This document shows, one piece after another, positions 1 to 64,000 of a stretch of 64,000 nt of DNA. The position numbers and the translations under genes were made by a program. The stretch comes from Channallabes apus. Taxonomy: Eukaryota > Chordata > Actinopteri > Siluriformes > Clariidae. Position 1 is the stretch's first letter. Every line of letters starts with the position of its first letter. Location: positions 19,910,553 through 19,974,552 of the forward strand of contig CM060107.1 of assembly GCA_030522415.1 (NCBI GenBank), read 5' to 3'. Below the pieces are notes generated by a model that was not told where the DNA came from, did no database searches, and saw only the letters and a list, made by a program, of their open reading frames with translations.

Positions 1-567
1 ACAGTAACGAGAAGTGCGCAACACTTAAGACTCTCCTCCTCCTGGCCATCTTGTCTCTCCGGATGGTAGGTGATCTGGAGGTGCTCTCAGTAGTGCCATC
101 CTGCCGTGACTTTACCCCTGGGCTAGTCAAGGCATTTCTACATCCCAGGCCTGTATATATTCCCAAGGTCCGTACTAGAGTGACCAGGCCAGTGGTGCTC
201 AAGGCCTTTAATCCTCCACTTTCCTGACTCCGAATCAGGAGACACTGAACCTTATCTGCCTGGTCAGAGCCCTCCGTCACTATGTCCACGCCTCCTCAGC
301 GTGGAGACGGTCTGACCAGCTATTCATGTGCATCAGTCCTCCAAAAAGGGGCTTGCCAGCGACCAAGCATACACTCAGTAGATGGATTGTGGAGGTCATC
401 TCCATGGCTTACAGGGCAGTTGGCGAAGCCTCTCCGCTCTCAGTTCGTGCGCACTCCAACAGGGGTATGGCGGCCTCCAAGGCTCTGGCTGTGAGGGAAA
501 CACCTCAAGAGGTCTGCGATGCCACCGGGTGGTCCAACCCGCACATATTTGATAAATTACGTCTGTA
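1..567 (+). pseudogene. DIRS tyrosine recombinase, C-terminal fragment, broken
   Basis: Conceptual translation in shifting frames matches the recombinase better preserved at 60680-61858. A stretch resembling RMVGDLEVLSVVPSC corresponds to the KRIGDLHALSVSPSC arginine block of that copy, and a later HSNRG...GWSNPHIF corresponds to HSTRG...GWSSPHIF, the HxxR and W/H catalytic blocks. DIRS elements use this enzyme, rather than a DDE integrase, to insert a circular intermediate. Frameshifts separate the blocks and the final tyrosine block is degraded (FDKLRL), so the product would be inactive. The sequence differs from the other two copies enough to suggest a separate subfamily. Confidence 0.7.
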
Positions 568-856
568 AACCCAGTTCCCTGAAGGGGAACGAGACAGTGT
601 GTCACGTTGCCATACTTATATGCGCCTGGAAGCTTCGGAAGCTGTAGAAGGTTTGTCTGACACCTATTTATACTCTTCCCTGTGCCGACATCAGATGCGG
701 CTGCGTCACTGATGCAATGACATCGTAACTGTGGAGTTGATTAGATATGTCTTCAAGACGTGATTTCTGGAAAGCAATCCCCAAAGCTGTCACTTCATGA
801 TGCGGCATCTTGTTCCCCTTCAGGGAACTGGGGTTACAGATGTAACCCTAGAGACG
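1..856 (+). mobile_element. DIRS-like retrotransposon, 3' end (copy A)
   Basis: The window opens inside a DIRS-type element. Bases 1-567 hold degraded tyrosine recombinase coding sequence, and 568-856 hold the terminal region. A segment near 571-590 (CAGTTCCCTGAAGGGGAACG) reappears in related form near 813-832, matching the internal-complementary/terminal repeat layout of DIRS elements. The end TGTAACCCTAGAGACG resembles the end of the longer copy near 37490-37502 (GTAACCCGAGACG). The 5' part lies outside the window. Confidence 0.75.
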
Positions 857-1071
857 TTTTTCCATAATGAAATTATTATTTTTTTCCATAAATTATGGGT
901 TATATTGGTTTGCAAAACAAAACCTTGGTTTGTTTTCTTGATGGTAGACAAAATAATAAACAAATTTCCCTAACCAACTAACCTAATCCAAAAAATTAAC
1001 AAAAATTTCATTTATTCCCTCACGTTGTTGAACATACTGTAATTATCATGTATATCTTTACAATAATTATA

Positions 1072-1285
1072 CAAACCGGATTCCAAAAAAGTTGGGTCAC
1101 TAAACAAATTCTGAATAAAAACTGAATGCAATGATGTGGAGATGGCAAATGTCAATATTTTATTCAGAATAGAACATAGATGACATATCAAAAGTTTAAT
1201 CCGAGAAAATTTATCATTTTAAAGGAAAAATATGTTGATTCCAAATTTCACGGTGTCAACAAATCCCAAAAAAGTTGGGACAAGT
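1072..1285 (+). repeat. Left terminal inverted repeat (IR/DR) of the Tc1-like element
   Basis: About 215 bp complementary to 2441-2656. It contains an outer and an inner copy of the GTTGGG-centred putative transposase binding site. Confidence 0.85.
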
Positions 1286-1422
1286 AGCAATAAGAGGCTG
1301 GAAAAAGTAAATTTGAGCATAACGAAGAGCTAGAAGACCAATTAACAGTAATTAGGTTAATTGGCAACATGATTGGGTATAAAAAGAGCTTCTCAGAGTG
1401 GCAGTATCTCTCAGAAGCCAAG

Positions 1423-2436
1423 ATGGGTAGAGGATCACCAATTCCCACAATGTTGCGCAGAAAGATAGTGGAGCAATATCAGAAAGGTGTTACCCAGCGA
1501 AAAATTGCAAAGACTTTGCAGTTATCATCATCATCAACTGTGCATAATATCATCCGAAGATTCAGAGAATCTGGAACAATCTCTTTGCGTAAGGGTCAAG
1601 GGCGTAAAACCATACTGGATGTCCGTAATCTCCGGGCCATTAAACGACACTGCACCACAAACAGGAATGCTACTGTAAAGGAAATCACAGAATGGGCTCA
1701 GGAATACTTCCAGAAACCATCGTCAGTGAACACAATCCACCGTGCCATCCGCCGTTGCCAGCTGAAACTCTACAGTACAAAGAAGAAGCCATTTCTAAGC
1801 AAGATCCACAAGCACAGGCGTTTTCATTGGGCCAGGGATCATTTAAAATGGAGTGTGGCAAAATGGAAGACTGTTCTGTGGTCAGACAAGTCACGATTCA
1901 AAGTTCTTGTTGGAAATGTGGGATGCCATGTCATCCGGACCTAAGAGGACAAGGACAACTCAAGTTGTTATCAACGCTCAGTTCAGAAGCCTGCATCTCT
2001 GATGGTATGGGGTTGCATGAGTGCGTGTGGCATGGGCAGCTTGCATGTCTGGAAAGGCACCATCAATAACCTGAAAATATATTCAGGTTCTAGAACAACA
2101 TCTAGTCATCTCTTTCAGGGAAGACCCTGCATTTTTCAACAAGATAATGCCAGACCACATTCTGCATCAATCTCAACATCATGGCTGCGTAGGAGAAGGA
2201 TCCGGGTACTGAAATGGCCAGTCTGCAGTCCAGATCTTCCCCCTATAGAGAACATTTGGCGCATCATAAAGAGGAAGGTGCGACAAAGAAGGCCCAAGAC
2301 GATTGAACAGTTAGAGGCCTGTATTAGACAAGAATGGGAGATCATTCCTATTTCTAAACTTGAGAAACTGGTCTCTTCGGTCCCCAGCCATCTGTTGAGT
2401 GTTGTAAGAAGAAGGGGAGATGCCACACAGTGGTGA
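1423..2436 (+). pseudogene. Tc1-like transposase (DD34E), one nonsense codon plus an internal deletion
   Basis: Starts at the methionine of MGRGSPIPTMLRRKIVEQ. A paired helix-turn-helix DNA-binding region spans roughly residues 1-110 (QRKIAKTLQLSSSSTVHNII), followed by a GRKT linker. The catalytic core shows WSDKSRF (first Asp), QQDNARPH (second Asp) and SPDLPPIENIW (Glu). I count 34 residues between the last two, which makes it DD34E. The frame stays constant through the gene, but a TAA at 1942-1944 splits it, and about 20 residues after it the NNLKIYSG segment looks shortened against family norms. It lies wholly between the inverted repeats. It is non-functional unless the stop is read through. 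Confidence 0.9.
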
Positions 2437-2440
2437 AAAT

Positions 2441-2656
2441 GGCCTTGTCCCAACTTTTTTGGGATTTGTTGACACCATGACATTTTGATTCACCATATTT
2501 TTCCCTTAAAATGATACATTTTCTCAGTTTAAACTTTTGTTCCGTGATTTATGTTCTATTCTGAATAAAATATTGACATTTGCCATCTCCACATCATTGC
2601 ATTCAGTTTTTATTAACAACTTGTTTAGTGTCCCAACTTTTTTGGAATCCGGTTTG
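2441..2656 (-). repeat. Right terminal inverted repeat (IR/DR) of the Tc1-like element
   Basis: Reverse complement of the left end, with the CCCAACTTTTTT motif at about 2449 and 2631. Confidence 0.85.
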
Positions 2657-2963
2657 TACAAATGAAACAATGAAACACAAAGGGGAAAAACACAAACAAG
2701 GTCAACAAAAGGCAGAAGGCTAATATTTTGTTTGGTTTTACATCCATTGTCCATAAGATGATTATAGCAAAGTAAAATGTAAAATATGGTTTTATTGTTA
2801 TTAATATAAGTTGCAAAAAGCCATTCAGAAAGTGTAAAAATAGATAACAAATGCCTGTAACTTTCACTCAACCAAGCCTATGAATATCTTTGTAGCTAGT
2901 GTTGCTATTATCTTTGTAGCTAGTGTTGCTAGATATCTTCAGTGGTTTACCTAGTAACCTTAA

Positions 2964-4574
2964 CACTAGAAGTGCCGCGACAGTGTGACCTACTTATAAC
3001 GCGGTTCAGGGGTCATTTGACCGCCTATTGTTTGGAATGGGAAGCTGTGGCTGACACACAATGATCGCTAGATGGCGCTTTCACCCAAAGCAAATAGTTT
3101 AACTCCAAGATCAACTTGCACTTGGGCAATGTGCCATTCATTCCCGCCTTGATAATCAGCTGTATTTTTTTTTTCATATTCAACTGATAAAACCTACTAC
3201 AGAGTCTCTATGGGGAGTTACTAAGTCTCTACTTAATTTTATAACGTTTTAAGAAAATTCATTAGTTTGTTCATTCTATTTGAAGCTTCTGAACTTCTCT
3301 GATGTTTTTTTTTTAGTGTGACAGTGCTTTAGATTAGGTCTGAACTTGCTTCCGTGAAATTATCGCTAAAACAATGTAATGACCCCTCCTGAGGAAAAAA
3401 AACTTTATTATTGTGTTTGAATTAATCAGATCTACCACAGCAGATAATAAACTATGCTATGTCATAACCGAAGTAAACACCACGATTATGCCTCGTTTCG
3501 TTCGGTGTTGCTAGGCAACAGACCACGCGCCTATTCGGAAATGTGGAAGTGATGTGTGGCCACTCAGAACTAAACCAAAGATTTCGGTAACTACATGGTG
3601 TAACATCTGGATGGTGACACTAAACAGCTAGACAACTTCACTTTTCCGTTATGGTAACATAAGCACCTAAACATGACCCCTCCTGAGGATATAAAACTTT
3701 ATTATTGTGTTTGAATAAATCAGATCTACCACAGCTGAACAACTTTTCCGTCATGGTAACATAAGCACCTCGGATACCTGTCGCTGCTGCTTATCGAAAT
3801 GGTGGCTCTGGGGTAGGTGTTTTGCTTGCTGTGTGGAAGACCCGGGTTCGATTCCCAGCCAGTGATCAACAACAAATTGGGTTTCTAAATTAAGTTGAAA
3901 TTTAAATTATTGTGTACTATTTATATGATGTCGTCCTCGACAATGATTATTCAAACACAATAATAAAGTTTTATATCCTCAGCAGGGGTCATAATAGTTT
4001 ATTATCTGCTGTGGTAGATCTGATTAATTCAAACACAATAAGAAAGATTTATATCCTCAGGAGGGGTCATTACATTGTTTTAGCGATAATTTCACGGAAG
4101 CTAATCTAAAGCACTGTCACACGACAAAAAAACATCCGAGAAGTTCAGAAGCTTCAAATACTTCGAACTAATGAATTTCCTTAAAATTATGTAGAGCTAA
4201 ATCCCTAAATCTCCTTATAAAATATTGCTGATTATCAATGCGGGAATGAATGGCGAATTGTCGATATTTCACGGAAGCATATTTTATAAACTGCATATAT
4301 GGAATGAAACCTGAGATACGCACTGAATGACACATAGATAGTATGCGCGATCCCTTGCGCCATCTGCTGAGAGAAATGAGAATCGCAGGTTGGAAAAGGC
4401 AGGAAACGTCAGCAATTTCACGTAAAAAAGAGCAAAATAGCTTTATCCTGGCTTTTATTGGTGCGAATTTGAAAATTTAAGCATGCTGGGTGATTAAACT
4501 CACAGATCTAGGAAAAGTCATTGGAAAGTATTTTCCCCTTGCGGTCAAATGACCGCTGCTTGGCGCTTCTAGTG
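2964..4574. mobile_element. piggyBac-like non-autonomous foldback element
   Basis: Flanked on both sides by TTAA (2960-2963 and 4575-4578), the piggyBac target. The ends are inverted: CACTAGAAGTGCC on the left and GGCGCTTCTAGTG on the right, with inner GGTCATTTGACCGC and GCGGTCAAATGACCGC blocks. Much of the interior is also self-complementary: 3321-3480 pairs with about 3940-4125, and GCGGGAATGAATGG near 4240 pairs with the segment near 3130-3155. There is no transposase frame. The element is 1611 bp, large for a MITE. It shares several hundred bases with the composite at 22104-28284. Confidence 0.85.
3796..3868 (+). repeat. tRNA-like (pol III promoter) module inside the foldback
   Basis: GTGGCTCTGGGGTAGGTGTT resembles a tRNA A box, and GGGTTCGATTCCCAGCC contains a perfect B-box core (GGTTCGATTCC) about 40 bp later. 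The same head occurs in the SINE at 6226-6457. It sits between the arms of the foldback, so it is either a captured SINE head or a functional promoter module. It is not a complete tRNA gene. Confidence 0.6.
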
Positions 4575-4578
4575 TTAA

Positions 4579-6207
4579 GTATACATTATAAACACAACAA
4601 TACCATGTGATATCATTATTCTACCAGAGATGGCTCGAAAAAGCTCTCTCAAAAAGTAAAAGAAAATCTTTGAACATTAATGATTTTAAAGAATTTATTA
4701 ATTGTTTTTAATTTTTTGAGTATATCATCTCAACAGCTGGCAAACTCAATTTTTTTTTTAGCTGCAAATTATGTTTCTCGGGAAAAGTCCCATCAAAGAG
4801 CAGTGCATATGTTTTTGAAAACTTTTAAAATATAATTTCACAGTTGTCTGTATTTCACTGGCAGACAGTATGTCACTTCCTCTCTCACTCTTCCTCATAT
4901 ATGTTCCCAGAGTGAGAGTGGTGTGGTAGCATCGGGATTTCCTCAGCATGATGTAAGCCACTCTGGCAGCTGTCAGGCACTCACACAGAGAACAAATAAA
5001 ATGTGGGAGCTTGCTGCTCTAAAATTAATAAGAGACAGACACACATTAAAGGCTGAGTGGTGGATTGTGTGGAGGTTGCACTTCTCGAGTCTTGCCATAA
5101 AATGTCAGTTTTAAATTTCAATTTACATCAAGAGAGAGGACACAGTCATCTTAGTATTCTGACAAACTCAACAATATTGTTGCATAGCACACAATACGTT
5201 CATCAGTAGAGATTACACAACAGTAAACTTTTTATGCCATCCAGTTTCCCTTTTAAATTTGCAATGATAGAAAACAACAAAGCATAAATAATATGTCCTT
5301 CTTGGTCTCCAGGTAGGTGTTGAAATGAGTTCTAGAGAAAGTGTTTTCCTGTAGTAGAATTTCTTTTCTCCCATGAACGTTTAAGAATGTCCTCTTTCTG
5401 TGTCTTTGCTTCATTGTGTCAGATCTGTGCCTCTAGCTAATTTCCCGTCACTGGTGTGAAAAACCTTTCTAAAGGTAGAGCAGCAAGATTTAAATTTTTT
5501 AAAGTTAAAAATTTAACTTTAATAGGTGATGACCACACAATCTACAGTGTTTGGTGAAAGCAGGTAACTGGCCACTGTTATCTACATGTACATGATCTAA
5601 ATGTATGCTTGACATTCTTTTTATTTTCTCTTTTATACAAATGTACAGAGCGATTATATGTGTTTATATACAGTATATATATGTTCATTATTTATCATGA
5701 TATACTAGAGCAACATGTAAGGAATTCCATCATAGAAACTTACCACTGACTAAAATGACATAAAATAAAACAAAATAAAAAATATATAGTTAAAATGTAA
5801 CTTTAATAGGTGATGACCACACAATCTACAGGGTTATTTGCTCGAAAGAGGCCCCAAATATTCTGTAATAACTCTTGCTAGGATGAAGCAATCTAAATGA
5901 AACAACATACAATGTCATCCTCGGTATATGGAGCTCCGAACATGCTGGGACAGCTATCGCGCATCACTTGACTTCTCATCAGGATGGTGGTGTACTGGTC
6001 TTCATAGTGCAAACCTCTTGGGTCACCAATTCATTTAAACGATGTCAGAGTGAATTTAGAAAGGGAAATGATTGAAGGTAAACATCTAATATGAAATTGC
6101 TGCTATTCACCCCGATATCCTCGCTAATACATTCAGAATATAGAGCAAAAAATGCAATTGTATTGAATGCTATGGATTACACATACGCATGAATGCAGTC
6201 AATAACA
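4579..6207. other. Spacer without recognisable gene
   Basis: AT-rich DNA with only short, low-complexity reading frames. The one structure seen is a 34-bp direct repeat at 5514-5547 and 5798-5831. Confidence 0.6.
5514..5831 (+). repeat. 34-bp direct repeat pair
   Basis: TAACTTTAATAGGTGATGAC and the following 14 bases occur identically at 5514-5547 and 5798-5831, with about 250 bp of unique AT-rich DNA between them. They may be remains of a tandem duplication or unusually long flanking repeats of an unrecognised insertion. Confidence 0.8.
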
Positions 6208-6225
6208 CATACGTCATAGTACAGT

Positions 6226-6457
6226 TGTTGTTGTTGGTCTTTTGGCTGCTCCCGACACGGGGTCGCCACAGCCGAATATTCTGTCCGTACAACAACTTGG
6301 CACAGGTTTTACGCCGAATGCCCTTCCTAACGTAACCCTCCCATTTTATCCGGGCTTGGGGCTGGCACTGCATCCAGTGGCTGGGAGGTTTGGACACTGG
6401 CTGGGAATCAAACTCGGGCCTTCCGCATGGCAGGCGAAACACCTACCACTGAGCCAC
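6226..6457 (-). mobile_element. tRNA-derived SINE with 18-bp target-site duplication
   Basis: On the minus strand the element begins GGTGGCTCAGTGGTAGG (A-box-like), has a B box GAGTTTGATTCCC, a body including GGGAGGGTTACGTTAGGAAG and GGGCATTCGGCGTAAAAC, and ends in a CAACAACAAC tail. The flanks CATACGTCATAGTACAGT are identical at 6208-6225 and 6458-6475, so the insertion boundaries are exact. SINEs of this kind are transcribed by RNA polymerase III and mobilised by a partner LINE. Confidence 0.9.
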
Positions 6458-6475
6458 CATACGTCATAGTACAGT

Positions 6476-8060
6476 ATGTAGCGTATTTTTTTTTTGGTTT
6501 AGATTGCTTTATCATACTGCTTCCTTGAATCTCCAAACAAGGTGTTGCGATGTACTGTATTACATGGAGACATGTAGCACTGGAAGTTAACTCAAGTAAA
6601 CACCATTCACTCATAATGTATTTTCACAGCTCTACTAACTCCCACACTAACCTATTTCTAACAGGCTTTTAGCATGGCAGTGTGGGGCTAGAATGAGGAT
6701 TTTTTTTTCAGTAATTGAAGCCGTTCTGTGAGTAGCTTTGGATATGGGCTTCTGTATATGGGAATGCACTATACTGTAAATGTTCACAGTAGTACTACAG
6801 TTCCACTCATCATGAACATGAATATGGCAATATTGGCCTTTCTTTAATTTCTTTTCACTGGTTTTTCTTTTTTTTTTTTTTTTTTTTTGCTGGTGCAGCA
6901 TTATTGTACCTCATACTGTACATCTTTTACAGAAAAAAACAAGAATTCACAATACATGGTCCTAAACAACACAGGATTATTATAGAATTATAAATACACA
7001 CATATATTCATTACTTTTGCAGTGACTATTTCTAGTAGCATCTCTCTGTCTACATAAGAATGGGTTTTACTTAACAGTAAGTAGAAGTTATTGGAAGGTT
7101 TAGCCACGTCTGTAAGAAAAGCAAAACTGATATTCTTAGCTAAATAGAAATTGGTTTGGATGGCTTGCCTTGAACTAGAAGATGCTGAAACACCAGTGTC
7201 ACTGCAAGCAAGTTTTACATTGCCATGGACTAAACAGCTACTGTGTAAACTAGGAATCTCTGTATATCCGGAGAAGAAAATGTGAGTCATTCAACCACAT
7301 AAACACTGTACCAGCTGATAAGCATGGTGGTTGTTAAGTTTAAAATTGAAGAAGAATCACTTGATGTGTCCCCCAGCTTCGATACACTTGCTGGTCTGAC
7401 ATGCTTGCTGACCAGGAGAGAATCACACACAGACACACACACACACACACAAAAAAAAAGCCTTGTTGAATTCAAAGCAATAGGGAGATATTCAAGTCCT
7501 GTTTCATTTCCTGAGTATATACAGTCCATGTCATGTCCATCTGCCAGTACAACAAAAGAGCATGAGAAATTCAGGGAAACAAAATTGGAGAAGTATTTTA
7601 CAGGCACCTGGACATAATCCATAGGAATTGTTGACATATACAGTAAGCACTGTGAAAGAACTCACAAAGAATGAAGACAACACCATCTAGGAGAGATGTA
7701 ACTACTGTAACTGAAAACCTTACATTGGTACTTACATCATGCTTTAGAGTAAGCAGGGGAATCACCATGGACCACCTGATACAATATTATCGCAATACAT
7801 TGATACAATTAGTATTTTTAATAATCAGATATTAATATTAATATTATCAATATAAAAGCAATTTGCTCTAACCCCATGTGACCCCATACTAACCAGTATG
7901 CTGCCTGCATACTGTTCGTTTGAATAGTTTAGAGCACAACGCCTGTAGGATTATACTGTAGGAACTGCAACATATTTCCACCTTAAATATAAACATAATA
8001 TAAAAGATTTTGGAGCCAGTGTTGGCAATACCAACTGAATAAATTTTTCCCACATCTCTA
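6476..8060. other. Spacer without recognisable gene
   Basis: AT-rich DNA with a T-run near 6868-6888 and a CA microsatellite near 7428-7452. Short open frames (for example 7324-7617) have no recognisable domain and include the CA repeat translated as alternating residues. Confidence 0.6.
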
Positions 8061-8061
8061 C

Positions 8062-8248
8062 TTACATTTAAGCATTTGGCAGACACTCTTATCCAGAGCG
8101 ACTTACATTTTCTCATTACACATCTGAGCAGTTGAGGGTTAAGGGCTTTGCTCAAGGACCCAACAGTGGCAACTTGGTGGTTGTTGGGGTTTGAACCTGG
8201 GATCTTCCGAACCGTAGTCCAATGCCTTAACCACTGAGCTACACCTCT
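8062..8248 (-). mobile_element. tRNA-derived SINE, second family (copy 1 of 3)
   Basis: Read on the minus strand: TAGCTCAGTGGTTAAGGCAT (A box) and CCCAGGTTCAAACCCC (B box), then CAGTTGCCACTGTTGGG, CTCAGATGTG and a 3' part containing GTAAGTCGCTCTGGATAAG and AGTGTCTGCCAAATGC. Related copies lie at 45334-45521 and 52943-53107, all in the same orientation. No clear target duplication is visible for this copy. Confidence 0.85.
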
Positions 8249-8438
8249 TTTGCTATCGGTGAAACTTTAACTGCAACTGCGCTTACTGTATGTCAACATT
8301 GTAGCTTAACAGTACCTCATTTGTCTGTCTGTGTTTGGTTTGTGGTTGTGCCTGATAATACACCAATCTATTATGCTTTATGCTCATAAATGGGCAACAG
8401 CATTTATAAACAGTGTTTACTAATATTGAGATAAAAAT

Positions 8439-8472
8439 ATTCTATCTATCTATCTATCTATCTATTTGTCTA

Positions 8473-8503
<31 letters not shown>

Positions 8504-8511
8504 GTCTGTCT
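8439..8511 (+). repeat. TATC/TGTC microsatellite
   Basis: A run of TCTA units changes into TCTG units (TCTATCTATC then TCTGTCTGTC), a compound tetranucleotide microsatellite of about 70 bp. Confidence 0.95.
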
Positions 8512-9990
8512 AACCTGCAGTTTAGAAAAGTTACCTGCATTAAACTGGAACATGCATTCATATGCATGTTCCCATGCATGAAATTAATCTAATTTAAAAC
8601 CAACCGCTGTGGAGAACAGTCCAGACAAAATACAATATGCGCACTTAGGAACACTTAATTTAAAAATAAGTTAAAAAATATTTAGTCTCACAGTCATGGT
8701 TTATTTACAACTCTGGACTAATCCAATTTGGAAAGCAAAGGATTGACATTGACAATTAATTCATTATTGAATTTAACTTGATTAACTAGACATATGGACA
8801 ATGTGGATGCAAATCTTTGTATTTTGTATTTTACCTTTGAAAATGTTAGAAATGGAATAAGAGGGAGTCTGAATTGAATGGGATTAATGCAACTGATATA
8901 ATTAATAATTTACAATTATACAGTTAAATGGTGTAGTGGGAGCACTGGGGAGTCATGTATGACTGTGTGCCATTGGCAGATGGTCTACAGTACATGGTTC
9001 AGAATTCATTTAGCAAGGACATTAGGGTTGGCTCTGCTCAAAAGAGAACCCATTCTCATTTGTTTGATACCAGATACTGTGACCATAATTTAATCCTTTC
9101 TATATGGCTAAATGCGCAAACGTGCAATTCTATGGCAGAAAATAGATTTAGGTGACTTGAGGTTACTAACTGTTCCCTTATAAAAACTGTGAAAAATTGT
9201 TCATGGAAATTAAAGCCATACATAATAATAAAAAAATGTATTAAATTTGTACACAATGGCTTGGGTAAAAAGCAATTAATCAGATATGGGCCCTATGCCA
9301 TACACAAGCACCTCCTGACAGAGCAGACCACAACAAATGTAATTGGTATCAAACGTCTGCCTTTTTTAGTTGGGCATCTTGTACTGACCATCTTCTCTTA
9401 CATCTTCTCTCATTTCTGAGTTGCGATAATAGAAACCCAAACACCAACCAGCAGTTTTGCGGTGTAATTACACAGAAGCATAAATCAGGCTTAAAGATAT
9501 AAAAACAAACAGTGACAGGCTAGGTACGTTTTTTTTATTGGTTCTTTTCAGATCAGAGTGATTAGGAGGGCTCTAGAATTGCATTTATTTATTTATTTTA
9601 TTTCAAATAAGGCTAAGTTTGGTAAAATTATATAAGCAGTTGTCAAAACAGCTTTAAAACCAGAAGGTTATACTTTGAAGTCAGAATAAATCTTAATTTT
9701 AAATCTGAATATAAATTCTCATTTAACCTCCACCAGTGGTTATAGAAGAGCACAGTCTAAAATTATGTTAACCTTACAATGTAGTCCTACAGTACTGATA
9801 TGGGACACAGTGGTAACTCCAGCACATTTATGCATATATTTAATTAAAATTTAAATCTCATACACACATATCTCTGGAGTGGTACAAGAGACACACTTGC
9901 CCTACTGATATTTTGACCTCGCTGTGGTTGTTGCACATCCCAGCCTGTGGTTGTTGCAATTCACTCCGCCTCTGTGGAGACTAACGCCAA
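8512..9990. other. Spacer without recognisable gene
   Basis: AT-rich, about 1.5 kb, with only short random frames. The right end may contain decayed Gypsy sequence, because the protease-like frame on the minus strand fades out near 10030. Confidence 0.5.
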
Positions 9991-10029
9991 GGTTAAAATT
10001 GTACAGGTTAAAATAGTTCTTAGACATGT

Positions 10030-10448
10030 AACCAATGATGGAACAAATCTCCTTTGCGCCGCCGCCAATTGCGAACGGCCCATTTGTAACGATGTTCATC
10101 AGACGCAGTTGGTTTGACATAAAATTTTGCTGTGACAGGTGTGGTTTGCAGAAAAGATTCAGACAAATCAAGATCATCATTAAACTTTCGTGCTTGTGCA
10201 CATGTAACTACACATGATGGGAATACTGTAGGACATTGTTGGAAACAAAATCATTATTAACATAACTTATTGATTTTTCTGTCACAATAGGGTGAGGGAA
10301 AACAACACCACCTGCCAGGTCATTTCCCAGAATTAACTGAACTCCTTCAACAGGGAGTTCGGTACAAATACCAACACAAACTTCCCCCTTCACTATTTCT
10401 GTCTCAAGATGTATATTATGAAGTGGGACTGTGATACAGCCTGCTCCT
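10030..10448 (-). pseudogene. Protease C-terminal part and start of pol linker
   Basis: This continues the frame broken at 10460. A stretch VQLILGNDLAGG is the conserved C-terminal LGND/ILG region of Gypsy proteases. The frame stops at 10208, just after a second TACTGTA heptamer at 10224-10230. Ignoring five bases there, the frame runs on for some 60 codons into a KFNDDLDLSESF-like acidic linker that normally precedes reverse transcriptase. No reverse transcriptase follows. Confidence 0.7.
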
Positions 10449-10449
10449 C

Positions 10450-11700
10450 CTATGCCACGTACAGTAAAATAACATCAGTGCCCGTGTAGGTTTTCTGAGA
10501 AAGTGAGAGTGTACCAGCTAACATCAGAGTCTGTGCTGCACCTGTATCTAGCAGGATGGACACTGATCTGCGAACGCCTTCAGGGCTGTCTGCCACCCAC
10601 CCCTGTAACATGAAAGGCTTATACACTGCCACTGTTTGATCAGGTAAGACATGTTTTGCTTGTCTTTTAACAAAACCCACAGACTTTGACTTCACAGATG
10701 CATTTTTTTTCTTCCAGGCCTCACAGTCTGAAGTCAGATGATCAGCACCTAAGCAGTAAAAACAGACTCTACATCCCCCTGAGCGATACTGAGAACTTCT
10801 AAAAGTGCCCCCTCTTGCAGGTTTCACACTGCCTGCTGAAGGTTTTACCTGCCTTTCAACCCCACGGACAGCAAATTTGTCAGTTCTCACAGTAGGAGAG
10901 AATACAGTACGGTGTGTCAACTCAAATTCATCAGCCAATACAGCGGCTGCTGACAATGACGTGACTTTTTGCTCATTTAGGTGCAATACGACATTTTCAA
11001 AAACAAAATTTTTTAAATCTTCCAACAATATTAACTCTTTAAAAGCCTCAAAAGTGGTAGCTTTCGTTGTAGCACACCACTTTTCAAACAGTGTTTGCTT
11101 TTCACGGGCAAATTCAACTAAGGTTTGTCTGTCCGTCTTTTTATGGGACCTAAATTTTTGTCTATAAGCCTCATACTCATACGCACATAGAACAGTTTGC
11201 TTGACCGTGTTGTAATCCAGGCTTTGCTCAACAGGCAGTGCAGAGCACACATCCTGCGCTTTACCAGTCAACTTACATTGTAACAAGAGAGCCCACATTG
11301 CTCTCAGCCACTGTAACGTAGCTGCCACACGCTCAAAAGCTATGAAATAGCTATCCACCTCGGTCTCTCTAAAAGGAGGTACTAAAACAATATGCTTGCT
11401 TACGTCGAACTGGTGTGGGGAGGTAGTCACTGGGGCAGAAACGAGAGAAGAAGAACCTGGCGCAGCCACTGCAGTTAATTGAGTGAACAATGGAGAAGCA
11501 GGTGTACTCTCCGGCGTGATCTCAGCCCGGTGTAGCCGGCTGAAATCTCGCCGAAAATGCTCCCTCTCCATCTCAAGCTCCAGCTCCCGCAACCGTAACC
11601 TTTGAGCCTCCGTTTCCTCCCGTTTTATTTCCAGTTCCACCTCCCTCGTTTTTAGAACCAAAAGTTGTTCTGATTTATCAACAGGTGTTATGGGTGGCAT
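10450..11700 (-). pseudogene. Gag-protease polyprotein with SCAN-like capsid, zinc knuckle and aspartic protease
   Basis: Open for 416 codons. Residues about 10-55 form a charged coiled coil. Residues about 100-255 match the SCAN-type capsid fold found in Gmr1-like Gypsy gag (SYFIAFERVA, LLQCKLTGKAQDVCSAL, VEFAREKQTLFEKWC). Residues 313-326 are a CCHC zinc knuckle (CFYCLGADHLTSDC, spacing CX2CX4HX4C), and residues 385-388 are the protease active site DTGA. The product would package and process retrotransposon RNA. The frame breaks at its C-terminal end exactly at a TACAGTA at 10460-10466; removing five bases puts it in frame with the protease remainder downstream. Confidence 0.85.
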
Positions 11701-11702
11701 GA

Positions 11703-11972
11703 TTACCTTATGCCTGGGGGCTGTGGAAGGTGACTGCGGTCTACCGTCGGCGTTGAAGCGTCCTTGTCCTCAGCACAGTCTCCAGGCACCCCAGGCAAAA
11801 TCTGCTGTTCAATTAATTGAGCAATAATGATTTTCTTTAGCTCCCTTTTCAAACATTTGTGTGGCACCTCCATCTGAAAAAAACCTGCTATGCTGAGCAA
11901 GTCATCTTTACGACACTGGTCTAGCTGTTCTAGGCTAGGAGCCAGTGTAAAGGATATTAAATCAAAAGCCAT
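11703..11972 (-). pseudogene. Gag N-terminal domain (Gypsy)
   Basis: The start is taken at the methionine of MAFDLISFTLAPSLEQLD, because upstream codons lie in the minisatellite. The domain resembles the short N-terminal module of fish Gypsy gag proteins (a hydrophobic start, CRKDDLLSIAGFF, then a basic helix LKRELKKIIIAQLIEQ). It ends at a TAA two bases upstream of the ATG of the next frame, 10450-11700. The two frames differ, so they were probably one gag gene split by a small indel, although two separate cistrons cannot be excluded. Confidence 0.6.
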
Positions 11973-12036
11973 TGTTCTACCACTACTGTCCAACCTAAGA
12001 AGGCAGCCAAACAAACCAAAAGCCCGAGTATACTCG

Positions 12037-12308
12037 ACAACAGACAAGCCCCCACTTGTTAGCAAGTAAATGGCAACGGACGAGCCCCTACTTGTTAGCC
12101 AGTAAATGGCAACGGACGAGCCCCCACTTGTTAGTCAGTTAATGGCAACAGACAAGCCCCCACTTGTTAGCCAGTAAATGGCAACGGACGAGCCCCCACT
12201 TGTTAGCTAGTTAATGGCAACAGACAAGCCCCCACTTGTTAGCCAGTAAATGGCAACGGACGAGCCCCCACTTGTTAGCCAGTTAATGGCAACGGACGAG
12301 CCCCCACT
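12037..12308 (-). repeat. 36-bp minisatellite made of repeated primer-binding sites
   Basis: About 7.5 units of 36 bp. Each unit contains, on the minus strand, TGGGGGCTCGTCCGTTGCC or its TGGGGGCTTGTCTGTTGCC variant, then CATTTACTGGCTAACAAG. Eight PBS-like motifs therefore lie at 36-bp spacing between the LTR and gag. Confidence 0.92.
12293..12306 (-). promoter_or_regulatory. Primer-binding site, tRNA-Pro type
   Basis: On the minus strand TGGGGGCTCGTCCG follows the LTR end after two or three bases. This is the classic tRNA-Pro primer-binding sequence used to prime minus-strand DNA synthesis. Confidence 0.7.
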
Positions 12309-12972
12309 TTTTACGACCCCCGGTCTAGGGTCCAGGGACGCAACAAAGAAAATAATAAATAAATAATATTTCTTGCAAACAAGATACTGTGCGTGGTCTT
12401 TTATTTTGTTATACACACGCATACACACACACAAACAGGAAGCTCTTGGCTTCAGGGTTGGGCCTAGGCCAAAACAACAAACAAAACCCCACCCCTGTCT
12501 CCTCCCTCCAAACTAACTAAACTAACAAAGAAAAGAATATAAATCAAAATACAAAGACTAACCTAACTACCTAACTAACACAAAAAACTGGAGAAAACAG
12601 GGAACAACAAAAATGGCACCCAACCCCTACTGATTCCTTGAACTATATACAAAAAAAAAGAAAAGATATTTACAATATTTACAACAACAGAATACTATAT
12701 ACAATCGCGGGAGGAGCACTTCCATCCACGCGTACAAAAAGAATAACAAAAGAAAATGAGAGAGCACAGGGCGCGACACACAGTCTCTCTCTCTCCAAAC
12801 ACCCAACACTCACACACCAACAATCAACCAAGCACACAACCACTCAACCAAACAATCAATCAACAAGTAAACAATCCAACAACCAATCTCTTTGAGCACG
12901 TAAGTCACACACAAGGCATAAGTCGCGCACTTACAGTACGTGCACTACACACACACACGCACGCACGTAACA
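12309..12972 (-). repeat. 5' LTR of the Gypsy element
   Basis: On the minus strand it starts TGTTACGTGCGTGCG and ends near GGGGGTCGTAAAA, directly before the primer-binding site. It has the same length (about 664 bp) and similar terminal and internal sequence as the solo LTR at 42719-43383, for example the AACAAAAATGGCA segment near 12606 and 42988. Confidence 0.7.
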
Positions 12973-13375
12973 TAACTCATATGACAGTATATTTGACCCA
13001 GTATGCACAAGTTTGTGTTCATTTTAAGAGTCGTTCAAGATTCAAAGAACTTTATTAATCCCAGAAGGAAATTGCTTGAAATTTAGGAAACTGATTGATT
13101 TTTATTACAATTATTTTCCGTTATGCTTTTTTTTTTTTTAATACTTACATGAACAGATCGAAAAATAATCAAATATGAAAAGCTGTGAACAAAAACTCTT
13201 AGGTGTGTTACTGGAAAATGTCACCAACCTTGAAGATGTTGACCAATCAGATAAAAGACTCTTTGGCAACGAAGAAATAATGGGGATTAAAACTGTGTAA
13301 ATTTGTCCTTGGATGAGAGAAATGGGAATTTCAAAATGTCATGAAATGCAAGTGTTTGAAAAAAAGTGACATAAG
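12973..13375. other. Spacer with a possible LINE tail scrap
   Basis: No gene. Near 13038-13075 the sequence AAGAACTTTATTAATCCCAG followed by AAGGAAATTGC resembles the 3' tails of fish LINEs, but the piece is too short to assign. Confidence 0.35.
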
Positions 13376-13436
13376 CAGAGGTGGAAAGTAACGAATTACA
13401 TTTACTCGCGTTACTGTAATTGAGTAGCTTTTTTGT

Positions 13437-14396
13437 GGTGCTACAATCCACCACGCGCCTTAAGATCACAAAGCTTCGGACTTCTGGTAGTTCCCAGAAT
13501 TTCAAAATCTACAAAAGGGGGTAGGGCTTTTTCATATTTAGCTACAAAGCTTTGGAATAGCCTTCCAGACAGTGTTCGGGGAGCAGACACGGTTTCTCAG
13601 TTCAAAAGTAGACTCAAGACGCATCTTTTTAATCTGGCATACACATAACTCATCCCAGTACTCATACTCCAGTACACCTATACCGAATGGCAACTACGCT
13701 AATTCTCCCCATCTGTTCTGTATTTCTCTACCCATCCCGAGGCATCGGGAGATTTTGCCAGCTTCAGTAGACAAAGGCCGACCCTGCGAGGTTCCTGAGG
13801 CATCCAGAGAAGGACCAGCTCCAGCTGGATTCAGCCTTATGATGGTTGGAGCTACACATGCTGCTCCTGTGCTTCCAGTGATCCAGACCTCATCTGCCCT
13901 CTGCACCTACTGACTCGTCCCTATGCTGAACTGGTCTTCATGTCAATTTAAATAATTTCTGTCATATTGAATTTTCACCTGCACAACACACAAGATGTTA
14001 TATCATTTCTATCTGTTATCGCCCAAATGAGGATGGGTTCCCTGTTGAGTCTGGTTCCTCTCAAGGTTTCTTCCTAATGCCATCTCAGGGAGTTTTTCCT
14101 TGCCACCGTCGCCGTCACCCTTGGCTTGCTCATCAGAGAAATTTCATTCATTCGTCTCATTATTATCTGCACATTTTTCTCACACATCCACACTTCCAAT
14201 TATTTTCTTTTCTATAATTATTATTATTATTTGTTTTTATTTATTTATTTTCTATTATTATTATTATTTTATTTATTTATTTATTATTATTATTTTATTT
14301 ATTTATTTTTGTTAAATTTCTTTAATTTTTGTGAAGCTGCTTTGAGACAATGACCATTGTTAAAATCGCTATATAAATAAAATTGAATTGAATTGA
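13437..14396 (+). mobile_element. CR1/L2-like LINE, 5'-truncated copy nested in the hAT element
   Basis: It begins in the last part of the reverse transcriptase ORF and runs through a 3' UTR to ATATAAATAAAATTGAATTG at its end. The UTR segment GTTGAGTCTGGTTCCTCTCA (near 14044) and the following lines match the minus-strand UTR of the large LINE at 18769-30206, so both belong to the same family. Confidence 0.88.
13438..13648 (+). pseudogene. LINE ORF2 C-terminal remnant
   Basis: About 70 codons resembling the last residues of the frame at 19794-20948: YNPPRALRSQSFG against [13 protein letters not shown], and GGRAFSYLATKLWNSLP against [17 protein letters not shown], ending in FKSRLKTHLF. This conserved tail follows the reverse transcriptase domain in CR1/L2 elements. 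It lacks any catalytic part, as expected after 5' truncation during reverse transcription. Confidence 0.88.
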
Positions 14397-14783
14397 ATAT
14401 TTCTACTTTTTAAAGTAGTTTTAAAAATCCACACGGTCGCTTCCGCCTTGAGAGTGACATCATCGACTAGCGCGAACATATATAAACCGGAGAGAGACGC
14501 GGGAAAGATGAAAGAGGTTGTGATTTTGGCGTTTTGATATTTGGTTGTGTATTCCGGTTTGACTTTTTGCCTCCCATTGACTTTGATTATTGCTTTGTCC
14601 CTTTGGTTTGGTTGATCTTTGTATATATTTGTAGATAATTTCACTGTTTTTGGTTTAGGGAGTCCGGGAAGGTACCTGTATTTTTGTTTGTGGTTTTTTT
14701 TGTAGGTAATCTAGCTACTAAATATAAATACCATTTTGTTTCTTATTTTGGCCTGGGTCCATCCTGAATCTGATCCTCCTCCT

Positions 14784-14834
<51 letters not shown>
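14784..14834 (+). repeat. GT microsatellite
   Basis: About 25 uninterrupted GT units inside the hAT element. Confidence 0.97.
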
Positions 14835-14837
<3 letters not shown>

Positions 14838-15321
14838 CAAACCTCATTATTTCATCAGTTAATGATTGGATCTAGTTCTTTCTGCCATATACCACCATTT
14901 CCATACAGTTATATATATTATAAATAGAACCCTGAACCATTCTTTTGCTGTATGGCCCTAGACTGGGACGTAACACCATATTTAAGTGACCACTTTGATT
15001 TTTTTGAAGTCTTAGGAAAGACAACAGCTTTATTATGCAAAGGTGTTCCTTCAGTTAAAAACAACTAGTTTGAGATTTATATCTGCTCATCTTTTTTGAA
15101 CTACGCTAGAATGCCTCATCCCAGCCCGCTGTTAAAAAAAATTTAAAAGTAACTCGGTAACTTTTACTCTGAGTAAATTTTTTAATGAGCTACTTTTTAC
15201 TTTTACTTGAGTAGATTTTTATAATAGTAACTTTACTTGTACTTAAGTAAAATTTCACTGAAGTAACAGTACTTGTACTTGAGTACAAAATTTTATTACT
15301 CTTTCCACCTCTGGACATAAG

Positions 15322-16213
15322 CAAGAGGGAGACTAAGGTTGTGATAAAAGGAAGTTTGATAACCTAGTGCTTCAGTTTGTTCTTGTTCTTTTAATAAATA
15401 AACCTATGCTTTTTATGTTTCAAGTCTGGGTTAGATTGTCTTTCTACATTTGACGAATTTGTATTTGTCTGTAGTTTGAGTGATTTGATCTTTGCACTAT
15501 GGGTCACTGTAGAGGAGAAGAAGAAAAATATCCAACGAAACCCAAATACTGTAAATCAAAACTTGAGAAAAAAAAGTCTGAGGGTATTAAACTTGTACTG
15601 TATGTATATTGTACAATCATTCTGTCATAGAAAAAGTTCATTCAAGTCAAAAGTGTATGTAAACTTCTGACTGCAGCAATACGTTTTAGTATTATGTAAG
15701 TATTGTGTTTTTCATAAAATCTGTGTTTACAGTAGTTGTAACAAGAATGCAGCATAAGACAGAAGAAAACAGTTTTTGCTCAGAGTTTAATCAGCAGATA
15801 TTCACTTCTAATCAACCAAAGATAATAGCTTCTGGAGTTGTGTACAAGTTATTATCTATGCACATAAAAGATTGGAAATATAAAATTAAATACAACTGTG
15901 ATAGTAATGATGAAGATAATTGCACATTTCACATTTTCTGTCATGACAACTTTATCAACTAATAAACTGAATCTTATTGAATCTTTAAGCATACTGTATT
16001 TGTACTTACAGTATAAAAAGGAAAGAGATTCCTCTGGTTAGAGAATTTTCCAAACATGACAAAAATAACAAAGACAGATGCAAGCATACATGTAAGTTAG
16101 AATTACCTGGCTAATTAACTGGTTCATTCCAAAATGTCTTATTTTGTTTGAAAATCTTAAAGTTAAATATCATGCCTTGCTTAAAATGTTTAAAAATCTT
16201 CTATAATAAGATT
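15322..16213. other. Spacer without recognisable gene
   Basis: The short frame 15705-15962 has no recognisable domain. TACTGTA/TACAGTA heptamers cluster here (near 15547, 15595, 15726, 15992 and 16007). Confidence 0.5.
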
Positions 16214-17030
16214 ACAGTCACGTTCAAAAGTTAGTATCCCTCTTCATTCTAAGTTTTTTTTGTAAAAGAACAATCATCTGATTGGGTCTCAGTTTTAGAA
16301 AATTTATTTCATAGTGCCATTATATATTTAACAAAAAGCCAAAAAGAAAAAAAAAACATGTGGGAAAGACTAAGTTCCACCCATGATTTATATTAAAAAT
16401 ATTTATATTTTTAGCATTGTCCTATTGCATGACCCAATGTTGACCAAGCTGTCAGACAGATTGCCTCGCATTTGCCTTTAGAATACTCTGGTATACAGAG
16501 GATTCATGGTCAACTGAATGACTGAAAGGTATACAGGTCCTGCAGCTACAAACAAGCCCAAATCACCACCCCTCCACCGCAGTGCTTGACAATGGGTATG
16601 GGGTGTTTTTGCACTGTTTAAACAACTCCATTTGTTCATAAGACATTTTTTCAAAAGTTTTGCGAACCTCATAATTTCAGCTTTGTCCTGGAACTTTTCC
16701 AAACAAACTCCACTTGTTCAGTCATTTTCTGATTGTGCGGTCATGGGTTTTTATATTTGACATTCTCATTAAACTTGTAGGGTCTAGGATTTAACTCTTG
16801 GATTTTTATTTCCATTTCTAGACTGAGGTGCAGCAACAATTTAATTTATTTTCCTATTGGCATTGTGTTCACACACCACTGAATGCTCCAGATCACCAAA
16901 CTACCAAAACTTCTGCTTTTATAGAGGTCTGCACACCTGCTAATGATCGGTTTATCAAGGGCTGATGATTAGCACCAATTGACTACAACTTAACCATATA
17001 AATCCTGTGTAAGCACTATTTAGTATTGCC
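16214..17030 (-). mobile_element. Tc1-like transposon relic A, internally deleted
   Basis: The right part, TTGGCATTGTGTTCACACAC to GAATGCTCCAG (about 16857-16895), and the left end CAGTCACGTTCAAAAGTTAG belong to a widespread fish Tc1-like family whose transposase reads on the minus strand. Most of the catalytic region and one end are lost or decayed. Confidence 0.65.
16478..16702 (-). pseudogene. Tc1-like transposase fragment (relic A)
   Basis: The minus-strand frame contains FVAAGPVYLSVIQLTMNPLY, corresponding to the segment after the first catalytic aspartate (ACFAATGPGHLAVIES-like) of Tc1 transposases, preceded by decayed DNA-binding-linker sequence. The catalytic DNAPCH-type and NPIE-type blocks are absent. 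Isolated, with no intact inverted repeats, so it is a fossil. Confidence 0.65.
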
Positions 17031-17044
17031 CACATGTTTGCTCG

Positions 17045-17310
17045 TTCATACACCGATCAGGCATACTACTGTGTAAGTTCGCCTTGTGCCACCATCTGGG
17101 GAGTTTGGAGGCCAGATCAACTGCGTTAAACTCTGTGCCTGCTCAGCCCCATACATGGAAGGCTGTAATGCACTACTGTACTGTAGGTGTTCTGATACTT
17201 TTCTGTTTTGCTATTTGCTACTTTGGCCCTTCTGTAGGATAAGTTTGGGGGGCTGGCCAGAGACATAAATGAGCCGTGGGTTCTCATGATCCTGTCACTA
17301 GTTTACTGGT
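17045..17310 (-). mobile_element. Tc1-like transposon relic B, heavily deleted
   Basis: CACCGATCAGGCATACTACT at the left end, GGGGAGTTTGGAGGCCAGATC, CAGCCCCATAC and GGTGTTCTGATAC are pieces, in order, of a very common fish Tc1-like element (minus-strand transposase), joined after large internal deletions. A double TACTGTACTGTA occurs at 17174-17185. Confidence 0.6.
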
Positions 17311-18651
17311 ATATAAATAATTGATAATCAATGTTATTCAATTCATCTGGCAGTTGTGTTGATGGTATTGCTGATTGGTGTATAATGTTTCTATACAAAG
17401 ATCCTGTCTCTATAGCAGTTATCAACTCACCAGCCTTTCATTTATTAAGTACATGCAAACAAAAATGCAGTTTGTTTGTTACCAAGAAACCAGAAAATGC
17501 AAGCCCTAAAGAGTTTCCTGTGGCAGAGAATGTAATGTAAAAACATCTGTAAAGTTGTTGCTATAGAAACAATAATGTATGAGAAGCATTACAATAGATT
17601 ACTACTGTATATAAGCATATATTTGACTTACAGCCAGCTAATGTGAGAGGTTTTCCTGTGGAATATTTATCAACACCTTATAAACAATCTAGCAATCAAG
17701 TTAGCAATGCTGTGGTATAAGTAATGTAAAGATTTCACATAAAATTGAAATCAAAATGTAATTATTTGCTTAAATCTTTGCAATAGTTTCAACCAGTTTT
17801 AGCTTGGCATTGCTGTATAAAAAACACTTAGCAGAAATCAAAGCATTATTATTCAGTGCCCTAAAGCAAGGCTGCACAATTTAATCAGCTTCACCAGAGG
17901 AAGGTGGAAAACAAGTGTGAAGGTGTAAACTAGACGAGAGCCCCCCTGAGATTCATCTGAACTTTCTAAGAGATCCAATTAAATGAGAGTGATAAAAAGC
18001 CAAACACTAGCTGATAATACTTTGTCTGGTGTTCTGCCTTTACAAAATGCTATTTGCTCACTGCATTACCAAGAGTAATAATCCTGAACTCTCCCTTAAC
18101 TCAGTAAGATTTGATCTCGCTTTTTGTGCTCAGACCAAAAGTAAACACAAACTGTACTGCTCACAGAAGAAGAGGGTGTTGACATGCTTATCACATCATT
18201 CTGTTTTCAATGCACATTTTCTTTGCAGGTAACACTGTGGTGGGCACAGTAAATCCAAAAATAACAGTGAGTGTAATTGATTCTCCACAGGGTTCACCAC
18301 AGCATGCTTTCATGCATCCTGAAAAAACAAGGATAGGCCAGAGTGAGCCCTAGTCACGAATCCCAGCAGTAAGCATGCTAGCAGCTTAAAAAGACCTTAG
18401 AAAGCCTTATAAGACCAGAAGTGCATTGTATGAGCACCTCCAACAATAAAGTTCTGAGTGGGTGAAGGTCAATTCTTGTAATTCAGCATCAAAGAGAATG
18501 CTAAGCATTTAGATACTTAACATAATGCATAGTAATTGAAAAGACTAAAGGCTGCTTTGTTTTGGGAAAGCTGACTGTATGGACCCTAGATGTCACATAT
18601 CACACCCAGGACTGGTCTATATGTACAGTATAATAGTACAAGTACATACAC
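17311..18651. other. Spacer without recognisable gene
   Basis: About 1.3 kb of AT-rich DNA with only short frames (17331-17540, 18029-18232) and no recognised domain. Confidence 0.55.
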
Positions 18652-18768
18652 TACAGTGCATCCGGAAAGTATTCATAGCGCATCACTTTTTCCACATTTT
18701 GTTATGTCACAGCCTTATTCTAAAATGGATTAAATAATTTTTTTCCCTCAGAATTCTACACACAACAT

Positions 18769-19793
18769 CCCATAATTAATTCAATTCAATTCAATTTTAT
18801 TTGTATAGCGCTTTTAACAATTGACATTGTCTCAAAACAAATTTACACAATCAAAAGAATTATTTACGTTTGTATGGAATGTGAATGTGTACAGGTATGA
18901 ATCAAAATGGTCAGATAGTCCCTGGAGAGCAAGCCGAGGGCGACAGTGGCAAGGAAAAACTCCCTGAGATGGTAATAGGAAGAAACCTTGAGAGGAACCA
19001 GACTCAACAGTGAACCCATCCTCATTTGGGTGAAACAGATAGCAGGAAACGATCTGCATTTATACAATGTGTTAGGTGGCAGGCAGTTCAGCTATAATAG
19101 TTGATGTTAATTGATGTTAAAATGGAGTCCAGGTAGTTATTGGAGACTCAGATAGACTTGTAGAAAGTTCCAGTCCTGAACTATCGCATTGTCAAGTCCT
19201 CAGAGAAACAGCTGACAACACCAGTCGAGGCCAGAACCATATTCTAAGTAGATAGAATCAGACACCAGACGCATCCCAAAGAGACACACGGGGCATCCAT
19301 GCGACGAGACCTCCAACCAGAAACGGGGGACCAGGATGGGTCAGACAGGTCCGGAGGGCAGAGGGAGTCTGGATCACTGGCAGCTCAGGAATGACATGTA
19401 GCTCGACAGAGAGAGAGAGCGAGAGAGAGAAAGAGTGAAAGGGGAGACAGGGGGAGAGAGGAAAGAGAAAGAGGGCGAGAAATAGAAGAAGAGAAGAGAT
19501 AACAGTTAGATATGGTCACAGTCACATAATGTATAATGTGAATGTATATTTACTGTAGAGGGCAAGCAGGGACTCTGGCAGGACTAACTATGACAGCATA
19601 ACTAAAAGGGAGAGCCAGAAGGAAACACAAACATGAGGGCTCCCTGAGATGTAAAGCAAACAATCACCTCACCGTCAACAAACCTGAGTGGTCAATGAGA
19701 GTGAGGAAGACAGCATCTAAACATATCAGTTCACCGTAATACTCTACGTCCATGAGTCCCCCAGATCTGCTCCTTTACCTAAGGCAAATCTAC
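18769..19793 (-). repeat. LINE 3' UTR and tail
   Basis: About 1 kb, ending on the minus strand in repeated ATTGA pentamers. It includes a purine-rich stretch at 19408-19480 on the plus strand (GAGAGAGAGAGCGAGAGAGA). It matches the shorter UTR copy at 13650-14396. Confidence 0.85.
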
Positions 19794-20948
19794 TTATAAT
19801 AATGCTTGGCTAAATAAATAGGTTTTTAGTCTAGACTTAAACACTGAGACTGCGTCTGAGTCCTGAACACTATTTGGAAGACTATTCCATAATTTTGGGG
19901 CTTTGTAAGAAAAAGCTCTGCCCCCAGCTGTAGTTTTCATAATATGTGGTACTGACAAGCAGCCTGCATCCTTTGATCGAAGTAGGCGTGGTGGATTATA
20001 AGACACTAGCAGTTCGCTCAGATACTGCGGCGCGAGACCATTTAATGCTTTATATGTCAAGAGTAGTATTTTAAAATCAATGCACAATTTCACAGGGAGC
20101 CAATGTAGTGAAGATAGGATAGGGGTGATGTGCTCATATCTTCTGGTTCTAGTGAGGACTCTCGCTGCTGCATTCTGGACTAGCTGAAGCTTGTTTATGC
20201 ACCTAACAGAACAACCAGACAGTAAGGCATTACAATAGTCCAACCTAGAAGTGATAAAAGCATGAACTAGTTTTTCTGCATCGTTTAGCGACAATATATT
20301 TCTTATCTTGGCAATATTTCTGAGGTGAAAGAATGCTATCCTGGTGATATTATCTACATGAGCTTCGAATGAAAGGCTGGAATCTATAATCACGCCGAGG
20401 TCTTTTACTGTTGCACTTGATGGAACAGAAAGGCCATCTAAAGTTACGGTGTGATCTAAGATTTTACTTCTAGCTGTATGCGGTCCTATGACTAGAACTT
20501 CTGTCTTATCCGGATTAAGCAGAAGGAAGTTAATTAGCATCCAATTTCTTATGTCCTGCACACATTGCTCAACTTTAGTAAGATGGTTTTTCTCATCAGG
20601 TTTTGTTGAGACGTATAACTGTGTGTCATCAGCATAATAATGAAAACTAATACCATGCTTACGGATTATGTTGCCCAGAGGAAGCATGTAAAGGGAAAAA
20701 AGCAGTGGGCCTAAAACTGAACCCTGCGGAATGCCAAACTCCAGTAGAGAACATGCAGAATAATCACCATTTAAGTCTACATACTGATAACGATCGGTCA
20801 AATAGGATCTGAGCCAGGAGAGGGCTGTACCCTTAATTCCTACTACATTTTCTAATCTGTGAAGAAGAATAGCATGATCAATGGTGTCAAAAGCTGCATT
20901 GAGGTCGAGTAATACAAGCATAGTTACACAACCCTGATCAGAGGCCAA
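19794..20948 (-). pseudogene. LINE ORF2 reverse transcriptase, catalytic and C-terminal part
   Basis: Open for 384 codons. [11 protein letters not shown] (about residues 11-21) is reverse transcriptase motif [11 protein letters not shown] (72-81) is the fingers/template motif, and [11 protein letters not shown] (102-112) contains the catalytic YADD. The region after 250 is the CR1/L2 C-terminal domain ending [15 protein letters not shown]. The enzyme copies LINE RNA at a nicked genomic target. The internal methionine is not a true start, since the protein should continue upstream through 21243 and beyond. The frame is broken upstream by a TACTGTA at 21043-21049 and a further indel. Confidence 0.93.
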
Positions 20949-21021
20949 TAGGAGGTCATTTACTACTTTAACAAGTGCTGTTTCTGGGCTGTGATGAGGC
21001 CTAAATCCTGACTGATACAGT

Positions 21022-21495
21022 TCATGTAGAGTATGCCATTACTACTGTATGTAGATATGAGCAAAGCTGCTCCGCTACTATCTTTTCCAGAATCTTAGAG
21101 ATAAAGGGGAGGTTTGATATTGGCCTGTAATTGGACAGTTGACAGGGGTCGAGGTCAGGTTTCTTAATTATTGGTTTGATAACTGCTAATTTAAAAGATT
21201 TTGGAACATAACCAATGCTGAGTGAGGAATTAATTATTCTCAACAGCGGTTCTGTTATTACTGGTACTATCTGTTTAAGAAAATGTGTCAGTATAGGATC
21301 TTATATACAGGTTGATGAATTTGCAGAAGAGATGAGTGAAATTAGTTCATTCTCTTCAAGGGGAGTAAAGTATTCAAGGTTTGAATCTGACATGGCTAGG
21401 ATAACATCTGTATCAATTACATTGTTCGGTTTCAAAGCCTCAATTTTATGCCTGATATTTACAATTTTATTATTAAAAAAGTTCATGAAGTCCAC
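21022..21495 (-). pseudogene. LINE ORF2 reverse transcriptase, N-terminal part
   Basis: Two consecutive frames carry the start of the reverse transcriptase domain: FKLAVIKPIIKKP and NYRPISNLPFISKILEKIV, the standard PLLKKPxLD/NYRPISNLPF motifs of this clade. Upstream, FTPLEENELISLI is the linker after the endonuclease. Frame disruption near 21043-21049 coincides with a TACTGTA heptamer, and removing five bases brings the following codons back into phase. Confidence 0.85.
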
Positions 21496-21702
21496 ACTAT
21501 TGCATGATGTTGTTGTGGAGATTTCTGTAGTGGTCTTATTTCTGGTTAATTTGGCTACAGTATTAAATAAAAATCTAGGATTATTTTAATTTTCTTCTAT
21601 AAGAGTGGAGAGATATGTTGATCTAGCTACACTAAGAGCTTTGCTATAGTTCAGGATGCTCTCTTTCCATGCTATTTGAAATACTAACAATTTAGTTTGA
21701 CA

Positions 21703-22103
21703 CTATTTACGCTCTAATTTCCAAGCGGTCTGTTTTAAAGTGCGCGTGTGATCGTTATACCAGGGAGCGAGTTTCTTATCTCTAATAATTTTTCTTTTAG
21801 CTGGAGCTACATTATCTAAGGTACAACGAAATGTCGACTCTAAATATTCAGTCGCCTGATCGAGTTCTGTGGGGTCAGACGGTGACCTAATCGAAGTTGA
21901 TAACTCTGGGAGATTACTGATAAAACTTAGTGTGGTAGTTGATGTGAATGTACGTTTAATACGGTAGCGCGGTGCTGTGCGTACATTATCACTGTGACAC
22001 ACTTGAATGGAGACAAGATAGTGATCTGAGATAATTTCAGACAGTGGAATTGTGAATACATTTCTTATACTTAATCCGAAAAATATTATTAAGTCTAAAG
22101 TGT
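21703..22103 (-). pseudogene. LINE ORF2 endonuclease, C-terminal part
   Basis: Carries HTLDLIIFFGLSIRN followed by ISDHYLVSIQV, the final SDH catalytic motif of apurinic-like LINE endonucleases. A polypeptide linker to the reverse transcriptase then follows. The reading starts abruptly at about 22103, where LINE sequence meets the foreign insertion. Its missing N-terminal half resumes at 28285, 6.2 kb away. Confidence 0.9.
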
Positions 22104-22469
22104 GACCTGCTTTACAGTTGTTACAAAATCGGAGCATCGTATTTAACGTCGCCGCCGCATTACGGCATGTGCATTTGCTGTGCATTTGCTTGCTTTTACC
22201 ACTGAGTGGCGCTATATAACTACAGACTGACGCATCATGCCTTACATTCTCTGTCTCATTAATGAGACGCGTCCCATTAAATAATACACGTAGTAGCCCA
22301 TAACATCAAGTGAAACACTGTAGTTGATCGAATTCATAATCACAGTACTATAATTACAGTACAAATGTAGAATTCAAATTAAATCAAATCTTATTAAGAT
22401 CAAATTTAAGCACAATAAATATTAACACAGTGAGCCTTTAGATTTTATCACGTGTAATTAGAAAAGAAG

Positions 22470-22745
22470 TGTGTAGGGTTTTATTTAAATATAAATTTCT
22501 AAACCAATAAGATCAAATAACACCAAGTTATTATTATAACAGGCTTACTTCGTCACTTATCAAAGACGTACACTTGCTTTCAAAGAAGTCGAGTGGCTTA
22601 TTAACGTCTCTGGTGTGCATTGTCTCTAAGTGGCCGCTTGGTGTAGCGGGTAGAACACTCGACTAGTGATCTACAAAGCGCCAGTTCGAATCCCGAGTGA
22701 TGTTTTAAAATTGTTTTATTTTAAAACTAAATAAAATGTTTTAAG
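22470..22745 (+). repeat. Foldback outer arm, left, with tRNA-like module
   Basis: Inverted with respect to 27665-27925 and also to 27125-27380. The shared blocks are ACCAATAAGATCAAATAACA, ATAACAGGCTTACTTCGT, GCTTGGTGTAGCGG and GGTTCGAATCC-type sequences. Confidence 0.85.
22629..22702 (+). repeat. tRNA-like sequence 1
   Basis: GGCCGCTTGGTGTAGCGGGT (A-box region) and CCAGTTCGAATCCCGAG (B box) in tRNA spacing. The acceptor halves do not pair properly, so this is a SINE-type or fossil module, not a tRNA gene. Confidence 0.65.
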
Positions 22746-23122
22746 TGCGCTTAAGGTAGAGTCTTATAAAGACTATGTAGACTTATATAGTTTTATTATA
22801 TATTTTTGCACATTAATCTGAGTCCTCATCTGTTAGATCTGTTTAGTTTTTTTTTTCCTGCCGGGACGAATGCGCGGTTCCATCCCTTTCCCGCCTATTC
22901 AGGGAGCCTACGGAGTGTGCGATTAACCATAGTCGAATCGATTGGTGTGCGTCCAACTCACGTTACTCGTGTGCTATTCATGCCGGCTGGTGATAATTAA
23001 CGTTAATATGATCTCGGGCTTGCTCACGATGCTCAACATCTATAAAAATAGCAAAGTATTGTGTATAGAGTGATTAAAAAAAACTATCTAACGCATGTTA
23101 GAAAACATAATTTCCTGCATTT

Positions 23123-23303
23123 TTTTCTGCTTCAGGAGTCAGTCTGTTCTGAGACAGTGAGAGTAGAGGAAGGGGCAGATTCAGAACCAGGGAGGGAGCC
23201 GGAGACAGCAGAACAAAGAGATGATATTGCCAGCACCAGCACAGGGAGCACAGTTTTTAGTTTAGATCTCATGTTTACATTTTATTGTATGTTGATGGCT
23301 TGA
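23123..23303 (+). other. Short acidic frame with splice-acceptor-like start, origin unclear
   Basis: A pyrimidine-rich tract followed by TGCTTCAG (ending about 23133) precedes an acidic, ST-rich frame (VRVEEGADSEPGREPETAEQ then STSTGS) that ends at a TGA near 23301. Such acidic linkers follow the zinc-finger start in some hAT/ZMYM-like transposases, so this may be a stranded exon. It could equally be chance. There is no homologue I can name with confidence. Confidence 0.3.
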
Positions 23304-23449
23304 CTGTAAACAACATAAACAATGCAATAAATTTATAAAAATATATATTTATTGTCCCCCCTGCTGTTAAATGAAATTTGCGTTATTTTACGTTAATGTT
23401 ACGTTATTACATTATTAACGTCGACAGAATAAAGTAAAGTTTTATTTCT

Positions 23450-23551
23450 GGAATTGATGCACGGGCTTCATCTTAGGCTTTTTTTTCTTTCGGTTCTTTC
23501 GTTTCTCAGCGCCGGACTGTTGATGTCTCTTTCCAGGACCAGGCATATCGT
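23450..23551 (-). other. Short basic frame, possible transposase start exon
   Basis: On the minus strand an ATG at 23551 begins MPGPGKRHQQSGAEKRKNRK and stays open for about 33 codons. The SGAEKRK-type basic start resembles the first residues of ZMYM/hAT-like proteins. It is opposite in strand to the acidic frame at 23123, so they cannot be one gene as they now stand. Confidence 0.3.
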
Positions 23552-23674
23552 TCAATTATTATAATTCTTTTGGCCAAATACTGTAGGCAGCCGTAACAGA
23601 GGTGAGGGCGCGCGCGTCATCACGTGTGCTTAGCCGACTCTGCGTTCACCGTAGACTTCAATATAGACGTTTAT

Positions 23675-23978
23675 ATTTTTGTTTATTTGTATATGTATGT
23701 TATTAATATAAATTTTTTAGAGATTGTGTGTGTGCGTGCACGGAGAGTATGTGTTGATAAGTTTATGTGGATAAGTTGATAAGTGTATCAGAAAGCATTA
23801 AAATGTTCATTTGAATTAAAATGACACACACACGTCTGTATATACAGTATATCAATTACATATATATCAATTTCATTAGTTCGTTCATTCTATTTGAAGC
23901 TTCGGATGTTTGTTTTTTTCTTGGTTTGGTTAGATTAGTTCTGAACTCGCTTCCGTGAAACTATCGCTAAAACAATGT
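23675..23978 (+). repeat. Foldback inner arm B, left
   Basis: About 300 bp nearly identical to the reverse complement of 25827-26131, including GAGAGTATGTGTTGATAAG, GACACACACACGTCTGTAT and CTATCGCTAAAACAATG. The last ~130 bp also match 3258-3380 of the piggyBac-like foldback. Confidence 0.9.
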
Positions 23979-24225
23979 GTGTAAAACAAGAGTGTCATAG
24001 TCCATTGTTAGTTTTAATGATCTGGCTGAAACTAATTATCACTACATAAGTACCCTAACACCATTGATCATGAGTCTCAGCTGAACCTAATTCTATACTT
24101 GTAACAGAAAATGTAGATGCAGATTCCAAATGTGTATTTATATAATAGATAGATAGATAGATGTGTGTGTGTGTGTGTGCTCTACGCAGGGGCAAGAGAG
24201 GGCAGCGCACCCTTAAATGTCTGCA

Positions 24226-24314
24226 CATGTTAATATATTCCTAAAATGTATATATTACAAGTTGATAAACTGATCTGCGGTAGCGGAAAAATCCGCTGAA
24301 AATGACAGGCTGCA

Positions 24315-24350
<36 letters not shown>

Positions 24351-24833
24351 ACACGCGCGCACACACACACACACACCTCCCTTGAGCCCTGCGTCTGTCG
24401 GATTTCAGCTGTCACGGGGTGGAAAGACTTTGAAGCAGTTTATATATGAATCTAAGCTTGAACTTATCAGCATTGTAAATATATAATACTTTTCAAATAA
24501 AATCGCTATTACTTTGACCCTGAAGTTTAGTTTAGCACACACAAAAAACAGAAAAGTCTAAAGAAATAATCATGATTGATAAAATCTGGATTAAGGATAT
24601 TTTATTTTGTTTTATTTATTTAATTTGTATTTTTCATCTTCCCCCTGAGGGATTGCCACCTTATTGTGGTCAGGGGATTTGCGTGCCTCAGTGCTTGGAT
24701 GTTTACCGAGGGCTCAAGGGAGGTGTGTCTGTGTGTGTGTGTGTGTGTGTGAGTGCGCGTGCGGATTTTTCCGCTACCGCAGATCAGTTTATCAACTTGT
24801 AATATATAAATTTTAGGAATATATTAACATGTG
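24226..24833. repeat. Inverted repeat pair C
   Basis: 24226-24295 (ending TGCGGTAGCGGAAAAATCCG) is inverted at 24762-24833. Pair C interlocks with pair D, in the order C-left, D-left, C-right, D-right. Confidence 0.88.
24318..24378 (+). repeat. CA microsatellite cluster
   Basis: Two CA runs separated by TACACACACGCGCGCA. A GT counterpart lies at 24726-24752 and a looser one at 25398-25446. Confidence 0.9.
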
Positions 24834-25397
24834 GAGACATCATTATATGTTGAATGGAACTTGTAAGCCTTTGAATGGTGTTAAAAATACTTGCAAAACA
24901 AGTATTGCAGCCATACATTGGAGGGAACTTCTGAGGTGGTCAGTGATTGATGGCACGGTCGGTCGGAGGGGGTTGTGATCACACCTATAGATCTTTTGTT
25001 CTAGGCTATCGGTCAAATATCTCTCCACTTGGAAGCAAAAACATGCAAGGGATTTCAGCATCTCGACGCACATACTAAGCTGTTTATAAAGTAGACACTG
25101 TTTGTTTTTTCATTTTGTAATCTTTCCCGTGTTTACCGTGTACTGTACAATGTATATTCATTTTTTAATGAATTACTGTAAATAAACTACACATTCCGTT
25201 GATTTACCAGAAATGACTTTTCTGTTTTTTGTGTGTGCTAAACTAAACTTCAGGGTCAAAGTAATAGCGATTTTATTTGAAAAGTATTATATATTTACAA
25301 TGCTGATAAGTTCAAGCTTAGATTCATATATAAACTGCTTCAAAGTCTTTCCACCCCGTGACAGCTGAAATCCGACAGACGCAGGGCTCAAGGGAGG
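24377..25397. repeat. Inverted repeat pair D
   Basis: 24377-24558 (containing GGATTTCAGCTGTCACGGGG) is inverted at 25215-25397 with very few differences over about 180 bp. Confidence 0.9.
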
Positions 25398-25826
25398 TGT
25401 GTCTGTGTGTCTGTGTGTGTGTCTATGTGTGTGTCTATGTGTGTGCGTGCGCGCGCATACTTCTTCTACTGTTATAAAAACAAACTAAATACAGCTTTTT
25501 TTTCAGAGGTAAACGGAAAAGTGAAGATGTTCAGTGTCACTATGCAGATGTTACACTCAGTGGAGTTACCGAAATCATTTGTTTAGTCCTCATCATTTCC
25601 ACATTTCACTCGCTTTTATTCCTCTTATGTGAGCATAAACAGTGAAACATTCCACAGGTTTATAATACACCGGGGCCAAGTGAACCACGTTCCTGTCAAA
25701 CGAAACGAGGCATAATCGTGGTGTTTGCTTCGGTTATGACACACCATAGTTTATTACCTGCTGTGGTAGATCTGATTATTTATCCAAACACAATAATAAA
25801 GCTTTATATCCTCAGGAGGGCTCAGT

Positions 25827-26131
25827 ACATTGTTTTAGCGATAGTTTCACGGAAGCGAGTTCAGAACTAATCTAACCAAACCAAAACAAAAAAAAAACAT
25901 CCGAAGCTTCAAATAGAATGAACGAACTAATGAAATTGATATATATGTAATTGATATACTGTATATACAGACGTGTGTGTGTCATTTTAATTCAAATGAA
26001 CATTTTAATGCTTTCTGATACACTTATCAACTTATCCACATACACTTATCAACACATACTCTCCGTGCACGCACATACAATCTCTAAAAAAGTAATATTA
26101 ATAACATACATATACAAATAAACAAAAAAAT
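25827..26131 (-). repeat. Foldback inner arm B, right
   Basis: Reverse complement of 23675-23978. The adjacent 25490-25826 continues as a reverse-complement match to about 3380-3650, so this side carries a longer piece of the piggyBac-like element. Confidence 0.9.
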
Positions 26132-26171
26132 AGTCTGCAAAGAGGCACACGCAGGTGCACTTAGTACACGG

Positions 26172-27120
26172 TTGAACTGTGCACACACCCCAACCCCAGA
26201 CTTTCTAACACCGACCAGGAGTACTGCAGAAACGATGTCTCCAGCCACAGCTTACAATGTTTTCTCTTATTTATTAAAGAAAATTATGATGACCATAACA
26301 GCCTACTGCATTTCATTATTTATAATAACACAAAAACAATATTACAATATTTGATATTTTAATATAAACTCGGTATCATTATCCTCCTTGTGTATGTGTA
26401 AAATACATTTAATTTGTTCTATTTTTTATTCTGATAGTGTGCTCAATTTGTTTCTAGTAATTTATATATTTAAATTCGGATGCCTTTTACTGTTACAAAT
26501 TTAACTCTTTGCAAAATAATAAAAATGTGTCTTGCTGTACAAGCCCTTGTGTTGTTGTTTGTGCTGCTGTTCTTTAATAATACCAATAATCAGATACAAA
26601 CAGTCTGTCTAAACGAAAATTAAGCAATGCTTCTTAACTCATCATTATGTGGATATTTTTCATGTTCGTTGGATAAAGTATGTACTGTAATGATTTGGTC
26701 TACTCTGTACTGTATGTGCGTGAGAGAGAGGGGTGTCGCGGTCGTGAAACAAAGGCTCATTTCAGCTCATTCAGTTTCTCTGAATGGATAGGTGAGAACA
26801 GCTGATTCACGGTGAATAATTTGCATTTGAGTGTTGCCAAGTGAAAAGAAGACAAACATCAAGACGAACAACATACGTATAAAACTGAGACAATATTTTA
26901 AAAAGAATCGCAATCAACCTGGACAGGTAAGCTGGAATAAAATCAGTAGCAGCATTAACTAAAGTAATTAGTAATTATTAGCTGCTACTGATTTTATGGA
27001 CTCATCACGGTTAAATACGTTGGTCACATGCCAGCTGTATAAGCCGGTTAAGGGACTCATTACGGTTGCATATCGTGCTCTGAATAATAATTTTTTTTGT
27101 TTGCTGTTTGTTTGCTGAGT
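26172..27120. other. Non-coding part of the composite insertion
   Basis: AT-rich, no gene. The segment 26755-26835 (AGAACAGCTGATTCACGG) is matched in reverse complement at 53235-53305, showing that pieces of this element are scattered elsewhere in the window. Confidence 0.5.
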
Positions 27121-27155
27121 AAAATTAAAATAGAACAATTTTTTAAAACAGCATC

Positions 27156-27228
27156 ATCCAGGATTCGAATCGACGCTTTGTAAATCCCTGCCCGAGCGCG
27201 CTAACCGCTACACCAACCAGGCACTAAG
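27156..27228 (-). repeat. tRNA-like sequence 2
   Basis: On the minus strand GTGCCTGGTTGGTGTAGCGG and GTCGATTCGAATCCTGGATG. It belongs to an extra copy (27125-27380) of the outer arm. Confidence 0.6.
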
Positions 27229-27729
27229 AGACAACACACCTCCGTGGCCTTAATAAGCCACTCGACTTCTTTGAAAGCAAGCGTTAAATAAGTAACGAAG
27301 TAAGCCTGTTATACAATTATACTATTTGCACGTGTATTTTATCTGTTTTAAACTTGGTGTCATTTGATCTTATTGGTTTAGAAATGTTTGTAAAAAAACT
27401 ATTGTTATCAAAAATGTAACAGATGTAACACCGGACCTCATTACCCACAATGCATCTCCCGCACTGGACTACACTGCCGTAAACAGCTGTCGTAAATCAA
27501 AACTCCCGGTACGGCAGATGGCCACCACTTTTCATCAGTATAATGACACACACACACACACACGCAGCAGCAGCAGACCGATCCGTCACTCCCCTAAATT
27601 TAAAGAATACAAACTGGTTGCGTGCGAGTTTGCTGTTTTTTCTATAGTATGCTGAAGCAAAATCAAAATACAACAATTTTTTTTATTTTAATTTTGCTAT
27701 AATTAAAATAAAAAAATTTAAAACATCAT

Positions 27730-27802
27730 CCCTCGGGATTCGAACCGGCGCTTTATATAACACTGACCGTGGGCTCTAACCGCTACACCAAGCGGGCACT
27801 TA
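27730..27802 (-). repeat. tRNA-like sequence 3
   Basis: On the minus strand GTGCCCGCTTGGTGTAGCGG and GCCGGTTCGAATCCCGAGG. It is the closest partner of the module at 22629 and part of the right outer arm (27665-27925). Confidence 0.65.
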
Positions 27803-28284
27803 AAGACAATGCACCCAAGTAACGTTAAATAAGGCAAGGTTAATAAAGCAAGCGCTGGATAAGTAACGAAGTAAGCCTGTTATAATAATAACTTGGTGTT
27901 ATTTGATCTCATTGGTTTTTAAATTTATATTTAAATAAATAGTAAACTTGGCCGATTTCGTTATAATTTTGTTTGATGAGTGGGGCTTGAAAATTCTCTT
28001 GAAAAATATGGTCATTTATTTCAGTTAATAAATCTACTATAATTTTTCTTTTTACTCATTATTGTACAGTACACATTAATAGCTCTGGTTCAGATTTGTC
28101 ATGTTTGTTGTGGAAATTACCATCACTGTTGTATTTACTGCGATGAATGAAAATGTCACTTTGCGCCACCTGGCGGCCATTTTACGAATGACTTTGAAAT
28201 GCAACTGATTTATTTTGGCCGCTGTTGCCTTTAAACGGCGGTATACGCGGCGAGATCGCCATTCCAATTTTGTAACCACTGTAT

Positions 28285-28956
28285 GAGTGGTTCCTACTAC
28301 ACACTGATTTACGCCTACGGAGTCCAGTATGGACATAAATGCTGTTCTCAGAGGGTCTTCTGTTTTCTCAAAATTAATGTTAAAATCTCCGGCAATTAAC
28401 ACTTTGTCTACAGAAACGACTAGGTTTGAGATGAAATCTGCAAATTCACTAAGAAATTCAGAATACGGCCCTGGAAGTCTGTAAATTATAATTAGTGGAA
28501 TCGACTGAGCTGATTAAATATACTTAAATACACTTATGTTACTATAAAGAATTTCAAATGAGTTAAATTTGTGTCCGTGTTTTTGTACGATAGACAGATT
28601 ATCATTGTAAATAACTGCGACGCCTCCTCCTCTACCAGTTAACCGAGGCTGGTGTATGTAGCTGTATCCAGGAGGACTAGCTTCATTTAGAGCTACATAC
28701 TGTACTCATCCTGTTTAACCCATGTTTCAGTTAAACAGAGTATATCAAACGCCTGATCTGTGATAATTCCATTAGCAATAACCGCTTTTGATGCGAGAGA
28801 TCTAATATTTAACAATCCTAGCTTCAGATCAGAGGTGCCGGCTGCGCATTTAGTGTGATCCGAGTTTGTGGTCTCTATGTTAATTAGATTATTGAAACAG
28901 ACTTTCTGAGTCTTTCTACATTTTTGCTTAGATCGGGGGAACAGACACAGTCTCAA
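28285..28956 (-). pseudogene. LINE ORF2 endonuclease, N-terminal part
   Basis: The first catalytic blocks are present: LLNIRSLASKA (Asn), ILCLTETWV (Glu), and after an internal break, LIAGDFNINFEKTEDP (Asp-Asn of the GDFN motif). The frame stops near 28696 where a TACTGTA (28698-28704) lies, and deleting five bases reopens it directly into the expected continuation. A further stop interrupts near 28516. The segment ends at 28285 where the composite insertion begins. Confidence 0.9.
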
Positions 28957-29055
28957 TATGGTGAACCCTGAGTGACGACTCTATGCAGCTAGCAGACGGT
29001 TGGTTTAGCCTGTCTGTCTGCTCCCTGGCCTGGGCTCTGGATTGTCACCGATTAA

Positions 29056-29933
29056 CTAGACCTCTACTGAGACTATGAGCTCTACTGCAAGAAATGAGAG
29101 CAGCACCTTCCCGAGTGGGACACCGACCCGCCCTAACAGGCCTGCTTTGCCCTCAAAGGTCTTCCAATTGCCTATGTAGCCCACATTATTTTCGGAGCAC
29201 CACCTGGACATCCAGCGGTTCAGCGACCATAACCTGCTGTAAACTATGTCGCCACGTCTCATTGGGATGGGAGCTGAGCATACTACTTCATCGGACATCG
29301 CCTTCGCTAATTTAAACACCTCTGTAAAGTTACTCTTACTAACCTCTGACTGACGAAGGCATATATCATTAGCTCCAGCATGTACAACTATCTTAGAGAA
29401 CCTGTTCTGTCCTAGAGCCCTAAGATTACCTGCTATGTCCGGTGCTCTGGCTCCCGGGATACACCTAACCACTGCCGCTGGCGCCCCTAAAGGTCTAGCT
29501 AATGTCACGTGCCTCAGTGTAGAGTCTCCTATAACCAGAGCTCTTTCAGGTTTCTCAGCGGGTGCAGCACTAAGGAGAGCAAACCTGTTGGACACGTGAA
29601 GTGCAGCGGTGGGCTGGCCTTAGCGTTAGCTTTGGCTGAACGAGTATGCCGCCGAGTCGTCACCCACTCGCCCCGCTGTGAGGGCTTTAAAGCCGGAGTC
29701 GAGGGCTGATTATCTCTGCTTGTGGCACCCAGACTGTCCGCTACGGGAATAACGCTGCTCTCAGACTCTTTAACTCTCTCTAAAGTCTGGATGCGCTCCT
29801 CTAACGCTGATATCTTCTCCGTCAGAGTGCTCACTAACACACACCTATCACAAATAAAATTATCGCTAATGGCGGAGGAAGAATGTCTAAACATCCTGCA
29901 CTCTACACACTGACCGAGCTGAATGGTAGACAT
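29056..29933 (-). pseudogene. LINE ORF1: zinc-binding N-terminus, coiled coil and SGNH esterase domain
   Basis: The start is the methionine of MSTIQLGQCVECRMFRHSS. CxxC pairs (CVEC, CDRC) form a PHD-like zinc module, and TLTEKISALEERIQTLERV is a coiled coil. After a frameshift near 29595, GDSTLRHV (SGNH block I) and HAGANDI (block III) mark the esterase domain known from CR1-like ORF1 proteins. The protein binds LINE RNA. The esterase role is unknown. Only one frameshift separates two otherwise open halves, so this copy is fairly young. Confidence 0.88.
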
Positions 29934-30925
29934 GATAACGTACCTCTGTGTTGGAGTTTTAGTTGTTTGGAGATGAATTCCGTTTGTTGTTCTTAGACGA
30001 GGAAACTCGCGTGTTCTCCACAAATTGCAGGAAAAAAAAGGCGAAGCCGAATAGTATGATCATGTAAAAGCTAGTTGCTATTAATATTGTTATTGTATAA
30101 AGCTATGTAATTTAAACACTGATACAAACACGAAAGTTTCGCGGCAACGATACGAAAACAGGAAGCTACAGTACGTCACCAATAGGAAGTGATATCTATC
30201 TCTAATTACACACAACATAACATGAAAAAATTTACTTGAGATTTTTGCAAATTTATTAAAAATAAAAAAAATTTAGAAAACACATGTACTGTACATAAGT
30301 ATTCACAGCCTTTGCCATGAAGCTCAAAATTGAGCTCAGGCGCTCCCTGATCATTCTTGATATGTTTCTGCAGCTTAATTGGAGTCCACCTGTGGTAAAT
30401 TCAGTTGATTGGACATGATTTGGAAAGGCACACACCCACCTGCAAATGACTGGACAGGAGTTGTATCACACACCACTACCAGACAACATATCAGGCTTTA
30501 GAGTGAAACAATTAAAACTCAGGAAGCATTAAAATGTAAACATTACTCAAGCTTGTTCAAGACTCAAATCAACATTCCAAACAACTGTCTATAGATATTT
30601 ATTTGAGCATAATAGCATAAATGAACTCTTGGCAGGTATAAGGAGTAGACTGAGATACGAGAGGAATTCCAGGTCTACAGAGGAAATTCTCGCCTAAATC
30701 CATCTGTGTACAGTACAGCTATATGTCTCTCTCTCAGGGGAAAGAGAAACTAAAACTTACCTGCTGTCATTCTTTGTTTTGATATGAGTCTGTTTACAGC
30801 AGAAGCTCTAAAACCTCACTCAATCACACTGGAAACAAGACATCTTCCAATTACCAGTTAGGGTTCAATCTTAAATTTCATCCATGGACTGTGCTTGACA
30901 ATTCGTGTCAGAGCACAAACCAAGC

Positions 30926-31265
30926 ATGAAGTCAAAGGAATTGTCTGTAGACCTCTGAGACAGGATTGTCTCGAGGCACAAATCTGGGGAAGGTTACAGA
31001 AAATTTTCTGCTGGTTTGAAGGTCTCAATGAGCACAGTGGCCTCCATCAGTCGTAAGTGGAAGAAGTTCACCAGGACTGTTCCTAGAGCTGGCCGGCCAT
31101 CTAAACTGACCGATCAGGGAGGTGACCAAGAACCTGATGGTCACTCTGTCCGAGCTCCAGAGGTCCTCTGTGGAGAGAGGAGAACCTTCCAGAAGGACAA
31201 TCATCTCTGCAGCAATCCACCAATCAGGCTTACAGTATATGGTAGAGTGGGCAGAGAGACTCATC
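30926..31265 (+). pseudogene. Tc1-like transposase N-terminal fragment (element C)
   Basis: The ATG at 30926 opens MKSKELSVDL, then an in-frame TGA replaces the usual arginine; DRIVSRHKSGEGY follows, the first helix-turn-helix of this transposase family. Shifted frames continue with STVASISRKWKKF and AGRPSKLTD, the second DNA-binding motif and the GRPR-like linker. Sequence similarity ends near 31265 before any catalytic residue, so only the DNA-binding half remains. A TACAGTA at about 31231 sits inside this remnant. Confidence 0.82.
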
Positions 31266-31627
31266 AGACTTGGCAATTTTGTGTTTGTGGCCTTTTATTA
31301 AGGGATGGAATATTCATTCAGTACAGTACATTCAGGTCATCAGCTGACTTCACTGTATTGCCATCATTACTGAGAACAGATTTGGCCAACTGAAGAAATC
31401 CCAGATTATAACACTGCCTCCAGTCTTGTCCAGTGGCCACTACTGTATGTATGATGGATGCATCGCTTCATCGGCTTTTCTCCTTACCCTAATACACCTA
31501 TCGCTCTGGAGTAGGGTCGAGCTGAACACATCAGACTACATGTCTTTTTTTTCATTGCTCCAAAGTCCAATCTTTATGCTCCCTAGCAGATTCAAGTATT
31601 TTTTCTGATTAGTCTCAATAACAAGTG

Positions 31628-31850
31628 TCCCTTTCAAAAGCTACACTCGATGCTGCGTGAAAACGCTATGGGAACATCTTTCTGTGTTGCCGGTTGTGAA
31701 GCATACATATGTGTATCAAACATGCCAAATTTTGGAATATATAACCTCTGTCAGGTGAGGTCATCTGATGAAGCGCACCTGCAGGTTATAAATAGGAGTG
31801 AACCGAAAACATTCCTCAGATCTTTTTGTCTTCAGGACAAAAATGTGATG
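31628..31850 (+). repeat. DIRS left terminal repeat (copy B)
   Basis: Inverted relative to about 37262-37440. Shared blocks include CATCTGATGAAGCGCACCTG (mirrored in 37325-37345) and AACATTCCTCAGATC. Confidence 0.85.
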
Positions 31851-32470
31851 TGTGCAAGCGAATTTAAAAATATTAACTCACCGATATGGTGGAGTTTGTT
31901 AGAAGATCCATACCCCCGCTCTTTCGAAGCGCGACTTCCACACCATGTAAACCAGCAAAATAAGAAAGTGTTTAACTCACCGATATGGCTGAGTTTCAAG
32001 CGAAATGTGTCTCTCCGTGTGATAAATCCATCCCAGAGGGGCGATCTCCACAGTTACTATTTCAATTAACGTGCTTTGCGTGTGGCTCGCATTCTTTATA
32101 GAGAAGCTACGGGCCGCGGCACATTCCTGGGGCTTAAAACGACGTGCATCCGGCAGAGCTGCGGGAGACGGATTCTCCTCCTTTCTCTCGCGTTCTCATC
32201 GGATCGGGAAATTCCTCCGTCCGCTTCTCAAGTGCGCCCTGGCGCTTCTTATGAAATGGGCAGGATAGACATTCTCTCTCGCTTCCACAGAGATGGAAAT
32301 AGCCTCCAAGCACTCGAAAACCCTTTCATGGAATAAACTTTATTCATCCGGTGTTTTCGTGCCATCGACTTATTTATTTATTTAAATATAGTTGATGTGG
32401 AAGCGCGGGGTTATATGATGACGCCCCAGATAGAAGAGACGCTTCCAGGCTATCTCTCTCTTGGGACATC

Positions 32471-33010
32471 ATGCTCCCTGAAAAGCTAACACTTCCTTCC
32501 AAGCTGTGTAGACTTTTATCTTCCCTGGAGGGAAAAGCTTTTCAGGCAGCAGATCAGGTTGGTGCTCCACTGCACATCATGATGGTTTTGCAAGCTTACC
32601 AGGCTGACCTGCTGAGAGACTTGAGCACTGGCAGGGCTCTTGAAGATAGGGAATTCTGGAATTATGCTGGGCCACAGACTTGTCTCTTCATGCACCAAAG
32701 CAGACGGCTCGTGCTATCGGCCGTTTTATGGCTGCGATGGTTTCCGCGGAGAGGCACTTGTGGCTGAATCTCATGGGCATCAAGGATAAGGATTGTGCAT
32801 TCCTCCTTGATGCCCCCATCTCGCCTTCCGGCTTGTTTGGCGACGCCGTTAACTCGGTCGCCACTAGGTTCGTGACGCAAAGTTATATGAACAAGATATC
32901 TGGAAATTCCTTCCCCCGCCGTGCTCAAGAGTCAGGACTGTCGGCCACCCAGTCTTTCGATTGGGTCTGACTCTCGCGAGATGTGAAGCACACAAGGAGT
33001 GTGTTTTGAG
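32471..33010 (+). pseudogene. DIRS gag-like ORF1, broken (copy B)
   Basis: Frame 1 gives LEGKAFQAADQVGAPLHIMM and AYQADLLRDLSTG, and a second frame from about 32670 gives APKQTARAIGRFMAAMVSAE then RHLWLNLMGIKDKDCAFLLD and PSGLFGDAV. These are the conserved helices of the DIRS first ORF, thought to be the structural (gag) protein. A one-base shift near 32660 separates them, and no zinc finger is visible. The same region in copy C lies at 58200-58690. Confidence 0.75.
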
Positions 33011-33342
33011 CCGGGCACCCCCATGTAAAGATTGGGGTGCGGCGCGCCACACTTCGCAATCCGCCTCAAGGAAGTCAGATCGTCATACTGTCTTCTTCAC
33101 AAAGAAGTCCTGAGACTCATGTACCCAGGACCATCGGGGTGTCCCCCCAATGGGGAAATGCACGTAGAATTCCTTTCGAGAATGAAGTGTTCTCCCTGGC
33201 ACCCCCAGGAGGTGCCTAGGAGACACCGGTCTCCAATAAAATCTTCTGTCTTTTCCTGCCATGTTTCAGGATGCTGAACATCTAACAGTCCCCTCCCCCC
33301 AATCTAACCAAGCCATTTGCCCCTTTCGGAGAAATTGGCAGC

Positions 33343-34456
33343 GTGGAAGCTACTGCCAAGTATATCTCCTTGGGTACTAATCACTGTAGAGAGAAGCTAC
33401 AGGATTCAGTTCTCACATCACCCTCCGCGTTTCAATGGCGTGTGTCCACTTCCGTGAAACCAGAAAGGGCGCATCTGCTGAATCTGGAGTTACAGATGTT
33501 GCTGGGAAAAGGGGCCATAGAACATGTTGCCCTACCAGACAGAGAGTCAGGCTACTACAGTCGGTATTTCTCGGTTCCCAAGAGGAACGGGGGGCTGCGT
33601 CCAATTTTAGATTTTCGCGGGCTTAACCACGATCTAAAACAAAATAAATAAATAAATACAGCTTCAAAATGTTGACTGTCAAAGTGATTGTTTCCCAAAT
33701 CCAACCAAGGGATTGGTTTGTGACAATCGATCTGAAGGACGCTTACTGTCATATAGAAATATTGCCATAATACAGGAGGTTCCTGAGGCTCGCTTTCGGG
33801 GGCGAAGCTTACCAGTATCGGGTCCTTCCATTTGGTCTAGCTCTCTCCCACACAGACACAAAATGCATGGATGCAGTTATGGCTCCTTTATGACTCCAGG
33901 GCATCCGTATTTTGAATTACATAGACGACTGGCTGGACTAGTCTCATATGCTAGCGCTTCGACATCGAGATGTTGTCCTAGCTCATCTTTGTTCATTAGG
34001 ATTGAGACTCAACGCCATGAAAATCGTGCTCTTTCCTGTTCAGAGGACAACATATTTGGGTGTCACATGGGATTCGCATGGGAGCACAGCTATCTCCCGC
34101 TCGTGTCAAATCCATTCTCAACACCCTCAAGGAAATCAAGCTAGACCAGAAAGTGACTGTTCATCACTTTCAGAGAACTTTAGCTCTCACAGCAGCTGCA
34201 TCCACAGTGATACCTTCGGGCCTTCTACACATGAGAGCATTTCAGTTGTGGCTAAGATCCAGTGGGTTTCACTCGAGAGCCAATCCCCAATAAGGGTTGC
34301 GCGCCAGGGGCTTCGTACCCTTTCTATGTGGTTCAGACCACGGTTTCTGACTCTGGGTCCCGCTCTAAGTCCGCCTTGTCGTCGCAAGATGCTAATGACA
34401 GACGCTTCCCTCACAGGCTGGGGTGCGGTCTTAGATGGCCGTCCAGCCCAAGGGAG
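33343..34456 (+). pseudogene. DIRS reverse transcriptase-RNase H, first part (copy B)
   Basis: Successive frames show the reverse transcriptase motifs: YFSVPKRNGGLRPILDFRGL (motif 1-2), TIDLKDAYCHIEI (motif A, catalytic Asp), YRVLPFGLALS (motif B) and, at about 33919-33940, NYIDDWLD (motif C, YIDD) followed by a stop. TTYLGVTWDS and LMTDASLTGWGAVLDG are the connection and the first RNase H aspartate. At least four frame changes or stops occur, including an A-rich AAATAAATAAATA insertion near 33640. The enzyme cannot be made from this copy. Confidence 0.85.
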
Positions 34457-34458
34457 CT

Positions 34459-35449
34459 TGCAGTTGTGCATAAACCTACTATTCGGCCACCCTAGTCAAT
34501 GTTCACAAGCAGAAACGTTTGCAGTGGGCCCAGGCATACATGAAGACAAGTTTTTCAACAGTCTTGTTTACTGATGAGTGTCGTGCAACCCTGGATGGTC
34601 CAGATGGATGGAGTAGTGGATGGACACCATGTCCCAACAAGGCTGCGACGTCAACAAGGAGGTGCCGGAGTCATGTTTTGGGCTGAAATCATGGGGAGAG
34701 AGCTGGTAGGCCACTTTAGGGTCCCTGAAGGTGTGAAAATGACCACTGCAAAGTATATTGACTGACCACTTTCTTCCATGGTGCAAAAAGAAGTACCGTG
34801 CCTTCCGTAGCAAAATCATCTTCATGCACGACAATGCAGCATCTCATGCTGCAAAGAATACCTCTGTGTCATTGGCTGCTATGGGAACAAAAGATGAGAA
34901 ACTCATGGTGTGGCCACAACACTCCCCTGACCTCAAACCCATTGAAAACCATTGGTGCATCCTCAAGCAACAGATCTGTGAGGATGGGAGGCAGTTCGCA
35001 TCAAAACAGCAGCTCTGGGAGGCTATTCTGATATCCTGCAAAGAAATTCAAGCAAAAACTCACAAGTTCAATGGATGCAAGAATTGTGAAGGTTATATCA
35101 AAGAAGGTGTCCTATTTTAAGATGTAGCGTGTCCTGTTAGGATGTTTTTGATTGAAATAGCTTTGATTTCAGTAAATATGACCTCCTAATGCTGCAAATT
35201 CAAGAAAAGCCAATTTTCAGTTCTTTATAACCTGTAAAATGTTTTAACTCTGTTGTGCATAATAATTTGGTACAGTGCATTTTAAATTTTTTATTTTTGA
35301 AATAAATATCATTAGGAGGTCGGTTCAGTAAAATTCAAAATATACCCTAATGGTTGATGACTTGAAATATTATACTGACTGACATTTGCATTGAGTAATT
35401 ATGAAAATCAGAGAAATATATTATTTGCGTAATAATTTGGAACATAGTG
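34459..35449 (+). mobile_element. Tc1-like fragment E inserted in DIRS copy B
   Basis: It replaces about 120 bp of RNase H sequence that copy C retains (60128-60268). The right end CCAAATTATTACGCA-type repeat (minus strand) finishes at 35449 next to TA, and the DIRS sequence resumes TAAATCGCCAGGGCGGAC. The left end is truncated, starting inside the transposase gene. Confidence 0.8.
34466..35120 (+). pseudogene. Tc1-like transposase, catalytic half (fragment E)
   Basis: Pieces in different frames: VLFTDE-type sequence near 34560 (first Asp), GAGVMFWAEIMGRELVG, then an open frame from 34758 with KIIFMHDNAASHAAKN (second Asp) and HSPDLKPIENHWCILK (Glu), ending EGYIKEGVLF at a natural stop near 35118. 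The DNA-binding N-terminus is missing and a stop follows KYID at about 34763. DD34E-type core, inactive. Confidence 0.85.
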
Positions 35450-35451
35450 TA

Positions 35452-37080
35452 TAAATCGCCAGGGCGGACTGCGCTCACACCGCTTGAATAAGCTAGCGCA
35501 CCAGGTTCTGCTTTGGGCACAGGACAATTTCCTGTCCCTCAGGGCGATTTACATTCCACGGCATATGAATGTGGGAGCAGATTTGCTGTCCAGTCAAGCT
35601 CTGACACACGGGTAATGGAAACCCTACCCCAAAGTAGTCAGTCAATCTGGGAGAGATTTCATGTACTGTAGCAGAGGTGGACCTCTTTGCCTTGCAAGAA
35701 ACAGCAAAAGTCCTCTTTACTACTCTCTGACTCTTCCAACTCCCCTGGGTCTGGACGCCTTGGCCCATACATGGCCCAGATTATGCCTTTATGCTGTTTT
35801 TTTTCGATAGCGCTGCTCCTGGGAGTCTTGGAGAGGGTCGTCAACAGGGTTTGCACCTCTTACTGATAGCGCCCCATTGGCCGACCAGAATGTGGTTCTC
35901 GGATCTAATATCTCTCCTCGACGGCTCACCGTCGGTGATTCCAATGACGAGGGATCTTCTGTCTCAGGCGCAGGGGACAATATTTCATCCCCGACAATAT
36001 TTCGGCCCGAGCTCTGGAACATTCACGTCTGGCCCCTGATCGGGACCAATTAAGAGATACTGGTCTTAACCAGCCAGTGTAATTGAAACTATTTTAAGTG
36101 CTAGGGCTCCCTCCTCTAGAAGAACATATGCCCTCAAATGGAGTGTATTTGAAAGTTGGTGCATGGCAAAACATGTAGACACAGTCCACTGCCGAATCGT
36201 TTGAGTGCTGGAGTTTCTGCAAGAAAGTTGTCCTCGGGCTTATGCCCTACATCTCTCAGAACGTACGTAGCCGCTATTTCGGCTTGTCATTGTCTGACTG
36301 ACGGGGTTTCTGTGGGAAAGCACCCTTTAGTTGCCCGTTTTATTCATGGTGCTAAACGGTTGAGGCCGCCCACTAGAGCCACTGTCCCTTCTGGGGACTT
36401 ATCTATTGTGCTCGACGGTCTAATTGACACCCCTTTTGAACCACTAGAGTCAGTGCCTGTTAGGTTTCTGACACTTAAGATGGTTTTTTCTCTGAAGAGA
36501 ATCGGAGATCTGCAGACTTTGTCAGTCTCTCCATCTTGCCTAGACTTTGCCCCTGAGGTGGTCAAAGCTATTCTGCATCCTCACCCGAACTATCTTCTGA
36601 AAGTTCCATTCTCAACCATGCACCCAGTTGTTCTCGAAGCATTCTGTCCTCCGCCTTTTACAGCTCCTGAGCAGGAAAGACTTCACTTACTGTGTCCAGT
36701 ACGTGCTCTTCAGAATTACGTCCACCTCACTAGCCAGTGGCGTAAGTCAGAGCAGTTTTTCATATGCTACAGGGACCACAACCGGGGGGCGGCCGCCATT
36801 ACAAGTTGTCACATTGGGTGAGACATGCTATTGCCCTAGCCTAGAAGGCACGTGGTCTCACTTCTCCTGTAGGAATCAGGTCTCATTTGACCAGGGCAAT
36901 TGCCTCATCTGTTGCGCTGGCAAGAGGTGTCCCCCTGCAGCAAGTGTGTCATGCGGCAGGTTGGTCCTCTCCGCACACGTGTCAGTTTTTATATTCTGGA
37001 TGTTCATGCTACTCCAGGCTCACAGGTCCTCGAATCAGCCTCCCAGAGCTAGCTTGGCCTTTGTGCGCACACGCTACACA
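35452..37080 (+). pseudogene. DIRS RNase H end and tyrosine recombinase, broken (copy B)
   Basis: 35452-35620 continues RNase H (reading like NRQGGLRSHRLNKLAHQVLL). From about 36060 the recombinase appears: HPLVARFIHGAKRLRPPTRA, LKMVFSLKRIGDLQTLSVSP (catalytic Arg; four residues before SLKR are lost compared with copy C), LTRAIASSVALARG (HxxR block with the His changed), AGWSSPHTCQFLYSGC (W/H and Tyr). Several frameshifts separate these. A TACTGTA at 35664-35670 is absent from the matching place in copy C. Confidence 0.85.
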
Positions 37081-37114
37081 ACCTTGGGGACACTTGCAGT
37101 GCGGCGGCGTTGGA

Positions 37115-37225
37115 ATTCTCGTTCTCATAGCGTTTTCACGCAGCATCGAGTGTAGCTTTTGAAAGGGAACGTCTCAGGTTACTTTGCTGTATCCCTGTTC
37201 CCTGAAAAAGCGGGAACGAGATACA
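37115..37225 (+). repeat. DIRS internal complementary region (copy B)
   Basis: 37128-37163 is the reverse complement of the element's left extreme (31628-31670: TCCCTTTCAAAAGCTACACT...). 37195-37225 (CCCTGTTCCCTGAAAAAGCG) is complementary to the right extreme (37450-37480). This is the template from which DIRS elements are thought to rebuild their termini through a circular intermediate. Confidence 0.88.
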
Positions 37226-37502
37226 GTGCTCCAATGCCGCACTGCTTGCGTGACTGGACATCCTTTCAGACAAAATTGATCTGAGGAATGTTTCCGGTTC
37301 ACTCTTATTTATAACCTGCAAGTGCGCTTCATCAGATGACGTCACCTGACCGAGGTTATATATTCCAATATTTGGCGTGTTTGATATACACATGCTTCAC
37401 AACCAGCAACACAGAAAGAATAAATGGTCCCATAGCGTTTTCACACAGCATCTCATTCCCGCTTTTTCAGGGAACAGGGTTACAGCAAAGTAACCCGAGA
37501 CG
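37226..37502 (+). repeat. DIRS right terminal repeat (copy B)
   Basis: Inverted copy of the left terminal repeat plus a right-specific extension CCCGCTTTTTCAGGGAACAG ... GTAACCCGAGACG. Confidence 0.82.
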
Positions 37503-37850
37503 ATTTTCTTATGGTTACACAGGTGTTTAGTCCCAATTCTCTGAGCTCTCATTTCATTGTGTGTGTATGGAAATGCTCTTATTTTCACTATTAAACATAG
37601 CTATGGTTTTTACTGTTCTTTTTTTTTTACCATGCAAAGTATGATGTCCATTCATGATAATTTTCCGACCACATTTCCTCCACAAAGTTGATGGTTCAGC
37701 ACTATCCTTTCAGTTTTTTCTAATGTGTTGAATGGTTCTTAACTTAGTTCCAGTAAGTTAAAATCTCATTGGCTTTGATAATGCAAACCAATAATTTGAC
37801 CATGCCAAAATGGTTTTTGGCTCGTGCACTTCTTTTCAGCAGCCCACATC

Positions 37851-38583
37851 AATTACATGATTATCCAGTCCAGCATTTGGTCAGACAACATCCATCATCT
37901 GAAAGAGGTTAGTGTGTGCACTGAGAAAGGTTGGGATCACAGCAAATCTCCATAAGTGTCATCTGGTGCTGACAGGCCCAGTACCTGGGGTACCACATTG
38001 GCAGAGGCTGCCTTAAGACATATGAAAAGAAGGTCAAGGAAGTACAACTTTTTTTGGGCCTACTGGTTATTACAGGAAATTTGTGCCTAACTTCCTGTCT
38101 TGTTCTTGTCTGTAACATCATCTTTCAGATCTGCCAAAAATTGCATAACCTATTTTCCAATTTTCAAATATAATTTCCTGCCGGGCAGCATCATATGCAG
38201 TGTCGCGGGCCACTCAACTTCCTCACCAACCTTAACCATGCTGACTCAACCCAGATGCGCCCGCTCCAGCACCAGGCACCCAGACTGAGATCTCTTGAAT
38301 CACCTCTCCCTTCTCCTACATACAGTAATTTCTAAATGAAATAGCACATTTTCCCCCTCAATATTCTTTATCTCCATCTGTGTTCATCCCTCCAGCATAG
38401 TAGCTGAGTGCCATAGACAATATGTTGCAGTATATCCAATTGCACATGAAATGTACAAATGTGCAAATGAGTTCATCAGGGGAATATTTTCCATTTTGCA
38501 CTAGACAGATCCGCAATTAATTTTTTACTTTTGTTACAAAGTGTAATGCAATCTGAACATACTGTAGACATGCTGATTATGTA
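37851..38583. other. Spacer without recognisable gene
   Basis: No domain is recognised. Short frames at 37909-38121 and 38100-38288 have no supporting features. Confidence 0.5.
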
Positions 38584-39797
38584 CACTGTAAAAAATCTTG
38601 TGTGCTATCTACTTAAAAAAAATATGGTAACAAAATTGCACGTAATATTTTTAAGCAGTTTTTAAGGCTTGATTTTTTTTTAGTGGAATTTACTTGAAAA
38701 AATCATGTAAAAAATCCAAAATTATTTAGCCAGATGCATATTATTTTTAAGTATTTACGGCTTGATTTTATCCCCTAGCAGAATCTACTTAAATAAATCA
38801 TGTAAAATATCCTAAATTATTTAGCCAGACACATGATGATTTTCAAAAGGTACTCATATGTATTAAGGAAAATTACTTAATAATATAAAAAAATATTTTA
38901 TAATGAAATGAATACATAATGCATTTTGGTGTTAAACATGCTCTTATTTCATGTTTCACTGGTATTAAAATATTAAACACTGTAAAATAGTGTATATAAC
39001 ATTTACAGCAGTTTTAAGATCTGTAAAACAATTTGTAAAACAGTTTCTAACTGACAATTTCTATGCCATTGAAATCAACTGTTTAGCATTATATGCTAAC
39101 ATCTTTTCTTGTGGGAATAGTCACATTCTGTACTAAAACCTGAGAGAACTTGTACAGTAAACCATTTCTACCACTATCTAAACCATTATCTTTGTAACAT
39201 TGTAAAACACAAACTCCCCAAAACGTGTTTCAGTGAACTGTGGAGACTGACACAACAACAAACTCAAGTATGCTAATGGCTAATGGCGGACAGGATGTTT
39301 TAAGAAATGTTCACAATGTTTAATTTATTTCATTTATATTGCTGACACTAGTACAACAAAAGGAGCTGATTTAAGAAATAAAAATAAAATAAAAAAATTA
39401 GTAAGGGGCTTAACTTACTTCTTAACATTTTACACTGTTTGCCTGTTCCTTCAAAATGGAGTCTGATCGCTGCTGTTGTTGTTGAGATTCAAATGAAGGT
39501 GACTTACTGTAATAAAACCCGGATAACTGAGCCAATTCTCTTAAAATAAATATGAAGCCTTTTTTCCTCAAAATTTTTGACCAAATGGTTCCTCAAATTA
39601 AGCCTAAAAATTGCACTAATTTCCTTAAAAAAAAAAAAGGTAAAATTTATTTCTTAATTTTATTAGTGAAATGTTCTCAATATATTATAAAAAACACAGA
39701 AAACCATTTTTTAAAATGAAATATGCATATTATTTTTAATGATTACATCAATTTTTTTAATGAAAATTACAAGCCTCATGATTCATTTTTTACAGTG
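38584..39797. mobile_element. CACTG-ended non-autonomous DNA transposon
   Basis: Ends CACTGTAAAAAA (38584) and TTTTTTACAGTG (ends 39797) are inverted, with TA on each side. AT-rich interior without a gene. An approximately 100-bp unit (GGCTTGATTTT ... AAATTATTTAGCCAGA) is tandemly duplicated at about 38650-38745 and 38748-38830. The ends suggest an EnSpm/CACTA-like family, but the target duplication is too short to settle it. Confidence 0.65.
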
Positions 39798-40006
39798 TAG
39801 AACGGATCTGTTTTTGAATATAGCAAGTAGAACTTTAAGATTTTAATTTTAAATAACAGTGTATTGAAGCTAAAGGCATTACTGCTATCCTGCCACATGT
39901 TTTAATATTTACATAATGTGTTTTTGTGTAATTAAAGGGTACCACTTTTTAAAATGCTGTGATATTTCATCATTTATATATTTTTTTACAAAATTATATG
40001 GGCTAA

Positions 40007-40344
40007 GGCGGCACGGTGGTGTAGTGGTTAGCACTGTTGCCTTGCACCTCCAAGGTCTGGGTTCGATTCCCCGGCCAGGCTCGATTCCCGTCTCTGTGTG
40101 CATGGAGTTTGCATGTTCTCCCCGTGCTTGGTGGGTTTCCTCCGAGTACTCCGGTTTCCTCCCACAGTCCAAAGATATGCAGGTTAGGCTAATTGGCGTT
40201 CCCAAATTGCCCGTAGTGTGTGATTGGGTGTGTGAGTGTATGTGTGGTGTACTCCACCTAGTGCCCGAAGTCTCCTGGGATAGGCTCCAGGTCTCCCGCG
40301 ACCCTGAACACAGGATTAAGCGGTATAGAAAATGAATGAATGAA
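40007..40344 (+). mobile_element. tRNA-derived SINE, third family, exact 12-bp target duplication
   Basis: GGCGGCACGGTGGTGTAGTG starts the tRNA-like head (A box TGGTGTAGTGG, B box GGGTTCGATTCC). A body with GTTTGCATGTTCTCCCCGTG and GTTTCCTCCCACAGTCC follows, then AGGATTAAGCGGTATAGAAA and a GAAT tail. TATATGGGCTAA is identical at 39995-40006 and 40345-40356. The intact tail, exact duplication and widely conserved body suggest a recent insertion. Confidence 0.93.
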
Positions 40345-40356
40345 TATATGGGCTAA

Positions 40357-41589
40357 ATATGTTTAACTAAAATTTTAAACTAAATTTATGCTTTAAGCAG
40401 TTCAAAAGGTTAGACATTTTTTAGTCTGTGCCTGGAAAACAAGCTGTAAGTGTATCACTCTGAGAAATCAATGACATTTATTTACCTCCAGATTAGTCTC
40501 TGTATATGCAGATATTGTAAATCCGTCTTTGCCTCTGTATCGTAACACAAATAAAGATCTTATATTAATAATATACAGTATAATTAGTATGCTGATTTAA
40601 CTGGGGACTAAACCAATAGTTTAGGCAGGTGTGGAAAGATGTGTCGTCTGTTGAGATTCTGAGTTGAGTATTCAGATATTGCACCAGCAAGCTGGATAAT
40701 AATATATCAAAGAACTCCTATGGGACAACATTTGAAGCTCTCTAGTTCTAGCTAAGCTCTTCAAGCCTTTTTTCTTGCATGCATTAAGCTTAATAACCAT
40801 GAACGGCTGAATTACTCAACGCTGTGCCCCACAGTGAACTCTCAGGAAGAGAGACTTAGACAGATAGTAAAGGAAAGAGGGAGAGAGAAAGAGTCACATG
40901 TTAGATTCACAGAGTTAGCTTCAGTTATCACTTTTCTATACATGGTTGGCAGTTCATTTTTGCAGCTCAGAGATTGATCCTAAGAGGTTCAAAATGTGGA
41001 GGAGGAAGTGGGGATTTGCCTTAAGAAATTTGCTTTTGGTAAATGGCTAGAGAGGTTGTGTGCATGTGTGTTCAGCACAATTAGCTTAAGTTACAGGACC
41101 AATAATATAGGCTTATACAACCGTTTACAACGTGAGGGATAAGCTATGCTTGTCTGACTACATTTTATACCTTTGGTGCAGCAACAGAATAAAAAAAAAG
41201 AAAGTATATTTGCATTACTAGGAAATACTATGCAGATGCAGTATGTTTATAAATATCTACATGTGGCAACTGGCTGATGCAGTCTACAAACAATGTAGGC
41301 CAACCAGGGAAGGGAAATATTGTGTACAGTATTGCACTAAACTGATTAGCAAACGCTAATGTGAAATGTGGAGACAGTGTGAATGGAAGTTTAGAAGTTA
41401 TAGAAGTTTCTCAACAATGATAACTGATTGAAGTTAAATACAATATCAAACAGGTAAATGTGACAACGATTACAACATGCCTACAGTACTTGCAGTGACA
41501 AATCAGTCATGTTTTCTACTGAGGTACAGTAGGAGATGAATTCTCGAATGCACAATGCCGCGAATTACAAAAAAGACAACAAGCATGCA
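40357..41589. other. Spacer without recognisable gene
   Basis: About 1.2 kb with no domain. Three TACAGTA heptamers lie within 41325-41530. Confidence 0.55.
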
Positions 41590-41990
41590 TTTGGTCTAGC
41601 CACGTACCTGCCTCGCCTTTTCAGTCATGTTGATGAAAATGGATGGCCGCTTCCACTGATGATTTATCCTCAACATGAACGACAGGTCACCCATGGCACG
41701 CTGACAGAGTTCTTGGCAGACTTTGACGTAATGTTCCTTCTGCTTCTGGGTCAGCAGCCTAGAGACGAACCTGGCAGCAACACAGCACATGATTAAGTCA
41801 CATGAAACTGCTCAGAATGAAACACTGACAATGGCAGCAATGTTGTAGGTTGTTCTCCAACGATAATCATGCACACATTGCCGTATGGTTTTGACATTTG
41901 CCGGGGCTGGGCTTGTTGAAGGTCTTCTGATCTCTTGTCATCTTCCAGTGTTTTCATATTTGCTCTTTTGACTTTTTGCTCAGTTTTAAC
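41590..41990 (-). pseudogene. mariner-like transposase fragment
   Basis: On the minus strand GRRQEIRRPSTSPAPANVKT resembles the GRPS linker region of mariner-type transposases. It is followed by YRWRTTYNIAAIVSVSF (second helix-turn-helix) and FVSRLLTQKQKEHYVKVCQE, the segment before the first catalytic aspartate. The frame then jumps to EKARQVRG-like sequence, so the first catalytic block is deleted or garbled. No inverted repeats are recognised. A fossil of a DD34D-type element. Confidence 0.65.
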
Positions 41991-42487
41991 TTGATGTCTG
42001 GTATGATATGGTCATAATAGCACAAATTGCAGACCTCCCGATGTACAGTACACAGGGCAATGTCATTTTGGCACACTGACTAGTCTAGAAACTTTTTGAT
42101 AACCCTAACCCTTATACAGAGAGTCTGCAATAACACCTAAATTATTACCATTTATTTTTGCATGTTTTTTTTTTTTTTTTTTTACGTTATTATGTATGGA
42201 CATTCACTAATTATGCTTTCTTTCAGTTTGGGGACATAATTTTGAGACATTTGGCCGAATCTTGTTAATCAAGGTGTTGTTAGTAGTCACAGCACCTTAA
42301 TTTAGGAGATCTCAGTGACTTGTGTGTACAAAGTGAAACAGATGAAAAATGGGACGGGGATGATTAAAGAGTGTCAGAGAGTGGCGATGGAAACTTTGGC
42401 ATGGCTTCATAGAAGAAACAGATCATTGTAAGGCAACATCAAACCATACATGTACAGTCTACTGTAGATAAGTGTATAGTCTCATCC

Positions 42488-42539
<52 letters not shown>

Positions 42540-42718
42540 GATATCTCAGCATATCTTACTGTAAATGGTCATTATACAACAGTTAGTTCTGACTAAGTAA
42601 TCTGATTGGATGAGAGGTATAACATTTAACTATATGCATCACTCTGAATCACAAGTGCTTTAATAATTATGAATAAAATAACTGATAGGCACCAGTATGA
42701 GTGAAAATTGTTCTGTAT
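41991..42718. other. Spacer with microsatellites
   Basis: A T-run near 42165-42183 and a CT array turning into AT at 42491-42539. No gene. Confidence 0.65.
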
Positions 42719-43383
42719 TGTTACGCCCCGTCTAGGGTGAAGGCGCAACATGAAAGAGTGCAAGGACGCCAAGGAGTTTAAAGGCAAACAAGTAAGAATT
42801 TAATAGAAAACAATGATATTTACAAATGAAAGTGGGGGAATTGACTTCAGGAGCCGACCAGGCCAAAATAACAAACAAAGCAAGTAATATTAAACCCTCT
42901 AAATTCCCTATTTACAAAAGAAAAGAAAAGGAAATACAACAAAACTTCCCTAACTCCCTGTACATAAAACAATCAACAAATGGTTTCAACAAAAATGGCA
43001 TCGGTCTCCCTACCTCCCCAAGATTAAAATATACAATATTTACAATCAGCAACCAAGTCAAAAGGGGCAATCCAAAACTCAAAGATAAACAGGCCATAGT
43101 CAAAGTTACAATTTGTTGGCAAAAACACGAACAGGTAACAATCTCACACTATAACACTCAAAACGAACTCACACAAAATCTCAGTCTTACTAATACCACA
43201 CACAGCAAATGAGCACAGAAAAGGCCCCAGCAGGAAGTGACGGTGGGATCTTTATAAGCAGCAGGAAGTCACCTGATCAAGCAAGGCGGGGCACGAGCTA
43301 GGGGACAGGAACCAATCAGACATCATCGTGCACAGAAACACACATACAGCACTTCCCCCCAAAAAAAACGTATATACGTAACT
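42719..43383 (-). mobile_element. Solo LTR, Gypsy family related to 10030-12972
   Basis: On the minus strand it runs from about (A)GTTACGTATATACG to CCTAGACGGGGCGTAACA. It contains a TATA-like GCTTATAAAGATCCC and an A/T-rich poly(A) region (TATTAAATTC). Length (about 664 bp), ends (TGTTACG/CGTAACA) and internal blocks match the 5' LTR at 12309-12972. No internal retrotransposon sequence adjoins it, so recombination between two LTRs probably removed the rest. No target duplication is visible. Confidence 0.7.
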
Positions 43384-45282
43384 GGCAGTACTGGAAAGAG
43401 GGGAGAATCATTTTTAGTAAGACAACAGGTCTAATAACCTTACTGTACTGTATGTCTTCTTAAACAACACTTTGTCTCCTTAGTAATTGCTTCTACATCA
43501 TTCTGATGACAAATTGCCTCTGAACTGTCCGTGTTTTTCTTCTCATGGCTAACATTATCAACAAATCTAACCAGCTTCAAGACAAGGTTTAATCTCAAAT
43601 CCCTCTCTAACCCCTGAGTTAATCCCTATTTGGGATTCAACCCTAGAACCAATATACTACAGCAAATTTCTAAAGAAGAAACTACTTTCAATAAACATTA
43701 ATCAACTGTTGGTCGCTATCTGTCGGTCGGCAGATTTATGTTGGTAGAGCAAAATAACTGGTTAAATAAACAAACAAACTATAATCTGTTGATAATAAAT
43801 GGTGTTTGTCGGACTGTTGTATGCAATATATACAACAGTATATACTGTATATAAGACCCACAATTGAGGCTGATATTCAGTACAACAGAAGTCCATCTTG
43901 TGTGATATTGCTTAAATATAGCACTCAGTCCTAGTAGAAAATACTTTACATTATGGGCTATGCTTGTCTGTTTAATACCTTCCCTTAGCTTATAGCCCCT
44001 TAATGCTGCTTAGTTAGAGGATCTCTCATAGGGGACTTTTTCATTATTCCTAGACCTCAATCTATTTCTGTCTTGAACATGCTCAAATGGAAAAATAGTC
44101 CAGCACTGACCCCTGAAATTAAATGGCCAATAATTTCAATAATATGTGCAAATGCAAATCAGTTGGAAATGGTATTTTGTAAGAAAGTGGGACATACCAT
44201 GCCCACACCTGCTCCTCATTTTGGTAGCATGATCAGTTTCAATAATTACTTCCATTACATGTGCCAATCAAGATGTTCATCATGTTATCCACAGTAGTGG
44301 TTTAATCCCCTCATTTTGAGTTTTCTACGATCACTTTTTCAATGACAAGTCTTAGAAATAATTTTATTAAATGTTTTTTTTAAATGTATTAGAACAATTA
44401 CTATATTGAGCAGTAAATAGTAAAAGAACCAATAAAAAAATCAAACCATAATACCATACTGCAAAAATATGTGGAAAAAAACTATGTAAAGTCAAATTAG
44501 GACATCTAAGAAAATTATTTTTCTGTTGTTACAGGCTCTTTGGAAGACTTTGGAAGTCTTTTATCCCTGAAAGTTAAATACAAGATACATTGATTACTTT
44601 TTTTAAAAATCTGAAACACTTTCTTTAATATGGTTTTAATTTAAAAAACTAAAAGAAATTCTTAGACAGTTAAAAAAAATTACCATCTACCAAACTATTG
44701 CTCCATTTATTTTTTTAAATAAACGTTAATGCTGTACATTGCTTGTTTTGTAGATTTTGGAGCTTATTACAGTAGTCTAAATAACAATTATATGAGTCAG
44801 GCTTGAAGACTATCAGAAGTCATAGTGTGTTTATAAATAAGCTTGCCAACATAAAGCAAATTTAGAGTTCATGTAGTTATGATACTTTGTCTCCTTATAA
44901 GTTGTCCTATCATTGTATGAAAACATCCATAATCTGTAGCCTATGATATCATAGACACTATAGTGGTCTGTGGTTTGTGATTGGGTAATGTAACTCAATC
45001 GCAAATGATTATCCCATGTAGTAAGTCTAAATTCAAGCCATTGTTACATAGTTTTATGGCACTTTAATTTCTGGCCACTGGCGCTCTATGAAAAACACTT
45101 TCTGATATTGATTGTATAGGTCCGCAGGACATCAACTGAAAGCATGCTTTCCTGCTGGCTGTTCATTTTTCCAGTCAAAGTAAACTATTTTGTTTGAAAA
45201 GGCTAGGCTTATACATTAATGAACCTAATATTTTGTCCTGTTCACTTTGTTCACCTGCTGTGAGACAGCTATCTGTAAAGAA
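43384..45282. other. Spacer without recognisable gene
   Basis: About 1.9 kb of AT-rich DNA. A double TACTGTACTGTA lies at 43441-43452 and a TATATACTGTATATA palindrome near 43845. Confidence 0.55.
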
Positions 45283-45600
45283 TTCCCTTTCAAAGGCTAC
45301 ACTCGATGCTGCGTGAAAACACTATGGGAACATTTACATTTAGGCATTTAGCAGACACTCTTATCCAGAGAGACTTACATTTTTATCTCATTACACATCT
45401 GAGCAGTTGAGGGTTAAGGGCCTTGCTCAAGGGCCCAACAGTGGCAACTTGGTGGTTGTGGGGTTTGAACCTGGGATCTTCCGAACCGTAGTCCAATGCC
45501 TTAACCACTGAGCTACCCCCTGGAACATCTTTTCGTGTTGCCTATTATGAAGCATGTGTGTATCAAACACTGCAAATTTTGGCTTATACAGATCTGGCCG
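45283..45600 (+). mobile_element. DIRS terminal fragment split by a SINE
   Basis: TTCCCTTTCAAAGGCTACAC at about 45282 to GGGAACAT, then after the SINE ATCTTTTCGTGTTGCC to CTGCAAATTTTGG, matches the left terminal repeat of DIRS copy B (31628-31735). No DIRS coding sequence follows. Confidence 0.82.
45334..45521 (-). mobile_element. tRNA-derived SINE, second family (copy 2), 7-bp target duplication
   Basis: Same family as 8062-8248. GGAACAT is duplicated at 45327-45333 and 45522-45528, and removing the SINE restores the DIRS terminal sequence seen at 31670-31685. Confidence 0.9.
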
Positions 45601-46151
45601 TTAAGACTGCGTGTGTTTTCCCTGCGAGATGCCGCAATTTAGCGAGCGACTTGCCGTAAGCAACATTCGGGAATTTAAATAAATGTGTTGTGCTTCACTG
45701 AATATTCGCCAGATGGCGCATGGAAGGACTTTATCTAAAAGCCGGACAAAGTACTGTACAACGAAGAATTGTGTATAATTAGTTAGCCTAAAACAATATT
45801 GTTTCCAATGCTGAAGCAAACATGAATTTTATATTGTTTTACAACAGATCTTTCATGATGAATGTGTGTATATGTGCTTCATACTATTTTCATAATGATG
45901 AAATGAGATGCCCAAATTCGTGCTTTAAAATTCCTAATATGTTTCTTATATAGTTTTTGTAATGTCTTAACAGGGACAAAACAGTGAAAGACATGGCAAT
46001 GTCTTGGTTTAAATGGTCTTGAAATAAATTTTATTTCCTGATAGTAGGCTATCTGATAGTGTTAACTATGTGAATGTCCTGATTCGTGAAAATGCCAACA
46101 TGTCTTATTAAAAACGTAAAAATGTGTCGACATCATCAGAAGACATGAATG

Positions 46152-46156
<5 letters not shown>

Positions 46157-46212
<56 letters not shown>
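46157..46212 (+). repeat. AT microsatellite
   Basis: About 27 AT units without interruption. Confidence 0.97.
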
Positions 46213-46217
<5 letters not shown>

Positions 46218-46829
46218 TAAGTAAATATTAAGTAAATATTATTTTATGAACACAAAGTTTTTCGGGAATTTTATAATAATCATCATGATTTATCTCACTT
46301 CCGAGGCGAACGCTGGCGCTATTAGCAGCTGCTGCTCCATGGAAGATTTTAGAGTTTTAGGTCTATGATTTTACTTTATTTTTTATTTATGTTGGGCTAG
46401 TTTTACGCTGCTATCTTGTGACTGTACGCGACATCGCACAAACTTGGTTTGGACTAACACCGGTTCGGATATCGCCGCTAGCTGGATTCCTCTCGGCTGT
46501 GACTATGGTGATTGGCAAATTACTTCTGTGGCTTGCGGCCGCGGGGATTTTTCTCTCTTCAACTCTCCGCCCGGTGTCATCTTTACATGAATACTCAGCA
46601 GCGGAACTGTTGCAGTTACATGTCCATTACAGCCAGCCTCCACCAGCGCTGTATCTTCACTAGGATATTGTTTATTTACCTCGCCGCAAATATGCCCACC
46701 GTGGATGTTTCAGTTCGACTCTACATGACCAATTCCATCTTTTTGGTCTTCAAATGCCCGTCCTCGAAGGAAACACACTCGTACTGCTGATCCTAGTTTG
46801 CTAGTAAGGCTCACTAAGGTGACTTCCAC

Positions 46830-47690
46830 AAATACCGGTAAGAACAATCTTTCATTTGGACTGTGGAATCTACGTTAACTGACCAACAAGGGGCCTTTTG
46901 TTTATGACCTGCTGATGGATCGTAAGTTCAATTTCCTTTGTTTAACAGAGACCTGGCAACAAAGCAATTACTTTTTTCACTTAAATCTAGTAAACCACAA
47001 ACTGTTGGCCAGGGTGGGGGGATTGCAATATTGCATAAGGCGAAATGGAAAGTTGTAACCATTCCTGAACCTGAATATACATCATTTGAATCGGCTGCAG
47101 TGCAAATTAACAGAGTTGTTCCTACCATTCTTGCTGTGGTGTACAGACCTCCAAAGGCCAATCCAGCATTTCTACAGGAATTACCTACATTTTTAACTTC
47201 TCTTTGCTCTCTGTCCCCTAATTTGGTGTTGGTTGGTGATTTCAATATCCATGTAGATGATTCAGAAAGCTCCTTTTCAACAGAGTTTTCATCATGTTTG
47301 GATAGTTTTGGACTGCAGCAATTTATCAAAGCACCTACTCACTCAAAAGGTCATACTTTGGACTTGGTCTGCTGCTCTGGCGTCATCCCCAATAATTTTA
47401 CTATTACTGATTTATCACTGTCTGATCACATGTTGGTTTCTTTTAATGATGTTCTATCTATAGTCAAGCACAATTTGAAACTTACCATGACTTTTCGTAA
47501 TATTAAGAACATTGATGTTTCAGTGCTCTCAGAACATTTGTCTACACTTCCATATATCAACTACCCTTCGACTCCTGATGATCTAGTTCAGCACTATGAT
47601 GATCATTTGCAAATCATCCTTGATGTGTGTGCTCCATTGAAAACAAGGAAGGTCTCGTTTGTCAACTCGCCCCCTGCTTTACTTGTGAAC
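46830..47690 (+). pseudogene. L2-like LINE endonuclease
   Basis: FGLWNLR (Asn block, followed by a TAA where a serine codon is expected), FLCLTETWQ (Glu) and, in the frame open from 46938, GGGIAILHK, LAVVYRPPK, LVLVGDFNIHVDD (Asp-Asn) and KGHTLDLV...LSDHMLVSF (final SDH) are the ordered motifs of the LINE endonuclease that nicks target DNA. A frameshift near 46995 and the stop near 46850 inactivate it. The first coding residues cannot be placed because of the upstream breaks. Confidence 0.88.
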
Positions 47691-48590
47691 TTCGCCATCT
47701 TAAGGTCAAGGGTCGTCGTTTGGAACGACTATGCACTAAGACTGGACTTGCTGTTCATAAAGATTTGTATGCGGATGATATGAAAGCTTACAAGACTGCA
47801 CTTTCCACTGCAAGAATGAACTATTATGCTGGTCTTATGGCAACTGGTCCCTCTAACGACTCACTTAGTTAAAATTGGTTTACCTTTCTTATCTTCCTTA
47901 ATTATAGACATCATGCATGCATCACTTCTTTCCGGTATTGTTCCCATCAGTTTTAAAACTGCAGTGCTAACTCTAATCCTCAAGAAACTAGGCCTTGACT
48001 CAAGTAAATTCGACAACTATCGTCCTATTTCAAATTTGTCGTTCTCGGCTAAAACACTTGAAAGGATTGTTACTTCCCAGCTCTGTGATTATCTTTCCAG
48101 TAATAGCCTTTTTGAAATGTTCCAATCTGGCTTTCGTTCTCAACACACTGTTGAGGCCGCACTAGTAAAGATATCAAATGACTTGCTGTTGGCTGCTGAT
48201 TCTGGATCTTAGTGCCGCTTTTGATACTGTCTCACACACCATACTATTGAACAGATTGGAATCTATTGGTATTACTGGTATAGCCCTTTCTTGGTTTCAT
48301 TCCTATTTTTCTGATTGCACGCAATTTGTACAAATTAAACAGTTTCAATCAACCACTACTCCAGTTGTCACTGGTGTCCCTCAGGGCTCCATGCTAGGAC
48401 CGCTCCTGTTTCTTATCTATCTTCTTCCAATAGGGAGCATATTTAGGAAATATGGCATTCAATTTCACTGCTATGCAGATGATACCCAACTCTATCTCTC
48501 CTCTAAACCTTCCATGATGTCGCTCCCTTCTGCTCTTGTTGAGTGCCTTGAAGAGTTAAAGGCTTGATTTTCAAGCAATTTTCTTAAAAC
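47691..48590 (+). pseudogene. L2-like LINE reverse transcriptase, N-terminal and catalytic part
   Basis: Frames 47826-48212 and 48178-48567 hold FKTAVLTLILKKLGLDSSKF, NYRPISNLSFSAKTLERIV and QSGFRSQHTVEAALVK, then LDLSAAFDTVSHTILLNRLE (motif A), TGVPQGSMLGPLLFLIYL and [14 protein letters not shown] (YADD). About 10 bases of overlap mark the frameshift at 48178-48212. Sequence after LEELKA is shortened: roughly 100 codons expected before the C-terminal domain are missing, and the solo LTR starts at 48638. Confidence 0.9.
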
Positions 48591-49291
48591 ACATCGCTCC
48601 CGTTTTGCAAAATCTGCACTGGCTCCCTGTTAAATACTGTAAAGTTTTTCTAAAGTTTCGTAGTAGAAGAGGCGAGTTGCTCAGTCTGTCCGCTGTGCTT
48701 CGGTAAGCTTTTCTGGCGCCAGGAGAGACTCAGTCAAACACACACACAGGTTGTCTGTCAGAAAGGTCTCTGTTTATTACAGTTTTTCTCGATTGCTAAA
48801 ACACATTACTGGAAAGCTGCTCTCCTTTTCCCTAAACTCTGAACACAAAACCCAATTTTCAAGCTACATTCACAAAACCTCTGACTTTTCTTGCAAAACC
48901 AAACTTTCATCCCAAAACAGTTTAATCTGTTCTCAAAACTGAACTATGCTGTCAAATCATGCCTCAAGTCAATATAAATTAAATACTCTACTGAGTAGTC
49001 ACGAAACACTACATAGAAAAAAGGAAAACACAATGCTCAGGACATGAAGCGGTAGAAATAAATGTTTATTTAGGCTAAATGCATGTTGCAAAATAAAATA
49101 CTTGGGCATTTTTAACACGTGTACATAGAAAACATAATTTGCAAAAAAAAACAGAAATCCTGTGCATTTACATGTAGCACTTGTACAGAGAATTAAAGGA
49201 CAAAAATATACAAATTAAGTACTACGAAAAGAAGTGCACTACTCCGCCACAGCATCATTTCCCCGTGATGGTTCAGGCCACAGGACTTCAG

Positions 49292-49790
49292 CTACATCAC
49301 AGGACACATTTTCTCTGGCCAGGCAACGGGGGGAAAAAACCCTGGCATGCCGGATCCAGGCTTGACATCACAGGCCACACCCATGTCACCACAGGCCACA
49401 CCCATGTCACCACAGGCCACACCCATGTCACCACAGGCCAGTTCCATGTCACCACAGGCCAGTTCCATGGCTTGCAGGAGATTTACCCTGGTGAAAGGTT
49501 GGCGTTCATATACTTTCCACTGCCATGAGGAGAAGAATTCTTCAATGGGGTTCAGGCAAGGGGAGTACGGTGGAAGGCAAAGATTGATAAAACCTTGGTT
49601 CATATTGAACCACTCTCTAAGCTAGAGGCCTCTGTGAAAACTCACATTGACCCAAACAACAACAACGATGGGCTGCTCATCCTGCTGCCCTAACAGAGCA
49701 TCTCGCATGTGATCCTTCTCCTTTTGGTTGAAGATTAACCGACCTCCTCTCACACAAACTCCTCTTCTTAGATTTCTATCCATTGTAGTG
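49292..49790 (-). pseudogene. IS630-like transposase with 7-residue repeat expansion
   Basis: From about 49790 the frame gives IFNQKEKDHMR, then VVVVWVNVSFHRG, where the second catalytic Asp (usually DNVSFH) is replaced, then a TAG, then LCLPPYSPCLNPIEEFFSSW with the catalytic Glu. QAMELACGDM follows and is expanded into five ACGDM units encoded by a 21-bp minisatellite, after which the expected tail is frameshifted (PGFFPPVAWPE). The first catalytic block is not found. Inactive. Confidence 0.82.
49372..49482 (+). repeat. 21-bp minisatellite within transposase
   Basis: About five units of CATGTCACCACAGGCCACACC, the last two with CCAGTTC in place of CCACACC. The length is a multiple of three, so the frame is kept. 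Confidence 0.93.
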
Positions 49791-50551
49791 CCTCACAAAC
49801 CAGTGCTCTGGCTTATATGTACCCTCACATCATTAGCCAAAAGTGTGATAAATTTTGAATTGTTGTGTTCAACCGGTGACACCTGAGCTTTAATTGTGTT
49901 TGACTTTTGCCGCCTGTGCTCACCATTATGCAACACAGGTGCATCACAATGACAATGTGTTGACAAGATGTGTCTAAACAGGTGAAAAGCGCTTACGGTT
50001 TTGCCAAAAGAGTGACTGATTCAATAAGTGGGTTCAGGCAACTGAGAATTTGGTTCAGACAAAAGGGTTTAGTGTTTTAGCAATCGAGAAAAACTGTAAC
50101 AGCAAAAGAAGTGTTTTATATATGTTTGACCAAACGCCTGTGCTATAGACATATGTTACTACAAAGAACATGAACCATTGTAAATGTCCTGGTGAGATCC
50201 TGAAGAATCAAAGGAGAGGAAGATAGAGAGGTGTCTGTCCAGAGACAGATCACAAGATGTTGGCTCGAGTTAGGGGGAGAGGGGGAAGGAGACAGAGGGG
50301 GAGAGAGAGGGGGTAGAGAGGGAAGGAGACAGAGGGAGATAGCGGGAGAGGGGGAGAGAGAGGGAGAGAGATAGACATAAAGAGAGTATGGGAAGGTGAG
50401 CGTGGGAGCGTTCACACCTTTAAGAACAGATGCAGGAGGAGACAGGAAGATAGCAGCAGGAAAGATTTAACACGTTAATATCAGATCTATGAGGAAGAGA
50501 GCAAGAGAGTATAAATAACTCCTTTATATATAAAATAATTCTAACAAATAC

Positions 50552-50890
50552 CGTGTAGATTTTAAAATTCTACTTTTAACCTACAAAGCACTAAATAACT
50601 TGGCACCTTCATATCTTTTGGACCTTCTTGATATACATATCCCGTCGCGTGATTTAAGGTCTGCTTCTGCAATTACACCCGTTCGTCCACGTACACGGAC
50701 AGTTTCTATGGGGTCTCGAGCCTTTGGTTATGCGGCACCTTTTTTATGGAATCGACTTCCTGTCGAGATCCTCAACAGTCCAAGTTTCCTAGTTTTTAAA
50801 TCTTGTCTAAAAACCTGTTTGTTTAAAATTCAAATTCAAATTTTATTTGTCACATACATTTGTTATTTGTTTAGACAGGCTTTTACATAA
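50552..50890 (+). pseudogene. L2-like LINE ORF2 C-terminal domain
   Basis: It resumes directly after the LTR target duplication: a [18 protein letters not shown] motif, then APSYLLDLLDIHIPSRDLRS and GSRAFGYAAPFLWNRLPVEI, ending FKSCLKTCLF. The codons for the last residues (RQAF) are pushed apart by the 41-bp insert at 50826-50866. Confidence 0.88.
50826..50866 (+). mobile_element. 41-bp LINE-tail insertion with 7-bp target duplication
   Basis: TTCAAATTTTATTTGTCACA is typical of a fish LINE 3' end. TTGTTTA is repeated at 50819-50825 and 50867-50873. It looks like an extremely 5'-truncated retrotransposition. Confidence 0.7.
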
Positions 50891-50998
50891 TGCAGTTCTC
50901 TGTCTGTTTTATTTTTAAATCGTTCTTATACTTTGACTGTAAGGTGTCCTTGAGTGCCATGAAAGGCGCCATTAAATAAAATGTATTATTATTATTAT

Positions 50999-51754
50999 CG
51001 TCATATTTGCTGTTTGTGTCCAGCATAATTATTTCATCTATTATTTAACCAAGGCTGGAAATAATAGCTGGAATGTGATGTGATTGTGAATTTATGACTG
51101 AAATAAAGCTATTCGTCTTTTGTAAAGTACTTTCACTGCTCGGACTTTTTAATTCGTTTTAAACCCCTCACAAATGCGTGTGTATACAGCTCAAAACCTA
51201 CATCAGTTATTAAAGATAGCGTCTATTTAGAAAAAATGCCCCAGCGATTTCGGAGCTTCAGGAAATCTCCCGGCGATCTGCGCATAACACCGGGCCAACT
51301 CATGTCGGAAAGAATTTATAAACGTTTTCTAAACGTGGGCTATTGTTTTTTTTTTTTTACTTATAATATTTGTTAATTTAATTTAAATGAGGTTTGGGCT
51401 CAGGACTTCGATTCGGCATCGTAATCCTCTTTAATTTAGTACATAGTTTTAATCAGCGCTCATCCGCATGAATAAAGTTTTCCACAGCGCAACGGCAGAA
51501 GTATGAATGCGTCGGGAAAACAGCAAGCAGACTGACTCTGACCATTTAAAAAAACTTTTTTTGAATTTTCTGACGTGCTCAAGTTCACCAAAAACAATAC
51601 AGAACAGCGCACCTTATTTGCTTTCAAACATTTACAAAATCATAACGTTTATTCGTTATTGTGAGTGCGCTTAAATAAAAGTTGAGTCTTATAAAGGCTA
51701 TGTAGTCTTATATAGTTTTATTATATAGTTTTTGCACATTAATTAGTGCAAAAA

Positions 51755-51795
<41 letters not shown>

Positions 51796-52942
51796 CAGAC
51801 CAAATCGTCATTAGCACGTCCCTCCCACAAAGAGCGCAGCCATTTACTTTCTTTCCATTTACAGTACTTACATCTGAACTGAGTCGTTTACATAAGTCAC
51901 TGATCAATAGCTCATCATATCAATTTATTCATACAGATGTACGTGTTTTTGCATATTAATCTGAGTCCTCATCTGTTACATTTTTGAGGACAATAGTTTT
52001 TTCAGCCTGTCACGGCGTGCGCCCAAATCAATATCGCTCCTCGCTCACTAGTTACTAGTTACTTCTAGAACTTTATGGGATTAAGCTATCACCAAAAGTG
52101 CAAGCTTTAAAGATGAAGTTATCATCTTAAAACATTTGATATGGCTTGACTACAAGTCTTTACATGTTCAGTGTTTACATGTTCGCCTTAAAATGTTTTA
52201 ATGCGTTAAGGTTTCAATGTCATACTTTTAAGTCCACTAGTCCAGAGTGCTGATTTGAATGTTGTAACTTCACTGCTTCAGATGGTTATTAGGTTTTAAA
52301 GTTTATTCTACAGTTTGTTTAATGTATTTTCTACTGTATTTTATTTCTAAACGAATGCTGTATTTTATTTATTTATAATTATTTGTTTAAAACAAGTATT
52401 TCAGGCTCTGATGCCGTGCAGTTGTTCCTACGGATGCAAAATTTAGCTGAATACACTTTTATTAAAAAGACAACCTGTATCTAGACTGTGAATGTCAAAA
52501 ATATTTGGTAATGTTGGTGAATAAACTGTTTAATTATATATTAGCTGTGTGATTTATGAAAGATATAGATGAAATAATTACTTAAGTTTCTTTCCAAAAC
52601 ATAAATTAGCAACATTTACATTATTATAGGGAGTAATATAAATTGATAAAACCAAGTAAGTAAAAATCTCACAAAACAAAATGATAGTAAGATTTACTTA
52701 ATAAGTTCATAAAATCAAGGTTCCTGCTGATACAAGAATAAATTAACTTTACTTGATTATTTGAAATAAATCTAAATTATGCATTAAATATATAATGAGG
52801 GATTATGTAACTTTTACATGATTTCTTTGATTGTTAATTTAATTGTTAAGTAGATTTTACCTGACAATTACGGGTGAGTTTTACTTCATATTGGAGCAAT
52901 AAAATTTACTTAAAATCTATGTGTGCAAATTGTTACAAGGAG
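50999..52942. other. Repeat-derived non-coding region
   Basis: No gene. 51660-51745 (GTCTTATAAAGGCTATGTAG) matches 22755-22815. 51784-51945 is a direct repeat of 53780-53930. A CA array lies at 51766-51794. These suggest a relative of the composite element at 22104-28284. Confidence 0.6.
51784..51945 (+). repeat. Direct repeat pair, first copy
   Basis: About 155 bp (CAGCAGACCAAATCGTCATT ... CAATTTATTCATACAGATGT) nearly identical to 53780-53930. This copy carries an extra five bases, a TACAGTA at 51860-51866, where the second copy has TA. Confidence 0.92.
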
Positions 52943-53107
52943 TTTACATTTAGGCATTTGGCAGACACTCTTATGTAGAGCAACTTATTACACATCTGAG
53001 CAGTTGAGGGCCTTGGGCCCAACAATGGCAACTTGGTGGTTGTGGGATTTGAACCTGGGATCTTCCAAACTGTAGTCCAATGCCTTAACCACTGAGCTAC
53101 CCCTGAC
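52943..53107 (-). mobile_element. tRNA-derived SINE, second family (copy 3), internally shortened
   Basis: Same order of blocks as 8062-8248, with small deletions around GCAGACACTCTTATGTAGAG and GAGGGCCTTGGGCCC. It lies within a TTTACTTAA-rich repeat whose right end TTTTTTTTCAGTG (to 53175) next to TA resembles the CACTG-ended MITE at 38584-39797. Confidence 0.85.
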
Positions 53108-53729
53108 CCCAAGATTTACTCAAGTAAAGTAAAAGATTTACTCAAGTAAATCTTACAAGTTCTTTTTTTTCAGTGTAGGTTGTTGTTCTTTTAGTGTCAC
53201 TGTGTGTGCTTTACAATGCCAGACAACATTCAAATGCAAATTATTCACTCCCCAGGTGTAAATCAGCTGTTCTCACCTATACTGTACATTCAGAGAAACT
53301 GAAATGCACCTCTCCACACTTTAAAAACCTCTTGAATCTGAGGCTCTTCTGAAGACTTTCAGTCCACTTTTTAAATTTGTGTAAATTTAATCTTCTAGAT
53401 TCCAGATTCTAAAGTTGACATTGTTACCGTTTTTAATCCTTGATTGGGAGAAATTTTGATTTTCCTTATGATAGCACAAATTGCATTGTCACAATAATAT
53501 TTATTGATATTTTTATTTAACAAAAAATCAGGTATGGGGCTATCTTGGGTTATTAATCCTCGTGCCTGGTTTAGTATTCAGTGCGCACCGTACATCTGTT
53601 ATTTTACAACTATATCATAACACTCAGAAAGACCTTTTATTTGGGGTTAAGTGACTGATTTTTCAGCTGAGCCTCGTTTCACTGAATAATCCACGACTTT
53701 TCATGAGTATGTAGGACCTTTTGACACCC

Positions 53730-53768
<39 letters not shown>

Positions 53769-54227
53769 ACACACACACACAGCAGACCAAATCGTCATTA
53801 GCATGTCACTCCCCCAAACAGCGCAGCCATTTACTTTCTTTCCATTTACTTACATCTGAACTGAGTCATTTACATAAGTCACTGATCAATAGCTCATCAT
53901 ATCAATTTATTCATACAGATGTTTTACATGGAAATTTATAGGCTTCGTACTGTATGATCGACTCTGACAGAGCCATAAGAACAGTGGCAGCTGGAACACC
54001 TAAAACAGATGCAGGATTATTTTTTATTATCTAAATAAAAATGCTTTTCTAAACGTGGGCTATTATTATTTAATGTTGACATCGGTGGGACCTCCATGTA
54101 AGGGCTATTTATAGTCCAAAAGTGGTCCAAACGTGGTCATTTGTGGACATCTTTTCAACATAAAATTTTGACTTAACACGTCATTTTTACACAACTTCTA
54201 TGTAGTCCTATGTTTTAAGAGAGTGGA
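53108..54227. other. Repeat-derived non-coding region
   Basis: Includes a segment at 53235-53305 that is the reverse complement of 26755-26835, the second 155-bp direct repeat, and 54060-54180 with GTCCAAAAGTGGTCC-type sequence that may belong to the GACGTCC repeat continuing at 54820. Confidence 0.5.
53780..53930 (+). repeat. Direct repeat pair, second copy
   Basis: Partner of 51784-51945. It is preceded by CT and CA microsatellites (53729-53779). Confidence 0.92.
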
Positions 54228-54519
54228 TGACATGTTTGGAGAGACGAGTTGGCTTGATTGCTTCCCAATGCAAGCGGCTGGGAGTACTTTATTTCTTCAC
54301 AGCACACATAAAGCATGGGAAACACATTCACTCGAGAACCAGACCCAATTCAGCCTTAGCATGAACATTCAACAAGTCACACACACATACATAACACACC
54401 CAACTTGGCTGAATCCACCAACCCAAACACTTTTCCCCAACAGGGTGGACACACAGCAACCCCCCACCCCACCCCCGCAAAGCATGACGGTCGTCAGCCA
54501 CCGCCCCGCCCATGTCACA
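54228..54519 (-). repeat. Gypsy 3' LTR, short family
   Basis: On the minus strand it starts TGTGACATGGGCGGGGC directly after a polypurine tract and ends AACATGTCA. It contains AATAAA (about 54284-54289, minus strand). Length 292 bp. Confidence 0.7.
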
Positions 54520-54532
54520 CTGCCCCCACACG
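54520..54532 (-). promoter_or_regulatory. Polypurine tract
   Basis: CGTGTGGGGGCAG on the minus strand, immediately before the LTR start; it would prime plus-strand synthesis. Confidence 0.65.
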
Positions 54533-54830
54533 AGCTGTGACCGTCCCCGGTCACCATGACTCTCTCAGTCTTGGAGGCGTGAAGGCGGTCAGCGCTGGCG
54601 TTGTGAATGCCGGAGTCCTTTTTTAGGGGAGGGAGGAGCGCAAACATTGTCTGGAGGCGGTCCGGCCTCCACAGAGTTCGATGTTTCACCGGCGTGCGGC
54701 TGGTAGGAGCAAGACGGTCTCGGTGGATCACATCGGACGACATCAGAGAGCTGAGCAATTACCGTACAGGGGCCCACCCAGTGGGACATAAGCTAGTCCT
54801 AAAACACACACTGCCACTGTCATAGACGTC
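54533..54830 (-). pseudogene. Gypsy integrase C-terminal tail
   Basis: Minus-strand frames show WVGPCTVIAQLSDVV, the GPY/F-like module, and in a second frame VIHRDRLAPTSRTPVKH, the conserved HRDRLAP that ends this domain. Some 15 codons between them appear deleted. A proline-rich tail and stop precede the polypurine tract. Everything upstream (the rest of pol and gag) is missing, and the boundary at about 54830 abuts an unrelated repeat. Confidence 0.7.
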
Positions 54831-55105
54831 CAAATGACATCCAAATGTTGAACGTCAAATGTCCAAGTTGGGTCATGGTTGGACGTCCAAATAGTGGACC
54901 TAGTTTGAACGTCGAAATGACGTCCAAAGAAAATAAGCCAGATTAGGTCAAATGGAGAACGTCAAAATGACGTCCAAGTTGGGTCATGGTTGGACGTCCA
55001 AATAGTGGACCTAGTTTGGTCATCGAATAGATGTCCAGAATTGGTCATGGACCGACGGACCCAATATAGACATGATCTGCACGTCTATCTGACGTCCAAT
55101 GTTTA
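54820..55105 (+). repeat. GACGTCC-rich repeat with 117-bp internal periodicity
   Basis: AAGTTGGGTCATGGTTGGAC and the next 25 bases occur at about 54863 and 54980. Many GACGTCCAA motifs in both orientations occur throughout. Similar AACGTCC repeats in fish are parts of non-autonomous DNA transposons, but termini are not clear here. Confidence 0.7.
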
Positions 55106-56211
55106 GTGGGATCGTGATCCTCCTCTTTACTTTCCTAAGTAGAATCAGTGCATAATCACACACATAAAGTTTTGTAAATTAATTTAATGTTTAACTTGTA
55201 TTTCATAAGGTTTTGCAAGCGGAGGTACAGCGCAACGGTGGTAATTATTTACTATTAAAGAATTATGATGATCTGTCACGGCGTGCGCCTGTGATGGGTG
55301 TGCCTATAGCGCCTACTATCGCTACTCACTCACTCCGTAGGCTCCCTGAATAGGCGGCAAAGGGACGGAGCATCATATACGTTCCGGTTGGCGATAATTA
55401 ACGTTAATATGATCTTTGGCTTGCTCCACATTATAAAAGCTAGGCACTGAGTTTAGTCCGAGGTCCGGGAAGTACGTGATGTGGTGGAGAATAGGAGACT
55501 GGCAGGTGAGTGGGGCGATGTGACACGCCTCAGGGACTTTAAACAAGGACCCTGGAATTCCGGCCCTTTGATCCCCGCGCTGAGGACAGCGCGAGAAAGA
55601 GCTGCACAATGTGTATAAATCAATGTGTGCGTGTATGTGTTTGTGTATAATATGAAATTGTATTTGATAGAGGTATATATTAACTCATGCTAGGGTACTT
55701 ATATGCTAAATTTATGAATTACACTCAAAATATCAAATCCCACTATGAAGTCTGATTTAATTGTTACCATTAAACATTTTATATCTATTTATGTTTATTT
55801 TTCTATTTATGTTTATGTTTTGCTGGCGAAATACATTTTAGGCAGAGACGTCTGCTCGGTCTTGTTAATTTGTTAATTTGCGGGTGCGTTACAATAATAA
55901 TAATAACAATAATAAAGTCGGAGAACTACTACTAATAATAATAATAATTCTGAATGTAGAAAGCACAGTCAAAGAAGTACCATCATTGAAGGAGAGAAGA
56001 AAATTAAGAATAAGCTTTCTTAAGTAAGTTTGAGCTTGACACGTTTATGAGCTCTGTCGCTTGCTGTCAATGGGCGCCTAAGAGACATAACACATTTTTT
56101 CAGCTTCAGTAGACACACAATACTTCAGACTGAAACACGACTGCCCCCTCCAGGTAATGACGTGCATTTTCACAGCTTGCCGCGCGCAGCCGTGTGTTTT
56201 TAAAGGCCAGG
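55106..56211. other. Spacer; shared module but no gene
   Basis: 55325-55425 shares GATAATTAACGTTAATATGATCT in direct orientation and GCCTATTCAGGGAGCCTACGG in inverted orientation with 22890-23030. A loose AAT microsatellite lies at 55892-55950. The frame 55373-55609 (minus) has no recognised domain. Confidence 0.5.
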
Positions 56212-56518
56212 GGCCTCATGTATCAACGCTGTGTACGCACAAAAACTTTGCTTACGTCAGTTTTCACGCTCACGGTCGGATTTACTAACAGTGAAATTAA
56301 CGTGAGAATGTGCGTTCTTCCACGCCAACTTCCTGTCTGGCGTACGTGTATTTCTTCTTGTGTGTGTTTGTTTTATTTCATTTGGCGACTCCTAGAGGCA
56401 ATAATGTTTAATTGCACACTACAGAGTATCGCACCAACACATGTGAAAAACATTGCTATTCATTTATAATTGATAAAATGGGTTAATTGACACAATATTT
56501 GTCTACCAATTATGTGAT

Positions 56519-56815
56519 TTAGGAACTGGCAGACTGCTCGGGGTTAAGCCAGTCATCTTTGAGCCGTGCAGTGCCAGCTGTATGGGACGGGATCATCCGC
56601 ATGTCTAGCAGTTATATATTAAAGCGCATTAAAGCGCAATTTGCAGCGATCGCCGGTTTTCCTAATGTAATCGGAGCGATCGACTGCACGCACATTGCTA
56701 TAAAGGCGCCATCTGAAGACGAATTTGTATACGTGAATCGGAAACATTTCCATTGAATAAATGTGCAAATAATATGTGATGCTCAAACAGGTTGCATGAT
56801 CTGACTGCGGGCACC
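56519..56815 (+). pseudogene. Harbinger (HARBI1-like) transposase fragment
   Basis: LSQSSLSRAVPAVWDGIIRM is the helix-turn-helix segment, and FPNVIGAIDCTHIAIKAPSE is the first catalytic block (GxxDxTH) of the DDE_4 nuclease. It is followed by FVYVNRKHFH, a TGA, then the INVQIICDA strand. The second half of the nuclease is replaced by a minisatellite. Harbinger transposases act together with a Myb-like partner, of which a trace lies at 57048-57278. Confidence 0.88.
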
Positions 56816-56897
56816 CCACCGTTGCATGATCTGACCGCGCGCATACCCCCCCGCCCCGTTGCATGATCTGACTGCGCGCCCCGTTGCATGATCTGGG
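56789..56897 (+). repeat. Minisatellite GTTGCATGATCTG
   Basis: Four copies of GTTGCATGATCTGACTGCGC-like units with variable C-rich spacers (for example CATACCCCCCCGCCCC). Confidence 0.88.
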
Positions 56898-57047
56898 GAA
56901 AAAACAATGCTAGACCAGGATGCCCCCTTCAAATTTCTCACTGCCACAAATATTAATTAATGGTCTGGTCTAGGACCGGCCCTGCTCAAATGCGCCTAAC
57001 AAATACTGTGGCAAGGTGGCCTGGGTCAACCCATGATTCATTCATCC

Positions 57048-57278
57048 TCACAAACAGCATGGCTGGGATGAGGCTCCAGGGTGCGCAATGGGTAGCTTCT
57101 TGGTGAGTGATGTATCTAAAGATATTATTCCAGCTAAGTTTTTTTTTAATTTGTTATTAATTCCAGAGGACAAACTTGCAAATAACACAGTTTTTCTCCG
57201 GTCTACCTCCGATAGGAGCACCTCCAAGTTTCTCTTCTTGCTTGCTTTTGCCATTGCTTTTTCGTTTGGTTTTGCCAA
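57048..57278 (-). pseudogene. Myb/SANT-like Harbinger partner protein, N-terminal fragment
   Basis: On the minus strand KRNLEVLLSEVDRRKTVLFA followed by SLSSGINNKLKK matches the first helix of the Myb/SANT-like protein that Harbinger elements encode next to their transposase. The remaining helices are missing and the frame passes into unrelated residues after KKN. Both genes of the element are therefore truncated. Confidence 0.75.
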
Positions 57279-58199
57279 AGTGGAGTCATTACCATATTTA
57301 TATGGGGGAGGAGGCAGGGAGGGGTTTTGCGCTCATGCATGTGCGCTCAATTTCACGTTAATTCGGATGTACAAAGAGAATATGCATGGGATTCTGCGTA
57401 CGCAGTGTTTTATACATCAGATTTTTTTAGTGCGTACGCACATTTACAGCTTTGTCCATACGCAATGTTTTAGTATGAATTCAACGCAAGTCTTTGTACA
57501 TGAGGCCCCTGATCTGTATAACCTCGGTCAGGTGACGTCATCTGATGAGACGCACCTGCAGGTTATAAACAGGAGTAAACCGGAAACATTCCTCAGATAT
57601 TTTAGTCTTCATGACAGCCTAGTTGTGTTTGCATGTCTGTGTGTAAACCAGCAAAAATAAGAAAGTGTTTAACTCATCGGTGTGGCAGAGTTTTAAACGA
57701 GATGTCCCTCCGTGTGTGATAAATCCATATCGGAGGGCGATCTCTACACTTACTGTTTCGATTAAAGTGCTTCGCGCGCGGCACATTCCTGGGGCTTACT
57801 CGTGAATCTGGCAGATGTGTGGGAGACGGATTCTCCTCCTTTCTCTTGCGCCCTTGCCGGATCGGGAAATTCCTCCGTCCACTCTCAAGCGCGCCCTGGT
57901 GCTTCTTGTGAATGGACAAGGATAGACATCCTCTCTCGCTTCCACGGAGATGGAAATAGCCTCCAAGCACTTGACATTAGATGGCAGGTTCTGTTGGGTG
58001 GCCGGGGGGCGGAGCCTCAATGATGCTCTCTCCCTTTTCTTAGCAATCTCCATGATCAGTTAACCCTTTCATGGAGTAAGCAGTATTCATCCTGTGATTT
58101 CGTGCCATCGACTTATTTATTTATTTAAATATAGTTGATGTGGAAGTACGGGGTTATAAGATGACGCCCAGATAGAAGAGACACTTCCAGGCTCTCTCC

Positions 58200-58690
58200 T
58201 GGGACATCATTCTCCCTGAAAAGCTAACACTTCCTTCCAAGCTGTGTAGATTTTCATCTTCCCTGGAGGGAAAAGCTTTTCAGGCAGCAAGTCAGGTTGG
58301 TGCTCCATTGCACACCATGGCGGTTTTGCAGGCCTACCAGACTGACCTGCTGATAGACTTTAGCACTGGCGGGGCTCTTGAAGATAGACTTGTCTCTTCC
58401 TGCAACAAAGCAGACGGCTCGTGCTATCGGCCATTTTATGGCTGCAATGGTTTCCGCGGAGAGGCACTTGTGGCTGAATCTCATGGGCATCCAAGATGAG
58501 GATTGTGCGTTCCTCATTGATGCCCCATCTCGCCTTCCGGCATGTTTGGCGGTGTCATTAACTCGGTCGCCACTAGGTTCGTGAGGCGAAGTTATATGGA
58601 CAAGCCTTCAGGAAATTCCTTCCCCGCCGTGCTCAAGAGTCGGGACTGTCGGCCACCCAGTCTCGACCGGGTCTGACTCTTGCAAGGCGT
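58200..58690 (+). pseudogene. DIRS gag-like ORF1, broken (copy C)
   Basis: FQAASQVGAPLHTMAVLQAY-type sequence, then in another frame ATKQTARAIGHFMAAMVSAE and RHLWLNLMGIQDEDCAFLID. It is parallel to 32471-33010 of copy B and shares its frameshift near the DREF/DRLV junction, so that break predates the divergence of the two copies. No intact protein is encoded. Confidence 0.72.
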
Positions 58691-59059
58691 GAAACACACA
58701 AGGAGAGTGTTTTTGAGCCGGGCACCCCCTCGTAAAGATTGGGGTGCGGCGCGCCGCACTTCGCAATCGACCTCAAAGAGGTCGGACTGGCATACTGTCT
58801 TCTTCACAAAGAAGTCCTGAGGCTCATGTGCCCAGGACCATGGGGGTGGCCCCCCAATGGGGAGAGACAAGTAGAATTCCTTTCGAGAATGCCCCCCAGG
58901 AGGTCGGTGTTCCTGCTCCGCCACCAGTGGTGTTTCGGGCAACACCGGTTTCCAATAAAGTGTTAGTTCTTCGTTTTTTTTTTTTCCTTCCATGTTTCAG
59001 GATGCCCAACATCTAACATCCCCCCGTCTAACCAAGCCGCCGAGACTTTGGCCCCTTTC

Positions 59060-60350
59060 GGAGAAACTGGCAGCGTGGAAGCTACTGCCAAGTATATCTC
59101 CTTGGGTACTAAGCACTGTAGAGAGAAGCTACAGGATTCAGGTCTCACACGGCCCTCCGTGTTTCAACGTCGTGGTCTCCACTTCCGTGAAACCGGAAAG
59201 GGCGCATCTGCTGACAGAGTTTGCTGGTAAAAAGGGCCATAGAACATGTTCCCCTACCAGACAAAGAGTCAAGCCACTACAGTCGGTATTTCTTGGTTCC
59301 CAAGAGGAACGGGGGGCCGCGTCCAATTTATTAAAAATAAATAAATACAGTACAGCTTCAAAATGTTGACTGTCAAAGTGATTGTTCTCAAATCCTACCA
59401 AGCGATTGATTTGTGACAATCGATCTGAAGGATGCATACTTTCATATAGAAATATTGCCACAACACATGTGGTTCCTGAGGTTCGCTTTCGGGGGCGAAG
59501 CTTACCAGTATCGGGTCCTTCCATTTGGTCTAGCTCTCTCACCCGCACATACACAAAATGCATGGATGCAGTTCTGGCTCTTTCAACTCCAGGGCATCTG
59601 GCCCAGTCTCATACTGTATGCTAGCGCTTCGACATCAGGATATCGTCCTAGCTCACCTTTGTTCATTAGAATTGAGACCCAACGCCACAAAAAGCGTGCT
59701 CTTTCCTGTTCAGAGGACAACATATTTGGGTGTCACATGGGATTCGATCATAAGGCGGGCACAGCTGTCTCCCGCTCATGTCGAATCCATTCTCAACACC
59801 CTCAAGGAAATCAAGCTAGACCAGAAAGTGACTGTTCATCACTTTCAGAGATCTTTAGCTCTCATGGCAGCTGTATCCACGGTGATAACTTTGGGCCTTC
59901 TGCACTTGAGAGCATTTCAGTTGTGGCTAAGAACCGGGGAATTTCACTCGAGGGCCAATCCCCAATAAGGTTTATGCGCCATGGGCTTCATACCCTTTCT
60001 ATGTGGTTCAGACCGCGGTTTCTGACTCTGCGTCCCACTCTAAGTCCGTCTTGTCATCACAAGATGCTAACGACAGATGCTTCCCTCACGGGCTGGGGTG
60101 CGGTCTTAGATGACCGTCCAGTCTAAGGGAGCTGGAGAGGTCATCTTCTCGCGCGGCACATTAATTGCCTCAAAAAGGATGGCTCCACTTCTGGCCCTAA
60201 AGCACTTCCTCCACCAGTTGAGAGGCTACCATGTCCTAGTGTGGGTGGATAACACTACGGTAGTCTCATATATTAATCGCCAGGGCGGACTGTGCTCATG
60301 CCACTTGAATAAACTAGCGCACCTGGTTCTGCTTTGGGCATAGGACAAGT
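59060..60350 (+). pseudogene. DIRS reverse transcriptase-RNase H, broken (copy C)
   Basis: VKPERAHLL and VPKRNGG-like segments, then an open stretch from 59413 with TIDLKDAYFHIEILPQHMW (motif A Asp) and YRVLPFGLALSP (motif B). The YIDD motif-C segment is deleted near 59600, where copy B still has it. Further on come TTYLGVTWDS, TTDASLTGWGAVLDD (RNase H first Asp) and LLALKHFLHQL with VWVDNTTVVSYINRQGG (further RNase H residues). TACAGTA at 59346-59352 and TACTGTA at 59612-59618 are insertions relative to copy B. Confidence 0.85.
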
Positions 60351-60679
60351 CCCTGTCCCTCAGGGTGATTTACATTTCAGGGCATATGAATGTGGGAGCA
60401 GATGTGCTGTCCAGTCAAGCTCTGACACACAGGGAATGGAAACCCCACCCCAAAGAAGTCAGTCAATCTGGGAGAGATTTCATGTAGCAGAGGTGGACCT
60501 CTTTACCTCGCAAGAAACAGCAAATGTCCCCTTTACTACTCTCTGACTCTTCCAGCTCCCCTGGGTCTGGACGCCTTGGCCCAGATTATGCCTTTATGCA
60601 GTTTTCCCGATAGCTCTGCTCCCGGGAGTCTTGGCGAGGATCGTCAACAGGGTTTGCGCCTCTTACTGATAGCGCCCCG

Positions 60680-61858
60680 TTGGCCGACCAGAGTGTGGTT
60701 CTTAGATCTAATATCTCTCCTCGACAGCTCACCGTCGGTGATTCCAGTGAGGAGGGATCTTCTGTCTCAGGCGCAGGGGACAATATTTCATCCCCGGCCC
60801 CAGCTTTGGAACCTTCACGTTTAGCCCCTGAACGGGATCAACTAAGTCAAGCTGGTCTTCCAGGCAGCGTAATTGAGACTATTCTAAGTGCTAGGGCTCC
60901 CTCCACTAGAAGAGGTTATGCCCTCAAATGGAATGTATTTGAAAGTTGGTGCATGACAAAACATGTAGACCTAGTCCACTGCCGAATTGTTTCAGTGCTG
61001 GAGTTTCTGCAGGAAAAATTGTCCTCAGGCTTGTGCCCTAGTACTCTCAGAACGTACACAGCCGCTTTTTCAGCCTTCCACATTCTGATTGATGGGGTTT
61101 CCCTGGGAAAACACCCTTTAGTTGCCCATTTCATTCGTGGAGCTAAACAGTTGAGGCCACCCACTAGAGCCACTGTCCCTTCGTGGGATTTATCTATCAT
61201 GCTCGAAGGTGTAATTGACACCCCTTTCGAACCACTACAGTCAGCGCCTATCAGGTTTCTGACCCTTAAGATGGTTTTTCTGATGGCTCTTACCTCTCTA
61301 AAGAGAATTGGAGATCTGCACGCCTTGTCAGTCTCCCCATCCTGCCTAGACTTTGCCCCTAGGCTAGTCAAGGCCATTTTGCATCCTCACCCGAAATATC
61401 TTCCGAAAGTTCCATTCTCAACAATGCACCCTGTTGTTCTTGAAGCTTTCTGTCCTCCGCATTTTACAGGTCCGGAGCAGGAGAGACTTACTGTGTCCAG
61501 TACGTGCTCTCCAGATTTACGTCCACTGCATCAGATCTCCAGATTTACGTCCATGCTTTTTATATGCTATGAGGGCCGCAACCGGGGGGCGGCCGCCACT
61601 ACAAAGACCTTGTCACACTGGGTGAGAGATGATATTGCTCTCTCCTATAAGGCACGTGGGCTCACTTTGGCTCTAGAAATTAGGGCTCATTCAACCAGGG
61701 GGATCGCTTCATCCATTGCGCTGGCAAGATGTATTCCCCTGCAGCAAGTGTGTGATGTGGCAGGTTGGTCCTCTCCGCACATATTTGTTAGATTTTATAG
61801 TCTGGGTGTTCATGCTACTCCGGGCTCACGGGTCCTCGAGTCAGCCTCCCAGAGATAG
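60680..61858 (+). CDS. DIRS tyrosine recombinase, open reading frame
   Basis: The longest clean catalytic frame in the window, 392 codons. Residues about 65-160 form the core-binding domain (RAPSTRRGYALKWNVFESWC). The catalytic residues are present in order: Arg209 in SLKRIGDL, His337 and Arg340 in HSTRG, Trp363/His367 in GWSSPHIF, and Tyr373 in RFYSL. It joins the circular DNA copy of the element to the genome by strand exchange. Residues about 270-292 differ from copy B because of compensating indels, so activity is doubtful. The methionine used lies in a disordered leader, so the true start may differ. The frame ends just before the internal complementary region. Confidence 0.82.
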   Translation: MADQSVVLRSNISPRQLTVGDSSEEGSSVSGAGDNISSPAPALEPSRLAPERDQLSQAGLPGSVIETILSARAPSTRRGYALKWNVFESWCMTKHVDLVHCRIVSVLEFLQEKLSSGLCPSTLRTYTAAFSAFHILIDGVSLGKHPLVAHFIRGAKQLRPPTRATVPSWDLSIMLEGVIDTPFEPLQSAPIRFLTLKMVFLMALTSLKRIGDLHALSVSPSCLDFAPRLVKAILHPHPKYLPKVPFSTMHPVVLEAFCPPHFTGPEQERLTVSSTCSPDLRPLHQISRFTSMLFICYEGRNRGAAATTKTLSHWVRDDIALSYKARGLTLALEIRAHSTRGIASSIALARCIPLQQVCDVAGWSSPHIFVRFYSLGVHATPGSRVLESASQR

Positions 61859-61939
61859 TTCTTTAGTTCTTTATGGGACTGACCTCGGCCTTTGTGCGCA
61901 CACGCTACACAACCTTGGGGTCCAGACACTTTCACTGCG

Positions 61940-62258
61940 GCGGCGTTGGTATTCTCGTTCCCATAGCATTTTCACACAGCATCGAATCTAGCCTTTGAAA
62001 GGGAACGTCTCGGGTTACTTTGCTGTAACCCTGTTCCCTCCAATGCCGCACTGCCTGCGTGACCGGACATCCCTTCAGACAAATTCGATCTTAGCAATGT
62101 TTCCGGTTTAAATCACCTGACTGAGGTTATATAAGAAAAAATGTGACGTGTTTGATACACACATGCTTCACAACCAGCAACACGAAAAGATGTTCCCATA
62201 GCGTTTTCACGCAGCATCTCATTCCCGCCTTTTCAGATAACAGAGTTACAGCAAACTT
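61940..62258 (+). repeat. DIRS internal complementary region and right terminal repeat (copy C)
   Basis: CATTTTCACACAGCATCGA then CTTTGAAAGGGAACG (61970-62010) is complementary to the DIRS left extreme. CACACATGCTTCACAACCAG to AGCGTTTTCACGCAGCATC (62156-62218) is the inverted terminal repeat. Confidence 0.8.
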
Positions 62259-62880
62259 CTTTACTACTTTTCAGGACTATGATGCCACACATGGAAATAA
62301 GGCAATAGGCAATTTTATGCAGTGTGAATTGTGTTGTGGGACACTGCCATTTTGTGATCACAATTCTCATAAGTGGGCCGTGCAGTTAGGAAAGATGTAC
62401 CCTCGTGATTTCATCATAGCAATGCTTTGTGTGCAGCGAAGCAGACAGTGGTTTCCGCAGCTATTTACTTTCATTAGAGCTTTGAGACTGTGGGTAGTTG
62501 TGTGCTCCAGTGGCACTAGAGCAATGTTTTCCTTTATTTGAGCTTTCTGATGACACCATTTGTTTTGTGCAGTCATTAATAATCTGCATTCATTGAATAA
62601 TTAGTGGTTTAAATAAAATATATGGGTATATTCTAGATACAATATAAAAAGGCACATTGTAGACTATGCAGACAAAGAGTATTTATTCAAAGGTAATTCT
62701 TTTATTTGGTCTAAAGTGAACTTTTTATTTATTTATTTTTTATTTTAGGACAACCAGAGGTCCAGTAACATGCAGCCATGAGGTTGATAAAAGTATATGT
62801 GCTTGCACATCTAAATCCATAATCCAGTCCAGTCTGAATGTTAGCCCACTCTCACCTTTTGAAATGTAGCAGAATGATAT
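62259..62880. other. Spacer without recognised gene
   Basis: An open frame of 132 codons (62143-62541) starts inside the DIRS end and shows no domain. Not accepted as a gene. Confidence 0.5.
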
Positions 62881-63755
62881 CAGTGGCGGCTGCTCTAAGC
62901 CTACAAGGGAAGCTCAGCTTCCCCTACTATGTCAGTAAATAAATGACCATGACCCTATTGCCACATATAGGGTATTTATATTGGTTTTAATAAAGTTGCG
63001 CTAGCACGCGTTCAATTTCATGACTAGCTTGTTTAGAATCAGGTATTTATTGTAGATTGTTTGACACGATTTTCTTGTCATACATTTCCGTGCCGCACAG
63101 CGCATTAAACCCTCCCCCTGAAGCCCAGCTTCTCTGAAGCTCTATGGGGAAGCACAGACTAGCTTTTTTCACTGCAGAAAAGCTGGACGGTAATTGAATA
63201 AATGCACCAAAATCGTCACTTACAGGGAAGCTGAGCCTCTCTGGGGGTGAATGAAGCAGTGGGCGGGACGGGATGCTGGGCTGCTGCATGATGATTGGAG
63301 AAGCTGTTTAAACGGCGGAACCCCTTTTTGATTGACAGCATGTTTTAAGTATACATCAGCGCTACAGACAGCGCATCGCTATTCCATTTTTAGGGGGGCT
63401 TTTTTTTTGTAATAAATATTGTTTTAAATAATGTCCCAAATCGTAAAATACTTTTATTAGCCTTAGAGTAGGGTTTCTGTCACTTTGATTTAGAAAAAGT
63501 TACTTTTTTACTGAATAGAAACAAACAAAAATAAAAGAATGATATTGAAAAGATGCTTTGTTTAATTACATTAAAACAATGTTTGTCTATATTAATGAAT
63601 TTGAATAAATAGCCTAGTACAGATTCGAGTTCAGTCCCATGCGGATTTGCAGGTGATTTTTTTAATGATAAATTTAATTATAATAAAAAATTTTATGATG
63701 AAGGCCAAATATGAGCTTCCCCTGTTACAAAAGCTAGCAGCTGCCATATTTATAT
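62881..63755. mobile_element. hAT-like non-autonomous element, degenerate ends
   Basis: The left end CAGTGGCGGCTGCTC continues to GGGAAGCTCAGCTTCCCC, and the right end near 63710-63752 reads, on the minus strand, GGCAGCTGCTAGC ... AGGGGAAGCTCA, an imperfect inverted match. The CAGTGGCGG start and GAAGCTCAGCTTC palindromes are typical of a common fish hAT family. No 8-bp duplication is clear and there is no transposase. Confidence 0.5.
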
Positions 63756-64000
63756 TACATCCATGTATGGTCAATAGCCATTTTCTTTTTCATGATTTAG
63801 CAATCACAGGCGAGCACATTACAGGACACTCTCTATAATGTCAGGTAACATTTGTCTGGAGTGTAAGCTCATGCTGAGTGCAAGCCCTATTTCCTGTCTA
63901 CCTGACTTCCGGTATTGATGCAGCTCCTTTGAATACTGCCTATTTTCCCTCCAAAGCTATTGTCACATGGAACATGGCTGGAAATTGCTGTTGCGAGCAG
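63756..64000. other. Window end, no feature recognised
   Basis: Short unassigned sequence. Confidence 0.4.

Follow-up and report, generated by a model that had tools for sequence, protein, structure and literature searches.

The closest described counterpart of the pattern reported here is the footprint of Sleeping Beauty (SB), which likewise targets TA and for which TACAGTA and TACTGTA are the two consensus footprints, with 5 bp inserted relative to the uninserted TA (PMC4378557, PMC7827188); the three-base overhang and the footprint chemistry have also been described (PMC7827188). The chemistry of excision is already known; judging from a limited search of the literature, the novelty appears to lie in the scale of the phenomenon and in the imbalance between scars and elements. 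The SB footprints were experimental, with about 100-200 candidates per tumour in the published account, whereas those in the catfish Channallabes apus are natural, with an excess of roughly 0.8 million genome-wide. The mouse genome comprises about 2.7 Gb. Over 300,000 TACWGTA sites have been reported in it (PMC4378557), that is, about 0.11/kb on this genome size, which is similar to the Markov background in the present genome (about 0.145/kb), in which 0.84/kb were observed. Natural excisions have also been seen in genome sequence by comparison of two rice genomes, where 94 putative excisions were reported, 8 of them perfect and most with deletions or filler, and insertions exceeded excisions (PMC4423477). 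In contrast to what is described for rice, a single clean footprint form was counted here, far above the number of resident CAG-ended copies counted. Similarly, the zebrafish ZB element is Tc1-like, has a palindromic AT target preference (consensus ATATATAT, similar to that of SB) and leaves footprints of 0-3 bp (PMC7913693); the account of ZB describes the element and its assayed footprints, whereas here scars were counted genome-wide.

In the window (the whole 64-kb stretch of DNA that was analyzed), an exact count gave 41 TACTGTA and 30 TACAGTA, that is, 71 heptamers, very close to the 70 or so counted by eye in the original prediction, compared with expectations of 12.3 (base composition) and 10.8 (second-order Markov model). 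The GC content of the window was 40.2%, rather than the 36-37% assumed in that prediction. It should be noted that about 60 of the 71 heptamers are a statistical excess over chance, and that scar status could be shown individually only for the sites listed below. Among the 32 strand-merged TAnnnTA classes in the window, TACTGTA/TACAGTA stood far above the rest in observed/expected ratio (6.6); the remaining classes occurred 2-46 times each, and TAGCCTA ranked second (10 vs 4.4 expected). The class TAGGCTA/TAGCCTA (29 vs 12 in 200 kb) was considered as a second scar type and dropped, since a good part of its sampled copies share a flank and come from a single repeat family.

The excess is genuine and extends across the whole genome. 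In 1.165 Gb, 489,833 forward and 489,770 reverse occurrences were found (979,603 in total, or 0.84/kb, compared with 1.11/kb in the window), whereas the Markov model predicts about 170,000, which leaves an excess near 0.8 million; the composition-matched control TAGTCTA, put forward in the original prediction, occurred 82,780 times and the reversed word ATGTCAT 260,532 times. The 25 additional 10-kb stretches that we sampled, at hand-chosen round coordinates and without a random draw (one of them, L024, includes 1,424 masked bases), contained 183 heptamers, and in a 200-kb sample the heptamer had the top z-score, simple repeats and homopolymers aside. L001-L008, which were retrieved with a heptamer-containing pattern, were excluded from density and flank counts and included in the paralogue tests.

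Comparison with paralogous repeat copies revealed a partner exactly five bases shorter at 16 of 38 paralogue-bearing heptamer sites, versus 5 of 355 control TAnnnTA sites. A first version of this test had given 13 of 27 heptamer and 5 of 250 control sites (Fisher p=2e-11), and L029:942, L029:9319 and L031:292 were added in the later one. Plain TA was found in 11 of the first 13 partners, to which this tally is confined, and TA altered by one base in the other two (those of L020:4435 and of the window site at 53280). One of the five control cases was an overlap of the scar at 59612, and another, TAGAGTA at 21027..21033 (+), may be a decayed scar, since four partner copies are five bases shorter and have TA there; the scar at 21043 is 16 bp away. 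When all clean 5-bp insertions between repeat copies were considered, the heptamer accounted for 12 of 25 (11 of 24 if a twice-listed site is counted once), and the remaining 13 included none flagged as TAnnnTA. At L004:2544, 17 of 20 aligned copies were five bases shorter and three had other gaps; five-base-shorter copies made up 4/4 at both L017:1794 and L017:1921, 5/5 at L020:4435 and 5/6 at L011:7672. Thus, the heptamer appears in repeat alignments as a five-base insertion in single copies, as had been anticipated. The 22 sites with no such partner comprised 12 at which the heptamer was common to a copy, 3 with substitutions and 7 with other gaps; some of them are background and some are older.

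Several scars in the window could be assigned individually. Three that had been proposed from the sequence each have a paralogue with plain TA inside the window: TACTGTA at 35664..35670 (+; copy at about 60.3-62.3 kb), TACAGTA at 51860..51866 (-; copy at 53.7-53.9 kb) and TACTGTA at 59612..59618 (+; copy at 32.3-34.5 kb). A fourth proposed site, TACAGTA at 59346..59352 (-), was not accepted and is left ambiguous, because an AAAT microsatellite surrounds it and the two copies do not differ by a clean five bases. TACTGTA at 21043..21049 (+) lies in a LINE-like (reverse transcriptase) repeat, three partners of which are five bases shorter with TA and two have other gaps, and TACTGTA at 28698..28704 (+) lies in a repeat for which a partner in L023 with 94.5% identity has TA. 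These two had been proposed on reading-frame grounds, and the support obtained here comes from DNA paralogues. TACTGTA at 53280..53286 (+) was absent from the earlier list of sites; its window copy, near 26.8 kb, lacks five bases and has the TA changed by one base. The tandem TACTGTACTGTA, probably a double scar, occurs at 17174..17185 and 43441..43452 (both +), and no empty-site paralogue of either was found in the DNA compared. Seven doubles were present among the 254 heptamers of the window and the 25 stretches, and a triple scar was found at C1:310131.

The original prediction had cautioned that some heptamers are not scars, which is correct for those at 1671 and 1771, located in an open transposase frame. 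The same caveat fits 10903, where six gag homologues cross the frame unbroken, 13412 and 19551, where the heptamer is common to other copies of their repeat, and 23843 and 25957, which are the two arms of one inverted repeat.

Two heptamers coincide with or adjoin frame breaks in a gag-like (SCAN domain) pseudogene, as examined with six gag homologues taken from a list of 120 of the 204 found. At TACAGTA 10460..10466 (-), the homologue match changed from frame -3 to -2 in all six, the -3 match ending at 10465 in five and at 10453 in one. Five homologues reach the next break, near TACTGTA 10224..10230 (+), with the -2 match ending at 10295-10238 and the -1 match starting at 10244-10232, which places the frame change just upstream of the heptamer, no more than about 15 nt away on one side. 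The two shifts run in the +5 sense, in agreement with the earlier proposal that removal of five bases would mend the frame at each site.

The composition of the heptamer and its flanks was also informative. The central base was T in 130 and A in 124 of the 254 heptamers (p=0.75), and C/G-centred TACCGTA/TACGGTA was found 13 times, compared with 6-8 expected. In the window and the 25 stretches, 95 of 508 flanks (18.7%) were AYA half-sites, versus 169 of 3120 in controls (5.4%; p=5e-21). ACA (4.4x), ATA (3.0x) and ATG (2.9x) were enriched next to the heptamer and TTT was depleted (0.14x); in 20 stretches alone, the preference remained for Y at -2 (p=4.5e-7) and A at -3 (p=1.4e-5). The flanks therefore carry the Tc1 target preference AYA-TA-TRT, and AYATATRT has been described as the 8-bp consensus of Tc1 insertion (PMC9635669). 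Depletion of G at -2, seen in the window (4.9%), was considered as a further target signature and dropped, as it was not reproduced in 20 stretches (14.9% vs 17.5%).

One-mismatch neighbours of the heptamer occurred about as often as expected (324 transitions vs 290, 577 transversions vs 541). The small surpluses, 34 and 36, are barely above noise, and a decay estimate of about 5% divergence rests on them. In 26 overlapping alignments, 19 scar differences, representing about seven distinct scars, were found per 1,012 base substitutions, that is, to an order of magnitude, about one fixed scar per 50 substitutions.

The five-base-shorter paralogues, the parity of A and T at the centre, the AYA-TA-TRT flanks and the gag frame breaks together point to CAG/CTG footprints of Tc1-like excision, and we have little doubt that most of the excess heptamers were left by cut-and-paste transposition of Tc1-like elements with CAG...CTG ends. 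In the proposed mechanism, a CAG-ended element would insert at TA, preferably within AYA-TA-TRT, and duplicate it. Transposase would then excise the element with a three-base stagger, leaving a CAG 3' overhang of three bases on each flank, and the two overhangs would pair through their outer bases around a central A:A mismatch. Such a mismatch would be repaired either way, giving A or T equally often. End joining would yield TA-CAG-TA or TA-CTG-TA, a gain of five bases, and repetition over recent evolution could have produced roughly 0.8 million intact scars in 1.165 Gb, some of which would have been struck again to form double and triple scars. The view of the original prediction that the window records very frequent excision of CAG-ended Tc1-like elements is thus supported by both the genome-wide frequency and the repeat alignments. 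The target-site signature in the flanks, the double and triple scars and the great surplus of scars over the two resident CAG-ended families had escaped that prediction.

The likely makers are far less conspicuous. Two CAG-ended Tc1-like elements had been reported in the window, at 48780 and 18654. The first is indeed an element (48778..50098), bordered by TA at either end, with perfect (24/24) inverted repeats CAGTTTTTCTCGATTGCTAAAACA; a short frame in it matches DDE_3 weakly, indicative of a damaged transposase. The second proved to be one CAG-end, TACAGTGCATCCGGAAAGTATTCA..., at 18652..18760 (+; right limit arbitrary), which we take to belong to a second Tc1-like family; no matching partner end was found between 14.0 and 23.5 kb, and the element is probably truncated. 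Another Tc1-like element, at 1070..2658 (+), had been missed; it has HTH and DDE_3 domains, its 24/24 inverted repeats begin with CAAACC, and it is the one that holds the heptamers at 1671 and 1771 in its open frame. Since its ends are CAAACC and not CAG, a TACTGTA/TACAGTA scar would not be expected from it. A search for TA-CAG...CTG-TA inverted-repeat pairs within 3.5 kb, in sampled DNA in 10-kb stretches, detected six in 314 kb, of which only 48778-50098 resembles an element end; the other five were discarded because they belong to larger inverted repeats or to simple sequence. L021:8914-9995 was rejected as a second complete CAG-ended element because its inverted repeat extends about five bases past the TA. 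Genome-wide, the 48778 family has 67 ends and the 18652 family 476 at no more than one mismatch, and the resident CAG-ended ends counted amount to about a thousandth of the scars. Neither the pair search in 314 kb nor the genome-wide counts of these two families revealed a CAG-ended family big enough to be an obvious source, and both families, being vastly outnumbered by the scars, remain candidate sources only.

It is possible, although we consider it unlikely, that the scars are real and their makers still numerous, as degenerate, non-autonomous or unrecognised CAG-ended families, so that scars would not greatly exceed elements. The two families were counted through one 24-26-base end each at no more than one mismatch, which misses diverged copies; the pair search reached only 3.5 kb, and some ends of the 48778 family sit 4-7 kb apart on opposite strands. 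Eight query proteins identified eleven Tc1-like transposase loci in 338 kb, most with undefined ends, and L021:8914, whose inverted repeats seem to pass beyond the TA, could represent a further family. However, the same 314 kb contain one element-like CAG pair against about 200 excess heptamers, and the scars are little decayed, so that their makers should still be recognisable. We favour excision by source families that would now be scarce or not yet recognised.

A much less probable explanation is that the heptamer belongs to high-copy repeat families, as an element end or internal motif, and that the excess simply reflects repeat copies. The heptamer is indeed common to a copy at 12 of the 38 paralogue-bearing sites (for example, 13412 and 19551), and the runner-up class TAGGCTA was inflated in this way. 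However, this reading does not predict the +5 relation, and it is largely refuted by the uniqueness of the flanks: the 71 window heptamers differ in their flanks by eye, one inverted-repeat pair excepted, and clustering of 958 TACAG starts from the window and L001-L028 revealed no large family, the largest cluster being a simple repeat (10) and the next having 7 members. Least probable of all is an increase in TACTGTA/TACAGTA without transposition, through biased mutation or composition or through selection for microRNA or other binding sites. In a reporter, TACTGTA acts as a functional seed match for miR-101 (PMC3197680), so that selection could account for a few sites. However, the numbers of one-mismatch neighbours lie close to those expected, the strands are equal (489,833 : 489,770), and neither the five-base gains in single repeat copies nor the AYA-TA flanks would be predicted.

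If the heptamers are excision footprints of CAG-ended elements, the genome may hold a near-saturating odometer of transposition. In this tentative interpretation, which we hold with slightly less than even confidence, a low-copy CAG-ended Tc1-like lineage, nearly gone or still jumping, would have made close to a million germ-line jumps within a few percent of divergence, and excision, not resident copies, would be its main mark on the genome. As every scar reads TACTGTA on one strand, hundreds of thousands of miR-101/miR-144-type seed matches would have been seeded as a by-product. Transposon activity is usually judged from the copies that remain, whereas here the jumps could be counted, one heptamer each, and their number would exceed that of the recognised candidate makers by orders of magnitude. 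Word counting would thereby make the excision history of a vertebrate genome directly measurable, with bursts datable and species comparable, and would allow testing whether a frequently jumping element can remain rare. In a coding exon each scar shifts the frame, in a 3' UTR it is a potential miR-101-type site, and assembly and variant studies of such genomes will constantly meet five-base insertions. If other repair products at excised sites are rarer, the clean form would favour one dominant germ-line end-joining route.

The heptamer TACTGTA/TACAGTA was found 71 times in the window (41 and 30 copies, respectively), in agreement with the ∼70 of the original prediction, whereas base composition predicts 12.3 and a second-order Markov model 10.8. 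This 6.6-fold ratio was the highest of the 32 strand-merged TAnnnTA classes in the window (runner-up, 2.3-fold), and words one mismatch away occurred there at 0.4–1.4 times expectation, the A/T exchange itself excepted. From the genome (1,164,683,209 bases) we sampled 20 contigs at round coordinates, taking a 10-kb stretch from each, and then five more stretches. The 20 stretches contained 135 heptamers against 31.3 expected, with the highest z-score of all seven-base words once simple repeats and homopolymers were set aside; the five additional stretches contained 48. On the basis of the window and these 25 stretches (312,576 bases), 254 heptamers were present, compared with 44–47 expected from a model trained with heptamers masked and with 19, 21 and 35 copies of the control words TAGTCTA, TACGTTA and TATGCTA. 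The whole genome contained 979,603 heptamers (489,833 + 489,770). The masked Markov rate, scaled up, gave ∼165,000–174,000, an excess of roughly 0.8 million, and TAGTCTA, a control word named in the prediction, was present 82,780 times (41,237 + 41,543), so that the proposed check came out in favor of a genome-wide excess. The reversed heptamer, ATGTCAT, was present 260,532 times. Heptamers are ∼1.3 times as dense in the window (1.11 per kb) as in the genome overall (0.84 per kb). For the mouse genome, part of a Sleeping Beauty (SB) footprint paper (PMC4378557) gives over 300,000 TACWGTA sites; with a genome size of about 2.7 Gb, the density there would be ∼0.11 per kb, compared with 0.84 here.

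The heptamer had been interpreted as the excision scar of CAG-ended Tc1-like elements, five bases longer than the plain TA target, and this was supported by the excess, the five-base relation between repeat copies, the central base and the target flanks. When the window and 33 further stretches of the same genome (L001–L033) were compared with themselves, 38 of 293 heptamer sites had an aligned paralogue, and at 16 of these a partner lacked exactly five bases at the heptamer; the remaining 22 were common to another copy (12), differed by substitution (3) or showed other gaps (7). Other TAnnnTA words had a paralogue at 355 of 1,720 sites and a five-base-shorter partner at 5; one of these control cases was an overlap of the scar at 59612, and another, at 21027 (TAGAGTA), could itself be a scar that has decayed. 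In a first, smaller set, the corresponding fractions were 13/27 and 5/250 (Fisher p=2e-11), and in the alignments of those 13 sites the partner had plain TA in 11 and TA with one base changed in two (L020:4435 and 53280). Conversely, repeat copies differed by 25 clean five-base insertions; the heptamer accounted for 12 of these (11 of 24 counting a doubly listed site once), and the remaining 13 carried no TAnnnTA flag.

The repeat alignments also provided several polarized cases, as had been anticipated, in which a single copy had the heptamer and other copies were five bases shorter: all others at L017:1794 and L017:1921 (4/4 each) and L020:4435 (5/5), and 17/20 at L004:2544, 5/6 at L011:7672 and 3/5 at window position 21043, the rest having other gaps. 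These cases are thus five-base gains. A ten-base gain, TACTGTATGCTGTA, was observed at L013:8803, where the partner copies viewed have TATA; it is perhaps two adjacent scars, one of them decayed. A long repeat has two related copies in the window (33.3–37.2 and 59.0–62.3 kb), whose reading frames resemble reverse transcriptase; the scars at 35664 and 59612 were each found in only one of the two.

During excision, two CAG overhangs pair with a single A:A mismatch, which is then repaired. The balance of central bases in the 254 pooled heptamers (T 130, A 124; p=0.75), together with 13 cases of the C/G-centered form against 6–8 expected, is as predicted by such repair. Three-base 3' overhangs rejoined through end joining are described for SB in part of PMC7827188. 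With outer flanks folded around the center and half-sites treated as independent, AYA preceded the left TA at 95 of 508 heptamer half-sites and 169 of 3,120 control half-sites (p=5e-21). ACA, ATA and ATG were increased 4.4-, 3.0- and 2.9-fold over control, respectively, whereas TTT fell to 0.14. Parts of the literature give AYATATRT as the Tc1 insertion consensus (PMC9635669) and an AT palindrome as the target of SB and the zebrafish element ZB (PMC7913693). Preferences seen in the window were replicated in the 20 separate stretches for Y at −2 (p=4.5e-7) and A at −3 (p=1.4e-5); depletion of G at −2 was not. Seven tandem double heptamers were present among the 254, two of them in the window (17174 and 43441); 2.8% of heptamers were directly followed by another, compared with 1.1% of all TA. 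The first 100 genome places listed included a triple (C1:310131/310136/310141, on a genome contig). Thus, the TA within a scar appears open to a second hit.

Frame breaks were analyzed in a gag-like SCAN-domain retroelement pseudogene (10450–12065, minus strand), whose relatives are named Ty3-type Gag-Pol in Labeo rohita. The unmended sequence was compared with six homologous proteins out of 120 listed, and all six switched from frame −3 to −2. Five homologues keep matching in frame −3 as far as 10465 and one as far as 10453, and the −2 match sets in at 10462 (three homologues), 10441, 10429 or 10507 (one each); this break coincides tightly with the heptamer at 10460–10466, and its direction fits the claimed five-base insertion. 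For the similar claim at 10224–10230, the direction again fitted: in the five homologues extending further, the −2 match stopped at 10295–10238 and the −1 match began at 10244–10232. However, this break lies within ∼15 nt upstream of the heptamer rather than on it, an offset that could reflect chance extension of the alignments. Another frame change, near 11720–11800, had no heptamer. It should be noted that some heptamers are not scars, as had been cautioned: 10903 lies in unbroken gag-like frame, and 1671 and 1771 in a Tc1-like transposase frame.

One-mutation neighbors were slightly in excess (transitions 324 against 290 expected, transversions 577 against 541), compared with an intact heptamer excess of 168–170 in the same DNA, which suggests a mean scar age of ∼5% divergence or less. 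Several scars lie in repeat copies 90–96% identical to copies without the scar. Across 30.5 kb, in 26 alignments with identities of 88% or higher, we counted 19 differences by a scar alongside 1,012 substitutions. Judged by position, these differences are interdependent and reduce to about seven separate scars, so that the rate of one scar for every 50 or so substitutions holds only to an order of magnitude.

With CAG-end pairs sought up to 3.5 kb apart, a single complete CAG-ended element was recognized in 314 kb (48778–50098, with a damaged DDE_3 transposase). Its end occurred 67 times genome-wide (at most one mismatch) and that of a second family, at 18652, 476 times; for every CAG-ended resident counted there are thus about a thousand scars. 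The scars would come either from a rare lineage that jumps often or from further CAG-ended families missed by these narrow searches. Eight query proteins revealed 11 Tc1-like transposase loci in 338 kb, mostly without definable ends. The balance in rice is the opposite, insertions outnumbering excisions and clean excisions being scarce according to part of PMC4423477.

Sixteen ends of the 18652 family, 13 on the plus strand, cluster within 0.83 Mb (contig C3, 55.25–56.08 Mb), possibly because the element was carried along in a tandem duplication. Another Tc1-like element (1070–2658) has perfect 24-base inverted repeats starting CAAACC, with HTH and DDE_3 domains. The top relatives listed for its N-terminal part include sequences from Xenopus tropicalis, Pygocentrus nattereri and Polypterus senegalus (81–92% identity; the P. 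senegalus match covers 86% of the query), a hint of recent horizontal spread. A large near-perfect inverted repeat (23696–26108) has arms of some hundreds of bases and nested inverted repeats at 24231–25332; the heptamers at 23843 and 25957 mirror each other across it. At L016:4042–7206, arms of ∼1 kb (99.4% identical) flank a Tc1-like transposase stretch, and the outer ends are not CAG.

In a limited search, with most subscription journals outside its scope, we found no earlier account of this footprint being in excess across a genome; a review of fish mobile elements (PMC7599744) uses 'excision' a single time and does not mention 'footprint'. Since the footprint itself is well known, what appears new is its scale and the scar-to-element imbalance. 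The base preceding TACTGTA was A or G in 166 of 254 cases, which would complete an 8-mer for miR-144 or miR-101. In a CFTR reporter, as described in part of PMC3197680, TACTGTA is functional as a seed match for miR-101. Thus, judging from sequence, a scar in a 3' UTR on the right strand would be a new candidate microRNA site.
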